Shown here: positions 1-64,000 of the stretch, piece by piece
Layout: every line of letters starts with the position of its first letter
How positions within the stretch are numbered: position 1 is the first letter of the stretch
Virus record (IMG/VR): IMGVR_UViG_3300033571_022897
Location: 119,412-183,411 of that record
Source of the DNA: a virus
Length of the DNA stretch: 64,000 bases
Strand: one strand, 5' to 3'
The notes under the pieces: model-generated
Databases searched by the model: none
What the model saw: the letters and a program-made list of their open reading frames with translations, nothing else
What the model was told of the DNA's origin: nothing
Position numbers and translations under genes: made by a program

Positions 1-40
1 GGGAAGCGACCTCCAACAATATATCCATAAGCTTTATCAT
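1..40 (-). CDS. Start of a gene cut by the left window edge
   Basis: Thirteen codons are visible, reading MIKLMDILLEVAS and then leaving the window. The start is supported by an ATATTTATA box on the same strand exactly 3 nt before the ATG, the same geometry as genes starting at 17873, 28832 and 44848. The first residues end in I-L-L-E, resembling the short N-terminal targeting/cleavage segments of T4-type capsid-directed proteins. Nothing can be said about function. Confidence 0.5.
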   Translation of the reverse strand, partial: MIKLMDILLEVAS

Positions 41-43
41 GGT

Positions 44-52
44 TATAAATAT
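44..52 (-). promoter_or_regulatory. ATATTTATA box, candidate late promoter
   Basis: The minus strand reads ATATTTATA, then ACC, then ATG. The box overlaps the stop codon of the 95-aa gene upstream. One of 13 such boxes in the window oriented with the gene they precede. Confidence 0.4.
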
Positions 53-339
53 CAACTGTCCCAACGAACGACGAAAGTCACATCAGTGTTTGCAGGAATC
101 GGATGAGGAGAGGATAGCTTACCGACCACAAGCAGATCATCCGAGTCGTTATATAGGCCGATAGCTGTAGCGTAAGGGTGGAAATCCGATCCAGTAATGG
201 CATTGATGTATGACCCGGTTGTACCAGCTTGGGTCGCGCTGTTGTTTAGTGTGTAATTGAAATCGTTCTCCGAAACCCTGCACCGAACGGTGTTTTCGTA
301 TATCGTTGTTTCTGCAAGAAATCCTAGCGAGTATGACAT
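52..339 (-). CDS. Small structural protein, paralogue of a tail-protein C-terminal domain
   Basis: This 95-aa protein closely resembles the last ~85 residues of the 346-aa protein at 7713-8753. Shared blocks include an x-E/D-F-N-Y-T motif, a G-S-G/T-x-x-I-Y/N stretch, and G-L/M-Y-N-D followed by D-L-L-x-V-x-K-L-S-x-P. In the larger protein this is the C-terminal domain of a baseplate/tail-associated structural protein, so here it stands alone as a complete gene. It is last in the leftward fibre cluster before a new transcription unit appears to begin. It is probably a virion protein with a mostly beta fold; the exact role is unknown. Confidence 0.7.
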   Translation of the reverse strand: MSYSLGFLAETTIYENTVRCRVSENDFNYTLNNSATQAGTTGSYINAITGSDFHPYATAIGLYNDSDDLLVVGKLSSPHPIPANTDVTFVVRWDS

Positions 340-357
340 ATTATTTGCTTTAATTTA

Positions 358-1311
358 TCAAGATGGACAAGGACCAAGAGCGTTATACAACTCTACATTT
401 ACTAATTGTGCTCCGCTAGGACCGCTGTTTGTGGACCCTCCAGTAGATAGCCAATAAGACCCATCAGAAGTGGCTTTAAATACGGTAGCTTGTGTTGTTA
501 TTCCATCGGAACTTTGTCCGCTTACAAAGCCGAAATATCCTTCTGGAACTCCTTGGGTGTATGCGTATTTTCCGGTGGTACACGATTGTATGAAATACCA
601 CAATTTTGGATTCAATCCCGGACAGAATTTATTTGTTTTGTATAACTTTCCTACGGCAGGATTTTCTGGTACACCTGTAGCTATTTGATAGATTTGATTG
701 TCATCTACATCTCTGATATATTTGTAATCGTATACAGGTATAGTTCTAGAGGAATCATAGAATATTCGTCCGTATTGATACAAGTACCCCGTAGATATGT
801 AGACTACGGTCGTATCGACTTTTTGACAAACTTCGTCTGTGCTCTGTCCCAACACTACGCGAACGTTTCCTCCAGTCATGGGTATTATAGAAACTGTAGG
901 ACTCGGGGTAACAGTTAGGCTCGGAGTTATTGTAGGCGTTACGCTGATGCTTGGTGTCAAAGTGGGAGATATGCTTATTGTAGGAGTTACAGTAATACTA
1001 GGAGTTACGCTAATCGTAGGCGTAGCGCTAGGAGTTGCGGGAGGCAACGAACCTAAATAAGCGTCTGTATAAGTCTTACAATCCCAACAATCGGTCTTTA
1101 TTCTAATTATGGAAGTACCCCGTGGTACAACGTGAGACGTATAACCAGAGAGTAGAGTTCCCCTAGGTATGTTTATTTCGAACGGTTCGCTAAAGCCGTC
1201 TAAATTAGAATACAGATTGAATGGACCCACAGGACCCTTGGTGTCGCCTACGTAATCTCCGAAGGTTGCCGTGATCTTAACTGAGTATTCCGTGTATTCG
1301 TAGAATGGCAT
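358..1311 (-). CDS. PT-stalk fibre/adhesin-like protein (short stalk)
   Basis: The protein has 317 aa in three parts. An N-terminal domain (about 1-90) contains L-Y-S-N-x-D-G-F, L-L-S-G-Y and V-P-R-G-T-S-I-I-R-I. These match the N-termini of the 324-aa and 1193-aa neighbours. A short stalk (about 90-142) is made of TPTISV-type hexapeptides. A C-terminal domain (about 143-317) is Tyr/Gly/Cys-rich and unlike the other heads. This layout suggests a virion-attached fibre: common base domain, rod, receptor- or matrix-binding head. The stalk is rich in Ser/Thr/Pro and could be glycosylated. The start ATG follows the previous gene by 17 nt. No enzymatic motif is seen. Confidence 0.7.
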   Translation of the reverse strand: MPFYEYTEYSVKITATFGDYVGDTKGPVGPFNLYSNLDGFSEPFEINIPRGTLLSGYTSHVVPRGTSIIRIKTDCWDCKTYTDAYLGSLPPATPSATPTISVTPSITVTPTISISPTLTPSISVTPTITPSLTVTPSPTVSIIPMTGGNVRVVLGQSTDEVCQKVDTTVVYISTGYLYQYGRIFYDSSRTIPVYDYKYIRDVDDNQIYQIATGVPENPAVGKLYKTNKFCPGLNPKLWYFIQSCTTGKYAYTQGVPEGYFGFVSGQSSDGITTQATVFKATSDGSYWLSTGGSTNSGPSGAQLVNVELYNALGPCPS

Positions 1312-1328
1312 ATCTTAATCTATTATTT

Positions 1329-2303
1329 TTATGGACAAGGAACGCCTTCATCAGAACCTGCGGAGTAAATTCTAAAAGTTCTGCTTAAGCTTGTACTGGA
1401 TGTTATAGTTGCAGACCATGGAGTACTCTTTCCGCAATATGCGCCTGTACCAGTGGGACAAACTCCGGCCGAGGTGCCAGCTCCATCGAATTTTATATCT
1501 GCTCCACCGTTGTCTGTTATACCCACGTAAAGTGTGTTACCAGATAAGAAATCTGTTATCACCCCTATGGACAAACAGGTCGTATTAGAACTACCTGTTC
1601 CCAATTCCGTCCAACTTCCAGCCCCTATTTTATACCATATTCTAGGGGGTATACCGATATTTATTATGTCATCTACAGACTGGTATATAGTGATTTGAGG
1701 ATTCGGAGGAGTTATGGTTGGAGTTCTACTTATCGTCGGAGTTATAGTTATTGTCGGTGTCACGCTTATAGTAGGAGTTTTCGTAACACTCGGAGTGATG
1801 CTTATAGTAGGAGTGACGCTTATGGTAGGAGTAATAGTTGCGGTTACACTTATAGTGGGAGTTACGGTTCTAGTAGGACTGATGCTTATAGTAGGAGTGA
1901 TAGTTGGAGTTACACTTATACTAGCTGTTCTAGTAGGAGTTAAGCTTATAGTGGCAGTTTTAGTAACGCTAATCGTGGGAGTTAAGCTTATAGTGGCTGT
2001 TATAGAAGGAGTTATAGAAGGCGTCAGACTTATGGTTTGAGTAGGAGTAATTGTCGGTGTGGGACTGGGTTGCACTAGATACACTATTGCCGAATTGTAA
2101 CATGTGGGACCTTTAGAGATCAGTTTTAAATTTGTTGCGTAATCGGGAATGTTAGAAATTATGAAACCAGCCAATAAGTCGGTCTTTTTAGCATTTACGT
2201 ACACAGGTACACAGTATCCGTCCGCGTTGGAATACACGTCGATATAATCCCCGACATCGGCTCCTACTGTTCTTAGTGTTACTACGGCTGCTACTGTTGA
2301 CAT
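1329..2303 (-). CDS. PT-stalk fibre/adhesin-like protein (medium stalk)
   Basis: The protein has 324 aa. The N-terminal domain (about 1-77) is related to those of the 317-aa and 1193-aa neighbours, with D-Y-I-D-V-Y-S-N-A-D-G and L-L-A-G-F blocks. A stalk of TPTISV-like hexapeptides covers about 78-200. The C-terminal head (about 202-324) contains paired Cys residues. It broadly resembles the last domain of the 1193-aa protein: both have an aromatic-rich start, Thr-rich strands and an x-C-P-T-G/T-G segment. An ATATTTATA box lies 5 nt before the ATG, so this gene may have its own late promoter. Likely a tail- or capsid-attached adhesin; the receptor is unknown. Confidence 0.7.
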   Translation of the reverse strand: MSTVAAVVTLRTVGADVGDYIDVYSNADGYCVPVYVNAKKTDLLAGFIISNIPDYATNLKLISKGPTCYNSAIVYLVQPSPTPTITPTQTISLTPSITPSITATISLTPTISVTKTATISLTPTRTASISVTPTITPTISISPTRTVTPTISVTATITPTISVTPTISITPSVTKTPTISVTPTITITPTISRTPTITPPNPQITIYQSVDDIINIGIPPRIWYKIGAGSWTELGTGSSNTTCLSIGVITDFLSGNTLYVGITDNGGADIKFDGAGTSAGVCPTGTGAYCGKSTPWSATITSSTSLSRTFRIYSAGSDEGVPCP

Positions 2304-2308
2304 CTATT

Positions 2309-2317
2309 TATAAATAT
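2309..2317 (-). promoter_or_regulatory. ATATTTATA box, candidate late promoter
   Basis: The minus strand reads ATATTTATA followed by AATAG and the ATG of the 324-aa gene (5-nt spacing). Because ATATTTATAAAT is nearly palindromic, a TATTTATA is also present on the plus strand here. Confidence 0.4.
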
Positions 2318-2339
2318 ATTTGAATTTATTTCTCATCAT

Positions 2340-5300
2340 TTAGCAGATTATGTTACCATCAGCTGTTATGTATATGTAGTTAGCTCCGGGCTCTGGTAAG
2401 AACGATACTACACATTCATTTCCTCCAGTAGTTGGACATCCCGCGCCGAATCCTACGTTTGCTTGTAATCTTTGATTTCCAGCGCCAGCGCTATCTGTCG
2501 TGAAATCTATAGTTTTATTTGCTGCTGGAGTGAGAGTGGCAACTAAATTACAGGATGTCGATAGAGATTGTATAAAGGTAGTAGTACTATCTATAGTATA
2601 GTACAGATCTGCTGCTCCATTGTTATATTTAGCGTATACGTATACTGTTGGAGGAGCAGGTGGCGTGCTAGTTATACTGATAGTCGGAGTCCTAGTAGGA
2701 GTTATGCTTATCGTAGGAGTTAAACTCTTTGTTAGGGTTATTGTGGGCGTTCTAGTCGGTGTTATACTGATAGTGGGAGTGATAGTTTTTGTAACGCTTA
2801 TCGTGGGAGTTGTTGTAATTGAAGGCGTCCTAGATATAGTAGGCGTTGGAGTAGGAGGTATGTTACAAGCAGTGTTTATAACTACAGTAACAGTCGAGTT
2901 ATTCGCTACTACAAACGTACTACCGTTTACGTATGAAACTCCGTTAACCTCCACTTGATTGACTTTTTGATAACCGTAAGAAGTACCCACAGAACAACCA
3001 GTTCCTACAGTATCTCCATTTACGAATTTAGCACCGCTTTGTCCTGGGGTCCAAGTAATTGCTCCACCAGCTCCTTGACCCGGTTGAGTGTTATCTCCTC
3101 CCAAACAATTACATAGGTCCGTATCAGTTCCTCCTACCCAAACTGTAGCGTAAGATCCGCTAACACTGAGAGTCTCTGCTACTGGATCTGATAGCGTCCA
3201 TGTAAATCTTCCTGTTCCCCTATCGTAAGACGTGTAAGTTAAAGTTACGTTATCTTTGTAATCGGTGGGAGAAGGCGTCGGTGTTAATGAGACAGTCGGG
3301 GTTGTCGTTGGAGTTAGGCTTATAGTAGCAGTTCTAGTAGGAGTTACAGTAGGGGTAGGACTAGGAGCAGGTATACAAGCCGTGTTTATTGAAACTGTTA
3401 CCGTAGACTGACCGTCCTGCGTTACCCAAGATTGTCCATTACTTTTCACGTCTCCGTTTGTGGATCCGTGATTTATGGTCATAGAATTGTCTTTAGCGTG
3501 AGAATAAGTGTTAGTAACACCTAAACCAGCAACGCTTTTAGTTCCCGCTTCTCCCTGAAGCCACGTTACAGTAGCGAGTATATAGGATCCTCCAGCTGCA
3601 TTAGTACATGTGCTTCCATCGCTATACGTAGTGACTGACGCATAAGTTATCGTAATGTCTTCTCCAACCGCAGTATTTAAATTAAAATAGAAAGTGTCGT
3701 TTGTATTATCGAAGGACACGAACGATAGTGTGGCATCGGTAGCGTAGTCAGTAGGAGAAGGCGTTACTGTCACAGAAGGAGTTCTTGTTGTCGTAGGAGA
3801 AACTGTGGGGGTTCTTGATATGGTAGGAGTTATGCTAGGAGTAAGGCTGATTGTAGGTGTTAAGCTTATTGTCGGCGTTAAGCTTATTGTTGGAGTGCGA
3901 GTTACTGTTGCAGTAATGCTGATTGTAGGAGTTAAACTTATGGTAGGCGTAACGCTAATGGTACGTGTAACGCTTATGGTGGGAGTCACGGTTTTTGTTA
4001 CACTTATAGTGGGAGTTAAACTTATAGTTGCTGTTGCTGTTACAGTAGGAGTTATGCTGATGGTTGGAGTTGGCGTTATGGTCCGAGTTATGCTTATAGT
4101 AGGCGTAGAGGTTACAGTCGGCGTTACACTTATGGTTGGAGTTGCCGTAGCGGTTTGAGTTACGCTTATTGTAGGAGTAATAGTTGGCGTAGCGGTGACA
4201 GTTGCTGTTTGTGTTATGCTTATGGTCGGGGTAGTTGTAACAGTTTGAGTTACACTTATGGTTGGAGTAACGGTTGTGGTAGGAGTGACACTGATAGTGG
4301 GAGTAGCTGTTTTGGTTACACTAATGGTCGGCGTAATAGTCGTTGTAGGAGTGATGCTTATCGTAGGAGTAACACTTATGGTAGGAGTTGCTGTAGCAGT
4401 TTGAGTTATGCTAATAGTAGGAGTAACACTTATGGTAGGAGTTGCTGTAGCAGTTTGAGTTATGCTAATAGTAGGAGTAACAGTCTTAGTCACACTAATA
4501 GTAGGAGTGACACTGATAGTGGGAGTAATTGTTACTGTAGCAGTGATGCTAATAGTGGGAGTTAAGCTTATTGTTGGAGTTACACTTATAGTTGGTGTTA
4601 AACTTATGGTCGGAGTGATGCTTATAGTCGGAGTAACCGTTTTAGTAACACTAATTGTAGGCGTAATGCTTATAGTTGGAGTGGTGGTCCTAGTCGGTGT
4701 TATGCTAATAGTTGGCGTACTTGTTATTGAGGGAGTTACGCTGATGGTGGGAGTAATGGTAATGGTAGGCGTTATACTTATGGTCGGAGTTACTGTCTTA
4801 GTTACGCTTATGGTTGGCGTTAAACTAATAGTAGGAGTTAAGCTTATAGTAGCAGTTCTAGTAGGCGTAATGCTTATAGTAGGAGTTACACTTATTGTAG
4901 CGGTCACGCTCAGGAAAGGCGTTAATGTAACAGTGGGAGTTACACTTATAGTCGGTGTTAAACTTATGGTAGGAGTTCTACTTGGAGTGATGCTTATAGT
5001 GGGAGTTACGCTTATGGTAGGAGTAACCGTTGTGGTTACACTTATAGTGGGAGTGACGCTTGTTGTAGGAGTGACAGTTTTTGTTACGCTTATCGTTGGA
5101 GTAGTGCTAATTGTGGGAGTGATAGTTTTTGTAACGCTTATTGTCGGTGTAACGCTAATCGTAGGTGTTCTAGTTGGAGTAATGCTGATTGTGGGCGTTA
5201 CACTAATAGTTGGCGTTACACTTATGGTGGGAGTTGCGGTATTAGTTACACTAATAGTAGGAGTTAAGCTGATAGTTTGAGTTACGCTTATGGTCGGAGT

Positions 5301-5921
5301 GACGCTTATTGTCGGCGTTACACTCGCACCAGGGGATACAGTTATTGATGGAGTAATGCTGATGGTTGGGGTAATGGTTACCGTAGGCGTAATGCTTATT
5401 GTGGGAGTGACACTAATTGTTTGGGTAACGCTTATGGTGGGTGTAGCGGTTTGAGTAACTGTAACGGTTTGAGTTACACTAATTGTCGGAGTTAAGCTGG
5501 GGGTAGCTGTAAATGTTATTGAGGGGGTTAGAGTTATGCTCGGGCTCGGTGTTGACGTGACGCTTACGCTTATGGTAGGAGTTATAGTGGGTGTTATGCT
5601 GATAGTGGGAGTAACAGAGGTCGTAACACTGGGAGATACGCTCACTGTTGGGGTAACTGAGGGGCTCGCATTAACGGAGACTAGATATAAATCTAAACAA
5701 TTGGTACAACCTTCGCAATGAGCACAAACTCGTATTATGCTGGTGTCGGGAGGAACTGTATTACAAGTATATCCGCTTAACAAATACGCAGTGGGAATCT
5801 TTCTTACTATGGGCATTTTAAAGCCATCGCCATTAACAAAAATATCGCAATACTCAGAGCTCACATCGAGTCCAGCTGAGCTTAGGGTTATTGTTACCGA
5901 TTTGTATTTAGCGTCTGCCAC
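2340..5921 (-). CDS. Giant PT-stalk fibre/adhesin-like protein
   Basis: The protein has 1193 aa. Residues 1-84 form the family's N-terminal domain (F-V-N-G-D-G-F, L-L-S-G-Y, V-P-P-D-T-S-I-I-R-V) with a C-x-x-C-x-x-C-like cluster. A stalk of roughly 640 residues (about 85-722) consists almost entirely of TPTISV/TPTISI hexapeptides. Then come two tandem paralogous beta domains (about 724-850 and 886-1018). Each begins S-P-T-D-Y and ends V-x-I-N-T-A-C, and they are separated by short PT linkers. A final head occupies about 1089-1193. The rod plus several heads fits a long adhesin on the virion surface. The Ser/Thr/Pro-rich stalk may be extended and glycosylated; that is inference. It starts 3 nt after its upstream neighbour ends, so it is translated in the same unit. 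Confidence 0.75.
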   Translation of the reverse strand: MADAKYKSVTITLSSAGLDVSSEYCDIFVNGDGFKMPIVRKIPTAYLLSGYTCNTVPPDTSIIRVCAHCEGCTNCLDLYLVSVNASPSVTPTVSVSPSVTTSVTPTISITPTITPTISVSVTSTPSPSITLTPSITFTATPSLTPTISVTQTVTVTQTATPTISVTQTISVTPTISITPTVTITPTISITPSITVSPGASVTPTISVTPTISVTQTISLTPTISVTNTATPTISVTPTISVTPTISITPTRTPTISVTPTISVTKTITPTISTTPTISVTKTVTPTTSVTPTISVTTTVTPTISVTPTISITPSRTPTISLTPTISVTPTVTLTPFLSVTATISVTPTISITPTRTATISLTPTISLTPTISVTKTVTPTISITPTITITPTISVTPSITSTPTISITPTRTTTPTISITPTISVTKTVTPTISITPTISLTPTISVTPTISLTPTISITATVTITPTISVTPTISVTKTVTPTISITQTATATPTISVTPTISITQTATATPTISVTPTISITPTTTITPTISVTKTATPTISVTPTTTVTPTISVTQTVTTTPTISITQTATVTATPTITPTISVTQTATATPTISVTPTVTSTPTISITRTITPTPTISITPTVTATATISLTPTISVTKTVTPTISVTRTISVTPTISLTPTISITATVTRTPTISLTPTISLTPTISLTPSITPTISRTPTVSPTTTRTPSVTVTPSPTDYATDATLSFVSFDNTNDTFYFNLNTAVGEDITITYASVTTYSDGSTCTNAAGGSYILATVTWLQGEAGTKSVAGLGVTNTYSHAKDNSMTINHGSTNGDVKSNGQSWVTQDGQSTVTVSINTACIPAPSPTPTVTPTRTATISLTPTTTPTVSLTPTPSPTDYKDNVTLTYTSYDRGTGRFTWTLSDPVAETLSVSGSYATVWVGGTDTDLCNCLGGDNTQPGQGAGGAITWTPGQSGAKFVNGDTVGTGCSVGTSYGYQKVNQVEVNGVSYVNGSTFVVANNSTVTVVINTACNIPPTPTPTISRTPSITTTPTISVTKTITPTISITPTRTPTITLTKSLTPTISITPTRTPTISITSTPPAPPTVYVYAKYNNGAADLYYTIDSTTTFIQSLSTSCNLVATLTPAANKTIDFTTDSAGAGNQRLQANVGFGAGCPTTGGNECVVSFLPEPGANYIYITADGNIIC
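3760..5665 (-). repeat. 18-bp-period coding repeat encoding the PT stalk
   Basis: About a hundred hexapeptide units of the TPTISV type are encoded in tandem with an 18-bp period. The peptide is nearly constant but the codons vary from unit to unit: all four Thr and Pro codons, ATA/ATT/ATC for Ile and AGT/AGC/TCT for Ser are mixed. The DNA repeat is therefore much less perfect than the protein repeat. Smaller arrays of the same kind lie in the flanking genes (about 890-1045, 1700-2070, 6440-6785) and, on the plus strand, from about 63140 to the right edge. Confidence 0.85.
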
Positions 5922-5924
5922 TTT

Positions 5925-7709
5925 TTAACAAGTTTGAGTAGTTTGTTGAGGGAAACCCTGGCCTGTGTAACTAACACTACCCAGTTTTGCACAAAAAGTA
6001 TCTCTAGGCACTACAAGTGCATTTGATATACTAACTCCTGAACAATCAATATAATTTACTATTATATTTGCCGAATAACTTGCATTCTGGTATCTTATGC
6101 AATTGATTTTGGTCGTATAAGTAACTGTGAAATTTCCATTAACATTAGTGAAAGTGTAAGATCCTATTCCAGATCCAACGCTCGCAGATCTAGTTCCTCC
6201 GCTATCTGTTATTTGTAACACACTTATTAATGTACCTGTTGCAACAGCTATATAAACTTCTGCATTTACAATAGCTGCCCCTCCAGCCGTTCCAGACAAT
6301 TGATTACACGAAGTATTCGGTAAATCTTGAGAAGCTAACACTATAAATCCTCCGTTAGGATTTTCAGAAACCCTATTTCTGTATTTTAAATTTACGTATC
6401 TATCGCTAGGGGTTGCTGTCAAAGTTCCACAAAGATTCCAAGCGTTAGTTGGAGAAACGCTAATTGAAGGAGTTATGGATATCGTTGGTGTTTTTGTTAC
6501 AGTGATAGTTGGTGTAATACTTATGGTTGGAGTTACGCTTATAGTCGGAAGTGGGGTGTTGGTTATACTAATTGTAGGAGTAAGACTCAAGAATTGTGTA
6601 GGAGTTACGCTTGTTGTTATTGTGATTGTCGGAGTAGTTGTGGGAGTTATCGAAATAGTGGGAGTTAGACTAATTGTCGGCGTAATAGTTGCTGTTCTAG
6701 AAGGGGTTCTAGTCACTGAGGGTGTTTTTGTAACACTCTTAGTTATAGTTATACTTGGAGTTATACTCGGAGTTGGATTGGGTATTATGTAAGCAACACC
6801 AGCGAACTCGCAATCGTTATATTGAGCAGAACCGGTGATTCTACAATCATTTTCTTTTGCCATGCCTGCCAGTGAATCGTAAACGTATTTATTAACGGTT
6901 ATAGTGCACTTAGCAGTATTAGAAATCAATCCACAATCATCAAAAGAATTCTTTATATTATAATAACTTGTGTATGTTCCTGCATCTTTAGCGGCAATAG
7001 TTACCTGTCCCGTAGAAGGATTCGCTGAAAATAGGTGTGATTGATCTGTTCCGAAAAAATTAAGTGTAGAATAGTCAAAGGATCCTTGTCCAACGTTATC
7101 AACGCCTGTGATTACATTAAATGTTTTCGGGGAAACGTTATCGTAGAAGGAACCGTAATAGTCCATTAGTACTGGACTTTTTGGAAACACGTCTTGGTAA
7201 TTCTGATCTGTTATTATTACGGTTCCATGAGCGTATATTATGTTACCAATTAATTTTCCGTCGCTAGCTATATCTAACACGTTGCCGTTTCCATCGTCTG
7301 TTAACAGCGCGCTTCCGCTGGAATAAGTGAATGTGGTAGGACTAACTCTTTCCCCGAATAAATTTCTGGGAATATGCATCACGGAGATCTTTGCTCCTGA
7401 TTGAGTTGGAAAATATTTGGCCTCGTATTCGAATGTCCCAGAGGCCGCGGTGGATTGGGCGTAATTGTCCCATGCACTAGCCGAATTATATAGAGATCCC
7501 GACATTGCTCCCATATAATAGAGCTGTCGAATCTTTCTGTATAGAAGAATAGATTGGTTTACAGATCCAGAATAATCTACTTCGCCGTTATATCCTTGGA
7601 TAAATAGAATGCCTTCATCTCCTCCACAAGAACTCGTCTGAGAATACTTTAGTTTTATCGGTACGCTTGTGATCTCCGATTCTTGTATTGTATTCTTGCA
7701 TAGACTCAT
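5925..7709 (-). CDS. PT-stalk tail/fibre protein with large N-terminal domain
   Basis: The protein has 594 aa. Unlike the other stalk proteins, its N-terminal region (about 1-307) is large and not the common base domain. It has repeated Tyr/Ser/Gly strands and an internal motif (F-x-D-C-G-L-I-S-N-T-A-x-C) suggesting a cadherin- or Ig-like strand pattern. A PT stalk spans about 308-423, and a Cys-containing head about 424-594. It is immediately downstream (3-nt gap) of the 346-aa structural protein, and may link the baseplate-proximal proteins to the adhesin family. No catalytic motif is visible. Confidence 0.65.
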   Translation of the reverse strand: MSLCKNTIQESEITSVPIKLKYSQTSSCGGDEGILFIQGYNGEVDYSGSVNQSILLYRKIRQLYYMGAMSGSLYNSASAWDNYAQSTAASGTFEYEAKYFPTQSGAKISVMHIPRNLFGERVSPTTFTYSSGSALLTDDGNGNVLDIASDGKLIGNIIYAHGTVIITDQNYQDVFPKSPVLMDYYGSFYDNVSPKTFNVITGVDNVGQGSFDYSTLNFFGTDQSHLFSANPSTGQVTIAAKDAGTYTSYYNIKNSFDDCGLISNTAKCTITVNKYVYDSLAGMAKENDCRITGSAQYNDCEFAGVAYIIPNPTPSITPSITITKSVTKTPSVTRTPSRTATITPTISLTPTISITPTTTPTITITTSVTPTQFLSLTPTISITNTPLPTISVTPTISITPTITVTKTPTISITPSISVSPTNAWNLCGTLTATPSDRYVNLKYRNRVSENPNGGFIVLASQDLPNTSCNQLSGTAGGAAIVNAEVYIAVATGTLISVLQITDSGGTRSASVGSGIGSYTFTNVNGNFTVTYTTKINCIRYQNASYSANIIVNYIDCSGVSISNALVVPRDTFCAKLGSVSYTGQGFPQQTTQTC

Positions 7710-7712
7710 TTG

Positions 7713-8753
7713 TTACCAATCTAATTTGGTCCTTATTAGAGCTTCTTTCGTGAAATCTTTCACTAGCGGTTTAGACAATTTCGCAACTGCTAGCAGATCG
7801 TTATTGTCATTGTACATACCAACAGTGGTAATGTATGTCTGCGGACTGTTTATGAAATTATCGTAGATTAACGTACCAGATCCCGTTATGAAAGAGGGAT
7901 TTGATGTGTAGTTAAACTCGCTATTTCTAACTCTAACAAAGACATAATTAGACGATACAGTCTCTTTGGATTGCAGCGTAAATTCGTTTCCGTTATCTAT
8001 GAAATCGTAAACCGCAGAGTAGTTAACTCCGTTTTTAGTAGCATCTGTACCAACGTAAAAATCGTGACCTAATCCTCCGTTTGCAGCGCTCAGCGAAAGA
8101 GCAGCTGGATTCAGTATTATAAGTCCAATATCAGGAAGGAATAGTCCGTAAGATCCAGCTATTGTATAACCCTCTTCAAATTGTGTAGTATCTGCGGATC
8201 CGTTTGATCCCCAAACTATATCGAAAGCTCTACCGCAATTAAGATATGTTACAGTAGAAACGTCGTTCGAATTGTCGGTCAAGTTAAGGTATGTAGATCC
8301 GCTTCCAAGTGTCAACTTAAAAGTTCCAGGAAGCAAACTCTCCTTATATCTATTTCTGTCTATCGGTATAGCTATTATCGATTCGGCCTCTGTAGAAGTT
8401 CCTCCAAAATTGAATCTTCCTCCAACAACGTTTCCATTGCCCTCAGAATCCCCGTACACTAAGTTTCTGTATTGTCCGTAAGTTATTCTACTAGGACTAT
8501 TACCAACCACTAAAGGATTTATAGGAGCAGATCCTGAACCAGCGTAGTGCCCGTAAGCTATAGAAAATTGTACTGCGGCAGCTGTGCTTGAGCACGGAGC
8601 GTTGTATACGTCTATGTAGAAACTACTCGTATTGTAGCATGTTGATCCTGTATAAAAAACAGTCAACGTGGGATTATTTGTACTCCACGCCGGCGCAGTT
8701 ATTGCATCCGCGGATATTACAAAATCTTGGGGATCTAAGGCTTTATAAGACAT
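7713..8753 (-). CDS. Baseplate/tail-associated structural protein
   Basis: The protein has 346 aa. The N-terminal half contains Y-G-H-Y-A-G-S-G-S and I-T-Y-G-Q-Y-R-N-L-V-Y-G-D blocks, which I associate with uncharacterised structural proteins of environmental T4-like phages (family recollection, not searched). The last ~85 residues are duplicated as the stand-alone 95-aa gene at 52-339. Its place between the 218-aa and 594-aa virion proteins, in an operon following the baseplate genes, supports a tail-tip or fibre-attachment role. Confidence 0.6.
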   Translation of the reverse strand: MSYKALDPQDFVISADAITAPAWSTNNPTLTVFYTGSTCYNTSSFYIDVYNAPCSSTAAAVQFSIAYGHYAGSGSAPINPLVVGNSPSRITYGQYRNLVYGDSEGNGNVVGGRFNFGGTSTEAESIIAIPIDRNRYKESLLPGTFKLTLGSGSTYLNLTDNSNDVSTVTYLNCGRAFDIVWGSNGSADTTQFEEGYTIAGSYGLFLPDIGLIILNPAALSLSAANGGLGHDFYVGTDATKNGVNYSAVYDFIDNGNEFTLQSKETVSSNYVFVRVRNSEFNYTSNPSFITGSGTLIYDNFINSPQTYITTVGMYNDNNDLLAVAKLSKPLVKDFTKEALIRTKLDW

Positions 8754-8764
8754 GTCTTGTTATT

Positions 8765-9421
8765 TTATGCTGATTTTGTTATTGTCACAGGCACAGAAAT
8801 TCTAGCGCCAGAATCCCTACCGGTGATGGTGATGGTTGTTTGAAGCTTAGTTTGACTACCAAACAGTGTATTAATGGTTGTAGCACTCACATTGCAAGTT
8901 ATGCCTATGACGGTCTGACTTACGTTTGTGCCTATGGTAGTGGTCGCGTTAGCATTTACTGCCGCGGGAGTGTTTATACCAATGCCTGTGAAAGTGGCCA
9001 TAGTTCTAACGTCTCCGATGGTGAATGTGTATCCTGAAGGCTCTCCTTGAGAAGTCGTGCCAAGGTAGTTTAGTGTCGTAGGCGTTATAGAAGTGCTTTC
9101 TCCCTGTTTTAATTGGATGTTAGTGTTAGCTATACTTACAACAGGTAACTTAGCGGTCCCCCTGGGCAGGGTTACGAGCTTATATTTCATTATCTCGTTG
9201 TCGTCGGGATAAGCTTGAAGTATTGGCATGGCTTCGATAGCTTCTCCGTAAAAAGCAGATCCCGATGGGTGATTAGGATTGTACAAAGTGTAATCGATCT
9301 CGTCATCACCCAAAGAAAACTGGGTGATTCTAAAGGATCCATCGTTTCTTGACAGCAGCTCTCTTCCCTTCTTTGTTAGGATTGCGTCTACTATTACGGA
9401 TGTTGAATTTAAATATGGCAT
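8765..9421 (-). CDS. Baseplate-region structural protein
   Basis: The protein has 218 aa. The N-terminus reads A-I-L-T-K-K-G-R-E-L-L-S, then F-R-I-T-Q-F-S-L-G-D-D-E-I-D-Y. This arrangement recurs, as far as I remember, in unnamed structural proteins of T4-like phages beside fibre genes. The C-terminal half is Thr/Ile-rich with an Ig-like strand pattern. An ATATTTATA box lies 23 nt upstream of the ATG, so it probably heads the leftward fibre sub-operon. Function is unknown beyond a likely virion part. Confidence 0.55.
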   Translation of the reverse strand: MPYLNSTSVIVDAILTKKGRELLSRNDGSFRITQFSLGDDEIDYTLYNPNHPSGSAFYGEAIEAMPILQAYPDDNEIMKYKLVTLPRGTAKLPVVSIANTNIQLKQGESTSITPTTLNYLGTTSQGEPSGYTFTIGDVRTMATFTGIGINTPAAVNANATTTIGTNVSQTVIGITCNVSATTINTLFGSQTKLQTTITITGRDSGARISVPVTITKSA

Positions 9422-9444
9422 GATTTTCTTATTGTGTGTCTAAA

Positions 9445-9453
9445 TATAAATAT
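9445..9453 (-). promoter_or_regulatory. ATATTTATA box, candidate late promoter
   Basis: The minus strand reads ATATTTATA 23 nt before the ATG of the 218-aa gene, in a 47-nt gap between genes. The gap otherwise holds nothing recognisable. Confidence 0.4.
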
Positions 9454-9468
9454 ATTGCCGATGTGAAT

Positions 9469-12400
9469 TTATGCTATGTTTGTAGTGGTCTGGATCAAAT
9501 TTTGGGACTTTAAAGATTTTATAATGTTTCCGGATCTTAATTTTAGATCCTCAGATATGTATTCTGGGTATAATAATCCCTCTTCTTTTATCGTGGGATC
9601 AGTTGGATCAAAATCCAAAACTATATTTGTCTCGTCTGGCTCGTGTCGCCAGATTATAAAGTTAGAAGAACTAAAGTTAGCTTTTGTGGTTGAATCAACC
9701 CCGTTGGAAGATATGGGTCCGTATAGCAATCCAAGCGGTATGTTTCTGTTGAAAGTTAGTACTATTCTAGATTCTGCCTCGTTATAGCTACCTGTGAATT
9801 CCACGGTTTTTATGCAAAACTCGTTTTTCCTATTCCAACCCTCTGTACCAATTGACCCAGTATCTCTAAAACTTACGAAATCTCCGGGTTTCAATAGAAA
9901 AGGTTTCACCACTCTTTCCAATCCTGATCCAGTAAAGTATAGATCAGAAGAAGAGCTATATATCACAGAATAATTCTTGTATATGTCCTCTGTTCCGTAC
10001 GTATCTGTCAATTTTATGACAGCGGTTTGAGAGGCTGTATTATAGAATAATCCTGATTGACTAGTGAAAACACTTTCAACATAAAATACACTGTAATTGC
10101 CAACAATTTCATCAGGATAGTTTTTTATGTTAGATACAAACGCCAATCCTTGATCTAAAGCTGATATTATGGGATCTGGAATTATGGGAGCCGTATCATA
10201 TACATACTTAATTGAAGATGAGACCAACGTAGGACCTCCAGGAGTGAAGTATACTATCATGGTTTCAGTACTTAGTCCGTCCAATCTTGGTACATTTATA
10301 ATTAAAGAAGCGCTGTACCCACCGGGGAAAGTTCCCCCAGGATCGTATGACGCTGTTACGCCTACTGACGCTTCTATGAAACCCTCTGGATAGTTTATGG
10401 AGCTTATCACATTATAGTCAAACAAACTATAGTTAGTCAATTTCCATTGGGGATCTTGAGCACTGAATGCTTGAGATGATCCACTAGGTACTACAAAGTC
10501 TATGGGTTTTACAAGATCAAATTGAGCGCGTGTCAAGCTACCAGACAGATTATGATATACCGGTATGTATCTGTATCCCCCATCAAATATCTTTAGACTG
10601 GGATTGTTTACTAATTTTTGGGTATAGGGATTCCTTTCATCGTATTGAAATAACGCTATATCGGTACTTTGTTGGCTTTTAAATATATTTTGAACTTCGA
10701 AGATATTAGAGTTTGTCTTAGTTAAATCTATGATGTTCTCATTAGCGTCTATGAGATATTTTATCTGAGCATTTGATCTTTCTGGAAAGAAGACTGATGC
10801 CGTAAATATATCTACTAGATATACGAAATAGTTTGTAAGTTTATCTATCGCAGCTGTTCTTCCGTAAGATTTGTCGCCGTTTGTGTAATCGTTGTATTGT
10901 CGACTCACGGTTTTTGTACCATAATATCTTAAATCTGTAAAAGCCCTAGATGTGTAATTTGTGTCTTGAACTTCTGCGTATGGGTAATTTGGATTGCAGT
11001 ATATTGGAGCGTTTTCGTAATTTCTTGAAGCTGATGCTATGGCAATGTATGAGGCCGTGATTATATTCAAATTCACGGGTTTCTTTTGTCCGCTAGTATA
11101 ATCAAGATTTAAAAATCTTCTAGATCTAGCCGAAGCTGTAACGTTGTGTAAAAGACCCCCGTAATTAACGTATATAGAACTTGAATACTCTCCTACAGCC
11201 GTATAGTTGGAAGAAAGTTCTTTTTGTTCCATGTATCCGTTTTCATCTACCGCCGAAATACGAGATCCGCTGAATTCTCCGTTATAGAATTCCACTGATT
11301 GGGTAGAAATATAGTGTACGGATCCAGTAGGAGTTTTAAACTTATTAGCGATCCAAGATGAAGACATATGAGTATCGCTAGAATTTCCTCCTGATATCTT
11401 TACTAGAATGGATTTTGCAGATTTTAGATCTACGCTTAGACTAGGTTCATTTCTTGCGTATTTGTTTCTCTCTAATACGTGACTCTTTATAACAATTCCG
11501 GATTGTACGTTTGCTCGAGCGGGAACAAAGTCTTTTATCGTCTTGAATAAAGAGTTGTTGTAGTATTTGATGAGTCTCATGTACTCCCAAACACTATGAG
11601 GATAATTATAAGAAGAGGAAAAATAAGTGTTTCTGTAGCTTTCTAAGTCTGGATAGTTATCCAAGTATTGGTAATTTGGGTTACCTATGAGTTGATCTAT
11701 GTCAACAAAGAGAGACGAAGATTGCAGATTTTTATTTATTGTGTTCGCTGGCGAGAAACCTACTTCTATGTCGTAAGATCCTCTTCTAAAGGAATCAAAA
11801 TTGTTCTTTTGTATAGTCGTGTAAGGAGACAATACAGATTGCGATAACTCGTTAGCGTTGTTGTAGATAAGAACTTTGCTGTTGTTTATCTCAGAAAGTC
11901 CAGTTTGTCTATATCTAGGATACGCACCAAATTCTGAAGGTTCTAATATAGTGTCAGGTATTCCGTAACATGCTATAAGTGCTCGTAAAGCGCGCTGAGA
12001 TCCTTTAGATTTGTACAGCAGCGGTAAGTTGTGATATATCCTTTTATAGAGTTCTTTTTGTATATCGTTCGCAGACAGCGTATCTATACTTGACGTAACA
12101 TAACCTCTATTTCCTAAAGCGTTTATCTCTATGAGTTCTGATCCGGTGGGAGGAAGGAGACTTCCGTCTGGATTCATTCCAAATAGAGAGTAGTATAGAT
12201 TATTAGATAGATTGGTGTTAGTATGAAGTTTGAAACCCAATCCCTTTAAAGCATTTCCAACGAGATCCATTGATATACCGCTCTTTGGATTATTGGTTGC
12301 ATCGAACCTATTTGTTACGTCTTTATAATAGAGCCAAATGTTATCGAAGTGTTGTCCTAACATGTACATAAAAGATACCATTGGAGCGTTATTGGGATCT

Positions 12401-13713
12401 TCTATTAGATATTGCGGAGCCGTATTAGTAATTATATCGTTGTTATTCGAATCGTATAAAGACGCAGAAAATAACATCGATACAGCAAGAGGATTAGACG
12501 GGTTAGGTAGCGTATCGTCATCACCTAGCCAAGCAATGGCTTGAGAAGAAGTCGTTGCAAAAAGTTTATAGGGCTTTGTGCTAGTAGATTTAGGCCAAGC
12601 AAAGGATTCGGACTCGTAATATAGATAGTATTCGTAAGTATCGAATTTTTTTACTATGTTGTCTATTTTATCTTTAGCAGATTGAATCGATTGGCTTATG
12701 TAAGATACTGTTAAAGATTGATTAGAGTTTATCGTTTGGCTAGATGATATTTCGTTTTCATATTGCTCTATTAGCTGTAATTTGTACACAAAGTTTTCCA
12801 ATCTCTCTGTTGCACTTGAGAAGTGCACGAAGTTAGAAAAATCTGTGTAATCAACATTTATAGCTACTGCTTTATCGTCATAGTAACTAGATAGTTGCTG
12901 TATCGATGAAGATACTTCACTAGAAAATAAGCTAGAATAGTTGTAGTATCCCGTAGTTTGTCCTATTTGATTACTAATCTCTACGTTAAAGTTGGGTCCT
13001 CTAAGTAGATTTTCGCTTACCGGAGCTACCTCGGCCTCTACGTCAATGTTAACGTTAAATAAGACCGATTCAGCCAATTTTTCTACTATCCATAGAACGT
13101 CTTTTTGTTTGAATTCTACAGGTAGAGGTTCGTATAATTTTATTAGTAGATAAGTCTCTTGATTATCGTTTAATTGTTCTACAGCTGCGTTTGTGCAAAG
13201 TACGAGTTTATTTAAACCGAAGTTTAAGTAAAAATCAGATTGGTAATTTCTGTTTTGTGCATTAGCATCAAACAACTGAAATTCTGAGAGTATTGTATTG
13301 TCAGATATGTCTTGGCTGGAGAGCCTTAATTCCGTTCTTGATTTTGATATGTCTTTAATCCAATACTTTGATCCTATCGCTGCGGATCCGAATAGATTTT
13401 TTATGAAATTATATTGTATTCTTAAACTTCCGCGATTGTATCCTAAAGATTCTAGATCTCTTTTTGGATTTACGGATATCGAAGAGTACGTTAAACCGTT
13501 TTGAGGAGCACCTACGGGTGTGTAAGTTCTACAATTATATTCGTAATCTAATAGAGTGTCTGAGTTATCATATATGCCAAACTCCACTACATCTCCTCCC
13601 AAAGAAGAAAATTTGCTGTCTATGAAATTTGAAACAATTAGATTTTCGTCCCGTTCTTTGTAGGATTGGTAATCTATAGTTGAATTGTCGACGAATATCC
13701 TTACTATTTCCAT
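9469..13713 (-). CDS. Large baseplate wedge/tail structural protein (gp7/gp10 position)
   Basis: At 1414 aa this is the largest gene of the baseplate cluster. A central block around residues 545-580 reads R-I-Y-H-N-L-P-L-L-Y-K-S-K-G-S and then R-A-L-R-A-L-I-A-C-Y-G-I-P. This 'lysine-glycine then Leu-rich helix' signature occurs in baseplate proteins that connect wedge and fibres. Position supports a T4 gp7/gp10-like role: it follows gp25-, gp6- and two small genes in the same orientation. Sequence alone does not settle which T4 subunit it replaces. No lytic domain is visible. Its start overlaps the stop of the 116-aa gene by 1 nt. Confidence 0.6.
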   Translation of the reverse strand: MEIVRIFVDNSTIDYQSYKERDENLIVSNFIDSKFSSLGGDVVEFGIYDNSDTLLDYEYNCRTYTPVGAPQNGLTYSSISVNPKRDLESLGYNRGSLRIQYNFIKNLFGSAAIGSKYWIKDISKSRTELRLSSQDISDNTILSEFQLFDANAQNRNYQSDFYLNFGLNKLVLCTNAAVEQLNDNQETYLLIKLYEPLPVEFKQKDVLWIVEKLAESVLFNVNIDVEAEVAPVSENLLRGPNFNVEISNQIGQTTGYYNYSSLFSSEVSSSIQQLSSYYDDKAVAINVDYTDFSNFVHFSSATERLENFVYKLQLIEQYENEISSSQTINSNQSLTVSYISQSIQSAKDKIDNIVKKFDTYEYYLYYESESFAWPKSTSTKPYKLFATTSSQAIAWLGDDDTLPNPSNPLAVSMLFSASLYDSNNNDIITNTAPQYLIEDPNNAPMVSFMYMLGQHFDNIWLYYKDVTNRFDATNNPKSGISMDLVGNALKGLGFKLHTNTNLSNNLYYSLFGMNPDGSLLPPTGSELIEINALGNRGYVTSSIDTLSANDIQKELYKRIYHNLPLLYKSKGSQRALRALIACYGIPDTILEPSEFGAYPRYRQTGLSEINNSKVLIYNNANELSQSVLSPYTTIQKNNFDSFRRGSYDIEVGFSPANTINKNLQSSSLFVDIDQLIGNPNYQYLDNYPDLESYRNTYFSSSYNYPHSVWEYMRLIKYYNNSLFKTIKDFVPARANVQSGIVIKSHVLERNKYARNEPSLSVDLKSAKSILVKISGGNSSDTHMSSSWIANKFKTPTGSVHYISTQSVEFYNGEFSGSRISAVDENGYMEQKELSSNYTAVGEYSSSIYVNYGGLLHNVTASARSRRFLNLDYTSGQKKPVNLNIITASYIAIASASRNYENAPIYCNPNYPYAEVQDTNYTSRAFTDLRYYGTKTVSRQYNDYTNGDKSYGRTAAIDKLTNYFVYLVDIFTASVFFPERSNAQIKYLIDANENIIDLTKTNSNIFEVQNIFKSQQSTDIALFQYDERNPYTQKLVNNPSLKIFDGGYRYIPVYHNLSGSLTRAQFDLVKPIDFVVPSGSSQAFSAQDPQWKLTNYSLFDYNVISSINYPEGFIEASVGVTASYDPGGTFPGGYSASLIINVPRLDGLSTETMIVYFTPGGPTLVSSSIKYVYDTAPIIPDPIISALDQGLAFVSNIKNYPDEIVGNYSVFYVESVFTSQSGLFYNTASQTAVIKLTDTYGTEDIYKNYSVIYSSSSDLYFTGSGLERVVKPFLLKPGDFVSFRDTGSIGTEGWNRKNEFCIKTVEFTGSYNEAESRIVLTFNRNIPLGLLYGPISSNGVDSTTKANFSSSNFIIWRHEPDETNIVLDFDPTDPTIKEEGLLYPEYISEDLKLRSGNIIKSLKSQNLIQTTTNIA

Positions 13714-14063
13714 TAGAACGTTATTTTATTTAGTGTGGAGAATGTTTGTCCAAGGTCTAAAAGTTGTTGTTTAAGACTGTTGATTTCCTCTATGAGAGCC
13801 TGTTTTTCTGGATCATTTATAGATCCTCCAACAAATTCTTGACTTCTTTGTATCAAGTATTGATGGGAATTTATTTCTCCGGAAGGAGGTATATCGAAAA
13901 ATAATGTATCGTAATACTCAAAGAACTCTTCCACCGTTGGAGTCGTGTCAGCGGTTTCTGGTGGTGTTTCAGCTACCAATTCAGTAAACCTAGTATCAAT
14001 TACTTTATTGTAGGTGGCTACTCCCCTAGTCTTCTTCAGCAATCGAATGTCTTTGTTATCCAT
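13713..14063 (-). CDS. Small baseplate-operon protein
   Basis: A 116-aa hydrophilic protein with a Thr/Glu/Pro-rich middle. The C-terminal helix (L-I-E-E-I-N-S-L-K-Q-Q-L-L-D-L-G) has a coiled-coil-like heptad pattern. It overlaps both neighbours by 1 nt, so it is translationally coupled between the DNRLRE-like protein and the 1414-aa structural protein. The function is not recognised; a small baseplate linker or chaperone would fit. Confidence 0.55.
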   Translation of the reverse strand: MDNKDIRLLKKTRGVATYNKVIDTRFTELVAETPPETADTTPTVEEFFEYYDTLFFDIPPSGEINSHQYLIQRSQEFVGGSINDPEKQALIEEINSLKQQLLDLGQTFSTLNKITF

Positions 14064-15163
14064 TAGTTAGATACTTTAAAGATTAGATTTTCATCAAAAG
14101 CAACTGTTTCCCCCGAACTAAACGTACTTCTAATTAAGACTTTGTAATATCTCTCTGGTTCTAAGCCACTAAAGTGTACGTTAAAATAGCTGCTAGTTCC
14201 ATCACAACTTATTTTTGTGTAGCTTTCATCAAAATCTACAACAACTTCGTTTGTTTTAGAGTCGACTATACACCAGTAAGACTCTTCGGGAAGTCTTTTA
14301 TTTGTCGTATATAGCGAAGAAGTAGTGAATACTCTAGCCGGATAAGTATCTCTACAGTTTATTTTAAACTTGTATTGTTTGGTTTTAGCGCTAAATTTGT
14401 AAGAGTTGTTTGCCAAGCTAACTATTGAAGCTGCGGTTTGTGCCTCCTGTAAATTTCCAGATACATATTGACTATCATCCCAACGTATTTCTAGTGTAGG
14501 AGGATAAATAGTGTGAGTATCTGTACTATAATAATTCAAAGCTATATAACTGCTTTGATTGTTTTCTATTACTGTTGGATGCTTTATTAAAAATCCATTG
14601 TTTGGTTGTGCATTGTTAAACCAAGACGTGACTATATCTGTTACATCGACATGGATGTCTTTGTTTGATTGATAATCGAAAGACTGTGTTGTGTATGTAC
14701 CCGTCCATGATCCTCCGCCCGAAGTTAAATAGTAGGATGGATTAGCCCAGTTTGTGGTATCGGAATACCAGGATTGCGTATTGTACCAGTTAACACCGTT
14801 CTTTGTTTCAGGAGAATCGTTAAATTTTCCGGTTCCCATTGCCCAAGACTGATCCACTTGTCTGATCTCAACGTCGTAATCTGTGTTCAGATTTTCGGCG
14901 TTAGCTACGTATAGGTTTAAATACGTTTTCCAGGATCCCGTTCTAAAGGTTTTTAATGTTTCTAGATCAGAGTCAGAGAATTTTACCAGCGTTCTACGGA
15001 TATCGTCTATAGATATGGTGTCCACTGAAGGAGTTAGAGTGGCTCCTATGTTTTCAGAATTTTTTACAGAGACTTCAAGAATCTCGTCCAATCCAGTGTT
15101 TTGTCTTGGAAATTTTGAATAGAGAGTTGAGTCCGCCTCCGCAAATATCTTGTATACTGCCAT
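14063..15163 (-). CDS. DNRLRE-type beta-sandwich structural protein
   Basis: The protein has 366 aa. Residues about 1-230 show the pattern of DNRLRE/CBM-like domains: an opening A-D-S-T-L-Y, a middle W-x-x-G-T-G-K-F-N-D segment, then H-V-D-V-T-D-I-V-T-S-W-F-N and N-N-G-F-L-I-K. In bacterial proteins these domains are extracellular beta sandwiches, often carbohydrate-binding. Here the gene sits directly downstream of the gp6-like wedge gene and is translationally coupled to the next gene. It is therefore probably a baseplate-attached structural or surface-binding protein. The C-terminal third is a second beta domain of unknown type. Confidence 0.6.
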   Translation of the reverse strand: MAVYKIFAEADSTLYSKFPRQNTGLDEILEVSVKNSENIGATLTPSVDTISIDDIRRTLVKFSDSDLETLKTFRTGSWKTYLNLYVANAENLNTDYDVEIRQVDQSWAMGTGKFNDSPETKNGVNWYNTQSWYSDTTNWANPSYYLTSGGGSWTGTYTTQSFDYQSNKDIHVDVTDIVTSWFNNAQPNNGFLIKHPTVIENNQSSYIALNYYSTDTHTIYPPTLEIRWDDSQYVSGNLQEAQTAASIVSLANNSYKFSAKTKQYKFKINCRDTYPARVFTTSSLYTTNKRLPEESYWCIVDSKTNEVVVDFDESYTKISCDGTSSYFNVHFSGLEPERYYKVLIRSTFSSGETVAFDENLIFKVSN

Positions 15164-15174
15164 TTTTTTATCTT

Positions 15175-17031
15175 TTACAGTGTTACTATTCTACCGTTTA
15201 TGTCCGTGTTTGGATACCTCAATTCGAATATAGAGGGATCCAGTGACGGATATACAACTCCATTTATAGTGGCACCAACTATATCGTAAGCGTATTTAGA
15301 ATAGCCACTAGATTCTCCCGATTTGTTTACTATCTCAACTCTTTTTACCGTCTGTACTCCGTCTTGGGTATCCAACAAAGAGTACACATTCGAAAGTATT
15401 ATAGGTTGATTCATTTCCCAATTATTGATGTTGAAATGATTCTTTAACGCTAATATGCACTTAGATATAACGTCTTGAGAATTGTAACCGGGTCTCATAA
15501 TGATATCAAAATTGCATCCGATGTTTATTATGTATCCGCTCTTTAATAGTAAACTATCTGTCATCATTCTGTAATCTGAAAGATAAGTTTGTAAATTAGT
15601 TAACAGAGACACACTGGGTGCTTCTAAATTTCCGTTAGAGTTTAGGGATAATACATACATGCTCATATTAGATGGGTCTTTGTTTATCATGGTTCCCACA
15701 TTGTAATTTGAGAACACAGAATCATCTTTAGACATGTATACTTTTGCCACTTTTCCGTATTTTCCAGGCATTTCTAGCGCGCGTTCCATATAATCTTGCT
15801 GGGTAACTGCTCTCATTTGCGCGCTAAACGCGTTTCTTATGTTGATCCGCATCTCTTCGACCGTATCCCCATCACCTCCTCCAGAGGCCGGGTCCTCGTT
15901 GCCAACCGCTAATGTATTTGAATACGCATTTCCAGGTCCGTTTAAACTATAGCTGCCAATTACGGATAACTCTCCCGATTTTGCATTTGAAGCTGCTCCT
16001 CCTCCCACTAGATAAGTGACAGTTAAGGTTGTATTGTAAGGAGCTAAACCATATGTAGAGGTTGTTAAAAAGTTAGTTGGATCAAAAGCCGTATTGATAG
16101 TTGTTGATCCAGAGGTCAAACCCACTCCTACTGTCGATGGGTTGGGTAGTATTAAATCGTCTATAACAGAATTTACACCCGCTCCGAACTCCATTACTAA
16201 AGTTTCTTTACTGGTAAATCTAGTTGTAAATCGCCTATCCACTTTTACCTTTTGCATTATATATGGAACCTGATTGGCGTCTTGATACAGATCTGGATAG
16301 TTGACGGCCATGTTTCTTACTGGATTGTATATATAATCTTGAGCCAGATTCGGAACTTCGTACCATACGTTATTCGAAGAATCAGTCACGTTTACTATTG
16401 ATACAATGTCTGAATCGGATATCGTTAAAGTCGTGAATCTTTGAGCTGATCCTAAAACAAAACTCTGAGTTTTTATTTCTCCTGATACCGCGGTTACTTC
16501 TTTTTTTAACAGATAGCTCTGTGGAGTTCCTGCTCCATTTATTTCGTATACTGATACTTCGGTTGGATCTAACGATGATGATAATGAAAAATCTATTTTA
16601 TTAGGAATGTAGTAACTCACTGATCCGTTAGCGCCTGATTTTACTGTCATACCTGGTTTTATTACCATACAGTAAGTAAAATCAGGATACTTTTGTCCGC
16701 CGAAAGTGATAGCGGGAATAACTTGGTAAACTTGAAGTTTTGCTACTGCGGCAGAGGTGACCTTTGGGGTATATCCCATCATGTACGCAAGAGCATATAG
16801 ATTATTCTTTTGCTTGGCGTATTGTACGAAAGTCTCTTGTATCTGGTTATCTAGGTAGAACGAGAGCACATCACCAACGTAAGATGCCATGTCTATAAAC
16901 ATAGTACCGGGTGACGCTTGCGAAAAGTCCGTGTATACAGTTGGAAAATAGGCTTTAGCGTACTCTATTAAATCAGCTTTAAAAGTGCTAAAATCTTTGT
17001 TTAAATACTTTATGTCTATGTTGTTTTCCAT
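15175..17031 (-). CDS. 6: Baseplate wedge protein, gp6-like
   Basis: This 618-aa protein resembles T4 gp6 and the wider baseplate J family. The N-terminus has L-N-K-D-F-S-T-F-K-A-D-L-I, then T-M-F-I-D-M-A-S-Y-V-G-D-V-L-S-F-Y-L-D and an Ala/Tyr-rich helix ending M-M-G-Y-T-P. A conserved block near residues 390-420 (R-x-x-V-T-Q-Q-D-Y-M-E-R-A) is typical of the family. gp6 forms the iris-like ring joining wedges around the hub. It lies 2 nt downstream of the gp25-like gene, the usual partner. Length matches the T4 protein (about 660 aa). Confidence 0.9.
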   Translation of the reverse strand: MENNIDIKYLNKDFSTFKADLIEYAKAYFPTVYTDFSQASPGTMFIDMASYVGDVLSFYLDNQIQETFVQYAKQKNNLYALAYMMGYTPKVTSAAVAKLQVYQVIPAITFGGQKYPDFTYCMVIKPGMTVKSGANGSVSYYIPNKIDFSLSSSLDPTEVSVYEINGAGTPQSYLLKKEVTAVSGEIKTQSFVLGSAQRFTTLTISDSDIVSIVNVTDSSNNVWYEVPNLAQDYIYNPVRNMAVNYPDLYQDANQVPYIMQKVKVDRRFTTRFTSKETLVMEFGAGVNSVIDDLILPNPSTVGVGLTSGSTTINTAFDPTNFLTTSTYGLAPYNTTLTVTYLVGGGAASNAKSGELSVIGSYSLNGPGNAYSNTLAVGNEDPASGGGDGDTVEEMRINIRNAFSAQMRAVTQQDYMERALEMPGKYGKVAKVYMSKDDSVFSNYNVGTMINKDPSNMSMYVLSLNSNGNLEAPSVSLLTNLQTYLSDYRMMTDSLLLKSGYIINIGCNFDIIMRPGYNSQDVISKCILALKNHFNINNWEMNQPIILSNVYSLLDTQDGVQTVKRVEIVNKSGESSGYSKYAYDIVGATINGVVYPSLDPSIFELRYPNTDINGRIVTL

Positions 17032-17032
17032 G

Positions 17033-17446
17033 TTAACGGTTTTCTATGCCTACGACTAAATCGTCTGTTTCGTTAGAGTTTAATAACCTATATGCCAAAT
17101 TTAAAGTTATGATATTTGAGTCTTCTTGGGGAGTTATATAGCACTCGATGACTTGAACTATAGGAAATCTGTCGTCTATTTGAGCAGCTATTTGTTGTTC
17201 AAGATTTGAAAGATTATCCGGGCTTATGTTTTCAAATAATTGGGCTCGTAAATTAGCTCCAAAATTGGGATAAAACACTCTTTCCCTGTTATTGGTTAAG
17301 AGAAAGTTAATTATGTTATATCTTATTTGATCTTTTGTGGTATAAACGCTAGTGAAAGCACTTGGATAAGAGAAGGGTATCTTCACTCCCAAAGCTACAG
17401 ACCTTTTTAGGTCTACGGGTGCGATTCTTTTTGCGTTATATGCCAT
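17033..17446 (-). CDS. 25: Baseplate wedge protein, gp25-like
   Basis: The protein has 137 aa, the usual size of the gp25/GPW family. Family features are visible: D-L-K-R-S-V-A-L-G-V-K-I-P-F near the start, then I-R-Y-N-I-I-N-F-L-L-T-N, E-R-V-F-Y-P-N-F-G, and a late Leu-rich segment. In T4, gp25 belongs to the wedge core with gp6 and gp53 and touches the sheath. Here it is directly upstream of the gp6-like gene. High confidence from motif and context. Confidence 0.9.
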   Translation of the reverse strand: MAYNAKRIAPVDLKRSVALGVKIPFSYPSAFTSVYTTKDQIRYNIINFLLTNNRERVFYPNFGANLRAQLFENISPDNLSNLEQQIAAQIDDRFPIVQVIECYITPQEDSNIITLNLAYRLLNSNETDDLVVGIENR

Positions 17447-17456
17447 TTCACGGGTA

Positions 17457-17873
17457 TTACTTGTTCATTAACTTTTTCATAATACCTGAGAAGTCCGGAA
17501 CGTTTTCTATCTCCACCATTTCTAAATTACTGCTTTTTCTAGCTGTTCCTATCATGTCACTAACAGAAGACACAACAGAAGGCTCCCTGGTCTCACCCAT
17601 GTCTTCTGGAGTCATATTTTGTGCGGTCTCGTTCAGTAACATAGATAACGGATTATTACCGCTGAATTGCACGGGTGCAGCCCGGCGAGGTTCGTTTAGG
17701 GTTAGAGGAATTCCTCCAGTAACGCTCTTTTTAACCTGTTCCCGAATCTTATTTTTATAATCGGGGTCTTTTTCGACGTGTTTATTTTCAGAAAGTAGTC
17801 TAGGCAGCTCTTCTCTTATGGCTGACCTGATCTCCTCTCTGATTAATTTTCTAAGTGCGTCTAATTTACTCAT
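17457..17873 (-). CDS. Uncharacterised small protein of the baseplate operon
   Basis: The protein has 138 aa. A charged N-terminal helix (L-R-K-L-I-R-E-E-I-R-S-A-I-R-E-E-L) ends in L-L-S-E-N. The rest is low in hydrophobic residues and probably flexible. It precedes the gp25-like gene. A box reading ATATTTATC lies exactly 3 nt before the ATG, so the gene may head a late transcript carrying gp25 and gp6. Function unknown. Confidence 0.55.
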   Translation of the reverse strand: MSKLDALRKLIREEIRSAIREELPRLLSENKHVEKDPDYKNKIREQVKKSVTGGIPLTLNEPRRAAPVQFSGNNPLSMLLNETAQNMTPEDMGETREPSVVSSVSDMIGTARKSSNLEMVEIENVPDFSGIMKKLMNK

Positions 17874-17876
17874 ATT

Positions 17877-17885
17877 GATAAATAT
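17877..17885 (-). promoter_or_regulatory. ATATTTATC box, candidate late promoter
   Basis: The minus strand reads CATATTTATC, then AAT, then ATG, i.e. 3-nt spacing, with one mismatch to the consensus ATATTTATA. Confidence 0.4.
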
Positions 17886-17901
17886 GGCTTTTAGTTTTTT
17901 A

Positions 17902-20400
17902 TTATCCAGGATTAATTATGTAGGTGTAGTTCTTTTCTTGATTTGGATCGTACTTGTCTATCAATTTTTGTTTTGCTAGTTCGGCATCATCAGCTCTTAA
18001 TTGTATGCTAGCCACTGATTGACCTGAAGAATTTTTAACTATTCCAAAGTAAGAGTTATCTCCCCTGGTTAAGTCCACGTTGGGGTTTTGAGTTTGTTTG
18101 TTGAAGGAATCGTTGACTTTAGTATCCGGAATTTGTTTTTTAGATTCTATTGGAGTCTGTTGTTTAGCTTTATCTGTGTCTTTCTTAAACGCACTCAATA
18201 TTTTCTCCATCATTTTCCTCATTCTATTTCTTAATTTTCTTCCCCCTTTTAACTTATTCACAAAAGCGTTTAATCCAAGACCCTTATCTTCGTCCTCATT
18301 GTCAGGAGGATCCATTGAATATTGGTCTAAATCAGGATCGATGTCTCCTAGAAATTCTGTATCAAATAAACCGTCGTCTTCTGTATATCCTACGTCTTTC
18401 GGAGAAAATCCTTCGGCGACTTCTTCATCCTCGGCGCTTTGCGTTCTAGTTGGCTGAGTTCCGTTTTCCGGGACCGACCTATTGTTGCTTAAGTTGGGGA
18501 AATTATCCCAGTTTAAGGTATTATCAAACAGGTAGTTTTCTACTGTTTGAATCAATGCTTTTTCGTCGTTAGTATAAAGAGAAGAGTAGTGTTGGACTAG
18601 GTTTTTAGACAGTAACAATTGCTTTACTTCCTCTATTATAATTTGACTATCTGATGCGTACGTTGGTGGCGTTTGAACTACGACTATGCCTTTATTGTCA
18701 AGCGCCACCCCGTATCTTCTTCTTAAATTGAACGTGGGTTCTACTACTTCTTCGTTTACTATCTTTATGTCATACTGCCCCAATTTACCGCTTGGATCAT
18801 TTACTCCACTAGCGTCTATTCCGTTTCTTGTATCTTTAGGCAATCCGCTTCTTATGAAGGGATTAACTCCCCAATAATCAGATAGACCGTTATCATCCAT
18901 GTTTGGGGGATCGTTTAACACGTCGTCCACTGAACGGGAGTTGGGATCATATATTCCGTCTTTTGCATCATTGAGTTCCTTATTTTTAGAGAACAGATAC
19001 ATCATGTCAGCATACTTTTGCATACCGTCTCTTGCCCCTATTAGGTCATCGAGTACGTCTTTATCCATATTAGGACAATTACTCAATTGTATGATTATAA
19101 GGTTGATATTTTTTATGATCTCGTTTATTGGTGCAAGTACACTATTAATTAGAATTCTTATTAATTCGCATAAAAATAAGGCCTGTCCTAATCTATTAAA
19201 TAGAGTATTTGGCTTCTCCGGCTTACCTATAACCTCTTTGTCCAGCGTTGTTGCAGTATCAGATATAGTTGTAGTTATGCCAGTAGTTGTATATATGTTT
19301 GGAATAGGTAATTTTTTTAGTAGTTTAGCAATAAACTTTATAACAATGATTATTACCATCACTATTTTTATAACCATTTGTAAAACCTGTATAATGTTTA
19401 ATAACGTTTGACATATGGATTGTATTTTTCTACATACAGAGATTATTTTTTTTAGAAACGGTATAGCTCGCTCTGGTTTTATTATGGATTGAACTTTTTC
19501 AGAAATGTTAGCCAAACTAGGGCCAGCTAATGTTAATCCAACGCCGGTTAAAAACGCCAATGGAGAGGAAAGTGACTGTATTGATATGAGTAATTTTCTT
19601 ATGTTCTGTATTCGTAACATAAACTTTTGAAAATCTTTATCGGGTATTTGCCTCCAATCAGAGTATCCGTCTATTGCTGAAAAGACTCCGTTTAAGTATA
19701 AGTTCGCTCTTTGTAACATTGGAAAAGCGGTTATCAGAGTTTTTATCTCCGATGTTGCATCTCCCAAACCGTTTCCCCCTAAACTTTGATACGCCGCAAA
19801 TCCCCTGGTTTGTGTAGCAGAATTTATAAGATTATCCAATCCAGATTTACTTTCATTCGGATCGTTTGATTCCAAGAACCTCTCATTTATGATGGTGTTT
19901 ATGTCAGTAGTTAAACCCTTTTTCAATTTACGCATCAATTTGAATAGAGCGTTCTTAGATTCGGGGTTTTGCACGTCCAAATATTGAGACATGAACTTAT
20001 CTATCTCAGTTTGAGAATCGTAAGATACTTTTTGTAGTTTCCAAAGCGATCTTTTTATGCCAGGAGCATCATCTCCCGGTGGTTTATCTGGATCGAAATT
20101 ATCGTTGGCGCTGCCTCGAGGAACTTTTGAAATGCCGTACCCTACGATATCACAATAATTGATAGACGCTATTAATCTAACTATTGGAATTATGCCTAGT
20201 TTTAATGGATCTTTTGGACGAAGTATTCCGTTTTTGAAATTATTTACTTCATCGGGTTTTCCATAAAATATTATTTCGAATGTATTTCCTAGCTTTACTA
20301 CACCTATAGAGGATTTACACATCAATTTCTCTAATCCCTTACTCTCTTTACAATTAGGAAAAGCCAGTTGTATGTTTACGTTTAAATCTTTGAATGACAT
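17902..20400 (-). CDS. Large structural protein with a central hydrophobic helix
   Basis: The protein has 832 aa and is not confidently assigned. The N-terminal part (about 1-330) is mixed. Around residues 335-370 there is a very hydrophobic stretch (I-K-I-V-M-V-I-I-I-V-I-K-F-I) long enough to span a membrane. The C-terminal 250 residues are acidic and low complexity (D/E-rich, E-D-E-D-K-G) with a short basic patch. It lies between hub-like genes (gp5-like, 141-aa) and gp25/gp6. A baseplate hub or tape-measure-like protein is possible. A membrane-active segment inside a tail protein could take part in DNA delivery; that is inference. Confidence 0.55.
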   Translation of the reverse strand: MSFKDLNVNIQLAFPNCKESKGLEKLMCKSSIGVVKLGNTFEIIFYGKPDEVNNFKNGILRPKDPLKLGIIPIVRLIASINYCDIVGYGISKVPRGSANDNFDPDKPPGDDAPGIKRSLWKLQKVSYDSQTEIDKFMSQYLDVQNPESKNALFKLMRKLKKGLTTDINTIINERFLESNDPNESKSGLDNLINSATQTRGFAAYQSLGGNGLGDATSEIKTLITAFPMLQRANLYLNGVFSAIDGYSDWRQIPDKDFQKFMLRIQNIRKLLISIQSLSSPLAFLTGVGLTLAGPSLANISEKVQSIIKPERAIPFLKKIISVCRKIQSICQTLLNIIQVLQMVIKIVMVIIIVIKFIAKLLKKLPIPNIYTTTGITTTISDTATTLDKEVIGKPEKPNTLFNRLGQALFLCELIRILINSVLAPINEIIKNINLIIIQLSNCPNMDKDVLDDLIGARDGMQKYADMMYLFSKNKELNDAKDGIYDPNSRSVDDVLNDPPNMDDNGLSDYWGVNPFIRSGLPKDTRNGIDASGVNDPSGKLGQYDIKIVNEEVVEPTFNLRRRYGVALDNKGIVVVQTPPTYASDSQIIIEEVKQLLLSKNLVQHYSSLYTNDEKALIQTVENYLFDNTLNWDNFPNLSNNRSVPENGTQPTRTQSAEDEEVAEGFSPKDVGYTEDDGLFDTEFLGDIDPDLDQYSMDPPDNEDEDKGLGLNAFVNKLKGGRKLRNRMRKMMEKILSAFKKDTDKAKQQTPIESKKQIPDTKVNDSFNKQTQNPNVDLTRGDNSYFGIVKNSSGQSVASIQLRADDAELAKQKLIDKYDPNQEKNYTYIINPG

Positions 20401-20401
20401 T

Positions 20402-20827
20402 TTATTTTACAAATGTTGTTTTAGATAGTGTGCTGTTCAAAGTTGATTTTAAAGCAGCTACTGAGCTATTCATTTTTTCAAAAGCGGCTTTATATGCTGC
20501 GTCATTCCCAGGTCCAGCGGCTTGAGCAAACACAGTGGCTGTATACATTGTATCGCAAAATTTTTGAATTGCGTCAACCATTGTTTTACCCAATATAACT
20601 GGTTCGTTCTCACTTTCTGCTCCGTTTCCTAAGTATATTTTTTTAGAGAAAACTGCAGTGTATATGTCTGCGTCTAGATTTATAGTGCCCTTTGAGGATA
20701 ATCCAACAGACTCTTTTCCAAAAATAAACGAAGAATCATTTTTAGAGTATAAAGAAACCCTATCGGACACTACCATTGTTTGGCTTCCGCTATATGGAAA
20801 TTGTGGTCTATAATCGGATAGTGGCAT
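20402..20827 (-). CDS. Small baseplate-hub-region protein, beta-helix-like segment
   Basis: The protein has 141 aa. Residues about 15-60 alternate short strands with glycine and aspartate (S-L-Y-S-K-N-D, G-L-S-S-K-G-T-I-N-L-D-A-D-I-Y), then K-K-I-Y-L-G. This looks like the VgrG/gp5 C-terminal beta-helix signature. The C-terminal half is helical. It follows the gp5-like gene, so it could be part of, or sit on, the central spike. The assignment is tentative. Confidence 0.5.
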   Translation of the reverse strand: MPLSDYRPQFPYSGSQTMVVSDRVSLYSKNDSSFIFGKESVGLSSKGTINLDADIYTAVFSKKIYLGNGAESENEPVILGKTMVDAIQKFCDTMYTATVFAQAAGPGNDAAYKAAFEKMNSSVAALKSTLNSTLSKTTFVK

Positions 20828-20843
20828 ACGAAATTACTTTAGA

Positions 20844-21767
20844 TTAAGAATCCAACGTACGAGCTGGTATGGTATCAGTTGGAGGATTATATTCTGTTTT
20901 TGTTATGATTGATTTTTTGGGGTTATATATAGTTCTTCCCAATCCGTAAGACAATAACGGAAAATCTAAGCCTGTAAAAGTTATAGATTGGTTACTAGTC
21001 AACCAAATCGATGAATCATCGTTGTTTATGTCTTCATCGAGAAGACTTTGATAATCCACCTCTTCTCTGTGCCCCTGTCCATTTCTTATTATAGTTATTG
21101 GACTATTTGGAGAATTTTTATCAGAAGACCATGGATTTAAAACTACGCCGGGTCTTTGTTTATCTACGTTTGTACTTCCCAATCTTATTGACTGGCCGAA
21201 TCTCCCTTCTAATATGACGTCGCCTTCGTAAGGTTTTAATCCCCTTATGTCTTGTTTTTCTGCAAATGTGTTTCCCATAGGAATGGGCGGAAAAGAAAAA
21301 GTTTTGGGATTGTTGCGATTCCTGCTGTTGTTGTATCCAGGTTTACTTGATATGCTATCGTAGTATTTCTGTAATTCATCTAAACGAGGAAAAGCCCCGT
21401 GATTGGGAAAATTCCAAACTGAGAACGGAGGCATATAATAGAATGAGGCTCTATCTACACCATCGTTCAAATTAGAGTCCGGTCCGGATATAATCATTAC
21501 GAACTCATTCAATAGCGGATAGTTCTTGATAGAACTAAACATTGGATAGGCAAAATTTGTAGTTCCGTCTGAAAATGATTGGTTTAAACTAGAGAACATT
21601 ACTTCAAAAGATATTCGGCCTATGTCTCGTCTCGTGGTTGTGGGTTCTAATGGGGAATCAGGCGTAGGGACGGAATTCTCTAATACTATTTCTTTTACGC
21701 GACCTATTATGAAAGGAACCGTCTCTTTCTTTCCATCGTTGTTATAGCCTTTGTAAAAAAGAGACAT
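20844..21767 (-). CDS. 5: Baseplate hub/spike protein, gp5-like OB-fold without lysozyme
   Basis: The protein has 307 aa. The N-terminal ~130 residues have an OB-fold-like pattern: I-G-R-V-K-E-I-V-L-E, later Y-P-L-L-N-E-F-V-M-I-I-S-G-P. Near residue 185 is G-D-V-I-L-E-G-R-F-G-Q-S-I-R-L-G-S, a stretch I associate with hub proteins of T4-like environmental phages that correspond to T4 gp5. No catalytic Glu/Asp/Thr lysozyme module of the T4 type is visible, and the protein is about half the T4 length. It overlaps the upstream 116-aa gene by 1 nt. Confidence 0.6.
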   Translation of the reverse strand: MSLFYKGYNNDGKKETVPFIIGRVKEIVLENSVPTPDSPLEPTTTRRDIGRISFEVMFSSLNQSFSDGTTNFAYPMFSSIKNYPLLNEFVMIISGPDSNLNDGVDRASFYYMPPFSVWNFPNHGAFPRLDELQKYYDSISSKPGYNNSRNRNNPKTFSFPPIPMGNTFAEKQDIRGLKPYEGDVILEGRFGQSIRLGSTNVDKQRPGVVLNPWSSDKNSPNSPITIIRNGQGHREEVDYQSLLDEDINNDDSSIWLTSNQSITFTGLDFPLLSYGLGRTIYNPKKSIITKTEYNPPTDTIPARTLDS

Positions 21768-22117
21768 TATTTTATGAGTTTTTGTTGGCCACTAAAAGCG
21801 CTCGGTGGCAAATCATTAAATAGATCGTCTATGTCTTTTTGAGTCAAATTCCCCGATTCCCCAGAGGCTTTTTGTTCGGAAGATTGTTTAAACAATTGAA
21901 CCATCTTCAGGAGCACCTCGTTGTTTCTAACCCCAGTGTCCATGAGGTCTTTAATAAGGGGCATCATGACTATTGCGTCACCCGGAGTTTCAATATAGGA
22001 AGAAAGCAGGCCCAACTTCTCTTTCAAAGTGGTATCCTGCTCTTTTTGGCGATCGTAGATCTCTTGCAATAGATCGGACACATTTTTGCCAGAAAACACC
22101 TGTTTATCTAATTCCAT
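21767..22117 (-). CDS. Small baseplate-operon protein, unknown
   Basis: A 116-aa, mostly helical, charged protein (D-L-L-Q-E-I-Y-D-R-Q-K-E-Q-D near the start; D-I-D-D-L-F-N-D-L-P-P-S near the end). The first gene after the late sigma factor, it overlaps the gp5-like gene by 1 nt. An ATATTTATA box lies 12 nt upstream, so it may lead the hub/wedge late transcript. Function not recognised; a gp53-like or assembly role cannot be shown. Confidence 0.5.
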   Translation of the reverse strand: MELDKQVFSGKNVSDLLQEIYDRQKEQDTTLKEKLGLLSSYIETPGDAIVMMPLIKDLMDTGVRNNEVLLKMVQLFKQSSEQKASGESGNLTQKDIDDLFNDLPPSAFSGQQKLIK

Positions 22118-22129
22118 ATTGTGTTTTCT

Positions 22130-22138
22130 TATAAATAT
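22130..22138 (-). promoter_or_regulatory. ATATTTATA box, candidate late promoter
   Basis: The minus strand reads GATATTTATAAG 12 nt before the 116-aa gene that heads the hub/baseplate genes, in the 22-nt gap after the sigma factor gene. Confidence 0.45.
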
Positions 22139-22139
22139 C

Positions 22140-22886
22140 CTAGTAGTCCGATTTCTGTATGTGCTCCTCGAGCACTTCTTTGTATATGTTTTTGAGCTTT
22201 TTTATGACTTTAGTTATGGTGTTTGTTTGAACATCCACCATTTCTTTCACGTATATGTAGATCAATTTCTTATTGAAGATGTCAAGGGACTCTCTTTTTT
22301 CAAATATCTCTATCAGGGATATAGCTACTTTTACGTCCTGAGGCGATTGAAAGGTCTCAAACAACCTATCGTTGACCGTTTTTATGAATTGTTCTATAAG
22401 TTTTTCTGCGTCAAGTTCATTATTGAACTCGTCATTGATTAGTTTATCTATAGTTTTTTCTTCGTTATCTACCTCTTTAACCTCTATTTTGGATATCTTG
22501 CTCTTATAATTCTTTTGGTTATACACTATGAGGTATCTTTTGGCTATTGTACCGAAGTATGAATACGCTTTTCCCAAAGACGCGTTGTACTTATCAAGTT
22601 TTTGAAGCAGAAAAGATATCACTTCATACTTAAGGTCTTCTATGGAATCAGCTTCCATATGATAAAACTTAAAAGTGTGTATAATGTTCTCTACAAGTTT
22701 GTAAAAAGCGCCGTGAATTCTCTCCTTGTATATCTTATTCCTTAGGTAAGGATCTTCAGTTTTTCTATATTCTATGATCGCGTTCTGTGTGTCTTCCGTA
22801 AAATAGTTGTTAGATTTCTTGGGCTTTCTCTTTCTTACAGTACCCTTCTTTGTGTACTGTACTGACTCCTGCAAAAAGTTCTCCAT
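22140..22886 (-). CDS. 55: Late-transcription sigma factor, gp55-like
   Basis: The protein has 248 aa. A region-2-like core is visible around residues 75-125: L-K-Y-E-V-I-S-F-L-L-Q-K-L-D-K-Y-N, then A-Y-S-Y-F-G-T-I-A-K-R-Y-L-I-V-Y-N. This matches the small, diverged sigma factors of T4-type phages that direct host RNA polymerase to late promoters. The N-terminus is basic (K-K-G-T-V-R-K-R-K-P-K-K). The C-terminus ends in a charged helix, where T4 gp55 carries its sliding-clamp-binding tail. It lies just upstream of the baseplate genes it would be expected to switch on. Confidence 0.8.
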   Translation of the reverse strand: MENFLQESVQYTKKGTVRKRKPKKSNNYFTEDTQNAIIEYRKTEDPYLRNKIYKERIHGAFYKLVENIIHTFKFYHMEADSIEDLKYEVISFLLQKLDKYNASLGKAYSYFGTIAKRYLIVYNQKNYKSKISKIEVKEVDNEEKTIDKLINDEFNNELDAEKLIEQFIKTVNDRLFETFQSPQDVKVAISLIEIFEKRESLDIFNKKLIYIYVKEMVDVQTNTITKVIKKLKNIYKEVLEEHIQKSDY

Positions 22887-22887
22887 A

Positions 22888-23157
22888 TTAACTTAGGAAC
22901 TCTTTTGATTTTCTTTGCATCTCTTTGATTTTATCGAAAAGCGCTAATAATTCAGGATCAGATTGCACCCAAATTTGGGAATCTATTTTATTGACCACCT
23001 CATCGAATTCTCGTACGAGAGTTATCATTTCGTTTGAAAAATTGGCGTAATTATTCGCCATTTGTTCTAATTTTTTATTTTTATTGTAGAGGTTAAATAT
23101 AACCCATCCCACCATGGTTGTTATCCATAAAGATATTCCTACTATTCCTAAGATCAT
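22888..23157 (-). CDS. Small single-pass membrane protein
   Basis: The protein has 89 aa. Residues about 2-22 (I-L-G-I-V-G-I-S-L-W-I-T-T-M-V-G-W-V-I-F) form one N-terminal transmembrane helix. A charged, probably coiled-coil tail of about 65 residues follows. The gap to the sigma factor gene is 1 nt. Topology suggests a membrane-anchored cytoplasmic helix. Holin-like accessory or membrane-targeting roles are possible, but nothing specific is recognised. Confidence 0.5.
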   Translation of the reverse strand: MILGIVGISLWITTMVGWVIFNLYNKNKKLEQMANNYANFSNEMITLVREFDEVVNKIDSQIWVQSDPELLALFDKIKEMQRKSKEFLS

Positions 23158-23161
23158 AATT

Positions 23162-23824
23162 TTATTTTTGTGTTTCTATTTTGCTTGACATAAGATCTGC
23201 TTGATGAAGTACGTAAGGAAGGTTTGATTTCAATTCGTAGTCTTCATTGTACGACATGTAGTAAGATTTATTTGCTTCTTCGTAAAGACCGTCGTGAAGT
23301 TTTATAGCTAAAAATTCTTTCGCACTTACGGGTATACCAGCATTTTGTAGATAGAATAAACTTCTGTCTGCAATACGCATATGGGGGATATTTGTATTAT
23401 ACTTGTAGTATATGCCTTTATCCAATTGCCACTGTACATCATTAGGAATATAAAAAGGCTCTTCATTGGTTCCTAATTTTCCTAAATCGTGATTGATCGC
23501 TGAGAAAACTAATTCCTCCAACGTATAATCCTGTGCCTGACCAAATTTGGTCCAAACTTTGTGGAACACTAACGCAGCCTGAGTCACGTTAATAACGTGG
23601 TCCAAGTATCCTCCAGCGAAACAATTGTGCCTAGTTACTTTAGACGAAGCAGGAGATGTGGCTAATACAAGCTCTATACTTTTATAGAATGATTTCAGTT
23701 TCTCTCCACGAACCTTATTTTCGCTAGTGATGTACGTATCTATGTACTCATAGAACGTTTTGAGATTCTCCTCGATCTCTAATTCAGTCAAAACCTTCAT
23801 TTTCATAATAGCATTATTTTCCAT
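23162..23824 (-). CDS. HD-domain phosphohydrolase-like protein
   Basis: The protein has 220 aa. An H...HD metal-binding pattern is visible: H76 in G-G-Y-L-D-H-V-I-N-V, and H112-D113 in S-A-I-N-H-D-L-G-K-L-G, with a later candidate Asp/His in the C-terminal half (L-H-Q-A-D-L-M). HD proteins are metal-dependent phosphohydrolases acting on nucleotides. In phages they often act in dNTP metabolism or cleavage of signalling nucleotides. Neighbours are a glutaredoxin and the late sigma factor. Substrate unknown. Confidence 0.75.
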   Translation of the reverse strand: MENNAIMKMKVLTELEIEENLKTFYEYIDTYITSENKVRGEKLKSFYKSIELVLATSPASSKVTRHNCFAGGYLDHVINVTQAALVFHKVWTKFGQAQDYTLEELVFSAINHDLGKLGTNEEPFYIPNDVQWQLDKGIYYKYNTNIPHMRIADRSLFYLQNAGIPVSAKEFLAIKLHDGLYEEANKSYYMSYNEDYELKSNLPYVLHQADLMSSKIETQK

Positions 23825-23868
23825 GTTTATGAAAGTACATAAAAATAAACTATATTGGAAATAATCGA

Positions 23869-24207
23869 TTACGGTGTATAGCGCTTCTTATATTCACTTA
23901 TAGCTGAACCCATTAGTTCGTGAAACGTTAGAACACCAATTCCACTTAGTTTATCGTTTAGCTGTCTAACAGCGGCAGATTTAGTGTAATTTAGAAGTTG
24001 ATATATTACGGTATTATCAATAACTATTATGGGATAATCTATTGCGCCTGTTAATACTTCAAGATTATGACACGTTTCGTTGTACCCAGAACAATCTATA
24101 AATTCGTAATCTATAGCTAATTCTCTAAACTTCTTTGCTGTATTTTCGCATTTTTCGCAGCCTAAAAGGCCATAAATTGCTATTTTTGAATTACTCATCT
24201 TCGTCAT
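23869..24207 (-). CDS. Glutaredoxin-like protein
   Basis: The protein has 112 aa with a C-E-K-C redox motif (C17, C20) in a beta-alpha opening (K-I-A-I-Y-G-L-L-G-C). A cis-Pro segment (D-Y-P-I-I-V-I-D) lies at the usual spacing, as in thioredoxin-fold glutaredoxins. T4 NrdC, the classical counterpart, reduces ribonucleotide reductase. No reductase gene is in this window. The gene overlaps the stop of the upstream 67-aa gene by 17 nt, indicating coupled translation. An internal ATG three codons downstream is an alternative start. Confidence 0.75.
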   Translation of the reverse strand: MTKMSNSKIAIYGLLGCEKCENTAKKFRELAIDYEFIDCSGYNETCHNLEVLTGAIDYPIIVIDNTVIYQLLNYTKSAAVRQLNDKLSGIGVLTFHELMGSAISEYKKRYTP

Positions 24208-24394
24208 CGTAAAAATTTTCGTCTAGCTTTTCAAGTGCGGTAGCTATAACAGCTAATTCATCTTCAGAAAACTTATCCATTATACTATATAGATAGGTGT
24301 ATACATAATCCATGTCTTTATCTGTTATAGATTCTTTAGCGATTTTTAATATGTCTTCAACTTTTAAGTTATCTTCTTTTTCTCTATTTGACAT
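24191..24394 (-). CDS. Small acidic protein, unknown
   Basis: A 67-aa, strongly acidic protein ending F-Y-D-D-E-D-E, with predicted helices. It is the first gene of the leftward unit and overlaps the glutaredoxin gene. Its start is about 50 nt from the folded non-coding element, so that element would lie in the 5' leader of this unit if transcribed leftward. Function unknown. Confidence 0.55.
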   Translation of the reverse strand: MSNREKEDNLKVEDILKIAKESITDKDMDYVYTYLYSIMDKFSEDELAVIATALEKLDENFYDDEDE

Positions 24395-24441
24395 AGTGGT
24401 TTCTATAAGGGTACAAAATTTTTGACTCCGTTTTGAGTTTC

Positions 24442-24638
24442 AGATTATTAGAACACCCCCTTAGCGGTCTTTCACCGTCGGATCACCCGATATTGGTGTT
24501 CTTTTTATGCCTACGCTCTATTTATATACCTGACGCATATTACTTCGTCTTAGCGCCTGGTAGATTGTTTAGCGATCGCTCTACAACACACCCATGGAAT
24601 TTCACCAAGCTATGTGTATAGACCCCGAACGATAATCT
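24442..24638 (-). ncRNA. Candidate structured RNA in the divergent intergenic region (24395-24693)
   Basis: This is the only gene-free stretch near 300 nt. AGATTAT (24442-24448) pairs with ATAATCT (24632-24638), closing a set of nested or adjacent helices. GAACACC (24451-57) pairs with GGTGTTC (24495-501) around two hairpins (CGGT/ACCG at 24465-77; TCGG/CCGA at 24478-90). GACG/CGTC (24532-49) lies inside 24513-17/24552-56. GTAGA/TCTAC (24560-84) encloses the palindrome AGCGATCGCT. ACACA/TGTGT (24586-617) is the last. Read on the minus strand, one outer pair becomes an allowed G-U and three loops become purine-rich GGUGA-type, favouring leftward transcription into the sigma/baseplate unit. The class is not recognised. 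It could be a stable phage RNA or a 5' regulatory leader. Confidence 0.5.
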
Positions 24639-24693
24639 TTCCTACAATATAACGAAATTTTCTAAATAAAAAAATTTTGTTTATAATAAATAC

Positions 24694-25662
24694 ATGAGCA
24701 AGAAAAAAGAAGTCCTGGATAAGAGTGTTCAGAAGCTTATACTCGGCGTGTTAGAGTCCCAATTGGGCAAAGGTAAGCCCGATAAGCTTGATAATTATAC
24801 GTTCAATTGCCCAATCTGCAAGCACAGGAAACCGAAGCTCGTAGTAAACGTACGTACAGGCGCTTATAACTGTTGGACGTGTCATCCTCCCACAAAAGGA
24901 GGAAATCCCTCTTCACTTCTAAAAAAGATTGTGGCGCCGTCATCAGCTATAGTCGAGATGAAACAATACTACGGTATGAGCGTCACCAAAGAAGACACTC
25001 AGTCACAAGAAAACGTAGTAGAATTACCTAAAGAATATAAATTGATTACGTTTTCTAAAAAAGATACGTACGAAAACCGAGTTATCACGTATTTAAAAAA
25101 GAGGGGTCTAACTGAGCAAGACATTCTAAAGTACCAAATCGGATATTGCATGTCAGGGAGGTACAGAAACAGAGTCATAGTTCCGTCTTTCGATTCCCAA
25201 GGAAAATTAAATTACTTCGTGGCTAGATCGATAGACCCAAATGTTAAACCTGCTTACGATGCACCAAGTATCAAGAAGACTGACATCATTGGTTTCGAAT
25301 ACTATATCAATTTCAACGTTCCAGTGGTGCTTTGCGAAGGAGCGTTTGACGCGATAGCCATAAAAAGAAACGCTATACCCCTGTTCGGTAAAACAATTCC
25401 CAAAGCACTCATGATGAAACTTGTACAATCTCAAGTAAAAACTATATATTTAGCTTTGGATAAGGACGCTATGCGAGAGAGTTACGACTACGCAGAGCAG
25501 CTATTAAACATGGGAAAAGACGTTTATTTTTTAGACATGGAAGACAAAGATCCATCAATCTTGGGTTTCGATAAGATGATCGAAATGCTGCAGCAAGCTA
25601 AACCCATGAATACACAAGATTTATTTTTTAGAAAGATGCAAATGGTATTGTACAAAATATGA
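24694..25662 (+). CDS. 61: DNA primase (zinc ribbon plus Toprim)
   Basis: The protein has 322 aa. An N-terminal zinc-binding region has C39-x2-C42 and C60-x2-C63-H64. The Toprim domain shows the catalytic Glu in V-L-C-E-G-A-F-D-A (E215) and the metal-binding D-x-D in L-A-L-D-K-D-A-M (D256, D258). The Y-R-N-R-V-I-V-P-S-F-D segment before it is typical of DnaG-type and T4 gp61-type primases. It makes RNA primers for lagging-strand synthesis, normally with the gp41 helicase, not in this window. It opens the rightward unit. The 4-nt ATGA overlap with the next gene indicates coupling. No Shine-Dalgarno is visible; the leader is A/T only. Confidence 0.88.
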   Translation: MSKKKEVLDKSVQKLILGVLESQLGKGKPDKLDNYTFNCPICKHRKPKLVVNVRTGAYNCWTCHPPTKGGNPSSLLKKIVAPSSAIVEMKQYYGMSVTKEDTQSQENVVELPKEYKLITFSKKDTYENRVITYLKKRGLTEQDILKYQIGYCMSGRYRNRVIVPSFDSQGKLNYFVARSIDPNVKPAYDAPSIKKTDIIGFEYYINFNVPVVLCEGAFDAIAIKRNAIPLFGKTIPKALMMKLVQSQVKTIYLALDKDAMRESYDYAEQLLNMGKDVYFLDMEDKDPSILGFDKMIEMLQQAKPMNTQDLFFRKMQMVLYKI

Positions 25663-28600
25663 GCGACATAGTAAAATCAAAACTACCGCTATCCAAGATA
25701 GATAAAATACATCACGTATCGGACGTACACATTAGGAATTACAAACGACACGCAGAATACAATCGTGTGTTCAATAGGTTGTACGATAGGATAAAAACAA
25801 ATCTAACTAAGAACGATCTTATAGTTCTTACTGGTGATATAGTACACTCTAAAACGGACGTCACACCCGAACTGTTCAACGAGGTTCAAAAGTTCCTAAA
25901 CGGTCTGTGTGACATCGCACCGGTGCTCATGATACCCGGAAATCACGATACGAACCTCAATAATTCTCACAGACTCGACGCGTTGACCCCGATAGTAAAT
26001 GCTATGGCGTCATCTAAGCTAGAGTACTATAAAGATTCCGCCATAATTCGCTTAGGTAATGTGGATTTTTACCACTGGTCTGTCATGGACGATGAACAGG
26101 ACTACCCGTCTGTTATGGAAAATTCCCAAGTAAACATCGCGCTCTATCATGGTCCCGTAAACAATTGCACGACTGAAGCTGGGTTCATCATAGAGAACGA
26201 GAGCATGACTGTGGAAAAATTCCGAGGCTTTGATGTGGTTCTTTTGGGCGACATACACAAGACACAGTTCTTAAACCCACAGAAAACAGTTGCCTATCCA
26301 GGATCCTTAATACAACAGAACCACGGAGAAGAACGCAAGCACGGTTATTTGCTATGGGAGGTAGAAAGCAGATTCGTGGAGTTCGTTGAGGTAGAAAACG
26401 ACACGGCGTTTTACACCATAGATGTCGATGCGGGTCTACACAAACCCATAGACGAAACGCTTCCAGAGAATTTGCACCTTCGAGTAAGATACAAGAACAC
26501 AGATCAAGCAACTCTGCGCGATATAGTCGACAGCGTGAGAAAACAGAAGAACATTGTAGAAATCACAACTCAGAGGATGAGTACTTTCACCTCTAGCGAA
26601 AAGACTCTCGATGCTTCTAAAACGTTGGACTTTAGATCCATAGAACAGCAGAAAAAGTTACTCACAGATTTTCTCAAACAGAAGCATGATTTGAAACAAG
26701 AGGAGCTCGATAGAGTTCTTGAGATCAACGAACAGGTTAATAAATCACTGAAGAAAAGCGAAGTACCTAGGAACTCCATGTGGATTCCCAAGCGCTTTGA
26801 GTTCGAGAACATGTTCAGCTACGGAAAGAACAATTTCGTCGATTTTACGAACATGAAAGGTACTTTTGGACTTTTTGCGCCTAACGCAAGTGGTAAGTCC
26901 ACGTTGCTTGATTCTTTGACGTATTGCATATTCGATAAGTGTACCAAGACCAATCGTGGTCACCAAGTCATGAACTCAAGTAGCAACACGTTTTACTGTA
27001 AATTGAATTTTGAGCTCAACGGGCTCGATTATTTCATAGAGAGAAACGCTAAGCGACAAAACTCTGGAAACGTTAGGGTAGAAGTAGATTTCTACTACGT
27101 AGATGAAGAAGGAAACAAGATTTCTCTAAACGGAAAAGATCGATCGGACACTAATAATAGCATAAAAAACTTGCTGGGTAACTACGAGGACTTTGTTTTA
27201 ACGACACTATCCACACAGAGCAACAATACTGGGTTCATAGACATGAATCAGAAAGACCGTAAGGACCTACTGAGTCAATTTATGGACATAGGAGTCTTCG
27301 AAGAACTGTACAATATAGCAAACGAGACCGCCAGGGAAAATGCAGCGGTACTAAAACACTTCCAGAAAACCGACTACGAATCAAAACTCTGCGAGATAGA
27401 GCACAATCTAGAACAATACAACAAAGATCTAAAAAAACAAAATCTAGAAAAAATTCATTCAGACTCGGAGAAGTCTGTTTTGACTGATAAGTTAGAAAAA
27501 CTCATAAAAGAACTTGAGTATGTCGATACTTCTATAATAGACGAAAAGGCAATAAGCAACAGCATACAATCTTCGAAAAGCAATTTGGTAGATCTTAAAG
27601 AGGCAAAACAATTACTCACTAACGAACTACATGCTCTTGCTATAGAGATAGACGAGTTACATTTTAGAATCGATTCAGTCGATGAAAAATCTCTCAAGAC
27701 ACAATTAGAAGAGTGTAAACAACTCGTAACCGAATTCAATAACGTTAATATAGAGAAACAAAAGTTATCAGAGCACATTTCCCATAAATTGGATAAAATG
27801 GGAAAATTGAAAGAGTTGGAATACGATCCAAACTGTAAGTATTGCATGGGAAATGTGTTTGTAAAAGACGCCATAACCGCAAAAGAACAAATAACTGCAG
27901 ATAAAGAGAAGCTTCAAGTGTTAGAAAATAAGCACAAAGAACTCGCCTCTAGTGTAAAAAAGTGTGCATTGATCGAGCAATCTAGAGATTCTTACGAAGA
28001 AGTTAAAAGAATCTTAATGACCCTTAAGAATAAGTCTTCTGAATTGTCTTTGAAACTTGAGAGAGTCATCAATAAGATAAAATCAGAGGAGGATTCAATA
28101 AAATTGGGCGAAGAGAAACTACAACTTAGAAAAAAACAACTCTCTTCCATTAAGAAAAACGAAATAACAAATAAAAAGATAGAGGACACCAAGCGTGATA
28201 TCAAAGTGCTTGATGCGGAAATAAAATTGTTGAACTCCTCGCTATCAGATCTAAACGCGCAGATAAAGATAACTGAGAAGAGCATAGACGATTTAAGAAC
28301 TGAGATTGATAAGCGTAAAGGCCTTGAAACTTCTCACCAACTGTATCAATACTATTTAGAAGCCACTCATAGGGACGGAATACCTCACGAAGTCATATCT
28401 GTAACAATACCACAGATAGAAGAGGAAGTCAACAACATCCTTTCTCAATTGGTTGATTTTAGGATAGTATTTGAAACTGACGATAAGAACGTCAACGCCT
28501 ACATCGCCTACAGCGAAGAGCGGTTTTGGCCTTTAGAGTTGACTTCCGGAATGGAAAAGTTCGTCTCGTCCCTAGCAATTCGTACAGCACTTATCAACAT

Positions 28601-28817
28601 ATCCACCCTTCCCAGGCCCAATTTTATTGCGATAGACGAGGGCTTTGGATCTTTGGACAAATCAAACCTTGGATCCATGTCGCTGCTCTTCGATTACTTA
28701 AAGACCCAATTCAAATTTATAGTTATAATATCCCACATTGACTCTATGCGTGACGTGGTAGACTCCTACATAGAAATCCACAAAGTAAAAGATAGGTCAT
28801 TAGTGAACCACGAGTAG
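25659..28817 (+). CDS. 47-46: Fused recombination nuclease-ATPase (gp47-gp46, Mre11-Rad50/SbcD-SbcC type)
   Basis: The protein has 1052 aa. Residues 1-330 are a Mre11/SbcD-type metallophosphatase: D22-x-H24 in V-S-D-V-H, D60 in T-G-D-I-V-H, G-N-H-D (94-97), then Y-H-G-P and G-D-I-H. From about residue 385 a Rad50-type ATPase follows: Walker A A-P-N-A-S-G-K-S-T with K413, long coiled coils, zinc-hook C726-x2-C729, signature L-T-S-G-M-E-K-F, Walker B I-A-I-D-E with D993-E994. T4 encodes these as two separate genes, 47 and 46. Here there is one continuous frame with no internal stop. The complex resects DNA ends for recombination-dependent replication and helps degrade host DNA. The Walker A first Gly is Ala. 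Confidence 0.9.
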   Translation: MSDIVKSKLPLSKIDKIHHVSDVHIRNYKRHAEYNRVFNRLYDRIKTNLTKNDLIVLTGDIVHSKTDVTPELFNEVQKFLNGLCDIAPVLMIPGNHDTNLNNSHRLDALTPIVNAMASSKLEYYKDSAIIRLGNVDFYHWSVMDDEQDYPSVMENSQVNIALYHGPVNNCTTEAGFIIENESMTVEKFRGFDVVLLGDIHKTQFLNPQKTVAYPGSLIQQNHGEERKHGYLLWEVESRFVEFVEVENDTAFYTIDVDAGLHKPIDETLPENLHLRVRYKNTDQATLRDIVDSVRKQKNIVEITTQRMSTFTSSEKTLDASKTLDFRSIEQQKKLLTDFLKQKHDLKQEELDRVLEINEQVNKSLKKSEVPRNSMWIPKRFEFENMFSYGKNNFVDFTNMKGTFGLFAPNASGKSTLLDSLTYCIFDKCTKTNRGHQVMNSSSNTFYCKLNFELNGLDYFIERNAKRQNSGNVRVEVDFYYVDEEGNKISLNGKDRSDTNNSIKNLLGNYEDFVLTTLSTQSNNTGFIDMNQKDRKDLLSQFMDIGVFEELYNIANETARENAAVLKHFQKTDYESKLCEIEHNLEQYNKDLKKQNLEKIHSDSEKSVLTDKLEKLIKELEYVDTSIIDEKAISNSIQSSKSNLVDLKEAKQLLTNELHALAIEIDELHFRIDSVDEKSLKTQLEECKQLVTEFNNVNIEKQKLSEHISHKLDKMGKLKELEYDPNCKYCMGNVFVKDAITAKEQITADKEKLQVLENKHKELASSVKKCALIEQSRDSYEEVKRILMTLKNKSSELSLKLERVINKIKSEEDSIKLGEEKLQLRKKQLSSIKKNEITNKKIEDTKRDIKVLDAEIKLLNSSLSDLNAQIKITEKSIDDLRTEIDKRKGLETSHQLYQYYLEATHRDGIPHEVISVTIPQIEEEVNNILSQLVDFRIVFETDDKNVNAYIAYSEERFWPLELTSGMEKFVSSLAIRTALINISTLPRPNFIAIDEGFGSLDKSNLGSMSLLFDYLKTQFKFIVIISHIDSMRDVVDSYIEIHKVKDRSLVNHE

Positions 28818-28819
28818 TC

Positions 28820-28828
28820 ATATTTATA
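28820..28828 (+). promoter_or_regulatory. ATATTTATA box, candidate late promoter
   Basis: The plus strand reads CATATTTATA, then CGT, then ATG. The 3-nt spacing means any transcript started at the normal distance would be leaderless or nearly so. Confidence 0.45.
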
Positions 28829-28831
28829 CGT

Positions 28832-30547
28832 ATGAAGACTACTGTTTTACTCCCCGGAGGATTTAAACCTCCACACGTGGGACACCTACAACTCGCAAAC
28901 GCTTACGCCGCTGATCCCAGTGTTGAAAAAGTGGTGGTGCTTGTCGGTCCCTCTGAGCGAGACGGAATAGGCCGAAATCAATCTTTAGCCGTTTGGAAAC
29001 TTCTTCCTACTCACCCAAAAGTGAAAGTAGTCGCTTCTAATGTAGATAATCCCATGGAAGCAGCGTTTGAAACAGTGTTGAATTTGGACAAATCAGCAAC
29101 AGGACAATATGCAATGGGAGCTAGTTCAAAGGGATCTGACGCTGAAAGATCCAAGGTATTTGTTGACTATCTAAGAAAACACAAAACAGTTCCAACTCCT
29201 AGAGACAAAAAGATGACGCCGAAAGGCGTAAATCCAGTTTTACTTCCAATAGATACAAGACCCTTATTGTATAGAGGTCGTACAGACAAATTGAACGGAA
29301 CCGGTATAAGCGCTAGCGTGCTCAGAAAAGATCTTAAACTAGGCGACGTAAATAATTTTGCTACAAACTATCCAGGTGTTCCTAAGAACATCATACAGAA
29401 CATTTTCGACATACTGTCAAAAAAAAAGCTGAAAACTCCTACTAAAAAGTTAAGAGAATTTGCTGATATCTTGGAAAGTGTGGCGGTATTTAGAACAGCC
29501 ATAAGACAATTACTTACAGAGGGAGGAGCAGCTGGACACATGGCCCACCCATTTGATATCCCTACAGTGAAAAACGGATCTGATCTCATAAAAGTCTTTA
29601 AAGACACTGAGACGTATTTAAAGAATAACGAAGTGCCCCTAAAAATAGACGGCATAAATTCTTCCATTAGGCTTGTAAATACCGATAGTGGTAAAGAATT
29701 TGCGTTGGACCGTGGGTCTAACAAATCTCTGGATGTAAAGGGTGTAACAACTAAAGACTTAAAAGACAGGTTCGAAAAGGGTCATGGAATGATAAAGATC
29801 GGTGGCACCGTTCTTAAGATATTCAACGAGGCATTACCGTCTGCTAAATCTGCGTTAAGCAAATTGGGAATCATGAAGAATCCTAACATTATGCTTAACA
29901 TAGAATACGTAGAAGGAAAATCTAACGTGCAAAAGTACGAAAAGAATTTCATAGTGATACACAATTTGCTTGAAGTAAAACAGTCGAAAGAGGGAAAAAG
30001 GTCTATAGGTGAAATGTCTTATTCTAAAAACGATCTTCAAGCTTTGGTAGATGCTTTGAAACCGACAGCTAAAAAGTACGGATTCGAAGTGTTCAATGTG
30101 ATACCGGCAAAAATGGAAAAGAGTTCTAGTCTTTCAACCGAATTGGGTAAATCCTATACGGTGAATTACGCTAAAGGTAAGAAAGAAACCAAGACCCTGG
30201 ATCAGTGGTTGAAGGATGCTAAGAATACTAAAGGTCAGAAACTAAAATTGAAAGACGGTAAAACTGTCGATGCGTTGAGCAAACAAGTTTTCATGGCGAT
30301 AAACGGGGGTCAAAACATCCAAGACATGGTCGCTGATCCTAAAGACATGAAAATTGCTATAGATTCTTTTGTCATATATCTAGCAACAGAAAAATTAGGA
30401 GAAGCTATACTCAAATCAATGAGCTCTCCTTTAGGAGACGTTAACGATCAAGAGGGTATAGTGGTTAGAAACCCCAAGGTTTACGATAAACCCTATAAGA
30501 TCACTGGGTCTTTCATAACTAGGGGAATGCAATCACAATTCCGATAA
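28832..30547 (+). CDS. Bifunctional nucleotidyltransferase / ligase-like protein
   Basis: The protein has 571 aa. Residues 1-200 form a HIGH-superfamily nucleotidyltransferase domain: P-G-G-F-K-P-P-H-V-G-H (H15-x-G-H18) and I-S-A-S-V-L-R near residue 160, as in NMN, pantetheine-phosphate or cytidylyl transferases. A helix ending L-L-T-E230 is followed by G-G-A-A-G-H-M-A-H-P-F-D and a second domain (about 231-571). That domain has the covalent nucleotidyltransferase motif K271-I-D-G and an E541-G-I-V-V-R motif, characteristic of DNA/RNA ligases. A joined enzyme might charge a small molecule and also seal nucleic acid; substrates are unknown. The start is fixed by the domain beginning at residue 2. 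Confidence 0.75.
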   Translation: MKTTVLLPGGFKPPHVGHLQLANAYAADPSVEKVVVLVGPSERDGIGRNQSLAVWKLLPTHPKVKVVASNVDNPMEAAFETVLNLDKSATGQYAMGASSKGSDAERSKVFVDYLRKHKTVPTPRDKKMTPKGVNPVLLPIDTRPLLYRGRTDKLNGTGISASVLRKDLKLGDVNNFATNYPGVPKNIIQNIFDILSKKKLKTPTKKLREFADILESVAVFRTAIRQLLTEGGAAGHMAHPFDIPTVKNGSDLIKVFKDTETYLKNNEVPLKIDGINSSIRLVNTDSGKEFALDRGSNKSLDVKGVTTKDLKDRFEKGHGMIKIGGTVLKIFNEALPSAKSALSKLGIMKNPNIMLNIEYVEGKSNVQKYEKNFIVIHNLLEVKQSKEGKRSIGEMSYSKNDLQALVDALKPTAKKYGFEVFNVIPAKMEKSSSLSTELGKSYTVNYAKGKKETKTLDQWLKDAKNTKGQKLKLKDGKTVDALSKQVFMAINGGQNIQDMVADPKDMKIAIDSFVIYLATEKLGEAILKSMSSPLGDVNDQEGIVVRNPKVYDKPYKITGSFITRGMQSQFR

Positions 30548-30552
30548 TTCTC

Positions 30553-31458
30553 ATGAAGGATACACAAAAAATAGCGATAATAAGGGATTTCTTGAAGTAC
30601 TGCTATCATGAGCTTCAGATAAAAGAAGCACCTAAGATCCGTTTACACCATGACAATAAAGCAGTAAAAGATCAAGCGAGTTTCGGAGGCTATTATCCAG
30701 ACGGAAAAAGCATTCAAGTGTACATGAAAAACCGGAATTTGGCCGACGTTCTTAGAACTTTGGGTCATGAACTGGTTCATCACAGTCAACACGAAATAGC
30801 TGGTATAGACGTAATGGACGGAGCAACTGGATCAGATTATGAGAACGAAGCGAATAGCAAAGCTGGTGTTCTATTAAGGAATTACGGAAAGATGAATCCC
30901 ATGATTTACGAATCAGTAGTTTACATGGAGATGATAAACGAAGAAGACACAAAAGTCTATCAGATATACTGTGACATGGACGGGGTATTGTGCGATTTCG
31001 ATGCGCAATTTGAACACTATTTCGGAAACTCTCCGTCAGAATACAAAAAAGAAAAAGGCATACCAAGTTTTAAGAACGCAATAGACGAAGCAGGAAAAGA
31101 TTTTTGGGCTAACATGCCATGGACTTCAGCGGGAAAAAGACTGTGGGAAAAGATAGGAGAATACGGGGTGATAATACTCACGGACCCCTCTAATTTTACA
31201 GATTCTAAGAAGGGAAAACTTGAGTGGATAAATCTCCATCTTTCTCCAATGCCGAAAAGCGTGATATTCAAATCTACCGGTAAAAAACACGAGGTACTTC
31301 AGGGTATGAATCCGAATGACGTAGAAAAATGCGTTCTTATAGACGATTCAAAACTTAATACTCAACCTTGGGAATCTGCAGGAGGTATAGCATTTGAACA
31401 TAGCGATAACAATCCCACACATTATCAAGTAGATCTTCTAAAATTAAAAGACAAATAA
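30553..31458 (+). CDS. Metallopeptidase-like domain fused to HAD phosphatase
   Basis: The protein has 301 aa. Residues 1-125 contain an H72-E-L-V-H76 zinc-protease motif followed by a Glu-rich helix (D-Y-E-N-E-A-N), as in minimal SprT/IrrE-like metallopeptidases. Residues 135-301 are a HAD phosphatase: Y-C-D141-M-D143-G-V-L-C-D-F-D nucleophile motif, a later I-L-T-D-P-S, a Lys near I-F-K-S-T-G-K-K, and L-I-D-D-S. The DMDGVL type is closest to 5'(3')-deoxyribonucleotidases. I128-N-E130 lies exactly at the domain junction, fitting a prohead-protease site. It is 5 nt downstream of the nucleotidyltransferase-ligase gene, so co-expressed. Confidence 0.75.
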   Translation: MKDTQKIAIIRDFLKYCYHELQIKEAPKIRLHHDNKAVKDQASFGGYYPDGKSIQVYMKNRNLADVLRTLGHELVHHSQHEIAGIDVMDGATGSDYENEANSKAGVLLRNYGKMNPMIYESVVYMEMINEEDTKVYQIYCDMDGVLCDFDAQFEHYFGNSPSEYKKEKGIPSFKNAIDEAGKDFWANMPWTSAGKRLWEKIGEYGVIILTDPSNFTDSKKGKLEWINLHLSPMPKSVIFKSTGKKHEVLQGMNPNDVEKCVLIDDSKLNTQPWESAGGIAFEHSDNNPTHYQVDLLKLKDK

Positions 31459-31463
31459 AAGTC

Positions 31464-32033
31464 ATGAAAGAATCAAATTTAAACAAAGAGTTTAGTAAAC
31501 GAGAGGTACAACGGATGAGAAATCTCATCTCTGGACAAATTGGAGAAAAAACCCAAGTCCAATCTGGATGGGAAAAACAAAAACAATATCGAAAAGAGGG
31601 CGAAGTTTGGGAAGAAAACGGAAAAAATTGGACAATAAAAAACGGGATAAAACAGAGTGTCACAAAGCACGATTCTATAAGGAAATTAGCCCACTTTCCA
31701 ATAGCCTGTCCAAAGTGTAAAAAACACATGAGGGCAGACGATATAAACAAAAAAATGTATTCTATACACTCTATGTGCTTAGATTGTGTCATAGAAATGG
31801 AAGCAGAATTGAAAAAACAGGGCACTTTTGAAAGTTACAGTACACAGATTGTAAAGAGCAATCAAACAGTTTATTTAAAGGACATTGAAGACGCTCTGGA
31901 GGCTTGGTATAAAGACAACGAAACGTATGTTACCGAGAATGGACAGATAGAATCTTGGGTCGGTGGAAACAAAAAGAATGTTTATGATGCCGTAAAAGAG
32001 CAATTGAACCGAATAAAAAGCGAACAGGAGTAG
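31464..32033 (+). CDS. Zinc-ribbon protein, unknown
   Basis: The protein has 189 aa. It is basic at the N-terminus, with W-x-x-Q-K-Q-Y-R-K-E-G and a W-E-E-N-G-K-N-W-T motif. A C-P-K-C...C-L-D-C pair around residues 80-115 should bind zinc. The C-terminus is helical and acidic. It is 5 nt downstream of the metallopeptidase-HAD gene. The W-x-E-N-G-K-x-W-T-I-K-N-G-I block is one I recall from unnamed T4-like phage proteins; function unknown. Confidence 0.55.
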   Translation: MKESNLNKEFSKREVQRMRNLISGQIGEKTQVQSGWEKQKQYRKEGEVWEENGKNWTIKNGIKQSVTKHDSIRKLAHFPIACPKCKKHMRADDINKKMYSIHSMCLDCVIEMEAELKKQGTFESYSTQIVKSNQTVYLKDIEDALEAWYKDNETYVTENGQIESWVGGNKKNVYDAVKEQLNRIKSEQE

Positions 32034-32042
32034 ATATTTATA
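32034..32042 (+). promoter_or_regulatory. ATATTTATA box, candidate late promoter
   Basis: The plus strand reads GATATTTATAAG 13 nt before the ATG of the 220-aa gene, starting at the stop codon of the preceding gene. Confidence 0.4.
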
Positions 32043-32055
32043 AGAAAAAACCAGT

Positions 32056-32718
32056 ATGCTGACAAGAAAACAACTTAGACTTCTCGAAAATAAACTCAAG
32101 AAGCACGCTGTAAAAGAGGGAGAACTCGATGGAGCCGTATCCCAGCTTTTTTTGGTTAAGAAGCCAGAAGATGGATGCGCAATGAAAGGAATGATTCAAC
32201 CCATAGATCCTCTAGTAGGTTTACAAGGATCTCAAATGGTACCAGACCAAATACACGGGGTGTATCCAGATAAAGAATTAGCGGCGACTGTTGCAGAGGG
32301 TTTATGCGCAGAATGCATGCAACGTGAACAAGCTCTCGAAGAGAAGAAGTATAAAGTCACTGAGAAGTTGAAAAAAGCGATCAATGTGCTTGAAAAGCAA
32401 CGTACCGAATCTATGAATCTCATAAAAGAGGAACCTGCAAAAGCTGGCGAACACAAGGACGTTGTAGCTAATATCACGTCTAAAATAGATGATTACATGA
32501 CTACTTTAGAGAAAGTGGCAAAGTCTGTTAAGCCTAAAGAAAAAGAAGAGAAGTCGAAAGACAAAAAAGATAAAGATAACCTAAAAGAAGATCTTGCCAA
32601 ACAAGATAATCTTGATAGTGCACAATACCAAAAAGAAAAAGATAAAAAGGGTTTCAAAAAATCAGATTGGAAATGGAATCCAAACCAAAGTCTTTATAAC
32701 AGAAACAGAAAAAAATGA
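32056..32718 (+). CDS. Lysine-rich unknown protein
   Basis: The protein has 220 aa. The N-terminus (R-K-Q-L-R-L-L-E-N-K-L-K-K-H) contains an L-L-E. A Cys-containing central part (D-G-C-A and L-C-A-E-C-M) might bind a metal. The last 70 residues are dominated by Lys/Asp/Glu and end K-W-N-P-N-Q-S-L-Y-N-R-N-R-K-K. Its stop overlaps the next start. A packaged internal head protein would fit the basic tail and the LxE, but that is inference. Confidence 0.5.
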   Translation: MLTRKQLRLLENKLKKHAVKEGELDGAVSQLFLVKKPEDGCAMKGMIQPIDPLVGLQGSQMVPDQIHGVYPDKELAATVAEGLCAECMQREQALEEKKYKVTEKLKKAINVLEKQRTESMNLIKEEPAKAGEHKDVVANITSKIDDYMTTLEKVAKSVKPKEKEEKSKDKKDKDNLKEDLAKQDNLDSAQYQKEKDKKGFKKSDWKWNPNQSLYNRNRKK

Positions 32719-33080
32719 TGGACCAGTTCGCTATATTCGTCGGTACTCTGATGCAGAGTCGCAATCAGGTACACATATACCATTTACAAACTGACTCTTA
32801 CGCTGCGCACGTAGCGCTTCAAGGGTATTACGATGGGATAGTGGGTTTAATAGACGGATTGGTAGAATCTTATCAAGGCAGATACGGAATACTTACCGGT
32901 TACAGAATGGCAGGAAACATAAAAGAAGATAACAATCCTATTATGTATTTCGAAGGTCTTTGTAAATTCGTAGAAACGCTGAGATCACAGATTCCCCAAG
33001 ACTCCTACATCCAGAATCAAGTTGACGAAGTGGTAGCTCTTATAGAGTCAACAAAGTATAAGCTGAAATTTCTGAAGTGA
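32715..33080 (+). CDS. Dps/ferritin-like helical protein
   Basis: The protein has 121 aa and is all-helical. The N-terminal helix has a Q-V-H-I-Y-H-L-Q-T pattern, then S-Y-A-A-H-V-A-L-Q-G-Y-Y-D-G-I-V-G-L-I-D. These are spaced like the His and Asp/Glu ligands of Dps/ferritin-like proteins. A similar small family is known to me from T4-like phages as 'Dps-like'. Dps proteins bind DNA and detoxify iron/peroxide. It overlaps both neighbours by a few bases. The assignment rests on pattern, not on a search. Confidence 0.5.
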   Translation: MMDQFAIFVGTLMQSRNQVHIYHLQTDSYAAHVALQGYYDGIVGLIDGLVESYQGRYGILTGYRMAGNIKEDNNPIMYFEGLCKFVETLRSQIPQDSYIQNQVDEVVALIESTKYKLKFLK

Positions 33081-33514
33081 TGAATACCACAGACATGATA
33101 CAATGTAAAAACTGTGGTTGGGAGTGGAAAGCTTCAGAGGGGGGCAAAGATAAGTACATTTGTCATAAGTGTGGAACAGATAACAGTCCCATAGAAGAAC
33201 TTCACGAAGGCCAATTTTGTCCGCAGTGTTTAATAGAGTATATACTAGAGAGGTGGAATAAAGGCATTCTTGAAGAGGCAGAATATCAAGGGAGGACAGT
33301 TCCGCTTGGTAAACCCATGGCGGGAGACGTAAAGAAATTTAAGGTCTATGTAAAAAATAAAAAAGGTAACGTTGTAAAGGTAAACTTCGGACAAAAGGGC
33401 GTAAAGATCAAGAAAAATAATCCCGGAAGGAGAAAAAATTTCAGAGCTCGTCATCGTTGTGATACCGCGAAAGACCGAACCACAGCAAGATACTGGTCTT
33501 GCAGAAAGTGGTAA
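33080..33514 (+). CDS. Zinc ribbon fused to a basic phage domain (R-x-R-H-x-C-type)
   Basis: The protein has 144 aa from the ATG at 33080; a GTG one codon earlier is less likely. Residues 9-31 form a zinc ribbon (C9-x2-C12, C28-x2-C31), with a further C-P-Q-C at 47-50. After G-I-L-E65 comes E-A-E-Y-Q-G-R, then K-K-F-K-V-Y-V-K-N, V-K-V-N-F-G, and the ending R-R-K-N-F-R-A-R-H-R-C ... A-R-Y-W-S-C. I know this ending from small virion-associated proteins of T4-like phages (DUF5872-like). The I-L-E/E junction fits a prohead-protease site separating the two parts. Confidence 0.65.
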   Translation: MNTTDMIQCKNCGWEWKASEGGKDKYICHKCGTDNSPIEELHEGQFCPQCLIEYILERWNKGILEEAEYQGRTVPLGKPMAGDVKKFKVYVKNKKGNVVKVNFGQKGVKIKKNNPGRRKNFRARHRCDTAKDRTTARYWSCRKW

Positions 33515-33555
33515 GGCGTTATTGAATGTTTGTATTGAATATAATAATATGGACG

Positions 33556-33783
33556 ATGGCAGTAAACACTCAAACAACCTGGAGAAAAACACTAGCGGGG
33601 AATCTAGCGACATTCTGTTTGATGATGGCGATGTTTTTCAACCCTCTTGGATTCGACGTGCTTTTCAAGACAGTGATGGACTTGACAAACAGCTATTGGA
33701 TTACGGATTTTATTTTCTATGGCGCTGCACTATTATTTCTTGGATTGTATATTTTATTGAAATCGTATTCTAAAAAACTATGA
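33556..33783 (+). CDS. Small two-helix membrane protein
   Basis: The protein has 75 aa with two hydrophobic segments (about residues 12-30 and 45-68, the latter W-I-T-D-F-I-F-Y-G-A-A-L-L-F-L-G-L-Y). I chose the ATG at 33556 (M-A-V-N-T-Q-T-T-W-R-K) over the in-frame ATG at 33526: related phage proteins, as I remember them, start near the W-R-K motif, and the extension adds an odd hydrophobic leader. The TGA overlaps the next ATG. A membrane role such as a superinfection or lysis accessory is possible but unproven. Confidence 0.6.
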   Translation: MAVNTQTTWRKTLAGNLATFCLMMAMFFNPLGFDVLFKTVMDLTNSYWITDFIFYGAALLFLGLYILLKSYSKKL

Positions 33784-36287
33784 AACACCTCAAAAAAGTG
33801 ATCGAAAAATTGATAACAGAAGAGTCCAAAGGGCTTTGGCACAATATAAATCAGAAAAAAGAAAAAGGCGAAAAACCTGCTAGAAAAGGCTCAGAAGCTT
33901 ATAAGAGTGCCGTTAAAGCCGCAAAAGAAATAAATAAAGCTACAAATGAAGAGGCGGCTAAATTCACAGACAAGCACGACGATAGTCCTAAATTGAAAGG
34001 CGATCAGAAGAAACTTCCTGATCAATTACAGGCACAAATAGTTAAAAAAGAGAATCACGAGGGCGGAGATCACGAGGTTTCCATGGCCAACAACAGTCTA
34101 AGATCTATAGTCAGCAACGCAAGTCAACTCATAGACAAAGTGGGGCAAGACGAAAAAGACATTCCCGCTTGGATACAGGATCACATAGCTAAGGCAGAAA
34201 ATTACATAGAACAGGCCAACAGTAACTATCACGAGTACGGAGAAGAAGATCACGAAGAATTGCCAACAGGCAACATAAAACTTATGAGCGCTCTTCAAGA
34301 GATGTACGACGAAGACGATGTTGAAGAGACACGGTTTCAAATCGGAGATATCGTTTTGGTAACTTATCCCAACCAATACAAAGGAGAACAAGGCGAAATC
34401 GTAGAACTCAGCAGAGACGGTTCGTTCCTGACATTGGAGATGCCCGATGGCAACACTGTTTCAATGCACTCTAGCGACGTAGAATTGGCAGACGACTCAG
34501 ATTTTGATGACAATTTTGGCTACGACGATGAAGGTTGGGACGACGGTATTCGCGCCAGTGACGACAAGCACCCCGGTGGTTTCCCTGGCATGACAGAGGC
34601 CAGAGACATCAATGACCCTGCTCGCATGGCCTCAGCAGCTCGTATACATGCATTCAAACAAAGACAAACACAACCAAAACAATCTCTCGCGCAATTCATG
34701 GGACAGAGAGATAATGATTTTGAAATAGAACAAGAGATAAAAGCCCTAAAGAGAGATCGCCTCCAGTTAATGAGAGACATGGAACAGGAAGCTGAACCTG
34801 AAGGCGGTCCGATAGCTGACGATTACGGAGACAGACTCAACCAAATAGATCAGCAGATAGCAGATCTTCAGGCTCAACTTATTGGTAAAAGTTTGGAAGA
34901 AGACACAATACAGGAGGCAAATGTACCTAGCAACATTTTAGAGTTCGCTAAAAGAAAGGGTGTCTCAGCTCTAGTCCAAAAAGTCGCTCGTTGGGCCGAG
35001 AAAGCCGGAAAAAGAATTGTCGGAGGTACAGCGATAGGTAAAAACTATAACGCTTTAGTGTTAGATCTAACGTATAATGGTGGTGAGATATACATAGACT
35101 GTTTCAAAAAACAAGTAAAAGTAAATGACCAATACGCAGACGATTACGAATCCTTTGTGTACGCCTTAGATCCTAGCAACTTCGACTCAGACGATGACTA
35201 TGAATATAACGACGGAATTACTGCAGACCCCGATCCACATCCAGCTGGTTTCCCCGGTATGACAGAGAAAACCGAAATCATAAAGAAGATCGTACAAAAA
35301 GAATCAAAGATGATTCAAGAGCGACATATCGCAAAGAATCTAGTCACAATGATTTTGAAAGAAGCTGAAGAAGTAAAGAAAGCGGATAACAAAAAACCCG
35401 TAGACAATAAAAAAAGTAGTAAAGGTCTAAATGCAGATCCTGAAGTCGTAAAAAAAGCGGCTAAAAACATGCCTAAACCCGATTCTACTATAGCTGTAAA
35501 AGGATTAAAAGACTTGGCTAAGAAAGCGGGTTTGGGTGACGCCGATGTTAAAGTGAATCCTGGAAATAAAGAAGTTCCCGTGGAATTGAATGTAAAGGGT
35601 GGTAAACAAGATCTAAAAGAAGAAGGCATAACGCTAACTCTAGTTCTACTTGCACCTACAATACTAGAATATCTAGGAAAACTCGTAAACTGGTTCACTA
35701 AAGACATAAAAGACGTTCTTAGATCTGGTTACGAAAAGGATGATTTACAGAAAATGAAAGACGAATTACTTACGGCTCAAGAAAAATATAAAGCGGCTGA
35801 TAAAGTAGATGATAGAAAAGGCGAAGAGAAATACCAAAAAGAGGTAGAACACTTAAAACACGAGATAGATAAAATAGAGGGCAACGTAGTAGGTAATTTT
35901 CTGCAATGGTTGGGCCATCTCACTCACAGCGTATATCTGTGGCTTAGTGTAAAACCACTCGTTGAAGGATTTGGACTTATAGTGCGAAAGAGGTACGGAT
36001 GGGATAAAGCACAGGGGAAATATAAAGAACAACCTAAATTTGAAACCATAGCAAGACTCGGATCAAGTAAACAGTTTAGACAATACATATCAGAGTTGAT
36101 ATATTGCGTATTCTGGGTGTTTGTAGCGGGTTCGCACATGTGGAAATCTCTGACTAATCCTGAGGTAGCCACAAAGATGGCAAAAGCCGTAGGAACCACT
36201 ACCGAAGTAGTAGGAGAAGCTCTTAATGCTGCTAAAGGATCTAGCAGTCTTAAAGGAGCGATAGAAGCCGCACTAAAAGCAGTTTAA
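33780..36287 (+). CDS. Large multidomain protein with CTS-like N-terminus
   Basis: The protein has 835 aa. The N-terminus, V-I-E-K-L-I-T-E14, is followed by S-K-G-L-W-H-N-I-N and a basic A-R-K-G-S-x-A-Y segment common in short phage proteins. A KOW/SH3-like strand set lies near residues 185-240 (F-Q-I-G-D-I-V-L-V-T-Y). Two copies of an acidic segment ending G-F-P-G-M-T-E occur near residues 245-275 and 465-500. A second I-L-K-E site lies near 525. The C-terminal third has three hydrophobic helices (e.g. L-I-Y-C-V-F-W-V-F-V-A-G). Possibly an internal head or ejected protein that can meet membranes; not assigned to a known family. Confidence 0.55.
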   Translation: MKHLKKVIEKLITEESKGLWHNINQKKEKGEKPARKGSEAYKSAVKAAKEINKATNEEAAKFTDKHDDSPKLKGDQKKLPDQLQAQIVKKENHEGGDHEVSMANNSLRSIVSNASQLIDKVGQDEKDIPAWIQDHIAKAENYIEQANSNYHEYGEEDHEELPTGNIKLMSALQEMYDEDDVEETRFQIGDIVLVTYPNQYKGEQGEIVELSRDGSFLTLEMPDGNTVSMHSSDVELADDSDFDDNFGYDDEGWDDGIRASDDKHPGGFPGMTEARDINDPARMASAARIHAFKQRQTQPKQSLAQFMGQRDNDFEIEQEIKALKRDRLQLMRDMEQEAEPEGGPIADDYGDRLNQIDQQIADLQAQLIGKSLEEDTIQEANVPSNILEFAKRKGVSALVQKVARWAEKAGKRIVGGTAIGKNYNALVLDLTYNGGEIYIDCFKKQVKVNDQYADDYESFVYALDPSNFDSDDDYEYNDGITADPDPHPAGFPGMTEKTEIIKKIVQKESKMIQERHIAKNLVTMILKEAEEVKKADNKKPVDNKKSSKGLNADPEVVKKAAKNMPKPDSTIAVKGLKDLAKKAGLGDADVKVNPGNKEVPVELNVKGGKQDLKEEGITLTLVLLAPTILEYLGKLVNWFTKDIKDVLRSGYEKDDLQKMKDELLTAQEKYKAADKVDDRKGEEKYQKEVEHLKHEIDKIEGNVVGNFLQWLGHLTHSVYLWLSVKPLVEGFGLIVRKRYGWDKAQGKYKEQPKFETIARLGSSKQFRQYISELIYCVFWVFVAGSHMWKSLTNPEVATKMAKAVGTTTEVVGEALNAAKGSSSLKGAIEAALKAV

Positions 36288-36288
36288 C

Positions 36289-38217
36289 ATGTCAGATCAA
36301 GATAAACACATATTAGCAAGATTGATAAAAGAGCAGGATAACGAAAATCCTGCTTTGAGTGTAAAGAGCCCATTTGAAAGGGATCCAATGGGATTCATAT
36401 TGAGAAAGTATACCACTCTAAACGATGTACTAACGGAGCTCATGACATCTGGTTTTCAAGATTACTTAAACGCGATATTCATAGTTGCGCCTAAACCCAC
36501 GACATTTAAGATACTTCTTCACAATGGTCAATTCTTTTTCTTGACATTCATGGGTAAAGCGTATCAAGCCACAGTGCAAGGTACGGATTATTATTTGATG
36601 ACCATAGGAGAGAAAGAGCGTTGTATGCAAGCCATCGCAAGGCTACTAAGATTTGGAAGCCCGCTGAAAAATAAAGGCCCAGAGGGAGCTGAACAAAGTA
36701 CAGACTCAGGCACTTCAGATACCGGAGATACTGGAGGAGGCGGTGGAGGTGGCGAAGAGTTTAGCGGAGAAGGCGGTGGAGGTGAAGAGGGCGGAGGAGA
36801 AGGCGGAGGAGAAGGAGAAACCCTAACTGAATCAAATAAAAATTTTGGAAAACTAATACTTGAATCCCTCTTAAAAAAAAACTTAAATGAGGCCTCAGGA
36901 ATGAGAGGCAGAAAAACCGGTTCTGCTTTTACAGACGGAAAAAATACGTTGACATTAGACACAGAGCTATACGTAAAACCAAAAGATAAGCTAACTCCCC
37001 AAGAAAAGAAAGCTTTTTTTCAAAATCCCCAATTGGCGGATAAAAGACCTAACGTAGCGTTGGTAAAATTTAAAGACGACAAAGGCAAAATTGTCATATG
37101 GGGTAAATATGTTGATACAAATGTATCGTCTGCCGTTTCTTGGAAGAGCGATGGTACAGAATCACCGCAAGGCGAATATCAAAAATACGGATTCAGAAAC
37201 ATTAAAGCCGTATCAGGAATAAGTCCTTCTGAATTGATACGCACAGAGGAACCTTTGAGTTTGGAAGAGATAATAAGCACCGTCTCTAAGAATACAAAAG
37301 ATACAGCGCTCGTAAATGCCTTGAAAGACTTAGCCAAAGGAAATTTGCCCACTGTGGTAGGATACGCAGATAGGTTGTCAGCGGTCAGAGACTATTTTGG
37401 AGAAATCATGGCGCCTGTCGCTCTTTTGAGCGGAAAAAACGTACAAGGCAGCAAAGAAGCAGAAAGAGACGTTTTACAGGGCAAAACATTTAAAAGCGCC
37501 AAAGCAAAGTGGCCCATGTCAAAGACCACTGGACTTTTCGATAGTTACATAGTCACTTCAGCAGGAGAATACGGAGTAAGTAGCAAAGGCGCTAAAGGCG
37601 CGCCTGCCTCCTTATTGAATCTTAATGATGGAATAAAAAAAGCTGAAGAAGATAGAGAAGATACTACTAAATACATCGGATTTAAAAAAATAGTGGAGAT
37701 CGTTAAACAATACGATTCCATAGAAGGCATATTCGAATTGGCTAAGCTATATAATCCTTACAAAGGATACGATAAGAGCGACATTGACACTTTGAAAAAA
37801 GAGGTGATAGATTACAAAACCAAAGGAAAAACAAAGCCCGCGAACAACGCTTCAGATCTTGCTAAAAAATTGTGGAAAGAAAACAGAAGTAAATTCCAAG
37901 TAGAATCGGGAACATTTAACGTTGGCTACGCGATTCTTTCTGTGGTCGCTAAAGACGTGTGTAGAGTGATAAACGCAAAAGGCGCGTTATCAAAGAAAGG
38001 CGCCAATTTCTCAGATTCCGCTAAATACTTCATGAATAAATTGAATTTCATGCAGGTCTATTGCGACGTTAAAAAAGACGGAGATGACGTTAAAGTCAGC
38101 TCGTTCGATATCGTTTACACGAAATCTATAACGGGCCAAGTTGTGCTTTGGGCCGACAAGAATTATTTTGCGGGAGGCCCGCCAAAAGGAAAGCTTTCTT
38201 TCAAGGTGCCTCATTAA
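36289..38217 (+). CDS. Two-part protein joined by a Gly/Glu linker
   Basis: The protein has 642 aa. An N-terminal domain (1-130) is compact and hydrophobic. Then come a Gly/Glu low-complexity linker (about 140-178), an L-I-L-E / L-N-E segment (about 185-202), and a large C-terminal domain (about 205-642). That domain has G-V-S-S-K-G-A-K-G-A-P-A-S-L, a pattern I associate with unnamed phage head-region proteins, and a Lys-rich helical part. The stop of the preceding gene is 1 nt away. Function unknown. The LxE sites at the linker end would release the C-terminal domain if cut by the prohead protease. Confidence 0.55.
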   Translation: MSDQDKHILARLIKEQDNENPALSVKSPFERDPMGFILRKYTTLNDVLTELMTSGFQDYLNAIFIVAPKPTTFKILLHNGQFFFLTFMGKAYQATVQGTDYYLMTIGEKERCMQAIARLLRFGSPLKNKGPEGAEQSTDSGTSDTGDTGGGGGGGEEFSGEGGGGEEGGGEGGGEGETLTESNKNFGKLILESLLKKNLNEASGMRGRKTGSAFTDGKNTLTLDTELYVKPKDKLTPQEKKAFFQNPQLADKRPNVALVKFKDDKGKIVIWGKYVDTNVSSAVSWKSDGTESPQGEYQKYGFRNIKAVSGISPSELIRTEEPLSLEEIISTVSKNTKDTALVNALKDLAKGNLPTVVGYADRLSAVRDYFGEIMAPVALLSGKNVQGSKEAERDVLQGKTFKSAKAKWPMSKTTGLFDSYIVTSAGEYGVSSKGAKGAPASLLNLNDGIKKAEEDREDTTKYIGFKKIVEIVKQYDSIEGIFELAKLYNPYKGYDKSDIDTLKKEVIDYKTKGKTKPANNASDLAKKLWKENRSKFQVESGTFNVGYAILSVVAKDVCRVINAKGALSKKGANFSDSAKYFMNKLNFMQVYCDVKKDGDDVKVSSFDIVYTKSITGQVVLWADKNYFAGGPPKGKLSFKVPH

Positions 38218-38282
38218 GAGCCGCATCACTCGTACAATAAATTTTTTACTGTCGAGGTTTTTTTGTACTTTGTAGAAAAGTT

Positions 38283-38750
38283 ATGAACATATTCTACGTA
38301 CAATCCGACCCCGTTCAAGCGGCCAAGGACCTCACAGATCAACACATACTTAAAATGGGCATAGAGTCAGCACAGATGCTGGCCACAGCCCACTGGATGA
38401 ATGGATCTTCTGCGCCCTACAAGAAAGCACACGTCAATCACCCATCAACCAAGTGGACACGTGAGTCCATACAGCACTATCGCTGGTTAGCCAAGCATGC
38501 TAAGGCCATACTACAGGAATTCACAGCGCGTTACGGCAACGTGCACAAGACGGAACAGATTGTGGACTGGCTCATAGACAACGAACCCAACATCGAAGAC
38601 CGAGGATTCGTACCGCCTCCTCAATGTATGCCTGAGGAGTATAAAAATCCTGACACTATAGCTGCGTATCGTAACTTCTACATTAAAGACAAACTGGGAG
38701 TCAAGAAGCTTAAATATGGCAAGTGTGCCCCTCCTCCATGGATTGCGTAA
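38283..38750 (+). CDS. Conserved phage protein of unknown function
   Basis: The protein has 155 aa. Its motif set is one I recognise from a widespread unnamed phage family: an opening M-N-I-F-Y-V-Q-x-D-P, then H-I-L-K-M-G-I-E-S-A-Q-M-L-A-T-A-H, N-H-P-S-T-K-W-T-R-E-S, and a C-terminal M-P-E-E-Y-K ... Y-R-N-F-Y-I. Several His, Asp and Glu residues are conserved, so an enzyme is plausible. Codon use is richer in C/G endings than in the preceding genes. A 65-nt gap precedes it, with a T-rich stretch (TTTTTTTGTACTTTG) that could be a weak host-type promoter. Confidence 0.6.
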   Translation: MNIFYVQSDPVQAAKDLTDQHILKMGIESAQMLATAHWMNGSSAPYKKAHVNHPSTKWTRESIQHYRWLAKHAKAILQEFTARYGNVHKTEQIVDWLIDNEPNIEDRGFVPPPQCMPEEYKNPDTIAAYRNFYIKDKLGVKKLKYGKCAPPPWIA

Positions 38751-38755
38751 CTTGC

Positions 38756-38764
38756 ATATTTATT
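38756..38764 (+). promoter_or_regulatory. ATATTTATT box, candidate late promoter
   Basis: The plus strand reads CATATTTATT 7 nt before the ATG of the terminase gene, in the 21-nt gap after the preceding gene. Confidence 0.4.
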
Positions 38765-38771
38765 ATAGTAT

Positions 38772-40367
38772 ATGAGTGAAAACGCGCAACAGATACGTGA
38801 AAGAATAAAAGAGGAATTCGTAAAGTGTGCCTCTGATCCAACGTATTTCATGCGTAAATACTACATGATACAACACCCCACCAGGGGTAGACAGCGCTTC
38901 GATCTGTATCCATTTCAGGAAAAAACTCTAACGCTTCTTCAAAAGAACGACTACGTAATCATAAATAAGTCCAGACAGCTCGGAATATCCACGCTAGTGT
39001 CTGCCATATCCCTGTGGATGATGCTGTTCAATAAGGATAAGAACATCCTTGTTGTAGCCACTACTCAGGCCACAGCAAAGAACATGGTGACGAAGGTCAG
39101 ATTTGCCTACCAAAACCTTCCGACCTGGCTTAAAATAGGAGCTCAGGAAGATAACAGATTGAGCTTGAGATTGGTTAATGGATCACAAATAAAGGCAGTA
39201 TCCGGTGCTGGTGATGCAACTCGATCTGAAGCCGTATCGCTCTTGATAATGGACGAAGCGGCTTTCATAGACAGGATCGACGACATATTCACAGCTGCTC
39301 AACAAACTCTTGCTACAGGTGGTCGTTGCATAGCGTTATCCACTCCAAACGGCGTAGGTAACTGGTTTCACAAGACCTATACGAAAGCACAAAAGCGGGA
39401 AAACAACTTCCTACCCATATCGCTTCCTTGGACCGTACACCCAGAGAGGGATCAAACGTGGAGAGATCAACAGACCAAAGAATTAGGAGTAAGAAACGCG
39501 GCACAAGAGTGCGATTGCGATTTTGCCACTTCAGGAGCTACGGTAATAGATCCGGAAATCATGACTTGGTACGAGATGAACATGATCTCAGAACCCGTAG
39601 AGCGTCGATTGATGGACAAATCCTTGTGGATTTGGGAATACGCTGATCCCATAAAGCATTATGCCCTAGTCGCTGACGTTGCTAGGGGCGACGGAGCCGA
39701 TTACTCTGCTTTTCACGTCATAGACATAGAAACCGTAACGCAAGTTGCAGAGTTTAAAGCGCAAATAGATACGCGGGAATTTGCCAACGTACTGCTTTCA
39801 GTAGCCAACGAATACAATCAAGCACTGCTAGTCGTAGAAAACGCAAACATAGGTTGGGACGTTTTACAAACGCTCATAGAACGCGGATACACAAACATCC
39901 ATTACAGCCATAGGATGGAAACAGACAGTAGTTTTGAGAAATATATAGATCGCTACGATAAGAATGCCGGTATGGTCCCAGGTTTTACCATGACTCATAA
40001 ATCGAGACCGCTTGTCATAGAAAGGTTAAGAGATTTTGTGGAGAATAAAGTTTGTTCGATAAGATCGGTTAGACTACTTGAAGAGCTTAGAGTCTTTATT
40101 TGGAAAAACGGAAAGCAACAAGCCATGCAGGGTTACAACGACGATTTAGTAATATCGTTTGCTACTGCTATGTATCTTAGAGAAACTTCTTTGAGATTTA
40201 AGAAAACCATGGACAATTTAACTGTGGCGACCTTGAACAGCTACAATAAATCGAGTACTCAACAAACTACATATTTAAATACATACACCAACCAATCTAA
40301 TCCATGGCAATTGAGTTACTACACGGCTAATGGAGAACAAAAAGAGGATCTAACGTGGCTAATATAA
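38772..40367 (+). CDS. 17: Terminase large subunit, gp17-like
   Basis: The protein has 531 aa. The ATPase has a Walker-A-like S-R-Q-L-G-I-S-T (67-74), Walker B S-L-L-I-M-D-E-A-A (D161-E162) and coupling S-T-P-N-G (190-194). The C-terminal RNase-H-like nuclease begins A-L-V-A-D302-V-A-R-G-D-G-A-D-Y-S-A-F, with later acidic residues. This is the DNA-packaging motor and headful nuclease. It is about 80 residues shorter than T4 gp17, mostly at the N-terminus. No separate small terminase gene is visible next to it. It is followed, 6 nt later, by the portal gene. Confidence 0.93.
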   Translation: MSENAQQIRERIKEEFVKCASDPTYFMRKYYMIQHPTRGRQRFDLYPFQEKTLTLLQKNDYVIINKSRQLGISTLVSAISLWMMLFNKDKNILVVATTQATAKNMVTKVRFAYQNLPTWLKIGAQEDNRLSLRLVNGSQIKAVSGAGDATRSEAVSLLIMDEAAFIDRIDDIFTAAQQTLATGGRCIALSTPNGVGNWFHKTYTKAQKRENNFLPISLPWTVHPERDQTWRDQQTKELGVRNAAQECDCDFATSGATVIDPEIMTWYEMNMISEPVERRLMDKSLWIWEYADPIKHYALVADVARGDGADYSAFHVIDIETVTQVAEFKAQIDTREFANVLLSVANEYNQALLVVENANIGWDVLQTLIERGYTNIHYSHRMETDSSFEKYIDRYDKNAGMVPGFTMTHKSRPLVIERLRDFVENKVCSIRSVRLLEELRVFIWKNGKQQAMQGYNDDLVISFATAMYLRETSLRFKKTMDNLTVATLNSYNKSSTQQTTYLNTYTNQSNPWQLSYYTANGEQKEDLTWLI

Positions 40368-40373
40368 TACAAA

Positions 40374-42305
40374 ATGGCAGAAAACAATAACATACAAACA
40401 AATTTATTTGGCGTTCTAAGGAGATTATTTTCTACTGACGTTATCATTCGTAACGAAGGCGGAGGAATGGTAAAGGTCTTAGACTCAGAAAGAATACAAA
40501 CAAGCGGTGTACTACAACACAATAGTTTAATAGACAGGTTCAATAAAGTATACACCACGTCTACGGCGTACGGTGTTAACATGAACTTAGCGCAAAACTA
40601 CCAATCTGCAAGGATACAGATATATGCAGATTACGACGCCATGGACACAGACGCCATAGTTTCATCCGCGTTAGATATCATAGCAGACGAGTGTACACTT
40701 AAGAACGAACAGGGCGAGGTGCTCCAAATAAAGTCCTCAGACGAGAATATACAAAAGTTACTTTACAACCTATTTTACTCTGTATTGAACATAGAATTTA
40801 CGCTGTGGTCGTGGATCAGAAACATGTGTAAGTACGGAGATTTTTATCTTAAACTAGAGATCGCAGAGAAATATGGTGTCTATAACGTAATCCCGTTCTC
40901 AGCGTATAACATAGTTAGACAAGAGGGATTCAATAAAAACAATCCCGCTGAAGTCAGATTCAAGTACGATCCCAATGCATCGTTAGCCATATCTTCAGGA
41001 GCTTATTCCACAGCGTTTAACAACCAAGACGTGGGAGTTTTCTTTGAGAACTATGAAATGGCGCACTTTCGTTTGACAGGTGACGTTAACTACTTACCTT
41101 ACGGTCGTTCCTATTTGGAACCTGCTCGTAAGCTGTTCAAGCAGTACGTGTTGATCGAAGACGCGATGTTGATTCACCGTATCGTTCGTGCACCGGAGCG
41201 TCGCATATTTTATGTGAACGTTGGGGCCATTCCCCCTGGAGAAGTCGAAAACTTCATGCAACGCATGATTTCCAAGATGAAAAAGACCCCTCTCGTAGAT
41301 CCTCAGACAGGTCAGTATAATCTTAAGTATAATGTGCAAAACATGTTAGAAGATTACTTCATACCAGTTAGAGGTAACGATCAATCCACAAAGATAGATA
41401 CAGCAAAGGGATTAGAATACAACGGTATCGAAGACGTAGCTTACTTTAGGGAAAAACTTTTCGCGGCTCTTAAGATACCTAAGGCTTTCATGGGCTACGA
41501 GAAAGACTTGACGGGTAAAGCAACGCTTGCGGCTGAAGACATTAGATTTGCTAGAACTGTAGAGAGAATACAGAGAATCATAGTATCAGAACTCACAAAG
41601 ATAGGTTTGATACACTTATATGCCCACGGATATACCAACGAATCCGCTGCAAATTTCACACTATCTCTGACTAATCCATCTATCATATACGATCAAGAGA
41701 GAATTGCGCTGTTCAAAGAGAAGATCGACTTGGCGAACCAAGCAATGGAATCCAGACTTTTGCCTAAGGACTTTATTTATGACAAGATATTCCACTTCTC
41801 GGAAGATCAATACGCTGAAATGGAACAGCAAATAGTAGAAGATCAAAAGCGAATGTTCAGATACGAACAGATAAAGGCAGAAGGCAACGATCCTGCAGAA
41901 ACAGGTCAAGCGTTCGGAACTCCTCACCAGTTGGCAGGTCTATACGGAGGTAAAGGTGATATGACATTGGACGTTCCAACTGGATACGATGAGAACAAAC
42001 CTGAAGAAGAATACGAAAGCCCAGGTCGTCCTCAAAAATATAAATCTACGAAAGGCACAGATAAAGCAGCATTTGGTAGAGATCCTATAGGAAGAGCTGG
42101 GGTAAAGAGCAACGCAGAGACTGGGGAAGATAAAATTACTCCCGAATATAGACCCGCAGCTCTTACTTTAGAAAATACCAATCAGGAGTATCTAAAAAAC
42201 AAGACACTATTGGATGCCATGAATCTTAAAATACGAAGAAAAGTGAACCTTTTCGAACAACCAGACGTATTGAACGAGAATAACATCATAGACGATCAGG
42301 ATTAA
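40374..42305 (+). CDS. 20: Portal protein, gp20-like
   Basis: The protein has 643 aa. Segments typical of T4-type portals are visible: D-A-I-V-S-S-A-L-D-I-I-A-D-E-C-T, P-E-R-R-I-F-Y-V-N-V-G, M-L-E-D-Y-F-I-P, K-I-D-T-A-K-G-L-E-Y-N-G, and L-K-I-P-K-A-F-M-G-Y-E. The portal is the dodecameric vertex through which DNA is packaged and ejected, and the start point of prohead assembly. The C-terminal 130 residues are Gly/Lys/Glu-rich and likely flexible. Size is slightly larger than T4 gp20 (524 aa). Confidence 0.92.
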   Translation: MAENNNIQTNLFGVLRRLFSTDVIIRNEGGGMVKVLDSERIQTSGVLQHNSLIDRFNKVYTTSTAYGVNMNLAQNYQSARIQIYADYDAMDTDAIVSSALDIIADECTLKNEQGEVLQIKSSDENIQKLLYNLFYSVLNIEFTLWSWIRNMCKYGDFYLKLEIAEKYGVYNVIPFSAYNIVRQEGFNKNNPAEVRFKYDPNASLAISSGAYSTAFNNQDVGVFFENYEMAHFRLTGDVNYLPYGRSYLEPARKLFKQYVLIEDAMLIHRIVRAPERRIFYVNVGAIPPGEVENFMQRMISKMKKTPLVDPQTGQYNLKYNVQNMLEDYFIPVRGNDQSTKIDTAKGLEYNGIEDVAYFREKLFAALKIPKAFMGYEKDLTGKATLAAEDIRFARTVERIQRIIVSELTKIGLIHLYAHGYTNESAANFTLSLTNPSIIYDQERIALFKEKIDLANQAMESRLLPKDFIYDKIFHFSEDQYAEMEQQIVEDQKRMFRYEQIKAEGNDPAETGQAFGTPHQLAGLYGGKGDMTLDVPTGYDENKPEEEYESPGRPQKYKSTKGTDKAAFGRDPIGRAGVKSNAETGEDKITPEYRPAALTLENTNQEYLKNKTLLDAMNLKIRRKVNLFEQPDVLNENNIIDDQD

Positions 42306-42313
42306 ATATCTGT

Positions 42314-42322
42314 ATATTTATA
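42314..42322 (+). promoter_or_regulatory. ATATTTATA box, candidate late promoter
   Basis: The plus strand reads TATATTTATAG 16 nt before the ATG of the 287-aa gene, in the 33-nt gap after the portal gene. Confidence 0.45.
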
Positions 42323-42338
42323 GTTAGATCATAACGAA

Positions 42339-43202
42339 ATGACGATAAAGCACAGCAAATATCGTAACACTGCTATTCTTTTTGAATTGCTAGTGAGACA
42401 AACAACAGCAGATCTGTTGCAAAACAGAGACTCCAGGGCGGTGAAGATACTGAGAAAACACTTCACGAACACAGAATTGGGTAAAGAATACGCCCTTTAC
42501 ACTTCCTTTAATACTATAGGAAGATTATCAGAATCAAAAGCCGAGATGTTTATCAACACTGTGTTGGAGCAAAGGAAGAAACTTAACGAAGATAGGCTTA
42601 AAAAAGAGAAATTTAACCTCATAAAGGAAATAAAGAACGTTTATGATATAGACGACTTCTTTAAAGCTAAGATAGACAACTATAAGACTTACGCCTCTGT
42701 ATATACGCTCTTTGAATCCCAGAATAACAAGGCTTTTGTTGATAGTAAACAACTACTATTAAACAAAATAAACATAGTTGAACACATCGTCGGAGAAAAT
42801 GCGAGCCAAAAACCGGCTTCTGCTACACTAGTGGAAGAATTCATGAAGGAAGACAAAGAGGTTCGTTTGTTGGCTTATAAACTTTTGGTTGAGAAGTTCA
42901 ACGAAAAGTACTCGGATCTTTCAAAGAAACAAAAAGCTGTTTTAAAGGAGTACATAAACAACATATCTGAAACCGAGAATCTCAAAGAGTTCATGAATAG
43001 AACCATAAAAGAGATAAAGTCTGAGCTCAGTAACATAAGCACCAAGATAAAAGATCCGGTGGTCAAGATAAAGCTTAACGAAACTATTAAGTTGTTGCAT
43101 CCTATAAACAACAATCAGTTCGTTAAAGACGAAATAATAACAAGCGTTTTGCAATACTTGGATCTAATAGACGAGTTAAAACGTGTCTCTAATGAAAAAT
43201 AA
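42339..43202 (+). CDS. Head-module helical protein, unknown
   Basis: The protein has 287 aa, almost entirely charged helices (E-R-V-like K/E/L patterns), with an N-terminus of K-H-S-K-Y-R-N-T-A-I-L-F-E-L-L-V-R-Q. It sits between the portal and prohead genes, where T4 has gp67/gp68/gp21. A prohead core or assembly protein would fit, but no family signature is recognised. It overlaps the next gene by 11 nt. Confidence 0.5.
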   Translation: MTIKHSKYRNTAILFELLVRQTTADLLQNRDSRAVKILRKHFTNTELGKEYALYTSFNTIGRLSESKAEMFINTVLEQRKKLNEDRLKKEKFNLIKEIKNVYDIDDFFKAKIDNYKTYASVYTLFESQNNKAFVDSKQLLLNKINIVEHIVGENASQKPASATLVEEFMKEDKEVRLLAYKLLVEKFNEKYSDLSKKQKAVLKEYINNISETENLKEFMNRTIKEIKSELSNISTKIKDPVVKIKLNETIKLLHPINNNQFVKDEIITSVLQYLDLIDELKRVSNEK

Positions 43203-44265
43203 AAATAGTGACTTTAACGTCCAATTTGCCACTCAGAGGCTTCGTGAAAATGTTACGACCACTGGAGGAGCAACAGCTACCGCCGGAACTGGCGAACAGT
43301 ATTTTGCTAGGGGCAAAAAGATCAGAGAGACAATAAAGAAAGTAGATGGAAAATACGCTGTTTATCCCGAAAAGGGAGGAAGTAGATTGGGCACTCACGA
43401 TACAAAAGAGAAAGCGCAAAAGCAACTAGCCGCAATAGAGATCAGCAAACAAAAGCACGAGGCTAAAGAACGCGGTACTGGAAAAGGCTTCATATATAAG
43501 GATCTTTGGGAGATGTTCACCGAAGAGGATGCGGATTTTAAAGAGGGAGACTCAGTAAAGATACAAAAGAAAGGAAGTCCTCAAGACGGGAAGATAGGTA
43601 AGATAGTTTCCATCACAGAACCCGGTGCTTACAACATAGATTTCAACGGAAAGGTATACACATTTCAAGAAACGGATTTTATCATCGACAAAAGCGCAGA
43701 AGATCAACCTGAAGAAACAGGAGAAAAGGGCGGAGAAGAAACTGCTGAAGAACCCGTTAGCGAGGGTTTAGGCACGCCTGGAATGAACGTAGGTACTGTT
43801 GGTCTGGGAGGTGGAAGAAAAGGTATCTATTTCATAACTGATAAGGGAAAATTTGTATACGAACCCAATCCGTTAGAATACGAGGCCTTCGAAATATCAG
43901 GCAATAAGGTTCGAATGTTGTTAGCAAAATCATGGTTTCCTAAAGCGCAACCTTGGGAGGAAAAACCGAATCCGATGGCATCGCTCGGTCAGGGTAAAGG
44001 TCACCACATTGACGAGGAGTTGAACGAAAACTATTCGCGCTTTAAGAAAGAGACTAAGACACGCACCAACGAGCAACAGTTGCACGCGGCAATGAGACTC
44101 GCTGAGAAAAAGATACACGAGGCCAACAGGATCCTAGAGTACACTTCGCAATTGCGCGGTGAACTCAACGAGACCAAAGTAAATAAGAACATTAAAAGGA
44201 TAATGGAAAAAATCACCATCGGTATCGCAGAAGCTTACAGTAAAATGAAACAAATCAAAAGATAA
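43192..44265 (+). CDS. Head-module protein sharing a capsid-like segment
   Basis: The protein has 357 aa from the ATG at 43192; an upstream in-frame GTG at 43183 is less likely. Near the N-terminus, R-L-R-E-N is followed by T-T-G-G-A-T-A-T-A-G-T-G-E-Q-Y. This closely resembles residues about 70-84 of the major capsid protein (A-G-G-A-T-F-T-A-G-T-G-E-Q-W). A KOW/SH3-like segment (F-K-E-G-D-S-V-K-I-Q-K-K) lies near residue 120. A Glu/Gly-rich middle and a basic helical C-terminus (N-E-Q-Q-L-H-A-A-M-R-L-A) follow. Likely a prohead core or internal head protein. Confidence 0.55.
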   Translation: MKNKNSDFNVQFATQRLRENVTTTGGATATAGTGEQYFARGKKIRETIKKVDGKYAVYPEKGGSRLGTHDTKEKAQKQLAAIEISKQKHEAKERGTGKGFIYKDLWEMFTEEDADFKEGDSVKIQKKGSPQDGKIGKIVSITEPGAYNIDFNGKVYTFQETDFIIDKSAEDQPEETGEKGGEETAEEPVSEGLGTPGMNVGTVGLGGGRKGIYFITDKGKFVYEPNPLEYEAFEISGNKVRMLLAKSWFPKAQPWEEKPNPMASLGQGKGHHIDEELNENYSRFKKETKTRTNEQQLHAAMRLAEKKIHEANRILEYTSQLRGELNETKVNKNIKRIMEKITIGIAEAYSKMKQIKR

Positions 44266-44277
44266 AATTATAAAATT

Positions 44278-44691
44278 ATGAACAACGACATAAAAAGAAT
44301 GCAGAAGCTCGCAGGAATTTTGAGCGAAGGATTTTTTGGATTCGGTGGATCTAAAAAAGACGGAGATAAAAAAGATTCCGGAAAAGAATCCGATGCCCTT
44401 GGAGGAAAAGATGTTAATCCCGATCAATTAGCTGTAGATAAGAAATATCGTTTCTACGGCTATCCCCAAAAGGAAAGGTCATCAGCCGCCAGTAAAAGTC
44501 CAGAAAAAGCTAAGAGCGAAGCATACTACTTAGCCAATGTCATCTTCGTAGCCAAAGATCCTGATTACGATGAATATAAATTCAAAATAGATACGGTTTA
44601 TGATAGAAGACAGGGTGTGGAACCTGATAGAGGAACAAATATTGTTCTCAAAAACAACGAAGTTAAAGCGCTAATCAAAACCGCAGGATAA
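44278..44691 (+). CDS. Small head-module protein with CTS-like leader
   Basis: The protein has 137 aa. The first 17 residues, ending K-L-A-G-I-L-S-E17, match the form of T4 capsid-targeting sequences: a short amphipathic leader ending (L/I)-x-E, cut by the prohead protease. A Gly/Lys/Ser-rich linker and a small domain (about 45-137, K-Y-R-F-Y-G-Y ... D-T-V-Y-D-R-R) follow. The mature domain may be packaged inside the capsid. Function unknown. Confidence 0.55.
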   Translation: MNNDIKRMQKLAGILSEGFFGFGGSKKDGDKKDSGKESDALGGKDVNPDQLAVDKKYRFYGYPQKERSSAASKSPEKAKSEAYYLANVIFVAKDPDYDEYKFKIDTVYDRRQGVEPDRGTNIVLKNNEVKALIKTAG

Positions 44692-44694
44692 AAG

Positions 44695-44832
44695 ATGGCC
44701 ACAAAGACCAACAAAAAAGCCGGTATGAACATCGGTAAAATCAGTTTCGGAAAACGTCGCGAAGGGGTTGCAAAGAAAAATTGGGGCCCCAAAGAGGAAA
44801 GACCGAAAAAATATAGGGGACAAGGAAGATAA
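44695..44832 (+). CDS. Very small basic protein in the head module
   Basis: A 45-aa frame with an ATG 3 nt after the preceding stop and ending TAA. It contains K-I-S-F-G-K-R-R, K-K-N-W-G-P-K and ends P-K-K-Y-R-G-Q-G-R. Fourteen of the 45 residues are Lys or Arg. It fits exactly between two genes without overlap and leaves only 15 nt before the next ATG. Size and charge fit a gp67/gp68-like prohead core peptide or a DNA-binding head peptide. Confidence 0.7.
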   Translation: MATKTNKKAGMNIGKISFGKRREGVAKKNWGPKEERPKKYRGQGR

Positions 44833-44835
44833 CTG

Positions 44836-44844
44836 ATATTTATT
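44836..44844 (+). promoter_or_regulatory. ATATTTATT box, candidate late promoter
   Basis: The plus strand reads GATATTTATT, then AGT, then ATG: 3-nt spacing, as at 28820 and 44. Confidence 0.45.
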
Positions 44845-44847
44845 AGT

Positions 44848-45867
44848 ATGAAAAACATAACGCACTTATACCAACAGTTGAACGAGGGCAAGATCAGCAA
44901 GGACTTCTTCATGAAGAACGCTCGCATGCAATTCCCGCAGTTCATCAGTCCCACACTATCATTCAGGGACACTGTTAATGTTTTAAAGGGTAAGAGACTT
45001 ATCCAAGAATCTCACACCATGACGGTGGATCAAGTCATAGACAGGTTAAATCCTTATCATTTTAGAAGGGGCGTACAAAAAGAACTCGCAAAGATACAGG
45101 ATCCGACAAGAGATGATGTTAGAAAGGTGAATGAGAAAGTCGCAAAGAGACTTCAAAAAGATCCTATGACCTACGAGGATCAAATCTTCGCAAACGCAAA
45201 AGATATAGAAAAAAAGGACGATAAACTACAAACTGGTGAAGTTAAAGTCGGCACTCAAAGCGTTGACAAGAACAACGCCATGAAAGTTAAGAAGAAGCTT
45301 GAGTCCGCTAACACGCGCGCCACTAAGAAAGAGAACAAAAAAGGCAAACCCCGCGGAGTTAAGGTCATGACTTACAAGGCTAAGACCGCAAAAGGCATTT
45401 CCGAGACAATGCCCGCAACAGGTAAAGAGAAAGTACTTAAGGTTCTTCACGAAAATATGTACGCTTCTGGCATTGCAACTCCACACAATTGGCACAGTGG
45501 AAAAGAAGTTAACACACCAAAAGGATTTGGTGTAGTTAAAGGGATTCACGGCGGCACTCTTGAGATCGAACTCAAAGACGGTGCGTTGGTAGAATACCAG
45601 ATGAACATAGTTGAAAAGTACATGGATAAGGCCAAACAAGCAGATAACGCTTCTAACCACGGTCAAGAAAAAGAGAACAACATTAAGGAAGTAACCAATT
45701 CTTTAAAAAATTTCGTTAAAAAATTGAAGGAAGTCATTCTTACCCAAACTAGTGGAGGTAAGAAGCAGATTGCAGTTGCAAAAAACCAAAAAAGCATATC
45801 TACATTACAAGGTGCTGGTTGGAAAGTGGAACCTGGAACGCAAGACGCTGAAATTCAAGGAAATTAA
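44848..45867 (+). CDS. Prohead-region protein, unknown
   Basis: The protein has 339 aa. The leader H-L-Y-Q-Q-L-N-E13 is followed by G-K-I-S-K-D-F-F, again of the LxE type. The middle is very basic (K-K-E-N-K-K-G-K-P-R-G-V-K-V). A small beta domain near residues 210-255 (G-V-V-K-G-I-H-G-G-T-L-E-I-E-L) precedes a Lys/Gln-rich tail. It is directly upstream of the protease gene. Likely a prohead core component; not assigned. Confidence 0.5.
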   Translation: MKNITHLYQQLNEGKISKDFFMKNARMQFPQFISPTLSFRDTVNVLKGKRLIQESHTMTVDQVIDRLNPYHFRRGVQKELAKIQDPTRDDVRKVNEKVAKRLQKDPMTYEDQIFANAKDIEKKDDKLQTGEVKVGTQSVDKNNAMKVKKKLESANTRATKKENKKGKPRGVKVMTYKAKTAKGISETMPATGKEKVLKVLHENMYASGIATPHNWHSGKEVNTPKGFGVVKGIHGGTLEIELKDGALVEYQMNIVEKYMDKAKQADNASNHGQEKENNIKEVTNSLKNFVKKLKEVILTQTSGGKKQIAVAKNQKSISTLQGAGWKVEPGTQDAEIQGN

Positions 45868-45868
45868 A

Positions 45869-46498
45869 ATGGCCAAAGAACTTCTGATAGAGTATTCGAT
45901 ATTCAAACCCCAAATGGGATTAAAAGAGGGGTTTCGAGCTTCCAACGGAAACATGGTCGTTAGCGGACAGGTGCAAGCGTGCGACAAGCCCAACGCAAAC
46001 AAAAGAATATACCCATACGATACTCTAAAGAAACAGGTCGACCTATATTTAGACGGTCCGATAAAAGAAAACAGGGCATTGGGTGAACTCGATCACCCTG
46101 AATCCTCAGTGATAAACTTAAAAAACGTTTCTCACATCATAAAGAACCTTTGGTGGGAGGATAAAGATCTATACGGTACAGTGGAAGTTTTACCCACTCC
46201 CTCTGGAAACATACTCAAAGAGTTGTTCAAAAACAACATAACTGTTGGAATATCTTCGAGGGCACAGGGAAGCACCAGTCCCATAGGCGAAGGACTCGTT
46301 AAAGTAGAAGACGATCTAGAGATCATTTGTTGGGACTTCGTATCCCAGCCCTCTACTTACGGTGCTTATATGAAACCTGTTTCTGGAATAAACGAATCCA
46401 TAGATTACAATCAACGAATAGTAAATAACTACAGCAGAGCGAACGATCTGATGCGCAACATAATTTGCGAAATGTCGGGTGTTTGTTGCGTGAAGTAA
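45869..46498 (+). CDS. 21: Prohead core protease, gp21-like
   Basis: The protein has 209 aa from the ATG at 45869, 1 nt after the preceding stop; an in-frame ATG 39 codons upstream only adds residues overlapping the previous gene. Family motifs: N-A-N-K-R-I-Y-P near residue 45, G-E-L-D-H-P-E (catalytic His region, about 73-79), and V-G-I-S-S-R-A-Q-G-S (catalytic Ser region, about 124-133). This serine protease of the T4 gp21/herpesvirus assemblin type cleaves scaffold and capsid proteins at (L/I)-x-E sites. Its own N-terminus reads M-A-K-E-L-L-I-E8, a plausible self-cleavage site. Length matches T4 gp21 (212 aa). Confidence 0.9.
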   Translation: MAKELLIEYSIFKPQMGLKEGFRASNGNMVVSGQVQACDKPNANKRIYPYDTLKKQVDLYLDGPIKENRALGELDHPESSVINLKNVSHIIKNLWWEDKDLYGTVEVLPTPSGNILKELFKNNITVGISSRAQGSTSPIGEGLVKVEDDLEIICWDFVSQPSTYGAYMKPVSGINESIDYNQRIVNNYSRANDLMRNIICEMSGVCCVK

Positions 46499-46519
46499 TC
46501 GTTTTTTTTTCAAGTGCGC

Positions 46520-46528
46520 ATATTTATG
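46520..46528 (+). promoter_or_regulatory. ATATTTATG box, candidate late promoter of scaffold/capsid genes
   Basis: The plus strand reads CATATTTATG 89 nt before the scaffold ATG. Unlike most other copies, it leaves room for a long leader. Confidence 0.45.
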
Positions 46529-46535
46529 GGTAAAT

Positions 46536-46601
46536 GCGCGAATTTCTATTGTCGCGCTATACTATTTTTAACCCTATATCGTCTCAATTCTGAATAGACG
46601 A
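46536..46601 (+). promoter_or_regulatory. Two-hairpin leader of the scaffold/capsid transcript
   Basis: GCGCGA (46536-41) pairs with TCGCGC (46552-57), and TCGTCT (46579-84) pairs with AGACGA (46596-601). Each is a perfect 6-bp stem. Both lie between the ATATTTATG box and the ATG at 46618, so they would form in the 5' leader of the highly expressed scaffold-capsid mRNA, where stem-loops could stabilise it. Confidence 0.45.
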
Positions 46602-46617
46602 TTAACGCACAAACAAG

Positions 46618-47898
46618 ATGGAAAAGAACATCTATCAACAAGCGATTCTTGACGCGAAAGCTATTCGTGCCAGTGCCATTGCGAACGCTAAAGCTAGTTT
46701 GCAAGAGGCTATCGAGCCGAAGATTCAAGAAATGATGCGTCTTAGACTTTCCGAAGAACTTGAAGAGGAGCTCGAAGAGGGCAACTACGAAGAGGGAATG
46801 AAACACGGGGAGATGGAAGAAGACGCTGTGAACGAAGCTTCTCTTGACGAGATCCTCGCCGAACTTGACGCCATGGAAGAAGGCAAAAAAGACATGGAAG
46901 AAGGTAAGGAGGAAATGGAAGAGGGCAAAGACGAAGAAAAAGTTGTAAAAGAAGCCGAAGACGACGAAGAGCCAGCTGACGATGCCGAAGGCGAAGGTGA
47001 AGGCGATGATGCCGAAGCCGATGAGGAAGGCGGAGAAGAAGGCGAAGAAGGCGGCGAAGGCGAAGAAGGTGGTGAAGAGGAAGTCGACGATGACACCAAA
47101 GTGATTGACATCACTCTAGGTGACCTCAAGCAGATCCTACAATCCGTAATGGACGGTGAGGCTCAGGGCGAAGAGGACTTAGAGGCCGATATCGACATGC
47201 CGGGTGGAGAAGAAGGAGGCGAAGGCGAAGAAGCCGGCGCTGAAGCTCCCGAAGGCGGTGAAGGCGAAGAGGTTTCTCTTGACGAGATCCTTGCAGAACT
47301 CGAGAACGAAGGCTACGCTGGCGGAGCACAAACTGACAAAGCCGGCTCAGCAAAATTCCAAGAGGCTAAGGGTCACTCTGGGGGTGTATACACCAAAGGA
47401 GTTAAAGGCGTAAAAGAGGCCAAGAAAGATGACGAAGCGAAAGTCGAAGAGGGCAAGGGTCATTCCGGCGGCGTCTACACAAAAGGCGTTAAAGGTATGA
47501 AAGAAGCCAAGAAAGAGGACGAGAAGGATAAGAAAGAACTCGATGAGCTGAAGAAAGAGCTTAAAGAGGCCAAAAATGCTATCAAAGTCCTCAGCGAAAA
47601 CATCAAAGAAGTCAACCTTCTGAATGCTAAGCTGCTTTTCATGAACAAGATTTTCAAAGCTAAGTCTCTTAACGAGTCTCAAAAAGTAAAAGTGATCAAA
47701 GCTTTTGATCGCGCTGGTTCTGTAAAAGAGGTGAAAAACGTGTACGAAACTTTGAAAGAGTCTTTGAATACAAAGTCTACGATTAAAGAATCTATCGGTT
47801 TCGCTTCGAAGCCCGCGGGTGTCGCCCCGGCAAAAGGCCCGATCGTTGAATCGGAAGCTTTTGTATCGCGTTGGCAAAAAATCGCTGGCATAAAGTAA
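46618..47898 (+). CDS. 22: Prohead scaffold protein, gp22-like
   Basis: The protein has 426 aa and is extremely acidic in the middle (runs of Glu/Gly/Asp, about 60-230), with helical ends, as expected of the T4 gp22 scaffold that fills the prohead and is later digested. The gene lies between the protease and the capsid gene, exactly as in T4. Two near-identical copies of a basic segment (G-H-S-G-G-V-Y-T-K-G-V-K-G) occur about 38 residues apart near residues 252 and 290. The C-terminus ends W-Q-K-I-A-G-I-K, possibly the capsid-binding end. It is longer than T4 gp22 (269 aa) because of the acidic insert. Confidence 0.8.
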   Translation: MEKNIYQQAILDAKAIRASAIANAKASLQEAIEPKIQEMMRLRLSEELEEELEEGNYEEGMKHGEMEEDAVNEASLDEILAELDAMEEGKKDMEEGKEEMEEGKDEEKVVKEAEDDEEPADDAEGEGEGDDAEADEEGGEEGEEGGEGEEGGEEEVDDDTKVIDITLGDLKQILQSVMDGEAQGEEDLEADIDMPGGEEGGEGEEAGAEAPEGGEGEEVSLDEILAELENEGYAGGAQTDKAGSAKFQEAKGHSGGVYTKGVKGVKEAKKDDEAKVEEGKGHSGGVYTKGVKGMKEAKKEDEKDKKELDELKKELKEAKNAIKVLSENIKEVNLLNAKLLFMNKIFKAKSLNESQKVKVIKAFDRAGSVKEVKNVYETLKESLNTKSTIKESIGFASKPAGVAPAKGPIVESEAFVSRWQKIAGIK

Positions 47899-47923
47899 TA
47901 AAAACAAAACCAATCACAAAACA

Positions 47924-49645
47924 ATGGCAAACTTAGTTCAAAACCTATTGTCCGAATCTGCCCAAACCGCTTTTGCTGATCAGAATGGCGTAGCCTCAAG
48001 ATTAGCTAAGAAGTGGCAGAAGTCCGGACTCCTCGAGGGTCTTCAGGACTACGATAAGACTGGCATGGCTGTCCTTTTGGAAAACCAAGCTAAGCAACTC
48101 GTAGTTGAAAACTCTCAAACCAACGGCGGCTTAAACGCTGGTGGTGCAACATTTACAGCAGGCACTGGCGAACAGTGGGCTGGTGTAGCTCTTCCGCTCG
48201 TGCGCAAGATCCTTGGTCAAATCTCTGCAAAAGAGTTCGTTAGCGTTCAGCCTATGAACCTTCCTGCGGGTCTGGTATTCTACCTCGACTTCCAGTACGG
48301 AGACACCAAGCGTCCTTTCACTACTGGAGATTCTCTCTACGGTAATGCAACCGCAAACTTCGGTAACGACAAAGCCGGTGCCCTTTACGGCGCTGGAAGA
48401 TTCGGATACTCGTTGAACCAGTTCTCTGCATCCCTGTCGTCATCCAACCTTACGGCTTTCGGATCGGCTTCAGCTACATGGGACGAAGTTCGTTTCGATA
48501 CAGCTTATTCAGCTTCTATCGTAAACAAGAGCATCACCAAATTCACAGTTCCTACTGCTTCTCTGTCTGCTTCTTTTAATGCACTCGGTGTAAGAGCGTT
48601 CATATTTACCACGGCTTCTTCGCCTGTAGGTACAACTAACGCAACTATCGGTGTCGCAGATAACCTACAGCAGTTCACTAACATCTCTGCTTCCGTTGGT
48701 GGGGAATACATCGAATTCTTCATTAACAAAGCCATCGGCGGTGGTGGTAGCCACGCAAGTTCCGGCGTAAACAACACTTACGCTGTGTTCTTCAACAAGT
48801 CTACCGACTTCAACACTCGTGGTGATTTCGAAGATCGCACTGGCAACCCTTCCGTACCGAACCAAGCTTCCGCAACATCTATCGTTATCCCAGAGATCAA
48901 CGTACAGATGAAGTCTCAGACTGTGTCTGCAAAGACCCGCAAACTGAAGGCTCAGTGGACGCCTGAATTCGCTCAGGACCTGAACGCTTACCACTCTCTC
49001 GACGCAGAAGCCGAATTGACCGGTATCCTCTCCGAGCACATCTCTCTTGAGATCGACCTCGAAGTTCTGGATATGTTGATCTCTCAGGCCCCTACAGTTG
49101 AGACTTGGTCCGCTACCGTTGGTAAACAAATCGACGCGGCAGGTACAGCGTTTAACCTGAACACAAGCGGTGTATACTACACCCAGATGACCTGGTTCCA
49201 GACTCTCGGCATCAAACTGCAGAAAGTTAGCAACATCATCCACCAGAGAACTCTGCGTGGCGGTGCTAACTTCATGGTTGTTTCTCCGACCGTTGCTACC
49301 ATACTCGAGTCCATCCCTGGATTCGCTGCTGATACAGACGGCGCAGCTGACAACATGAAGTACGCTTTCGGTGTGCAGAAAATCGGCGCTCTGAACAGCC
49401 GCTACAAAGTGTACAAAAACCCTTACATGACTGAGAACGTAATCCTTCTTGGTCTGAAAGGCTCCGCATTCCTAGAGTGTGGTGCAGTGTACGCCCCGTA
49501 CGTGCCGCTGATCATGACGCCTCTTGTGTACGATCCTAATACCTTCACCCCTCGTAAAGGTATCATGACTCGCTACGCAATGACGATGCTGCGTCCTGAA
49601 TTCTACGGCTTAGTACTCGTATCAGATCTGACTACAGCTCTCTGA
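47924..49645 (+). CDS. 23: Major capsid protein, gp23-like
   Basis: The protein has 573 aa and matches the T4 gp23 HK97-fold capsid family: M-A-N-L-V-Q-N-L-L-S-E at the start, S-A-K-E-F-V-S-V-Q-P-M near residue 105, K-A-R/Q-W-T-P-E-F-A-Q-D-L in the second half, and R-G-G-A-N-F-M-V-V-S-P-T-V near 445. The N-terminal ~60 residues form the pro-region: L-L-E53 and L-L-S-E11 are candidate prohead-protease sites (T4 cuts after residue 65). The gene uses many ATC, AAC, TTC and GGT codons, unlike its ATA-rich neighbours. That fits very high expression. It is followed by a strong terminator. Confidence 0.93.
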   Translation: MANLVQNLLSESAQTAFADQNGVASRLAKKWQKSGLLEGLQDYDKTGMAVLLENQAKQLVVENSQTNGGLNAGGATFTAGTGEQWAGVALPLVRKILGQISAKEFVSVQPMNLPAGLVFYLDFQYGDTKRPFTTGDSLYGNATANFGNDKAGALYGAGRFGYSLNQFSASLSSSNLTAFGSASATWDEVRFDTAYSASIVNKSITKFTVPTASLSASFNALGVRAFIFTTASSPVGTTNATIGVADNLQQFTNISASVGGEYIEFFINKAIGGGGSHASSGVNNTYAVFFNKSTDFNTRGDFEDRTGNPSVPNQASATSIVIPEINVQMKSQTVSAKTRKLKAQWTPEFAQDLNAYHSLDAEAELTGILSEHISLEIDLEVLDMLISQAPTVETWSATVGKQIDAAGTAFNLNTSGVYYTQMTWFQTLGIKLQKVSNIIHQRTLRGGANFMVVSPTVATILESIPGFAADTDGAADNMKYAFGVQKIGALNSRYKVYKNPYMTENVILLGLKGSAFLECGAVYAPYVPLIMTPLVYDPNTFTPRKGIMTRYAMTMLRPEFYGLVLVSDLTTAL

Positions 49646-49665
49646 TAAAGCGCTACAGCTAAAAT

Positions 49666-49694
49666 AAAAAGCCCGCCCGTAAGCGGGCTTTTTT
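49666..49694 (+). terminator. Rho-independent terminator after the capsid gene
   Basis: GCCCGC (49671-76), a CCGTAA loop, GCGGGC (49683-88) and six Ts follow. Flanking A's pair with the T's, so it may work in both directions. It is the clearest terminator in the window and isolates the scaffold/capsid transcript from the neck genes. Confidence 0.9.
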
Positions 49695-49710
49695 ATTGTC
49701 TCTGGTGAGC

Positions 49711-49719
49711 ATATTTATA
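49711..49719 (+). promoter_or_regulatory. ATATTTATA box, candidate late promoter of neck genes
   Basis: The plus strand reads CATATTTATA 16 nt before the GTG start of the gp13-like gene and 16 nt after the terminator T-run. New transcription would be needed here because the terminator precedes it. Confidence 0.5.
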
Positions 49720-49735
49720 CAAAAGAAAAATACAA

Positions 49736-50902
49736 GTGGCAAATCCAGCAATATACGACGGCACACCAATACAAATATCAGGATCTACCCCGTTTGGATT
49801 CTATGATAACGATGCGTCATTTCAAAATGACGGTCCAAAAGTAGCAAATTATGTAGCAAGAAAATTGGGTTACGGGGTCATGGACGTTGAATTGGACGAC
49901 ATGAACATCTATGCTTGTTTCGAAGAAGCTGTTTCCATCTATTCAGAGGAGTTGTACCAATTAAAAATAAAGGACAACTACATAAACATAGAGGGATCTG
50001 CTACAGCTTCGTTGTTAAATAACACAGTCGTAACCCCGAATCTAAACAATGTCATAGCCATATCAGACACTTACGGAACTATGGCCGGTGTTGGAGGAAC
50101 TGTTGAATGGTATTCAGGATCCATCAATCTAATACCCGATCAACAAGTGTACGACATGCAACAGTGGGCGATAGACAACGCTGGTTTACAGCCCAACGAT
50201 AGGATCGTCATAAAGCGCATATTCTACGAATCTAATCCAGCGATCAACCAATACTACGATCCGTACATCGGTGGTTCCATAAACTACCAAGGTGCAACGG
50301 AAAACTTCGGTTGGGCCTCGTACTCTCCCGGTCTAAACTTCGTTCTGTTCCCTATTTATTGGGACATCGCAAGGATACAGGAAATCGAGATGTCTAACCA
50401 AGTGAGACGCTCGGCCTTTACATTCGAACTAATAAACAACAAACTCAGAATTTTCCCGAAACCCCAAGACGCTGGTTACGTTCTGTGGTTCCAATACTCC
50501 AAGCTCAGCGAGCAATCGAGCGCTGCGTCTTCTAGTTTTTACGGCACCAATCAAGGACTTGTAAGCAATCCTTCAAACGTACCTTACGGCACAATAACGT
50601 ATTCGCAGATAAACCATCCTGGAAAACAGTGGATTTACGAATACACTCTCGCTCTTGCCACTGAATTGTTAGGCATCATAAGAGGAAAGTATTCGACTGT
50701 TCCCATACCCGGAGCCGAAGTGACTCTAAACGGTGGAGATTTAGTGGGTCGCGGTAGAGACGCTCAGACCGCATTGAGAGAAAAACTCAGAGGAGATTTT
50801 GAAGACATGAGTAGAAAAGCTCAATTAGAAAGAAAACAAACAGAAAATCAGGCTTTGAATGATACGTTAGTGAACATACCTCTCGTAATTTACATAGGAT
50901 AA
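49736..50902 (+). CDS. 13: Neck protein, gp13-like
   Basis: The protein has 388 aa and starts with GTG (reads M-A-N-P-A-I-Y-D-G). A typical gp13 neck segment is K-L-G-Y-G-V-M-D-V-E-L, followed by F-E-E-A-V-S-I-Y-S-E-E-L-Y-Q. A late R-G-K-Y-S-T-V-P-I-P-G ... R-E-K-L-R-G-D-F-E-D-M-S block closes the domain. In T4, gp13 and gp14 form the collar that closes the filled head and receives the tail. The stop overlaps the next start (TAATG). Confidence 0.8.
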   Translation: MANPAIYDGTPIQISGSTPFGFYDNDASFQNDGPKVANYVARKLGYGVMDVELDDMNIYACFEEAVSIYSEELYQLKIKDNYINIEGSATASLLNNTVVTPNLNNVIAISDTYGTMAGVGGTVEWYSGSINLIPDQQVYDMQQWAIDNAGLQPNDRIVIKRIFYESNPAINQYYDPYIGGSINYQGATENFGWASYSPGLNFVLFPIYWDIARIQEIEMSNQVRRSAFTFELINNKLRIFPKPQDAGYVLWFQYSKLSEQSSAASSSFYGTNQGLVSNPSNVPYGTITYSQINHPGKQWIYEYTLALATELLGIIRGKYSTVPIPGAEVTLNGGDLVGRGRDAQTALREKLRGDFEDMSRKAQLERKQTENQALNDTLVNIPLVIYIG

Positions 50903-51393
50903 TGGCGCTTTTTGGATCAACAAGAGACATATCGACTTTCAGAGGGATCTCAAGAGAACTCTTAGAAAACATAATATCGCAAAATTGTGGATACTATAAA
51001 CTCAAATTGAGCGACAGCCCAGTGAACGTATACGGTGAAGCCCCCAAAAAATACTTCATCGGGCCTGTATTATTGACGTGTTTAATAGAGCGCGGAGATT
51101 TCACAACAGAGAGAGTTGATTACGGTCCTACTACAAAACGATCTAACGTATTTAGATTTTTAAAATACCATTTACAACAAGCTAACATACTCCCTGAAGT
51201 TGGAGACGTAATAATGTACAACGAAGAGTATTACGAAGTTGACAACGTTAACGAAAACCAATTCATAGTGGGTAAAGATAACGATTTTGACTACGAACCT
51301 GGATTGGAGGAATTTGGTACGTCTTATTCTGTGATCTTAGAAACTCACCTCGCCAATGTAGATACTTTAGGAATAACTCAAGCTAGACTCTAA
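50902..51393 (+). CDS. 14: Neck protein, gp14-like
   Basis: The protein has 163 aa and lies directly between the gp13- and gp15-like genes with 1-nt overlaps on both sides, as expected for gp14. Features include V-N-V-Y-G-E-A-P-K-K-Y-F, F-R-F-L-K-Y-H-L and a C-terminal beta-rich E-V-G-D-V-I-M-Y-N-E-E-Y-Y-E-V-D-N-V. It is shorter than T4 gp14 (256 aa). The assignment leans on gene order as much as on sequence. Confidence 0.65.
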   Translation: MALFGSTRDISTFRGISRELLENIISQNCGYYKLKLSDSPVNVYGEAPKKYFIGPVLLTCLIERGDFTTERVDYGPTTKRSNVFRFLKYHLQQANILPEVGDVIMYNEEYYEVDNVNENQFIVGKDNDFDYEPGLEEFGTSYSVILETHLANVDTLGITQARL

Positions 51394-52670
51394 TGGCACA
51401 AAAAACAAGAGCAAGAAGTAGACAAGAATTCATGAGTAAGCTCAATGAGCCTTACGAGTTATCCAATTATCCAAATCCCAATCAGGTATACACAGAACCC
51501 AAAAAAGCGGGAATGCCTGAAGTGAAGAGGTCTGAACAAATGTCGTCCAGAAAAGACGGCGATAAAGACTTTCACGTAGGAATCAAAGACATAGATGAGG
51601 CCGTAATGTACTATTTTAAAGAGGTTTTAAAATTGACTGTAGTGCAAAACGGAACCGCGATTGTTGTGCCTGTCATATACGGAAACCAGGAAAACTGGAA
51701 GAGCGTTCAATTGGACGGCTTTTACAGGGACAAAGAGGGGAAACTTATGGCGCCTCTGTTGATGTTTAAGCGCGATTCTGTGGCGCAAAACAGAAACTTA
51801 GGAAACAAATTGGACGGCAACCATGTGACCAATCTCCAATACTTTCAAAAGAAATACTCCAAAACAAATTTTTACAGCAACTTTAACGTACTAACCAATA
51901 GATCACCTGAAACCGAATACAAAGTTTCAGTCACCCCCGATTACGTCACCGTGACATACACATGTTCCATGTGGACGCAATACATGGAGCAAATGGATAA
52001 TCTCATAGAAGCCGTGAACTTCGCATCCAGGAGTTACTGGGGTGATCCCAATCGATTCCAATTCTATACGTCTATAGAGACATTCAATGACGCGACAGAG
52101 TACAATCAGGGAGATAACAGGTTCGTTAGAACAAACTTCAATATCACCATAAATGCGTATTTGATACCTGATACCATAAACAAAAAGATAGCTAATTCCA
52201 CTAAAGCGTTTGGTTTATCAAAACTGGTTTTTGGATTAGAGGCCTCAGATAGTCCTATAGATAAAGTAACAGTTTCTAAGAGCTCTAAAGGAGGAAAACC
52301 TATGGGCTCTATAATAGCCGCAGATTCTACGAATACAAACATAACAAACAACGTAGCGACCGCGTATTCTATATTGGCGTACGTGAATGCAAATGTCACC
52401 AAAAAGGCGACGTCTGTACCGGCTCCTCACATCGCAAGATTCGCAGGTTGCACAATACTCCAACCCCCGGATGGCTCTGGTTTACCGAGTACCACAGCTT
52501 ACAGTTTCACGGTATTTATAAACGGACAATACGTTCCGTCATCCCAGATAACTATAATAGATAACACAACGTACGTAGATTTTGTGTTCAATATAAGTCA
52601 AATAACTGGGGGTCTTGGTTATCGATTAGAGACAGACGATGAAGTCATAGCAGTAGGAAAATGGGTTTAA
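51393..52670 (+). CDS. 15: Tail completion/sheath terminator, gp15-like, with extra C-terminal domain
   Basis: The protein has 425 aa. Residues 60-285 follow the T4 gp15 pattern: a V-P-V-I-Y-G-N-Q-E-N-W strand, a hydrophobic P-L-L-M-F-K-R-D segment, the Y-T-C-S-M-W-T-Q-Y-M-E-Q-M-D helix, and a F-N-I-T-I-N-A-Y-L strand. gp15 caps the tail tube/sheath and joins it to the neck. T4 gp15 is 272 aa. The extra ~110 residues at the C-terminus (F-T-V-F-I-N-G-Q-Y-V-P ... Y-R-L-E-T-D-D-E) form a small beta domain, perhaps surface-exposed. Confidence 0.75.
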   Translation: MAQKTRARSRQEFMSKLNEPYELSNYPNPNQVYTEPKKAGMPEVKRSEQMSSRKDGDKDFHVGIKDIDEAVMYYFKEVLKLTVVQNGTAIVVPVIYGNQENWKSVQLDGFYRDKEGKLMAPLLMFKRDSVAQNRNLGNKLDGNHVTNLQYFQKKYSKTNFYSNFNVLTNRSPETEYKVSVTPDYVTVTYTCSMWTQYMEQMDNLIEAVNFASRSYWGDPNRFQFYTSIETFNDATEYNQGDNRFVRTNFNITINAYLIPDTINKKIANSTKAFGLSKLVFGLEASDSPIDKVTVSKSSKGGKPMGSIIAADSTNTNITNNVATAYSILAYVNANVTKKATSVPAPHIARFAGCTILQPPDGSGLPSTTAYSFTVFINGQYVPSSQITIIDNTTYVDFVFNISQITGGLGYRLETDDEVIAVGKWV

Positions 52671-52671
52671 C

Positions 52672-52899
52672 ATGGCAAGATTAAAACTAAAACAGGTACT
52701 ATCAAATTTGCAGTACGACGCGACTGAAAATAAACTCATGCTCAGCGGCAGCAATAATTCTTCAGAGCCTGATTTTGTAATTACAGGATCTGTCTACATA
52801 AAAACTGACACGGTCACAAGCGGTTCTTTGACCATTCAGGGCGTAGATACTTTTGGAGACTCCGGAAGCTTCTACACCATGGATCTGGGCGAATATTAA
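52672..52899 (+). CDS. Small virion protein, unknown
   Basis: The protein has 75 aa. Strand-rich segments (F-V-I-T-G-S-V-Y-I-K-T-D, S-G-S-L-T-I-Q-G-V-D) use the same I-T-G-S vocabulary as the large fibres downstream. It may be a small fibre-associated or adaptor protein. It starts 1 nt after the gp15-like gene and ends before the promoter-like gap. Confidence 0.55.
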   Translation: MARLKLKQVLSNLQYDATENKLMLSGSNNSSEPDFVITGSVYIKTDTVTSGSLTIQGVDTFGDSGSFYTMDLGEY

Positions 52900-52922
52900 A
52901 AATAGTTATTGGTAATTGTTTC

Positions 52923-52931
52923 ATATTTATA
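52923..52931 (+). promoter_or_regulatory. ATATTTATA box, candidate late promoter of the fibre operon
   Basis: The plus strand reads CATATTTATA in an 85-nt gap, 53 nt before the first fibre ATG. An AGGAG 8-12 nt before that ATG is one of the few Shine-Dalgarno-like sequences in the window. Confidence 0.5.
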
Positions 52932-52934
52932 GGT

Positions 52935-52946
52935 GGCTATATAGCC
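52935..52946 (+). repeat. Perfect 12-bp palindrome GGCTATATAGCC in the fibre leader
   Basis: The palindrome lies 3 nt after the ATATTTATA box; with a G-U and a G-C it extends to 8 bp per arm. It could be an operator, a hairpin near the mRNA 5' end, or chance. Confidence 0.5.
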
Positions 52947-52984
52947 GCTATATTGTTGGTACATACTAATTAGGAGCTAGACAC

Positions 52985-55900
52985 ATGTCAGATCAGTATT
53001 TAAAACTGCGTAGAAGTTCCGTGCCCGGAAAGGTGCCGGGGATAGAACAGCTAGAATTCGGTGAAATAGCTCTTAACACGTATGACGGACTAGCCTACAT
53101 GAAAAAATCCGGTTCTGCCGGAGAAGAAATAATTCAAATAGGTGGTGTATCATCTAATACTGGAAACTTTACAGGTTCATTTTCAGGATCCGTAGTAGGT
53201 CTTGGACAATTTACAGGATCCTTTTCAGGATCGCTTTCGGGATCTTTTTATGGATCAGCGTCTTATGCAGACACTGCGAGTTACGCTTTATCTGCATCTT
53301 ATTTCTTAACATCATCGGTAACAAGCGCGTCTTACGCAAGAACTGCTTCTTACGTAAATCCGTTGTATCAAGACGTGCAGATAACCGGTTCGTTATACGT
53401 AACGCAATCCCATATATCTACCGTCGATTGGATAGATTTTACCATAGATCCCCAACCCGATCCTCCCCACCTAGAAGGAAGAATACACTGGGATGTGGAT
53501 AGAAAGACGTTAAAACTCGACACAGAGCAAGCAGATTTTAGCATCGATACCGGCCACGTCAACGTACTCAGGGGAAAGAACAACAACAGTTACGCTCTGA
53601 CCCCCGGAATGGTCATATACATAGACGGAAACGCTGGACAGTTCGCAACCTTTACCACCGCCAGTTGGGAAAACGATCCAAATTCCGCTTATTCCATAGG
53701 TATCATACCGCAAACCATAAATCCGAACAACAGCGGCTACGCGATCATACAGGGCGAGATAAGTGGAATAAACACGAACGCGTACCCTCCTGGCACCCTC
53801 CTTTACCTCTCAGCTTCTGGTCAATACACAGACCAAAAACCTCAGGCGCCCCTTCACACGGTTCGCTTGGGTCAAGTCGTGGTACAAGCCACAGACGGTA
53901 AACTGCAGGTAAAAATAGACAACGGATACGAGATAGACGAGCTTCACGACGTTCTTGTGACAAACGCCACGCACGGAGACCTGTTGGTCAGAAGTGCAAG
54001 CATTTGGATAAACTCTAAACAACTCAGCGGATCCTACGGATTGACCGGAAGTTTCTCTATATCGGGATCTGGAATAATAGGAACTTCGAGTTTTGCTACG
54101 AGCGCGTCTTATGCTAGAACGGCTTCTTACGTTGACACTGCTCTCACCGCTTCTTACTTCATAACGAGTTCGGTGACTTCTGCGTCTTATGCATCAACAG
54201 CGTCTTATGTAGTAAATGCATTAACTGCATCATATTTCATAACGTCTTCTGTCACAAGCGCTTCTTACGCTAGAACCGCGTCTTACGTTGACACTGCTCT
54301 AACTGCTTCATACTTCATAACATCATCAGTTACTAGCGCGTCTTACGCTAGAAGTTCATCTCTTGCGCAAACTGCGTCCTATTTCATTACGAGCTCTGTT
54401 ACTAGTGCTTCATACGCAGCTACTGCATCTTATGTAGTAAACGCTCTTACCGCATCTTATTTTATAACGAGCTCCGTAACAAGCGCTTCTTACGCTTCGA
54501 CTGCATCGTATGTAGTAAATTCTCTCACCGCGTCATACTTCATTACGAGTTCAGTTACGTCTGCATCATACGCTAGAACCGCATCGTATGTAGATACGGC
54601 GTTAACAGCGTCTTACTTCATAACATCATCAGTCACCAGCGCTTCTTACGCAAGAAGTTCATCTCTTGCTCAAACGGCTTCTTATTTCATAACAAGCTCT
54701 GTTACTAGCGCTTCATACGCAGCAACTGCGTCTTATGTAGTGAACGCTTTAACAGCTTCTTATTTTATAACATCGTCTGTAACTAGTGCATCGTACGCTG
54801 CGACCGCTTCTTTTGTAACAGGATCTTCATTTACATCTGCAAATCCTGTACTATCTTCGTCTTATGCATTGACATCGTCTTTTGCATGGACCGCATCAGT
54901 GGCTTTGAACGCAGTTGGATCAGTAGGCGGTAGTGGAACGGTAAACAGAATAAGCAAATTCGTAGGCGCCACTACACTGGGAAACAGTCAGATATTCGAT
55001 GACGGCACGAATATACAAATAACTGGTTCTAGCATTATTTTTAGTGGTTCTAATTCTACACTGAGGATCACAGGAAGTGTGATGTCCCTTGGAGGATTTA
55101 CAGGAAGTCTTTTTGGAACGTCTAGTTGGGCGATAAACTCTCTAACAGCTTCGTATTTCCTAACTTCATCCGTCACCTCTGCATCATACGCACGAACCGC
55201 GTCTTACGTCGATACTGCTTTAACAGCATCGTACTTCATAACAAGTTCAGTAACTTCAGCGTCATATGCTAGAACAGCTTCCTATGTTGATACTGCTTTA
55301 ACAGCATCTTACTTTATAACAAGTTCCGTAACTTCGGCTTCGTATGCTAGAACTGCATCTTACGTAGATACGGCATTAACGGCTTCTTACTTCATAACTA
55401 GTTCGGTAACTTCTGCGTCTTATGCAAGAAGTTCATCGCTTGCGCAAACAGCGTCTTATTTCATAACTTCTTCTGTTACAAGCGCGTCTTATGCAGCAAC
55501 CGCTTCTTACGTAGTAAATGCTTTAACAGCTTCTTACTTCATAACGAGTTCAGTAACAAGCGCATCATACGCAGCAACTGCTTCTTACGTAACAAACGCT
55601 CTTACAGCGTCTTATTTCATAACGTCTTCCGTCACGAGCGCTTCATACGCTAGAACTGCGTCTTATGTAGATACCGCTTTAACAGCTTCATACTTTATAA
55701 CAAGCTCTGTAACCAGCGCCTCATACGCTATAAGTTCTTCTTTAGCAGCAACCGCCTCTTACATCACTGGATCCGCACTAAATTCCAGCAACTTAGCGCT
55801 ATCTTCCTCTTATGCTATAACAGCGTCATACGCGCTCAATGCCGGAGGGGGTGGAGATATTACTGTAGCCGATGAAGGTAACGCTCAAGGAGTAGCCACA

Positions 55901-56881
55901 TTCTTAAATTTCCTAGGATCTGGTGTGACAGCAACAGTTGCATCAAGCACTGCAAGCATAACAATAACTGGCGGTGGAGGCGATTCTTTCCCCTATACTG
56001 GTTCCGCGATAATAAGCGGAAGTTTAACAGTAACCGGGTCTCTATATGTTAGCGGTACGTTGTATGGAGATGGAAGCGGACTGACAAATCTTGGATTCGG
56101 AAACACAAGGAAACTGATTCAATCCACTCCAGCCACCACATGGTCGTTTGCTCACAACATGGGCGAACAGTATCCTGCGGTAACGATATACGATTCTAAC
56201 ACGAATGTTATAGTCCCTGGTAGAATAGAGGCCGTGGATACTAATAACTTGAAAGTCTATTTCGATATAGCGCAATCGGGTATAGCAGTAGCGGTAGTAG
56301 CGGGAAGAGTAGAGACAGGAAGTTTAGCGAAATTAGAACAAACCATAGCCGCAAATACCTGGTCGTTTGCTCACAACCTAGGATACAGATACGCCATCAT
56401 AGACGTGTTTGATTCAGCTGGGGATGTATTAGTTCCTGGAAGGATAGAGACCATAGACGAAAACAATGCGAATATATATTTCACCATAGCTCAAACAGGA
56501 ACAGCTGTGGCGATGGTCGGAGGTACGGCATTGACTTCGTCATACGCAAACACGATGACCATAAACGGTACATCGTTGAGCACCCAAACCAATCCCGACG
56601 CAGACACTGGAACAGAAATTGTGGCCACAGTTTACACCGGATCCTATCAATCAGCCTTCTTTGATTACGTATTGAACGACGGAACCAATTTCAGAGCAGG
56701 CACGGTGATGTCAGTTTGGGATAATATAGGAACCGTTAAGTACAACGATAACTCAACAGACGACATTGGAAACACTACCGGAGTCATATTTATTGTAGAC
56801 ATAAACGGAGACACCGCGCAATTAAAAGTGACCACAAACAGCAACAATTGGAACATAAAAACATTCGTAAGAGCACTTTGA
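52985..56881 (+). CDS. Giant Ser/Ala/Tyr-repeat tail fibre protein
   Basis: The protein has 1298 aa. The N-terminal ~130 residues start K-L-R-R-S-S-V-P-G-K-V-P and reach Gly/Ser/Phe strands. A folded domain (about 135-345, with I-D-W ... E-G-R-I-H-W-D-V-D) follows. Two arrays of a ~26-residue unit (T-A-S-Y-F-I-T-S-S-V-T-S-A-S-Y-A) lie at about 372-620 and 718-930. The C-terminus carries two tandem copies of a ~60-residue domain (W-S-F-A-H-N-M/L-G ... V-P-G-R-I-E) and a last beta domain. Repeats of this kind are expected to form trimeric beta-rich fibre shafts. Probably a long or short tail fibre or whisker; receptor unknown. Confidence 0.75.
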   Translation: MSDQYLKLRRSSVPGKVPGIEQLEFGEIALNTYDGLAYMKKSGSAGEEIIQIGGVSSNTGNFTGSFSGSVVGLGQFTGSFSGSLSGSFYGSASYADTASYALSASYFLTSSVTSASYARTASYVNPLYQDVQITGSLYVTQSHISTVDWIDFTIDPQPDPPHLEGRIHWDVDRKTLKLDTEQADFSIDTGHVNVLRGKNNNSYALTPGMVIYIDGNAGQFATFTTASWENDPNSAYSIGIIPQTINPNNSGYAIIQGEISGINTNAYPPGTLLYLSASGQYTDQKPQAPLHTVRLGQVVVQATDGKLQVKIDNGYEIDELHDVLVTNATHGDLLVRSASIWINSKQLSGSYGLTGSFSISGSGIIGTSSFATSASYARTASYVDTALTASYFITSSVTSASYASTASYVVNALTASYFITSSVTSASYARTASYVDTALTASYFITSSVTSASYARSSSLAQTASYFITSSVTSASYAATASYVVNALTASYFITSSVTSASYASTASYVVNSLTASYFITSSVTSASYARTASYVDTALTASYFITSSVTSASYARSSSLAQTASYFITSSVTSASYAATASYVVNALTASYFITSSVTSASYAATASFVTGSSFTSANPVLSSSYALTSSFAWTASVALNAVGSVGGSGTVNRISKFVGATTLGNSQIFDDGTNIQITGSSIIFSGSNSTLRITGSVMSLGGFTGSLFGTSSWAINSLTASYFLTSSVTSASYARTASYVDTALTASYFITSSVTSASYARTASYVDTALTASYFITSSVTSASYARTASYVDTALTASYFITSSVTSASYARSSSLAQTASYFITSSVTSASYAATASYVVNALTASYFITSSVTSASYAATASYVTNALTASYFITSSVTSASYARTASYVDTALTASYFITSSVTSASYAISSSLAATASYITGSALNSSNLALSSSYAITASYALNAGGGGDITVADEGNAQGVATFLNFLGSGVTATVASSTASITITGGGGDSFPYTGSAIISGSLTVTGSLYVSGTLYGDGSGLTNLGFGNTRKLIQSTPATTWSFAHNMGEQYPAVTIYDSNTNVIVPGRIEAVDTNNLKVYFDIAQSGIAVAVVAGRVETGSLAKLEQTIAANTWSFAHNLGYRYAIIDVFDSAGDVLVPGRIETIDENNANIYFTIAQTGTAVAMVGGTALTSSYANTMTINGTSLSTQTNPDADTGTEIVATVYTGSYQSAFFDYVLNDGTNFRAGTVMSVWDNIGTVKYNDNSTDDIGNTTGVIFIVDINGDTAQLKVTTNSNNWNIKTFVRAL
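54100..55760 (+). repeat. Coding repeats (26-residue period) of the fibre shaft
   Basis: Two arrays (about 54100-54840 and 55140-55760) of a 78-bp coding unit are separated by an ~300-bp non-repetitive spacer. The peptide units are nearly identical (T-A-S-Y-F-I-T-S-S-V-T-S-A-S-Y-A, then R-T-A-S-Y-V-D-T-A-L or variants). Synonymous codons differ from unit to unit. Confidence 0.85.
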
Positions 56882-56882
56882 T

Positions 56883-59800
56883 ATGAAGATATTCGACCCT
56901 AAATTAACAGGAAGCATAGAGTTTCAATCTCCGGTAAATTTTACTGGATCGATGCATGGTACCGCGTCATGGGCGACTAATGTGGTAAACGGAGGGGGAG
57001 GATCACTAAGCGGAGGCGAACAAAACTACATAGCCCGTTGGGAATCTTCGAATACGCTAACAACCAGTTCCATATACGAGGATCCTACAACACCGAGCGT
57101 CGCGATAGGCGGCGTACAAAACTTCGATCCCACAAACCCAGAAACTTTACTCGTCTCTGGATCAGGCATCAACGTCATAAGTGGAAAAGTCGACATAGAT
57201 AACTATACCCAATTAAATATCCAGAATACTTTCGCTGGAACTGCTGCTTCTTCGGACATAGTTGCCACAAACGACACTGGCGACGAGTTTGGAAATTACG
57301 TAGATCTTGGAATAAACAGTAGCCTTTATTCCGGATTTTTGGGTTCTCCCAACGAATCGTACTTATACAATACGGGTTCTAACTTACTAATTGGAAACAT
57401 AACTAGAGGAGAAAATGCGAATGTCAAACTATTTGCAGGAAACGATGCGACAGTGTTTCCGCTAATAGTAACGGGATCTCAAGTTTTGATAACAGGATCG
57501 ATGTTCGGTACCTCCAGTTGGGCAGCTAGTTCGTCTGTGAACATATCTTCGTCTTACGCTTTAAGCGCATCATTCGCAGTAAGCGCATCTAATGCTCGCA
57601 GTGCGTCTTACGCAATCAGTTCCTCTAATGCGTTAAGTTCTTCTTACGCTATAAGTGCTTCAAACGCAAGTACAGCTTCTTACGTAGTCAATGCATTAAC
57701 GGCGTCATTCGTAAATAACCTAAGTCAAAATCTTTCTATAACAGGATCTGTAACGATAAGTGGTTCTGCACAACAAGAACTCATAATATTGGGAGACCAA
57801 CACTTAACAGGATCCTTATTCGTATCCAACTCAATAGTGCTAACTCCATCAGGAAGTTTACTGGTGGCCTCAGGTTCTATAAGAGCGTTGTCTTTGACTG
57901 GAAGTTTGTTCGGAACTGCGTCTTTCGTATCCGGATCCGTATTCACTAGCGAAAATAGAGCGTTATCGTCTTCAAACGCAGTAAGTGCTTCTTACGCAAT
58001 AAGCTCTTCTAATGCGTTAAGTTCTTCTTACGCTATAAGCGCTTCAAATTCAAGCACGGCTTCTTACGTAGTCAATGCGTTAACGTCCTCCTTCATAAAC
58101 AATTTAAACCAGAACCTATCTATAACTGGATCAGTAAGAATAAGCGGTTCTGCTGCAGTAGAGCTATTCGTTTTAGGAGATCAACACGTGACGGGATCCC
58201 TATGGGTATCAAGTTCAGTAATCGTAACTCCCTCTGGAAGTATAGTGGTCGCCTCAGGCTCTATAAGGGCACTATCGATTACTGGAAGTTTATTTGGTAC
58301 GGCGTCCTTCGTATCTGGTTCTGTATACACTTCTACAAACCCCGCGCTTTCCGCATCTTACGCTTTTAGTTCTTCTTACGCGATAAGTTCCTCTTATTCT
58401 ATAAGTTCGTCTTACGCAATAAGTGCTTCTTATTCCATAACATCGTCTTACGCCGTAACATCGTCTAACTCTGTAAGTTCTTCTTACGCAATAACTTCTT
58501 CTTACGCTATAAATGCGTTTCCTTACAGCGGAAGTTCTGCGCAAATAACAGGATCTCTATCAATAACTGGATCTCTTGCTTTATATTCTGCCTTAGATCC
58601 AGATTTATTGGGATCAAATACAGAAACAGCGTACTACTTTGTATCGAGGTCCCAATACAATACCGCAGTTAACGACATATTCTATAGAAGCGCAGGAAAT
58701 CTATGGAGCCAGGACTTTTTACAGCAAGCTGTAGATACAGGTATAATCTACGGTGGTATAGTGTCATTCACAGGTAGCGTAGAAGATACAGCGCCGTACA
58801 CAACAGAAGTTAGAGTGACACCAGGCGTTGCTTTACTCATAGATCACAACGCCGAAACAGGATCGAAGGGGGAAACAGTACCCACTATAGTTAATTTTGG
58901 ACCCATAACCCAATCTTTCAAAGATCAAGTTACTGGATCGCAAGTACATTATCTGTATATAGATCAAGCGGGTACCCTTCAGTATCAAACTACCATTTTC
59001 AATACCTCGCAATATCACTCTGAATTTCCTCTGGGAGTCATATTCTCTTTGACGACTGAGAGCATATCCTCTTACGGAGATCTTAGAGTTACCGCTTACG
59101 GACAAACTCAACAATCGGGAGAATTTGTTAGAGCTTTTGGTCCTTTAAAAGTAAATGGATTTGATATAAGTCCAATAAGCACGACTTTGAGTGCAAGCAT
59201 AGCGTCAGGAAAATCTTACAGATTCGGGGGTTTTTACACACAAAACCCAGAAACCCCCTCTAGTTACAATTCTCCTGCGATTCCAACGGCGAGTTTCGTT
59301 AGGGTGTATAGAGATCCTGCAGTTTTAGGTGGATATAAAGCCCAAGTTTACGATAGCGGACTTCCATTTAAAGGAATAGATCCCACGAAATACGACGATG
59401 GCAGTGGAACTTTACAAAGCGTAGGATCCGGCGAATTCACAATACAGCGTCTATTTCAAGGCGTTGTGAACGGCATAACATACGTTTACTACGGTCAAAA
59501 CAAATATACAAGTTTAACCGCGGCTCTAAATAGCGTAACAACCGAAGATTTTTCAGAATCTCAAACTTCTATAATCACGCTTCCTTTTATAGGATACATT
59601 ATAGTAGAAGGCACTGCGACGAGTTTAGCGGACACAAACACGAGTAGGATCATAAACGCTGGTCTGTTTAGAAACACCGCGGGTTCTTCAGGCGGCGGAG
59701 GTGCAGCTGTTACTAATTTGAACGATCTTGGAGACGTCGTAATAGGCGGAGCGGTTAACGGTCAAGCGCTTATATACAACACAGGAAACTGGATTAATGG

Positions 59801-61661
59801 AAATCCTACTTCAGCGTCTTACGCGAGTAGCGCTTCTTACGTAAATGGATCGATATTCGATTCTAATAATCCTGTTCTCTCTTCTTCTTACGCTCTTACA
59901 GCGTCGTACGTAAACAGTTCTTCATACGCATACACCGCTTCTTACGTAACTGGATCGTCATTCAATTCGACAAATTTAGCGCTATCTGCGTCTTACGCGA
60001 TAACCGCGTCTTACGCTTTAAACGGAGGCGGAGGATCAGGCGTAAATGTGCAAGACGAAGGCGGCACGCCGTTCTCAGCAACGACTTTGAATTTTCAAGG
60101 CGCAGGAGTAACAGCGGCCGACGCAGGCGGAGGAACTGCAACGATAACGATATCAGGCGGATCTGGGGAAACTTTCCCCTACACAGGTTCTGCTATCGTA
60201 AGCGGAAGCGTACGTGTAATAGAATCAGGATCTACGGGATTAGAGGTCACGGGATCTTCAAGGATTACTGGAAGTTTGATAGTGACAGGAAGCATAACAA
60301 CTGACCATGGATTTACAGCGTTGTCTGTCACTGCGTCTTTCGTGTCGTCTTCTCAAATAACAGGAAGTCTTTTTGGAAGTTCTTCTTTTGCTACAACTGC
60401 TTCTCACGCCTTAACGGCCTCTTACGTGCTTAACGCGCCCAGCTCAGATCCTTTCCCCTATACAGGTTCTGCTGTGATAAGCGGTAGTTTGATACTCACA
60501 GGATCTTTTAGAACCCTCGCGTCTGGAACAGAGGGCGCAGCCGTATTCGGTGACGTTAACACATATTTAGAAGTGTTCGCGCAAAATAGAAACGCTGGAA
60601 TAAGCGCTTCTACTGATATAGTCGCCTACAACGATCAAGGAAACAAGAGCCAATACTACGTCGATATGGGCATAAACGGATCTGGAATGGATCCTGCCTA
60701 CACTTTTGGAAGACCCAACGACGCTTACGTGTACAATACAGGTGGAGATCTATTCATAGGAAACTCTACTGGATTTTATCAGCCTTCACTAACTTCGCAA
60801 TCGCTACACCTGTTTGCCAATGCTGCAGGAATTCCAGATGTTACGCTGTCAGGCAGTAGAGTAGGCATAGAAAAATCTTCTTCGTTGAACGCCACTCTTG
60901 ACGTGAACGGAAACACCATGATTAGTGGCACTCTGTTTGTGTCCGGAGCACACTACTTAGATTTAGATGTCAAAGGAAACTCAGCGATATCAGGAACTCT
61001 TTTCCTAACCTCTTCAAATTCAACAGAGTATTTAGCACTGTGGATGAATGGGGATTCCGAAATATCTGGAACGATATACATCACTTCGTCTAGAAACAAT
61101 ACATCTATAGAATCCATAGGGGACATAGTGATTAGCGGAAGCATATACGCTTCAGCTTCATTCGGTCCGGATGTTCTTAGAGCAGTAGGAAATACGAAAT
61201 ACACTGGATCTTTCATGATCACGAGCTCGGGAGTTTCTACAGAGAGAGAACTTGTCGTGAATGGTGAAGCAGTTGTCACAGGATCATTAATAGTATCAGG
61301 TTCCGGTGGATTCGGAGTTTTCTCTAAGGGATTCACACTAGCTGACTTAACAAGTACGTTCACCGTTACCGGATCTTATCACGTCTGGAGAGCGCCGTTC
61401 TCTTGCTCGGTGGTCGGAATATGGGCTTTCAAATCAGGAAGCACAGATCCCCAAATAAACGCAAGACGTAGCGGATCTGGTGCATCTTTACACTTAGCAA
61501 CGAATCTAACGATCGCTAACGATAATCAATGGACTTCTGGAGGAAGCGTACAGAACACAACTTACGCAGGCGGCGATTCTCTAGAAGTGATAATATCGGG
61601 AAGCACACAATACCAAGTGTCCGTACAGGTGGACTTCATAAAACTACAACGTAGAACATAA
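56883..61661 (+). CDS. Giant second Ser/Ala/Tyr-repeat tail fibre protein
   Basis: The largest gene, 1592 aa. A Gly/Ser linker follows an N-terminal I-F-D-P-K-L-T-G-S. A ~130-residue block is directly duplicated (about residues 230-480), each copy with N-Q/L-N-L-S-I-T-G-S-V and L-G-D-Q-H-x-T-G-S-L. A phage-structural domain (about 580-850) has L-L-I-D-H-N-A-E-T-G-S. A later shaft (about 960-1060) and I-S-G-T-L/I-F/Y pentad-like repeats (about 1345-1440) follow. The final domain (W-R-A-P-F-S-C-S-V-V-G-I-W-A-F near 1500) resembles carbohydrate-facing tip domains. The start is 1 nt after the preceding stop. Likely the main receptor-binding fibre or its partner. Confidence 0.75.
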   Translation: MKIFDPKLTGSIEFQSPVNFTGSMHGTASWATNVVNGGGGSLSGGEQNYIARWESSNTLTTSSIYEDPTTPSVAIGGVQNFDPTNPETLLVSGSGINVISGKVDIDNYTQLNIQNTFAGTAASSDIVATNDTGDEFGNYVDLGINSSLYSGFLGSPNESYLYNTGSNLLIGNITRGENANVKLFAGNDATVFPLIVTGSQVLITGSMFGTSSWAASSSVNISSSYALSASFAVSASNARSASYAISSSNALSSSYAISASNASTASYVVNALTASFVNNLSQNLSITGSVTISGSAQQELIILGDQHLTGSLFVSNSIVLTPSGSLLVASGSIRALSLTGSLFGTASFVSGSVFTSENRALSSSNAVSASYAISSSNALSSSYAISASNSSTASYVVNALTSSFINNLNQNLSITGSVRISGSAAVELFVLGDQHVTGSLWVSSSVIVTPSGSIVVASGSIRALSITGSLFGTASFVSGSVYTSTNPALSASYAFSSSYAISSSYSISSSYAISASYSITSSYAVTSSNSVSSSYAITSSYAINAFPYSGSSAQITGSLSITGSLALYSALDPDLLGSNTETAYYFVSRSQYNTAVNDIFYRSAGNLWSQDFLQQAVDTGIIYGGIVSFTGSVEDTAPYTTEVRVTPGVALLIDHNAETGSKGETVPTIVNFGPITQSFKDQVTGSQVHYLYIDQAGTLQYQTTIFNTSQYHSEFPLGVIFSLTTESISSYGDLRVTAYGQTQQSGEFVRAFGPLKVNGFDISPISTTLSASIASGKSYRFGGFYTQNPETPSSYNSPAIPTASFVRVYRDPAVLGGYKAQVYDSGLPFKGIDPTKYDDGSGTLQSVGSGEFTIQRLFQGVVNGITYVYYGQNKYTSLTAALNSVTTEDFSESQTSIITLPFIGYIIVEGTATSLADTNTSRIINAGLFRNTAGSSGGGGAAVTNLNDLGDVVIGGAVNGQALIYNTGNWINGNPTSASYASSASYVNGSIFDSNNPVLSSSYALTASYVNSSSYAYTASYVTGSSFNSTNLALSASYAITASYALNGGGGSGVNVQDEGGTPFSATTLNFQGAGVTAADAGGGTATITISGGSGETFPYTGSAIVSGSVRVIESGSTGLEVTGSSRITGSLIVTGSITTDHGFTALSVTASFVSSSQITGSLFGSSSFATTASHALTASYVLNAPSSDPFPYTGSAVISGSLILTGSFRTLASGTEGAAVFGDVNTYLEVFAQNRNAGISASTDIVAYNDQGNKSQYYVDMGINGSGMDPAYTFGRPNDAYVYNTGGDLFIGNSTGFYQPSLTSQSLHLFANAAGIPDVTLSGSRVGIEKSSSLNATLDVNGNTMISGTLFVSGAHYLDLDVKGNSAISGTLFLTSSNSTEYLALWMNGDSEISGTIYITSSRNNTSIESIGDIVISGSIYASASFGPDVLRAVGNTKYTGSFMITSSGVSTERELVVNGEAVVTGSLIVSGSGGFGVFSKGFTLADLTSTFTVTGSYHVWRAPFSCSVVGIWAFKSGSTDPQINARRSGSGASLHLATNLTIANDNQWTSGGSVQNTTYAGGDSLEVIISGSTQYQVSVQVDFIKLQRRT
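57540..58330 (+). repeat. Tandem ~390-bp duplication inside the second fibre gene
   Basis: The translation of about 57540-57950 and 57960-58330 shares long blocks in the same order: shaft unit, L-S-I-T-G-S-V, L-G-D-Q-H, V-T/L-T-P-S-G-S, S-I-R-A-L-S, G-S-L-F-G-T-A-S-F-V-S-G-S-V. A whole shaft module was therefore duplicated in tandem. Synonymous differences show it is not brand new. Confidence 0.75.
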
Positions 61662-61673
61662 AAATAGTTTTTC

Positions 61674-62441
61674 ATGGCGTTAGTATCGCAATCATTTACT
61701 ACAGTCGGCACATCCTCCTTCTACATTCCCTCAGGAGTAACTTACGTACAAGTCAGAGCTTGGGCTGGTGGAGGAGGCGGAGGTGGAAAAACTAACACCA
61801 ACGGAACAGCAGGTGGAGGTGGAGGTGGAGCATTTGTTTCCGGTGCATTGAACGTTTTTCCCGGAGAAAGACTATCAATAGTTGTCGGAAGCGCAGGTAC
61901 AGCAGGTCCCGCTTCGGATACTGCAGGCGGTAACGGCGGGTATTCTTACGTAACATCCTCGGCTAATTCTAGTATTTTCGTAAGAGCAGATTTTGGAGAC
62001 GCTGGAGGCGGAGGTAATGCTGGAGTGGGAGGTCCCGGAGGGGCGGCATCGTTGTGCTCTACAGGTAGTCCAAATATCAGTGGATTTGCTTTTAACGGAG
62101 GATCAGGTTCTGCTGGATCAGGCGCAACCACGGGATCAGGCGGAGGAGGCGGAGCTGGAACTGTGAGAGCGGGCACTAGAGGCACGGGATCTTTTGGTGG
62201 AACAGGTAGCATTTTGTTCGGTGGAAACGGTGGAGTTGGAGCATCAAATGCAGCAGGTGGCGCTGCCGCTTCTACCTCGGGATCATTTAACGTATACGGT
62301 GGAGGTGGCGGAGGAGGATCTAGATCCGCCGGCGGCGGTAAAGGTGGGGGAGTAGGAAGGCAGGGTTACGTGGAAATATATTATGAAACACTTGACACTC
62401 AACCGGTATTTATACATTGGATAGACGACGAAGAGTATTGA
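61674..62441 (+). CDS. Glycine-rich tail tip adhesin
   Basis: The protein has 255 aa. It opens with an F-Y-I-P-S-G-V-T-Y-V-Q-V-R-A-W-A strand, then runs of Gly (up to 7) around short hydrophobic strands (F-P-G-E-R-L-S-I-V-V-G-S). It ends Q-P-V-F-I-H-W-I-D-D-E-E-Y. The pattern matches glycine-rich phage tip domains forming polyglycine-II sandwiches, as in T-even gp38-type adhesins, which bind outer-membrane receptors. The link to gp38 is by composition and position after the fibres, not by alignment. It starts 12 nt after the fibre gene. Confidence 0.7.
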   Translation: MALVSQSFTTVGTSSFYIPSGVTYVQVRAWAGGGGGGGKTNTNGTAGGGGGGAFVSGALNVFPGERLSIVVGSAGTAGPASDTAGGNGGYSYVTSSANSSIFVRADFGDAGGGGNAGVGGPGGAASLCSTGSPNISGFAFNGGSGSAGSGATTGSGGGGGAGTVRAGTRGTGSFGGTGSILFGGNGGVGASNAAGGAAASTSGSFNVYGGGGGGGSRSAGGGKGGGVGRQGYVEIYYETLDTQPVFIHWIDDEEY

Positions 62442-62484
62442 TAAAAGGTTGTTTACTTTTGGAAAGTGAAAAAAGTAAAAACGC

Positions 62485-62934
62485 ATGGCAAACGAATTCA
62501 TAGCCAGGAATGGCATAATAGCAAGAAGTAATTCCGTAATAACGGGATCCCTATCGGTTAGTTCGTCTCTTTCTATAGGGGACATACAACCGTCTGCCAC
62601 GATAGGCAGATTGGACGCATCAAACGACATAGTAGCTTTCAACAGCTCTGATAAAAGATTCAAAACGAACATAACTCCCATAGAGAATGCGCTTGAAAAA
62701 GTGCAGAAGATAAACGGCGTTGAATTCGATTGGATACCCGATCCGGTGAATCACGGGTACCAGGGTCACGATGTCGGAGTGATAGCTCAAGAGATCGAGG
62801 AGGTCGTCCCAGAATTAGTAAGGACTAGGAACAGCGGTTACAAAGCCGTTAAATACGATAAGATAGTAGCACTACTAATAGAAGCGATAAAAGACCTTAA
62901 GAAAGAGATAGACGAACTGAAGAAAGGGAAGTAA
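62485..62934 (+). CDS. Free-standing S74 intramolecular-chaperone-type fibre protein
   Basis: The protein has 149 aa. Residues about 1-50 are a short fibre-like segment (S-V-I-T-G-S-L-S-V-S-S-S-L). Residues 52-149 are a peptidase S74/endosialidase chaperone domain: S-S-D-K-R-F-K-T-N-I, V-E-F-D-W-I-P, G-V-I-A-Q-E-I-E-E-V-V-P, Y-D-K-I-V-A-L-L-I-E-A-I-K. The family folds and trims trimeric fibres by self-cleavage before the Ser of S-D-x-R/K. Here it is an almost isolated domain in a short gene rather than the C-terminus of a giant fibre. A TACTTTTG upstream (62454-61) resembles a host -7 box. Confidence 0.8.
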   Translation: MANEFIARNGIIARSNSVITGSLSVSSSLSIGDIQPSATIGRLDASNDIVAFNSSDKRFKTNITPIENALEKVQKINGVEFDWIPDPVNHGYQGHDVGVIAQEIEEVVPELVRTRNSGYKAVKYDKIVALLIEAIKDLKKEIDELKKGK

Positions 62935-62936
62935 CC

Positions 62937-64000
62937 ATGCCTATACCCGCTTCAGGTCCGATATCGATGAGTATGATGAATACGGAGCTGGGTAGGATAC
63001 CCAATGCTCCTGTATCGATATTGGCCGGGGGACTGGTTCCCATAGAGGGATCTTTGTTTTGGTTGGGAGGACAGAGCGGTAGTTTAAACCAAACTGCGCC
63101 CCACTACTTCAGCGAATGGTACAATTATACTCCTAACAATTCCCCCACTCCTACACCTACAGTATCTGTAACTGTAAGCGTTACTCCTACAGTTGGTATA
63201 TCTTCTACGCCTAGTGTGAGCGTGACTCCGACAAAGAGTATCACTCCTACTATAAGCATAACACCTACCATAAGTGTAACTTCTACGATCAGCGTTACTC
63301 CCACAATCAGCGTAACTCCAACTATAAGTGTAACTAAAACAATCACACCTACGATTAGCGTTACACAGACTACAAGCGTGACTGCTACTATAAGTTTAAC
63401 TCCTACTATAAGCGTTACAAGAAGCGTTAGCATTACTCCCACGATAAGTATCACGACGACCGTTACCCCTACAAATACTGCTACTCCTACGATAAGTGTC
63501 ACTCCCACCATCAGCGTCACTCCTACTATTAGTTTGACTCCAACAATAAGCATTACTTCCACCATCAGTGTCACTCCAACTAGAACAGCGACTGTAAGCG
63601 TAACTCCCACGATAAGTATAACTCCTACTATAAGCGTAACTAGCACAATTACTCCAACTACTAGTGTAACTCCTACTATTAGTATAACACCTAGCATAAG
63701 TATTACGCCGACAATCAGCGTCACTCCTACTATTAGTATTACATCTACGATTAGCGCTACAGCTGGAATAAGTCTTACTCCTACGGTAAGCATTACACCT
63801 ACAATCAGTGTTACATCCACTATAACTCCTACAATAAGTACTACTCCCACTATAAGCATTACACCTACTATTAGTATAACAAGCAGCATTACTCCCACTG
63901 TTAGTATTACACCCACCATTAGTGTTACTTCAACAATTAGCGTTACTCCTACCGTAAGTGTAACTAGAACAGTAACTCCTACGATAAGTGTTACTCCTAC
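62937..64000 (+). CDS. PT-stalk tail protein, cut by the right window edge
   Basis: This frame stays open for the last 354 codons and has no stop before the edge. The N-terminus (P-I-P-A-S-G-P-I-S-M-S-M-M-N-T-E-L-G-R) is a common start of phage tail-tip proteins, followed by W-Y-N-Y-T-P. From about residue 70 it is a TPTISV stalk like those on the minus strand at the left end. The head domain is beyond the window. It starts 2 nt after the chaperone gene, so it is probably co-expressed with the fibres. Confidence 0.75.
   Translation, partial: MPIPASGPISMSMMNTELGRIPNAPVSILAGGLVPIEGSLFWLGGQSGSLNQTAPHYFSEWYNYTPNNSPTPTPTVSVTVSVTPTVGISSTPSVSVTPTKSITPTISITPTISVTSTISVTPTISVTPTISVTKTITPTISVTQTTSVTATISLTPTISVTRSVSITPTISITTTVTPTNTATPTISVTPTISVTPTISLTPTISITSTISVTPTRTATVSVTPTISITPTISVTSTITPTTSVTPTISITPSISITPTISVTPTISITSTISATAGISLTPTVSITPTISVTSTITPTISTTPTISITPTISITSSITPTVSITPTISVTSTISVTPTVSVTRTVTPTISVTP

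What the first reader, a model, noticed from the sequence alone, without database searches (positions are those of the whole stretch)
28832..47924. (L/I)-x-E sites at N-termini and domain junctions: possible set of packaged, protease-trimmed enzymes
T4 gp21 cuts after (L/I)-x-E, and T4 internal proteins enter the capsid through short leaders ending this way. Here such sites occur at residues 14 (33780), 17 (44278), 13 (44848), 8 (protease), and 11 and 53 (capsid). They also occur exactly between domains at E230 of the nucleotidyltransferase-ligase, E130 of the metallopeptidase-HAD, E65 of the zinc-ribbon protein, and at the Gly/Glu linker end of the 642-aa protein. This would release a ligase-like, a HAD and other domains inside the head for delivery with the DNA. 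Caveat: the motif is short and also occurs in a baseplate-operon protein (L-L-S-E at 17457-17873).
Basis: partly seen in the sequence, partly recalled or inferred. Interest (0 to 1): 0.65.

Follow-up and report, generated by a model that had tools for sequence, protein, structure and literature searches.

The report
Scaffold-mimicking leaders load phage head cargo
Many unrelated proteins of this large T4-related phage begin with a few interchangeable short leader peptides that end in a head-protease cut site, one type copying the tail of the phage's own scaffold protein, which suggests they are loaded into the virus head, trimmed there, and injected with the DNA.

Summary
The window is the head module of a T4-related phage (S77 prohead protease, gp23 capsid). 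(L/I)xE at residues 6-21 is enriched: 100 of 335 families against 47±6 expected, at exactly that spacing. It is absent from this phage's first 80 kb and weak in random viral contigs. The leaders fall into recurring classes on unrelated proteins: MIKLxDLLxE (45 families in an IMG/VR scan) and RMQKLAGIxxE. The second is the C-terminal tail of the scaffold, whose own tail follows an (L/I/V)xE site. Domain-junction sites are conserved where upstream sequence is not: the ligase domain follows E in 35 of 36 distinct contexts, and stand-alone versions place it behind a 10-13-aa leader. Protease E8 and capsid E53 are rejected; capsid E62 (T4 E65 equivalent) and protease E20 replace them. Best explanation: T4-style capsid-targeting leaders, one class mimicking the scaffold tail, recruit a large, partly polyprotein effector set into the prohead, where the protease cuts it free. 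Cleavage, packaging and injection are inferred; nothing biochemical was tested. New variant of a known kind.

The parts
28832..30547 (+). 571-aa nucleotidyltransferase (NMNAT/cytidylyltransferase-like) fused to ligase-like covalent nucleotidyltransferase
   Evidence: phrog_395 cytidyltransferase E 2.2e-4; KxDG/EGIVVR/KITG motifs conserved in relatives
29513..29521 (+). LTE230 junction cut site (LLTE|GGAAGHMAHPFD)
   Evidence: E at -1 in 35/36 distinct contexts, L/I/V at -3 in 36/36; stand-alone versions begin 10-13 aa upstream
29522..30547 (+). ligase-like domain expected to be released
   Evidence: AF2 pLDDT 90.8; best Foldseek hits T4 Rnl1/Rnl2 but weak
30553..31458 (+). 301-aa metallopeptidase-HAD fusion
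   Evidence: phrog_2643 deoxyribonucleotidase E 1.5e-24, phrog_87 metallo-protease E 1.7e-3
30934..30942 (+). INE130 junction site before the HAD domain
   Evidence: HAD alone behind leaders in immuto (LLLEE|) and L335 (MIKLIDLLNE|)
33077..33514 (+). zinc-ribbon protein; junction ILEE|AEYQGRTV
   Evidence: [LI]xE before A[EK]Y in all 17 distinct contexts, including MIKLGDILTE-led stand-alone forms
33780..33821 (+). leader MKHLKKVIEKLITE| of the 835-aa protein
   Evidence: L014 homolog MDKVLKHLIIE|ES; parts of this protein are separate leader-bearing genes in relatives
36289..36333 (+). leader MSDQDKHILARLIKE| of the 642-aa protein
   Evidence: LxE leader in all aligned homologs
36823..36891 (+). 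LTE181| + internal leader-like SNKNFGKLILESLLKKNLNE201|
   Evidence: most relatives have LTE|SIILKALIKE|A here, near-copy of their N-terminal DILKAILLE|A
44278..44328 (+). leader MNNDIKRMQKLAGILSE|, scaffold-tail type
   Evidence: RMQKLAGI motif nearly confined to scaffold C-termini and leaders
44848..44886 (+). leader MKNITHLYQQLNE| of 339-aa protein between portal and protease
   Evidence: IQE13 in immuto, LKE12 in L102
45869..46498 (+). S77 prohead protease (gp21 type); LKE20 at 45920-45928 is the likelier propeptide site than LIE8
   Evidence: PF03420 E 2.7e-22; E8 not conserved, INE/LTE near 18-20 in homologs
46618..47898 (+). scaffold protein (gp22 position), acidic
   Evidence: directly upstream of capsid gene; 69/75 relatives end in [LIV][AS]G[ILVM] plus up to 4 residues
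47842..47895 (+). IVE411| + scaffold C-terminal tail SEAFVSRWQKIAGIK
   Evidence: [LIV]xE 5-7 residues before the tail motif in 54/59 relatives
47924..49645 (+). major capsid protein gp23; sites E11 (47948-47956) and E62 (48101-48109)
   Evidence: PF07068 E 7.7e-78; E11-type LxE in 76/80, E62 [LIV]xE in 79/80
11..40 (-). leader MIKLMDILLE| of a 245-aa protein that continues left of the window
   Evidence: same leader class on 45 families elsewhere
32056..32088 (+). candidate leader MLTRKQLRLLE|
   Evidence: sequence only; homologs not examined
17457..17873 (-). possible further leader-bearing protein in baseplate operon (MSKLDALRKLIREEIRSAIREE...)
   Evidence: resembles a third leader class; unresolved

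Best explanation
The late region encodes a set of head-internal cargo proteins marked by short N-terminal leaders ending in (L/I/V)xE. The leaders act like T4 capsid-targeting sequences: they dock cargo to the growing prohead, and the S77 protease then cuts after the E, freeing the mature protein inside the head for delivery with the DNA. One leader class (RMQKLAGI-x-x-E) is the scaffold's own C-terminal tail placed at the N-terminus of cargo, so it probably docks where the scaffold tail docks, most likely on the capsid protein. Another class (MIKLxxLLxE) resembles the cleaved N-termini of the capsid proteins. Fused proteins (NMNAT-ligase, metallopeptidase-HAD, the 642-aa protein) keep leader or cut-site segments at their domain junctions and would be cut there into separate enzymes. 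Shown here: motif enrichment, leader sharing, leader swapping, junction conservation, scaffold-tail identity, link to the S77 protease. Inferred: docking, cleavage, packaging, injection, and the enzymes' roles (for example RNA repair or NAD metabolism against host defence).
For: N-terminal LxE enrichment with exact spacing and position, absent from the first 80 kb; random viral contigs 0.157 per protein against 0.413 in capsid-gene loci. The class A regular expression: 58 N-terminal hits in 12 families, none internal, none in the reversed control (the expression is anchored at the start, so the reversed control is the informative one); separate scan: 85 proteins, 45 families. Tail motif: 73 hits in 687,457 aa = 60 C-terminal, 11 at N-termini of other families, 2 elsewhere; DNA scan for MQKLAGI: 65 C-terminal, 12 N-terminal, 5 mid, 3 of those followed by LxE. 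Scaffold tail preceded by [LIV]xE in 54/59. Leader swap within one family (L073 MIKLSTLLKE|, L074 ARLQKLAGLLKE|, L064 FQKYLNE|, L072 FQKFINE|). Ligase junction E in 35/36 contexts. Internal leader MKLKDLIVE|GG in L062, near-identical to free N-terminal leaders such as MIKLKDILLE. S77 protease in 18/29 class A records against 1/22 random records, p 2e-5. T4 positive controls MKTYQEFIAE| and MAKINELLRE|; T4 CTS literature PMC9026906. Herpesvirus scaffold tails bind the capsid protein and are cut off (PMC12474303).
Against: No protein-level data for any phage of this group. LxE is short; TerL and 42339 carry it without being plausible cargo. 11 of 29 class A records have no S77 match, including two long ones (125 and 207 kb); most are fragments, but a leader without this protease is not excluded. 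T4 itself shows only weak proteome-wide enrichment (z 2.8), so enrichment depends on many cargo genes. Junction E could partly serve folding. Cyanophage scaffolds have different tails, so the tail-mimic class may be confined to this lineage.
Confidence: 0.77

Rival explanations
1. The leaders are real prohead-targeting signals cut by the protease, but the internal LxE sites are structural and the fused proteins stay whole in the virion.
For: Some junction sites are followed by tightly conserved domain starts (GGxxGHMAHPFD), so E could belong to the fold.
Against: The same domain begins directly behind N-terminal leaders in L079-L085; upstream sequence is otherwise variable; complete leader copies sit at junctions in L062, L067 and the 36289 family.
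Confidence: 0.2
2. The leader-bearing proteins are assembly (core) factors that are degraded or expelled during maturation, like T4 gp67/gp68, and are not delivered to the host.
For: Several lie between portal and capsid genes, as T4 core genes do.
Against: Cargo bodies include enzyme-like domains (Zeta-toxin-like kinase, ART-PolyVal, HAD, metallopeptidase, ligase-like), differ between phages, and many lie outside the head module.
Confidence: 0.12
3. N-terminal LxE is a by-product of amphipathic N-terminal helices rich in L, I and E; no protease is involved.
For: LxE is short and also appears in non-cargo proteins such as TerL.
Against: Shuffling the same N-termini gives half the observed count and only the one-residue spacing stands out strongly; LxD, LxK, LxN and LxS are barely or not enriched; the class A leaders are near-identical strings on unrelated proteins.
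Confidence: 0.04

Closest known systems
T4 internal proteins and Alt with capsid-targeting sequences (Mullaney and Black 1996, reviewed in PMC9026906)
   Same: 10-19-aa N-terminal propeptides ending L/I-x-E, shared by unrelated proteins, a gp21-type protease in the same head gene cluster
   Different: several leader classes instead of one, one matching the scaffold tail; many more cargo families; fused cargo with internal leaders; sequence unlike MKTYQEFIAE in the two main classes
Polyvalent proteins of phages and plasmids (Iyer et al. 2017, PMC5512222)
   Same: multi-domain proteins with disparate enzymes, including ART-PolyVal and MPTase-PolyVal domains, encoded with head genes and proposed to be injected
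   Different: here a loading and cutting signal is visible in the sequence; processing is predicted by the prohead protease at LxE, not by a built-in peptidase
Herpesvirus scaffold with C-terminal capsid-binding tail and M site (PMC12474303)
   Same: scaffold - protease site - short conserved C-terminal tail
   Different: the same tail is also found at the front of other proteins; no tail-capsid binding has been shown in this phage group
P1 DarB N-terminal capsid targeting sequence (PMC9024508)
   Same: short N-terminus sufficient to take a protein into the head
   Different: no LxE processing reported in the passages read, no scaffold identified in P1, one protein rather than a family of leaders

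Membership tests
T4-type capsid-targeting sequence (CTS) | N-terminal propeptide of about 10-20 aa ending in L/I-x-E | tested here: met
   peak at residues 9-17
T4-type capsid-targeting sequence (CTS) | genome encodes a gp21-type (S77) prohead protease and gp23-type capsid | tested here: met
   PF03420 E 2.7e-22, PF07068 E 7.7e-78
T4-type capsid-targeting sequence (CTS) | same leader on otherwise unrelated proteins | tested here: met
   45 families with MIKLxDLLxE; tail-type leader on about 9 families
T4-type capsid-targeting sequence (CTS) | leader sufficient for head packaging and removed there | not testable with these tools
   needs virion proteomics or reporter fusions
Polyvalent proteins | several disparate enzymatic domains in one polypeptide | tested here: met
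   NMNAT-ligase, metallopeptidase-HAD; immuto 907-aa protein
Polyvalent proteins | delivered with the DNA at infection | not testable with these tools
   inferred from late/head gene context only
Herpes-type scaffold tail | conserved C-terminal tail directly after a maturation cut site | tested here: met
   69/75 scaffolds end in the tail motif; [LIV]xE 5-7 aa before it in 54/59; that the site is cut is inferred
Herpes-type scaffold tail | tail binds the major capsid protein | not testable with these tools
   inferred by analogy
Covalent nucleotidyltransferase (RNA/DNA ligase) superfamily | KxDG, motif IV EGxV and motif V lysine | tested here: met
   K[IFT]DG in all 24 relatives listed, EG[IV]V in most, K[IL]TG in nearly all; K41, D43, G44, E311, G312, K326 invariant in A2
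Covalent nucleotidyltransferase (RNA/DNA ligase) superfamily | fold match to solved ligases | tested here: inconclusive
   best hit T4 Rnl1 E 2e-3, prob 0.90, but TM 0.25; no PDB sequence match

The most novel reading that the evidence does not exclude
Cargo loading by scaffold-tail mimicry: the capsid-binding tail plus its protease site is a portable module, used at the C-terminus of the scaffold and moved to the N-terminus (occasionally the C-terminus or an internal junction) of many unrelated effectors, so that this phage lineage assembles a modular, partly polyprotein arsenal inside its head.
Probability: 0.6. Interest if true: 0.85.

Novelty: new variant of a known kind. Interest (0 to 1): 0.74.

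Why it matters
Which proteins a large phage carries in its head is normally learned only by proteomics; here a leader read from sequence would name them across a whole lineage of environmental phages, most of whose cargo has no annotation. It suggests a concrete docking site for capsid-targeting sequences (the scaffold-tail site) and shows multi-enzyme phage proteins with cut sites built into their junctions. It also gives short tags for loading proteins into phage heads.

Tried and rejected
Protease E8 as an autocleavage site: not conserved. Capsid E53: conserved fold segment, not the T4 cut position. LxE in TerL N-terminus and in 42339-43202 (FELLVRQ) as leaders: conserved in place but not plausible cargo. 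Ligase junction exceptions L047-L049 were traced to an in-frame homing-endonuclease-like insertion right after LLTE|GGAA. Looking for the tail motif in T4 (none) and cyanophages (different tails). PDB sequence search with the ligase alignment found nothing. Paper searches found no report of scaffold-tail-like leaders in the held open-access library, which is incomplete. Two regular-expression leader classes (C and E) were too loose or too rare to use. The second structure prediction was not used.

Full report
What the window is. The window is bases 119412-183411 of a 183,411-base virus record. It holds a T4-like head module: TerL, portal, S77 protease (PF03420 E 2.7e-22), a scaffold-like acidic protein, and gp23 capsid (PF07068 E 7.7e-78). 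The nearest cultured relatives by capsid are Flavobacterium phage immuto and Microcystis phage Mel-JY01, about 50% identical.

Checking the observation. The quoted sites are present. In the late block 12 of 23 genes have LxE at residues 6-24 against 4.0±1.7 in shuffled proteins. Across 160 related loci, grouped into 335 families by the sequence after residue 25, 100 families have LxE at residues 6-21 against 46.6±5.7 in interior windows (maximum 66 in 2000 draws) and 50.5±5.9 when the N-termini themselves are shuffled. Spacings 0, 3 and 4 show nothing notable; spacing 2 is raised (z 4.1), at least partly because many leaders read LLxE. LxD, LxK, LxN and LxS stay near 1. Position matters: the excess lies at residues 9-17. 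In this phage's first 80 kb there is no excess (16 against 14.6); from 84 kb to the end there is (35 against 18.9). Random viral contigs: 0.157 of proteins; capsid-gene loci: 0.413.

Leaders are shared, not just motif-like. Outside the window the same phage has MIKLMSLLNE, MIKLIDLLKE, MIKLVDLLNE, MIKLTTILKE and, at the window's left edge on the minus strand, MIKLMDILLE on five unrelated proteins. Pfam on 46 of them finds Zeta toxin/AAA_33, ART-PolyVal, Tox-ART-HYD1, MPTase-PolyVal, DUF6782 metallopeptidase and HAD, one member each; most have no match. Records of at least 30 kb carrying this leader have an S77 protease in 18 of 29 cases, random records in 1 of 22 (p 2e-5).

The scaffold connection. 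The window scaffold ends ...PIVE|SEAFVSRWQKIAGIK, immuto's ...IISE|VSEQVSRWQKLAGIIK, Mel-JY01's ...ILNE|SNNVVERMKKLAGIVK. The leader of 44278 is MNNDIKRMQKLAGILSE|, of immuto gene 188 MKKQILSEQFRRMQKLAGIITE|. In 687,457 residues of related loci the motif occurs 73 times: 60 at C-termini, 11 at N-termini of non-scaffold families, 2 elsewhere. A DNA scan of IMG/VR for MQKLAGI gave 65 C-terminal, 12 N-terminal and 5 internal matches; 3 of the internal ones are also followed by an LxE. Of 152 C-terminal cases over all loci only 3 were found beside a gene other than the capsid gene, two of them preceded by an (I/M)NE site. The scaffold tail follows an [LIV]xE site at a nearly fixed distance in 54 of 59. 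So tail plus cut site looks like one module used at either end of a protein. Herpesvirus scaffolds, whose C-terminal tail binds the capsid protein and is cut off by a protease, offer the analogy for what the tail does (PMC12474303); T4 internal proteins co-purify with the scaffold gp22 (PMC9026906).

Swapping. One family carries MIKLSTLLKE|, ARLQKLAGLLKE|, FQKYLNE| and FQKFINE| in different phages, ahead of a related body. That is good evidence that the leaders are equivalent.

Domain junctions. The ligase-like domain starts GGxxGHMAHPFD directly after (L/I/V)xE in 35 of 36 distinct contexts, while other upstream positions are more variable; the exception is an insertion next to an intact LLTE|GGAA. 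Stand-alone versions begin MITFKQFLLE|GG, MLSFLQFLAE|GG, MTTFKEFYQLISE|GG. In L062 the junction reads MKLKDLIVE|GG, a whole leader. The HAD domain stands alone behind LLLEE| in immuto and behind MIKLIDLLNE| in L335. The zinc-ribbon C-domain follows [LI]xE in every distinct context. In the 642-aa family the linker ends LTE| and is followed, in most relatives, by SIILKALIKE|A, a near-copy of the N-terminal DILKAILLE|A.

Corrections. Protease E8 is not conserved; a site near residue 20 is. Capsid E53 belongs to a conserved fold segment; E62 aligns with T4 E65 and is [LIV]xE in 79 of 80 relatives, and the E11-type site in 76 of 80. TerL and 42339 show that LxE alone does not make a leader.

Enzymes. 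The ligase domain has KxDG, EGIVVR and KITG motifs, a confident model (pLDDT 90.8) and a consistent but weak set of fold matches led by T4 RNA ligases. A role in RNA repair or NAD metabolism against host defence is plausible from the families involved, and is inference.

What remains open. No virion data exist in what I could read. Two long class A records lack an S77 match. Gene calls outside annotated records are simple longest-ORF calls. The two leader classes were defined on this phage and its relatives and then tested on a larger collection, so the counts for those scans describe reach, not discovery significance.

Noticed in passing
L047 8618-11092 (also L048, L049): Ligase gene interrupted immediately after LLTE|GGAA by a roughly 250-aa in-frame homing-endonuclease-like stretch, after which GGAAGHMAHPFD resumes: an in-frame intron or insertion at the cleavage junction.
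   Followed up: partly
window 38283-38750: Pyrimidine dimer DNA glycosylase family (PF03013, E 2.4e-8) between the cargo cluster and TerL, without a leader.
   Followed up: no
G000 113824-115123 (left of window): ParB-like nuclease-type protein (ParBc_2 E 0.011) with an LxE leader; its C-terminus KQIKETLQRRAGIKL is repeated as the N-terminus of the next gene.
   Followed up: no
L535 (484-kb uncultured phage LR756508), 3493-5814 and 20727-26606: Runs of adjacent small genes with a third leader class (M-x-K-x-x-L-R-x-I-I-x-E-E) and MRLKEILLE-type leaders; its scaffold ends RMQKLADIS.
   Followed up: partly
L190 12686-13351, L253 9121-9978, L186 10376-10609: Non-scaffold proteins carrying the RMQKLAGIIK-type tail at their C-terminus, two of them preceded by an (I/M)NE site: possible C-terminal targeting.
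   Followed up: partly
L533 (P-HM2) and L534 (C48C1): Cyanophage-type scaffolds end in a different tail (SMNAYVQQLAKRL, SMNNYLDALRKTSKK), after VVSE in P-HM2; whether cyanophages have leaders mimicking that tail was not tested.
   Followed up: no
   Followed up: no
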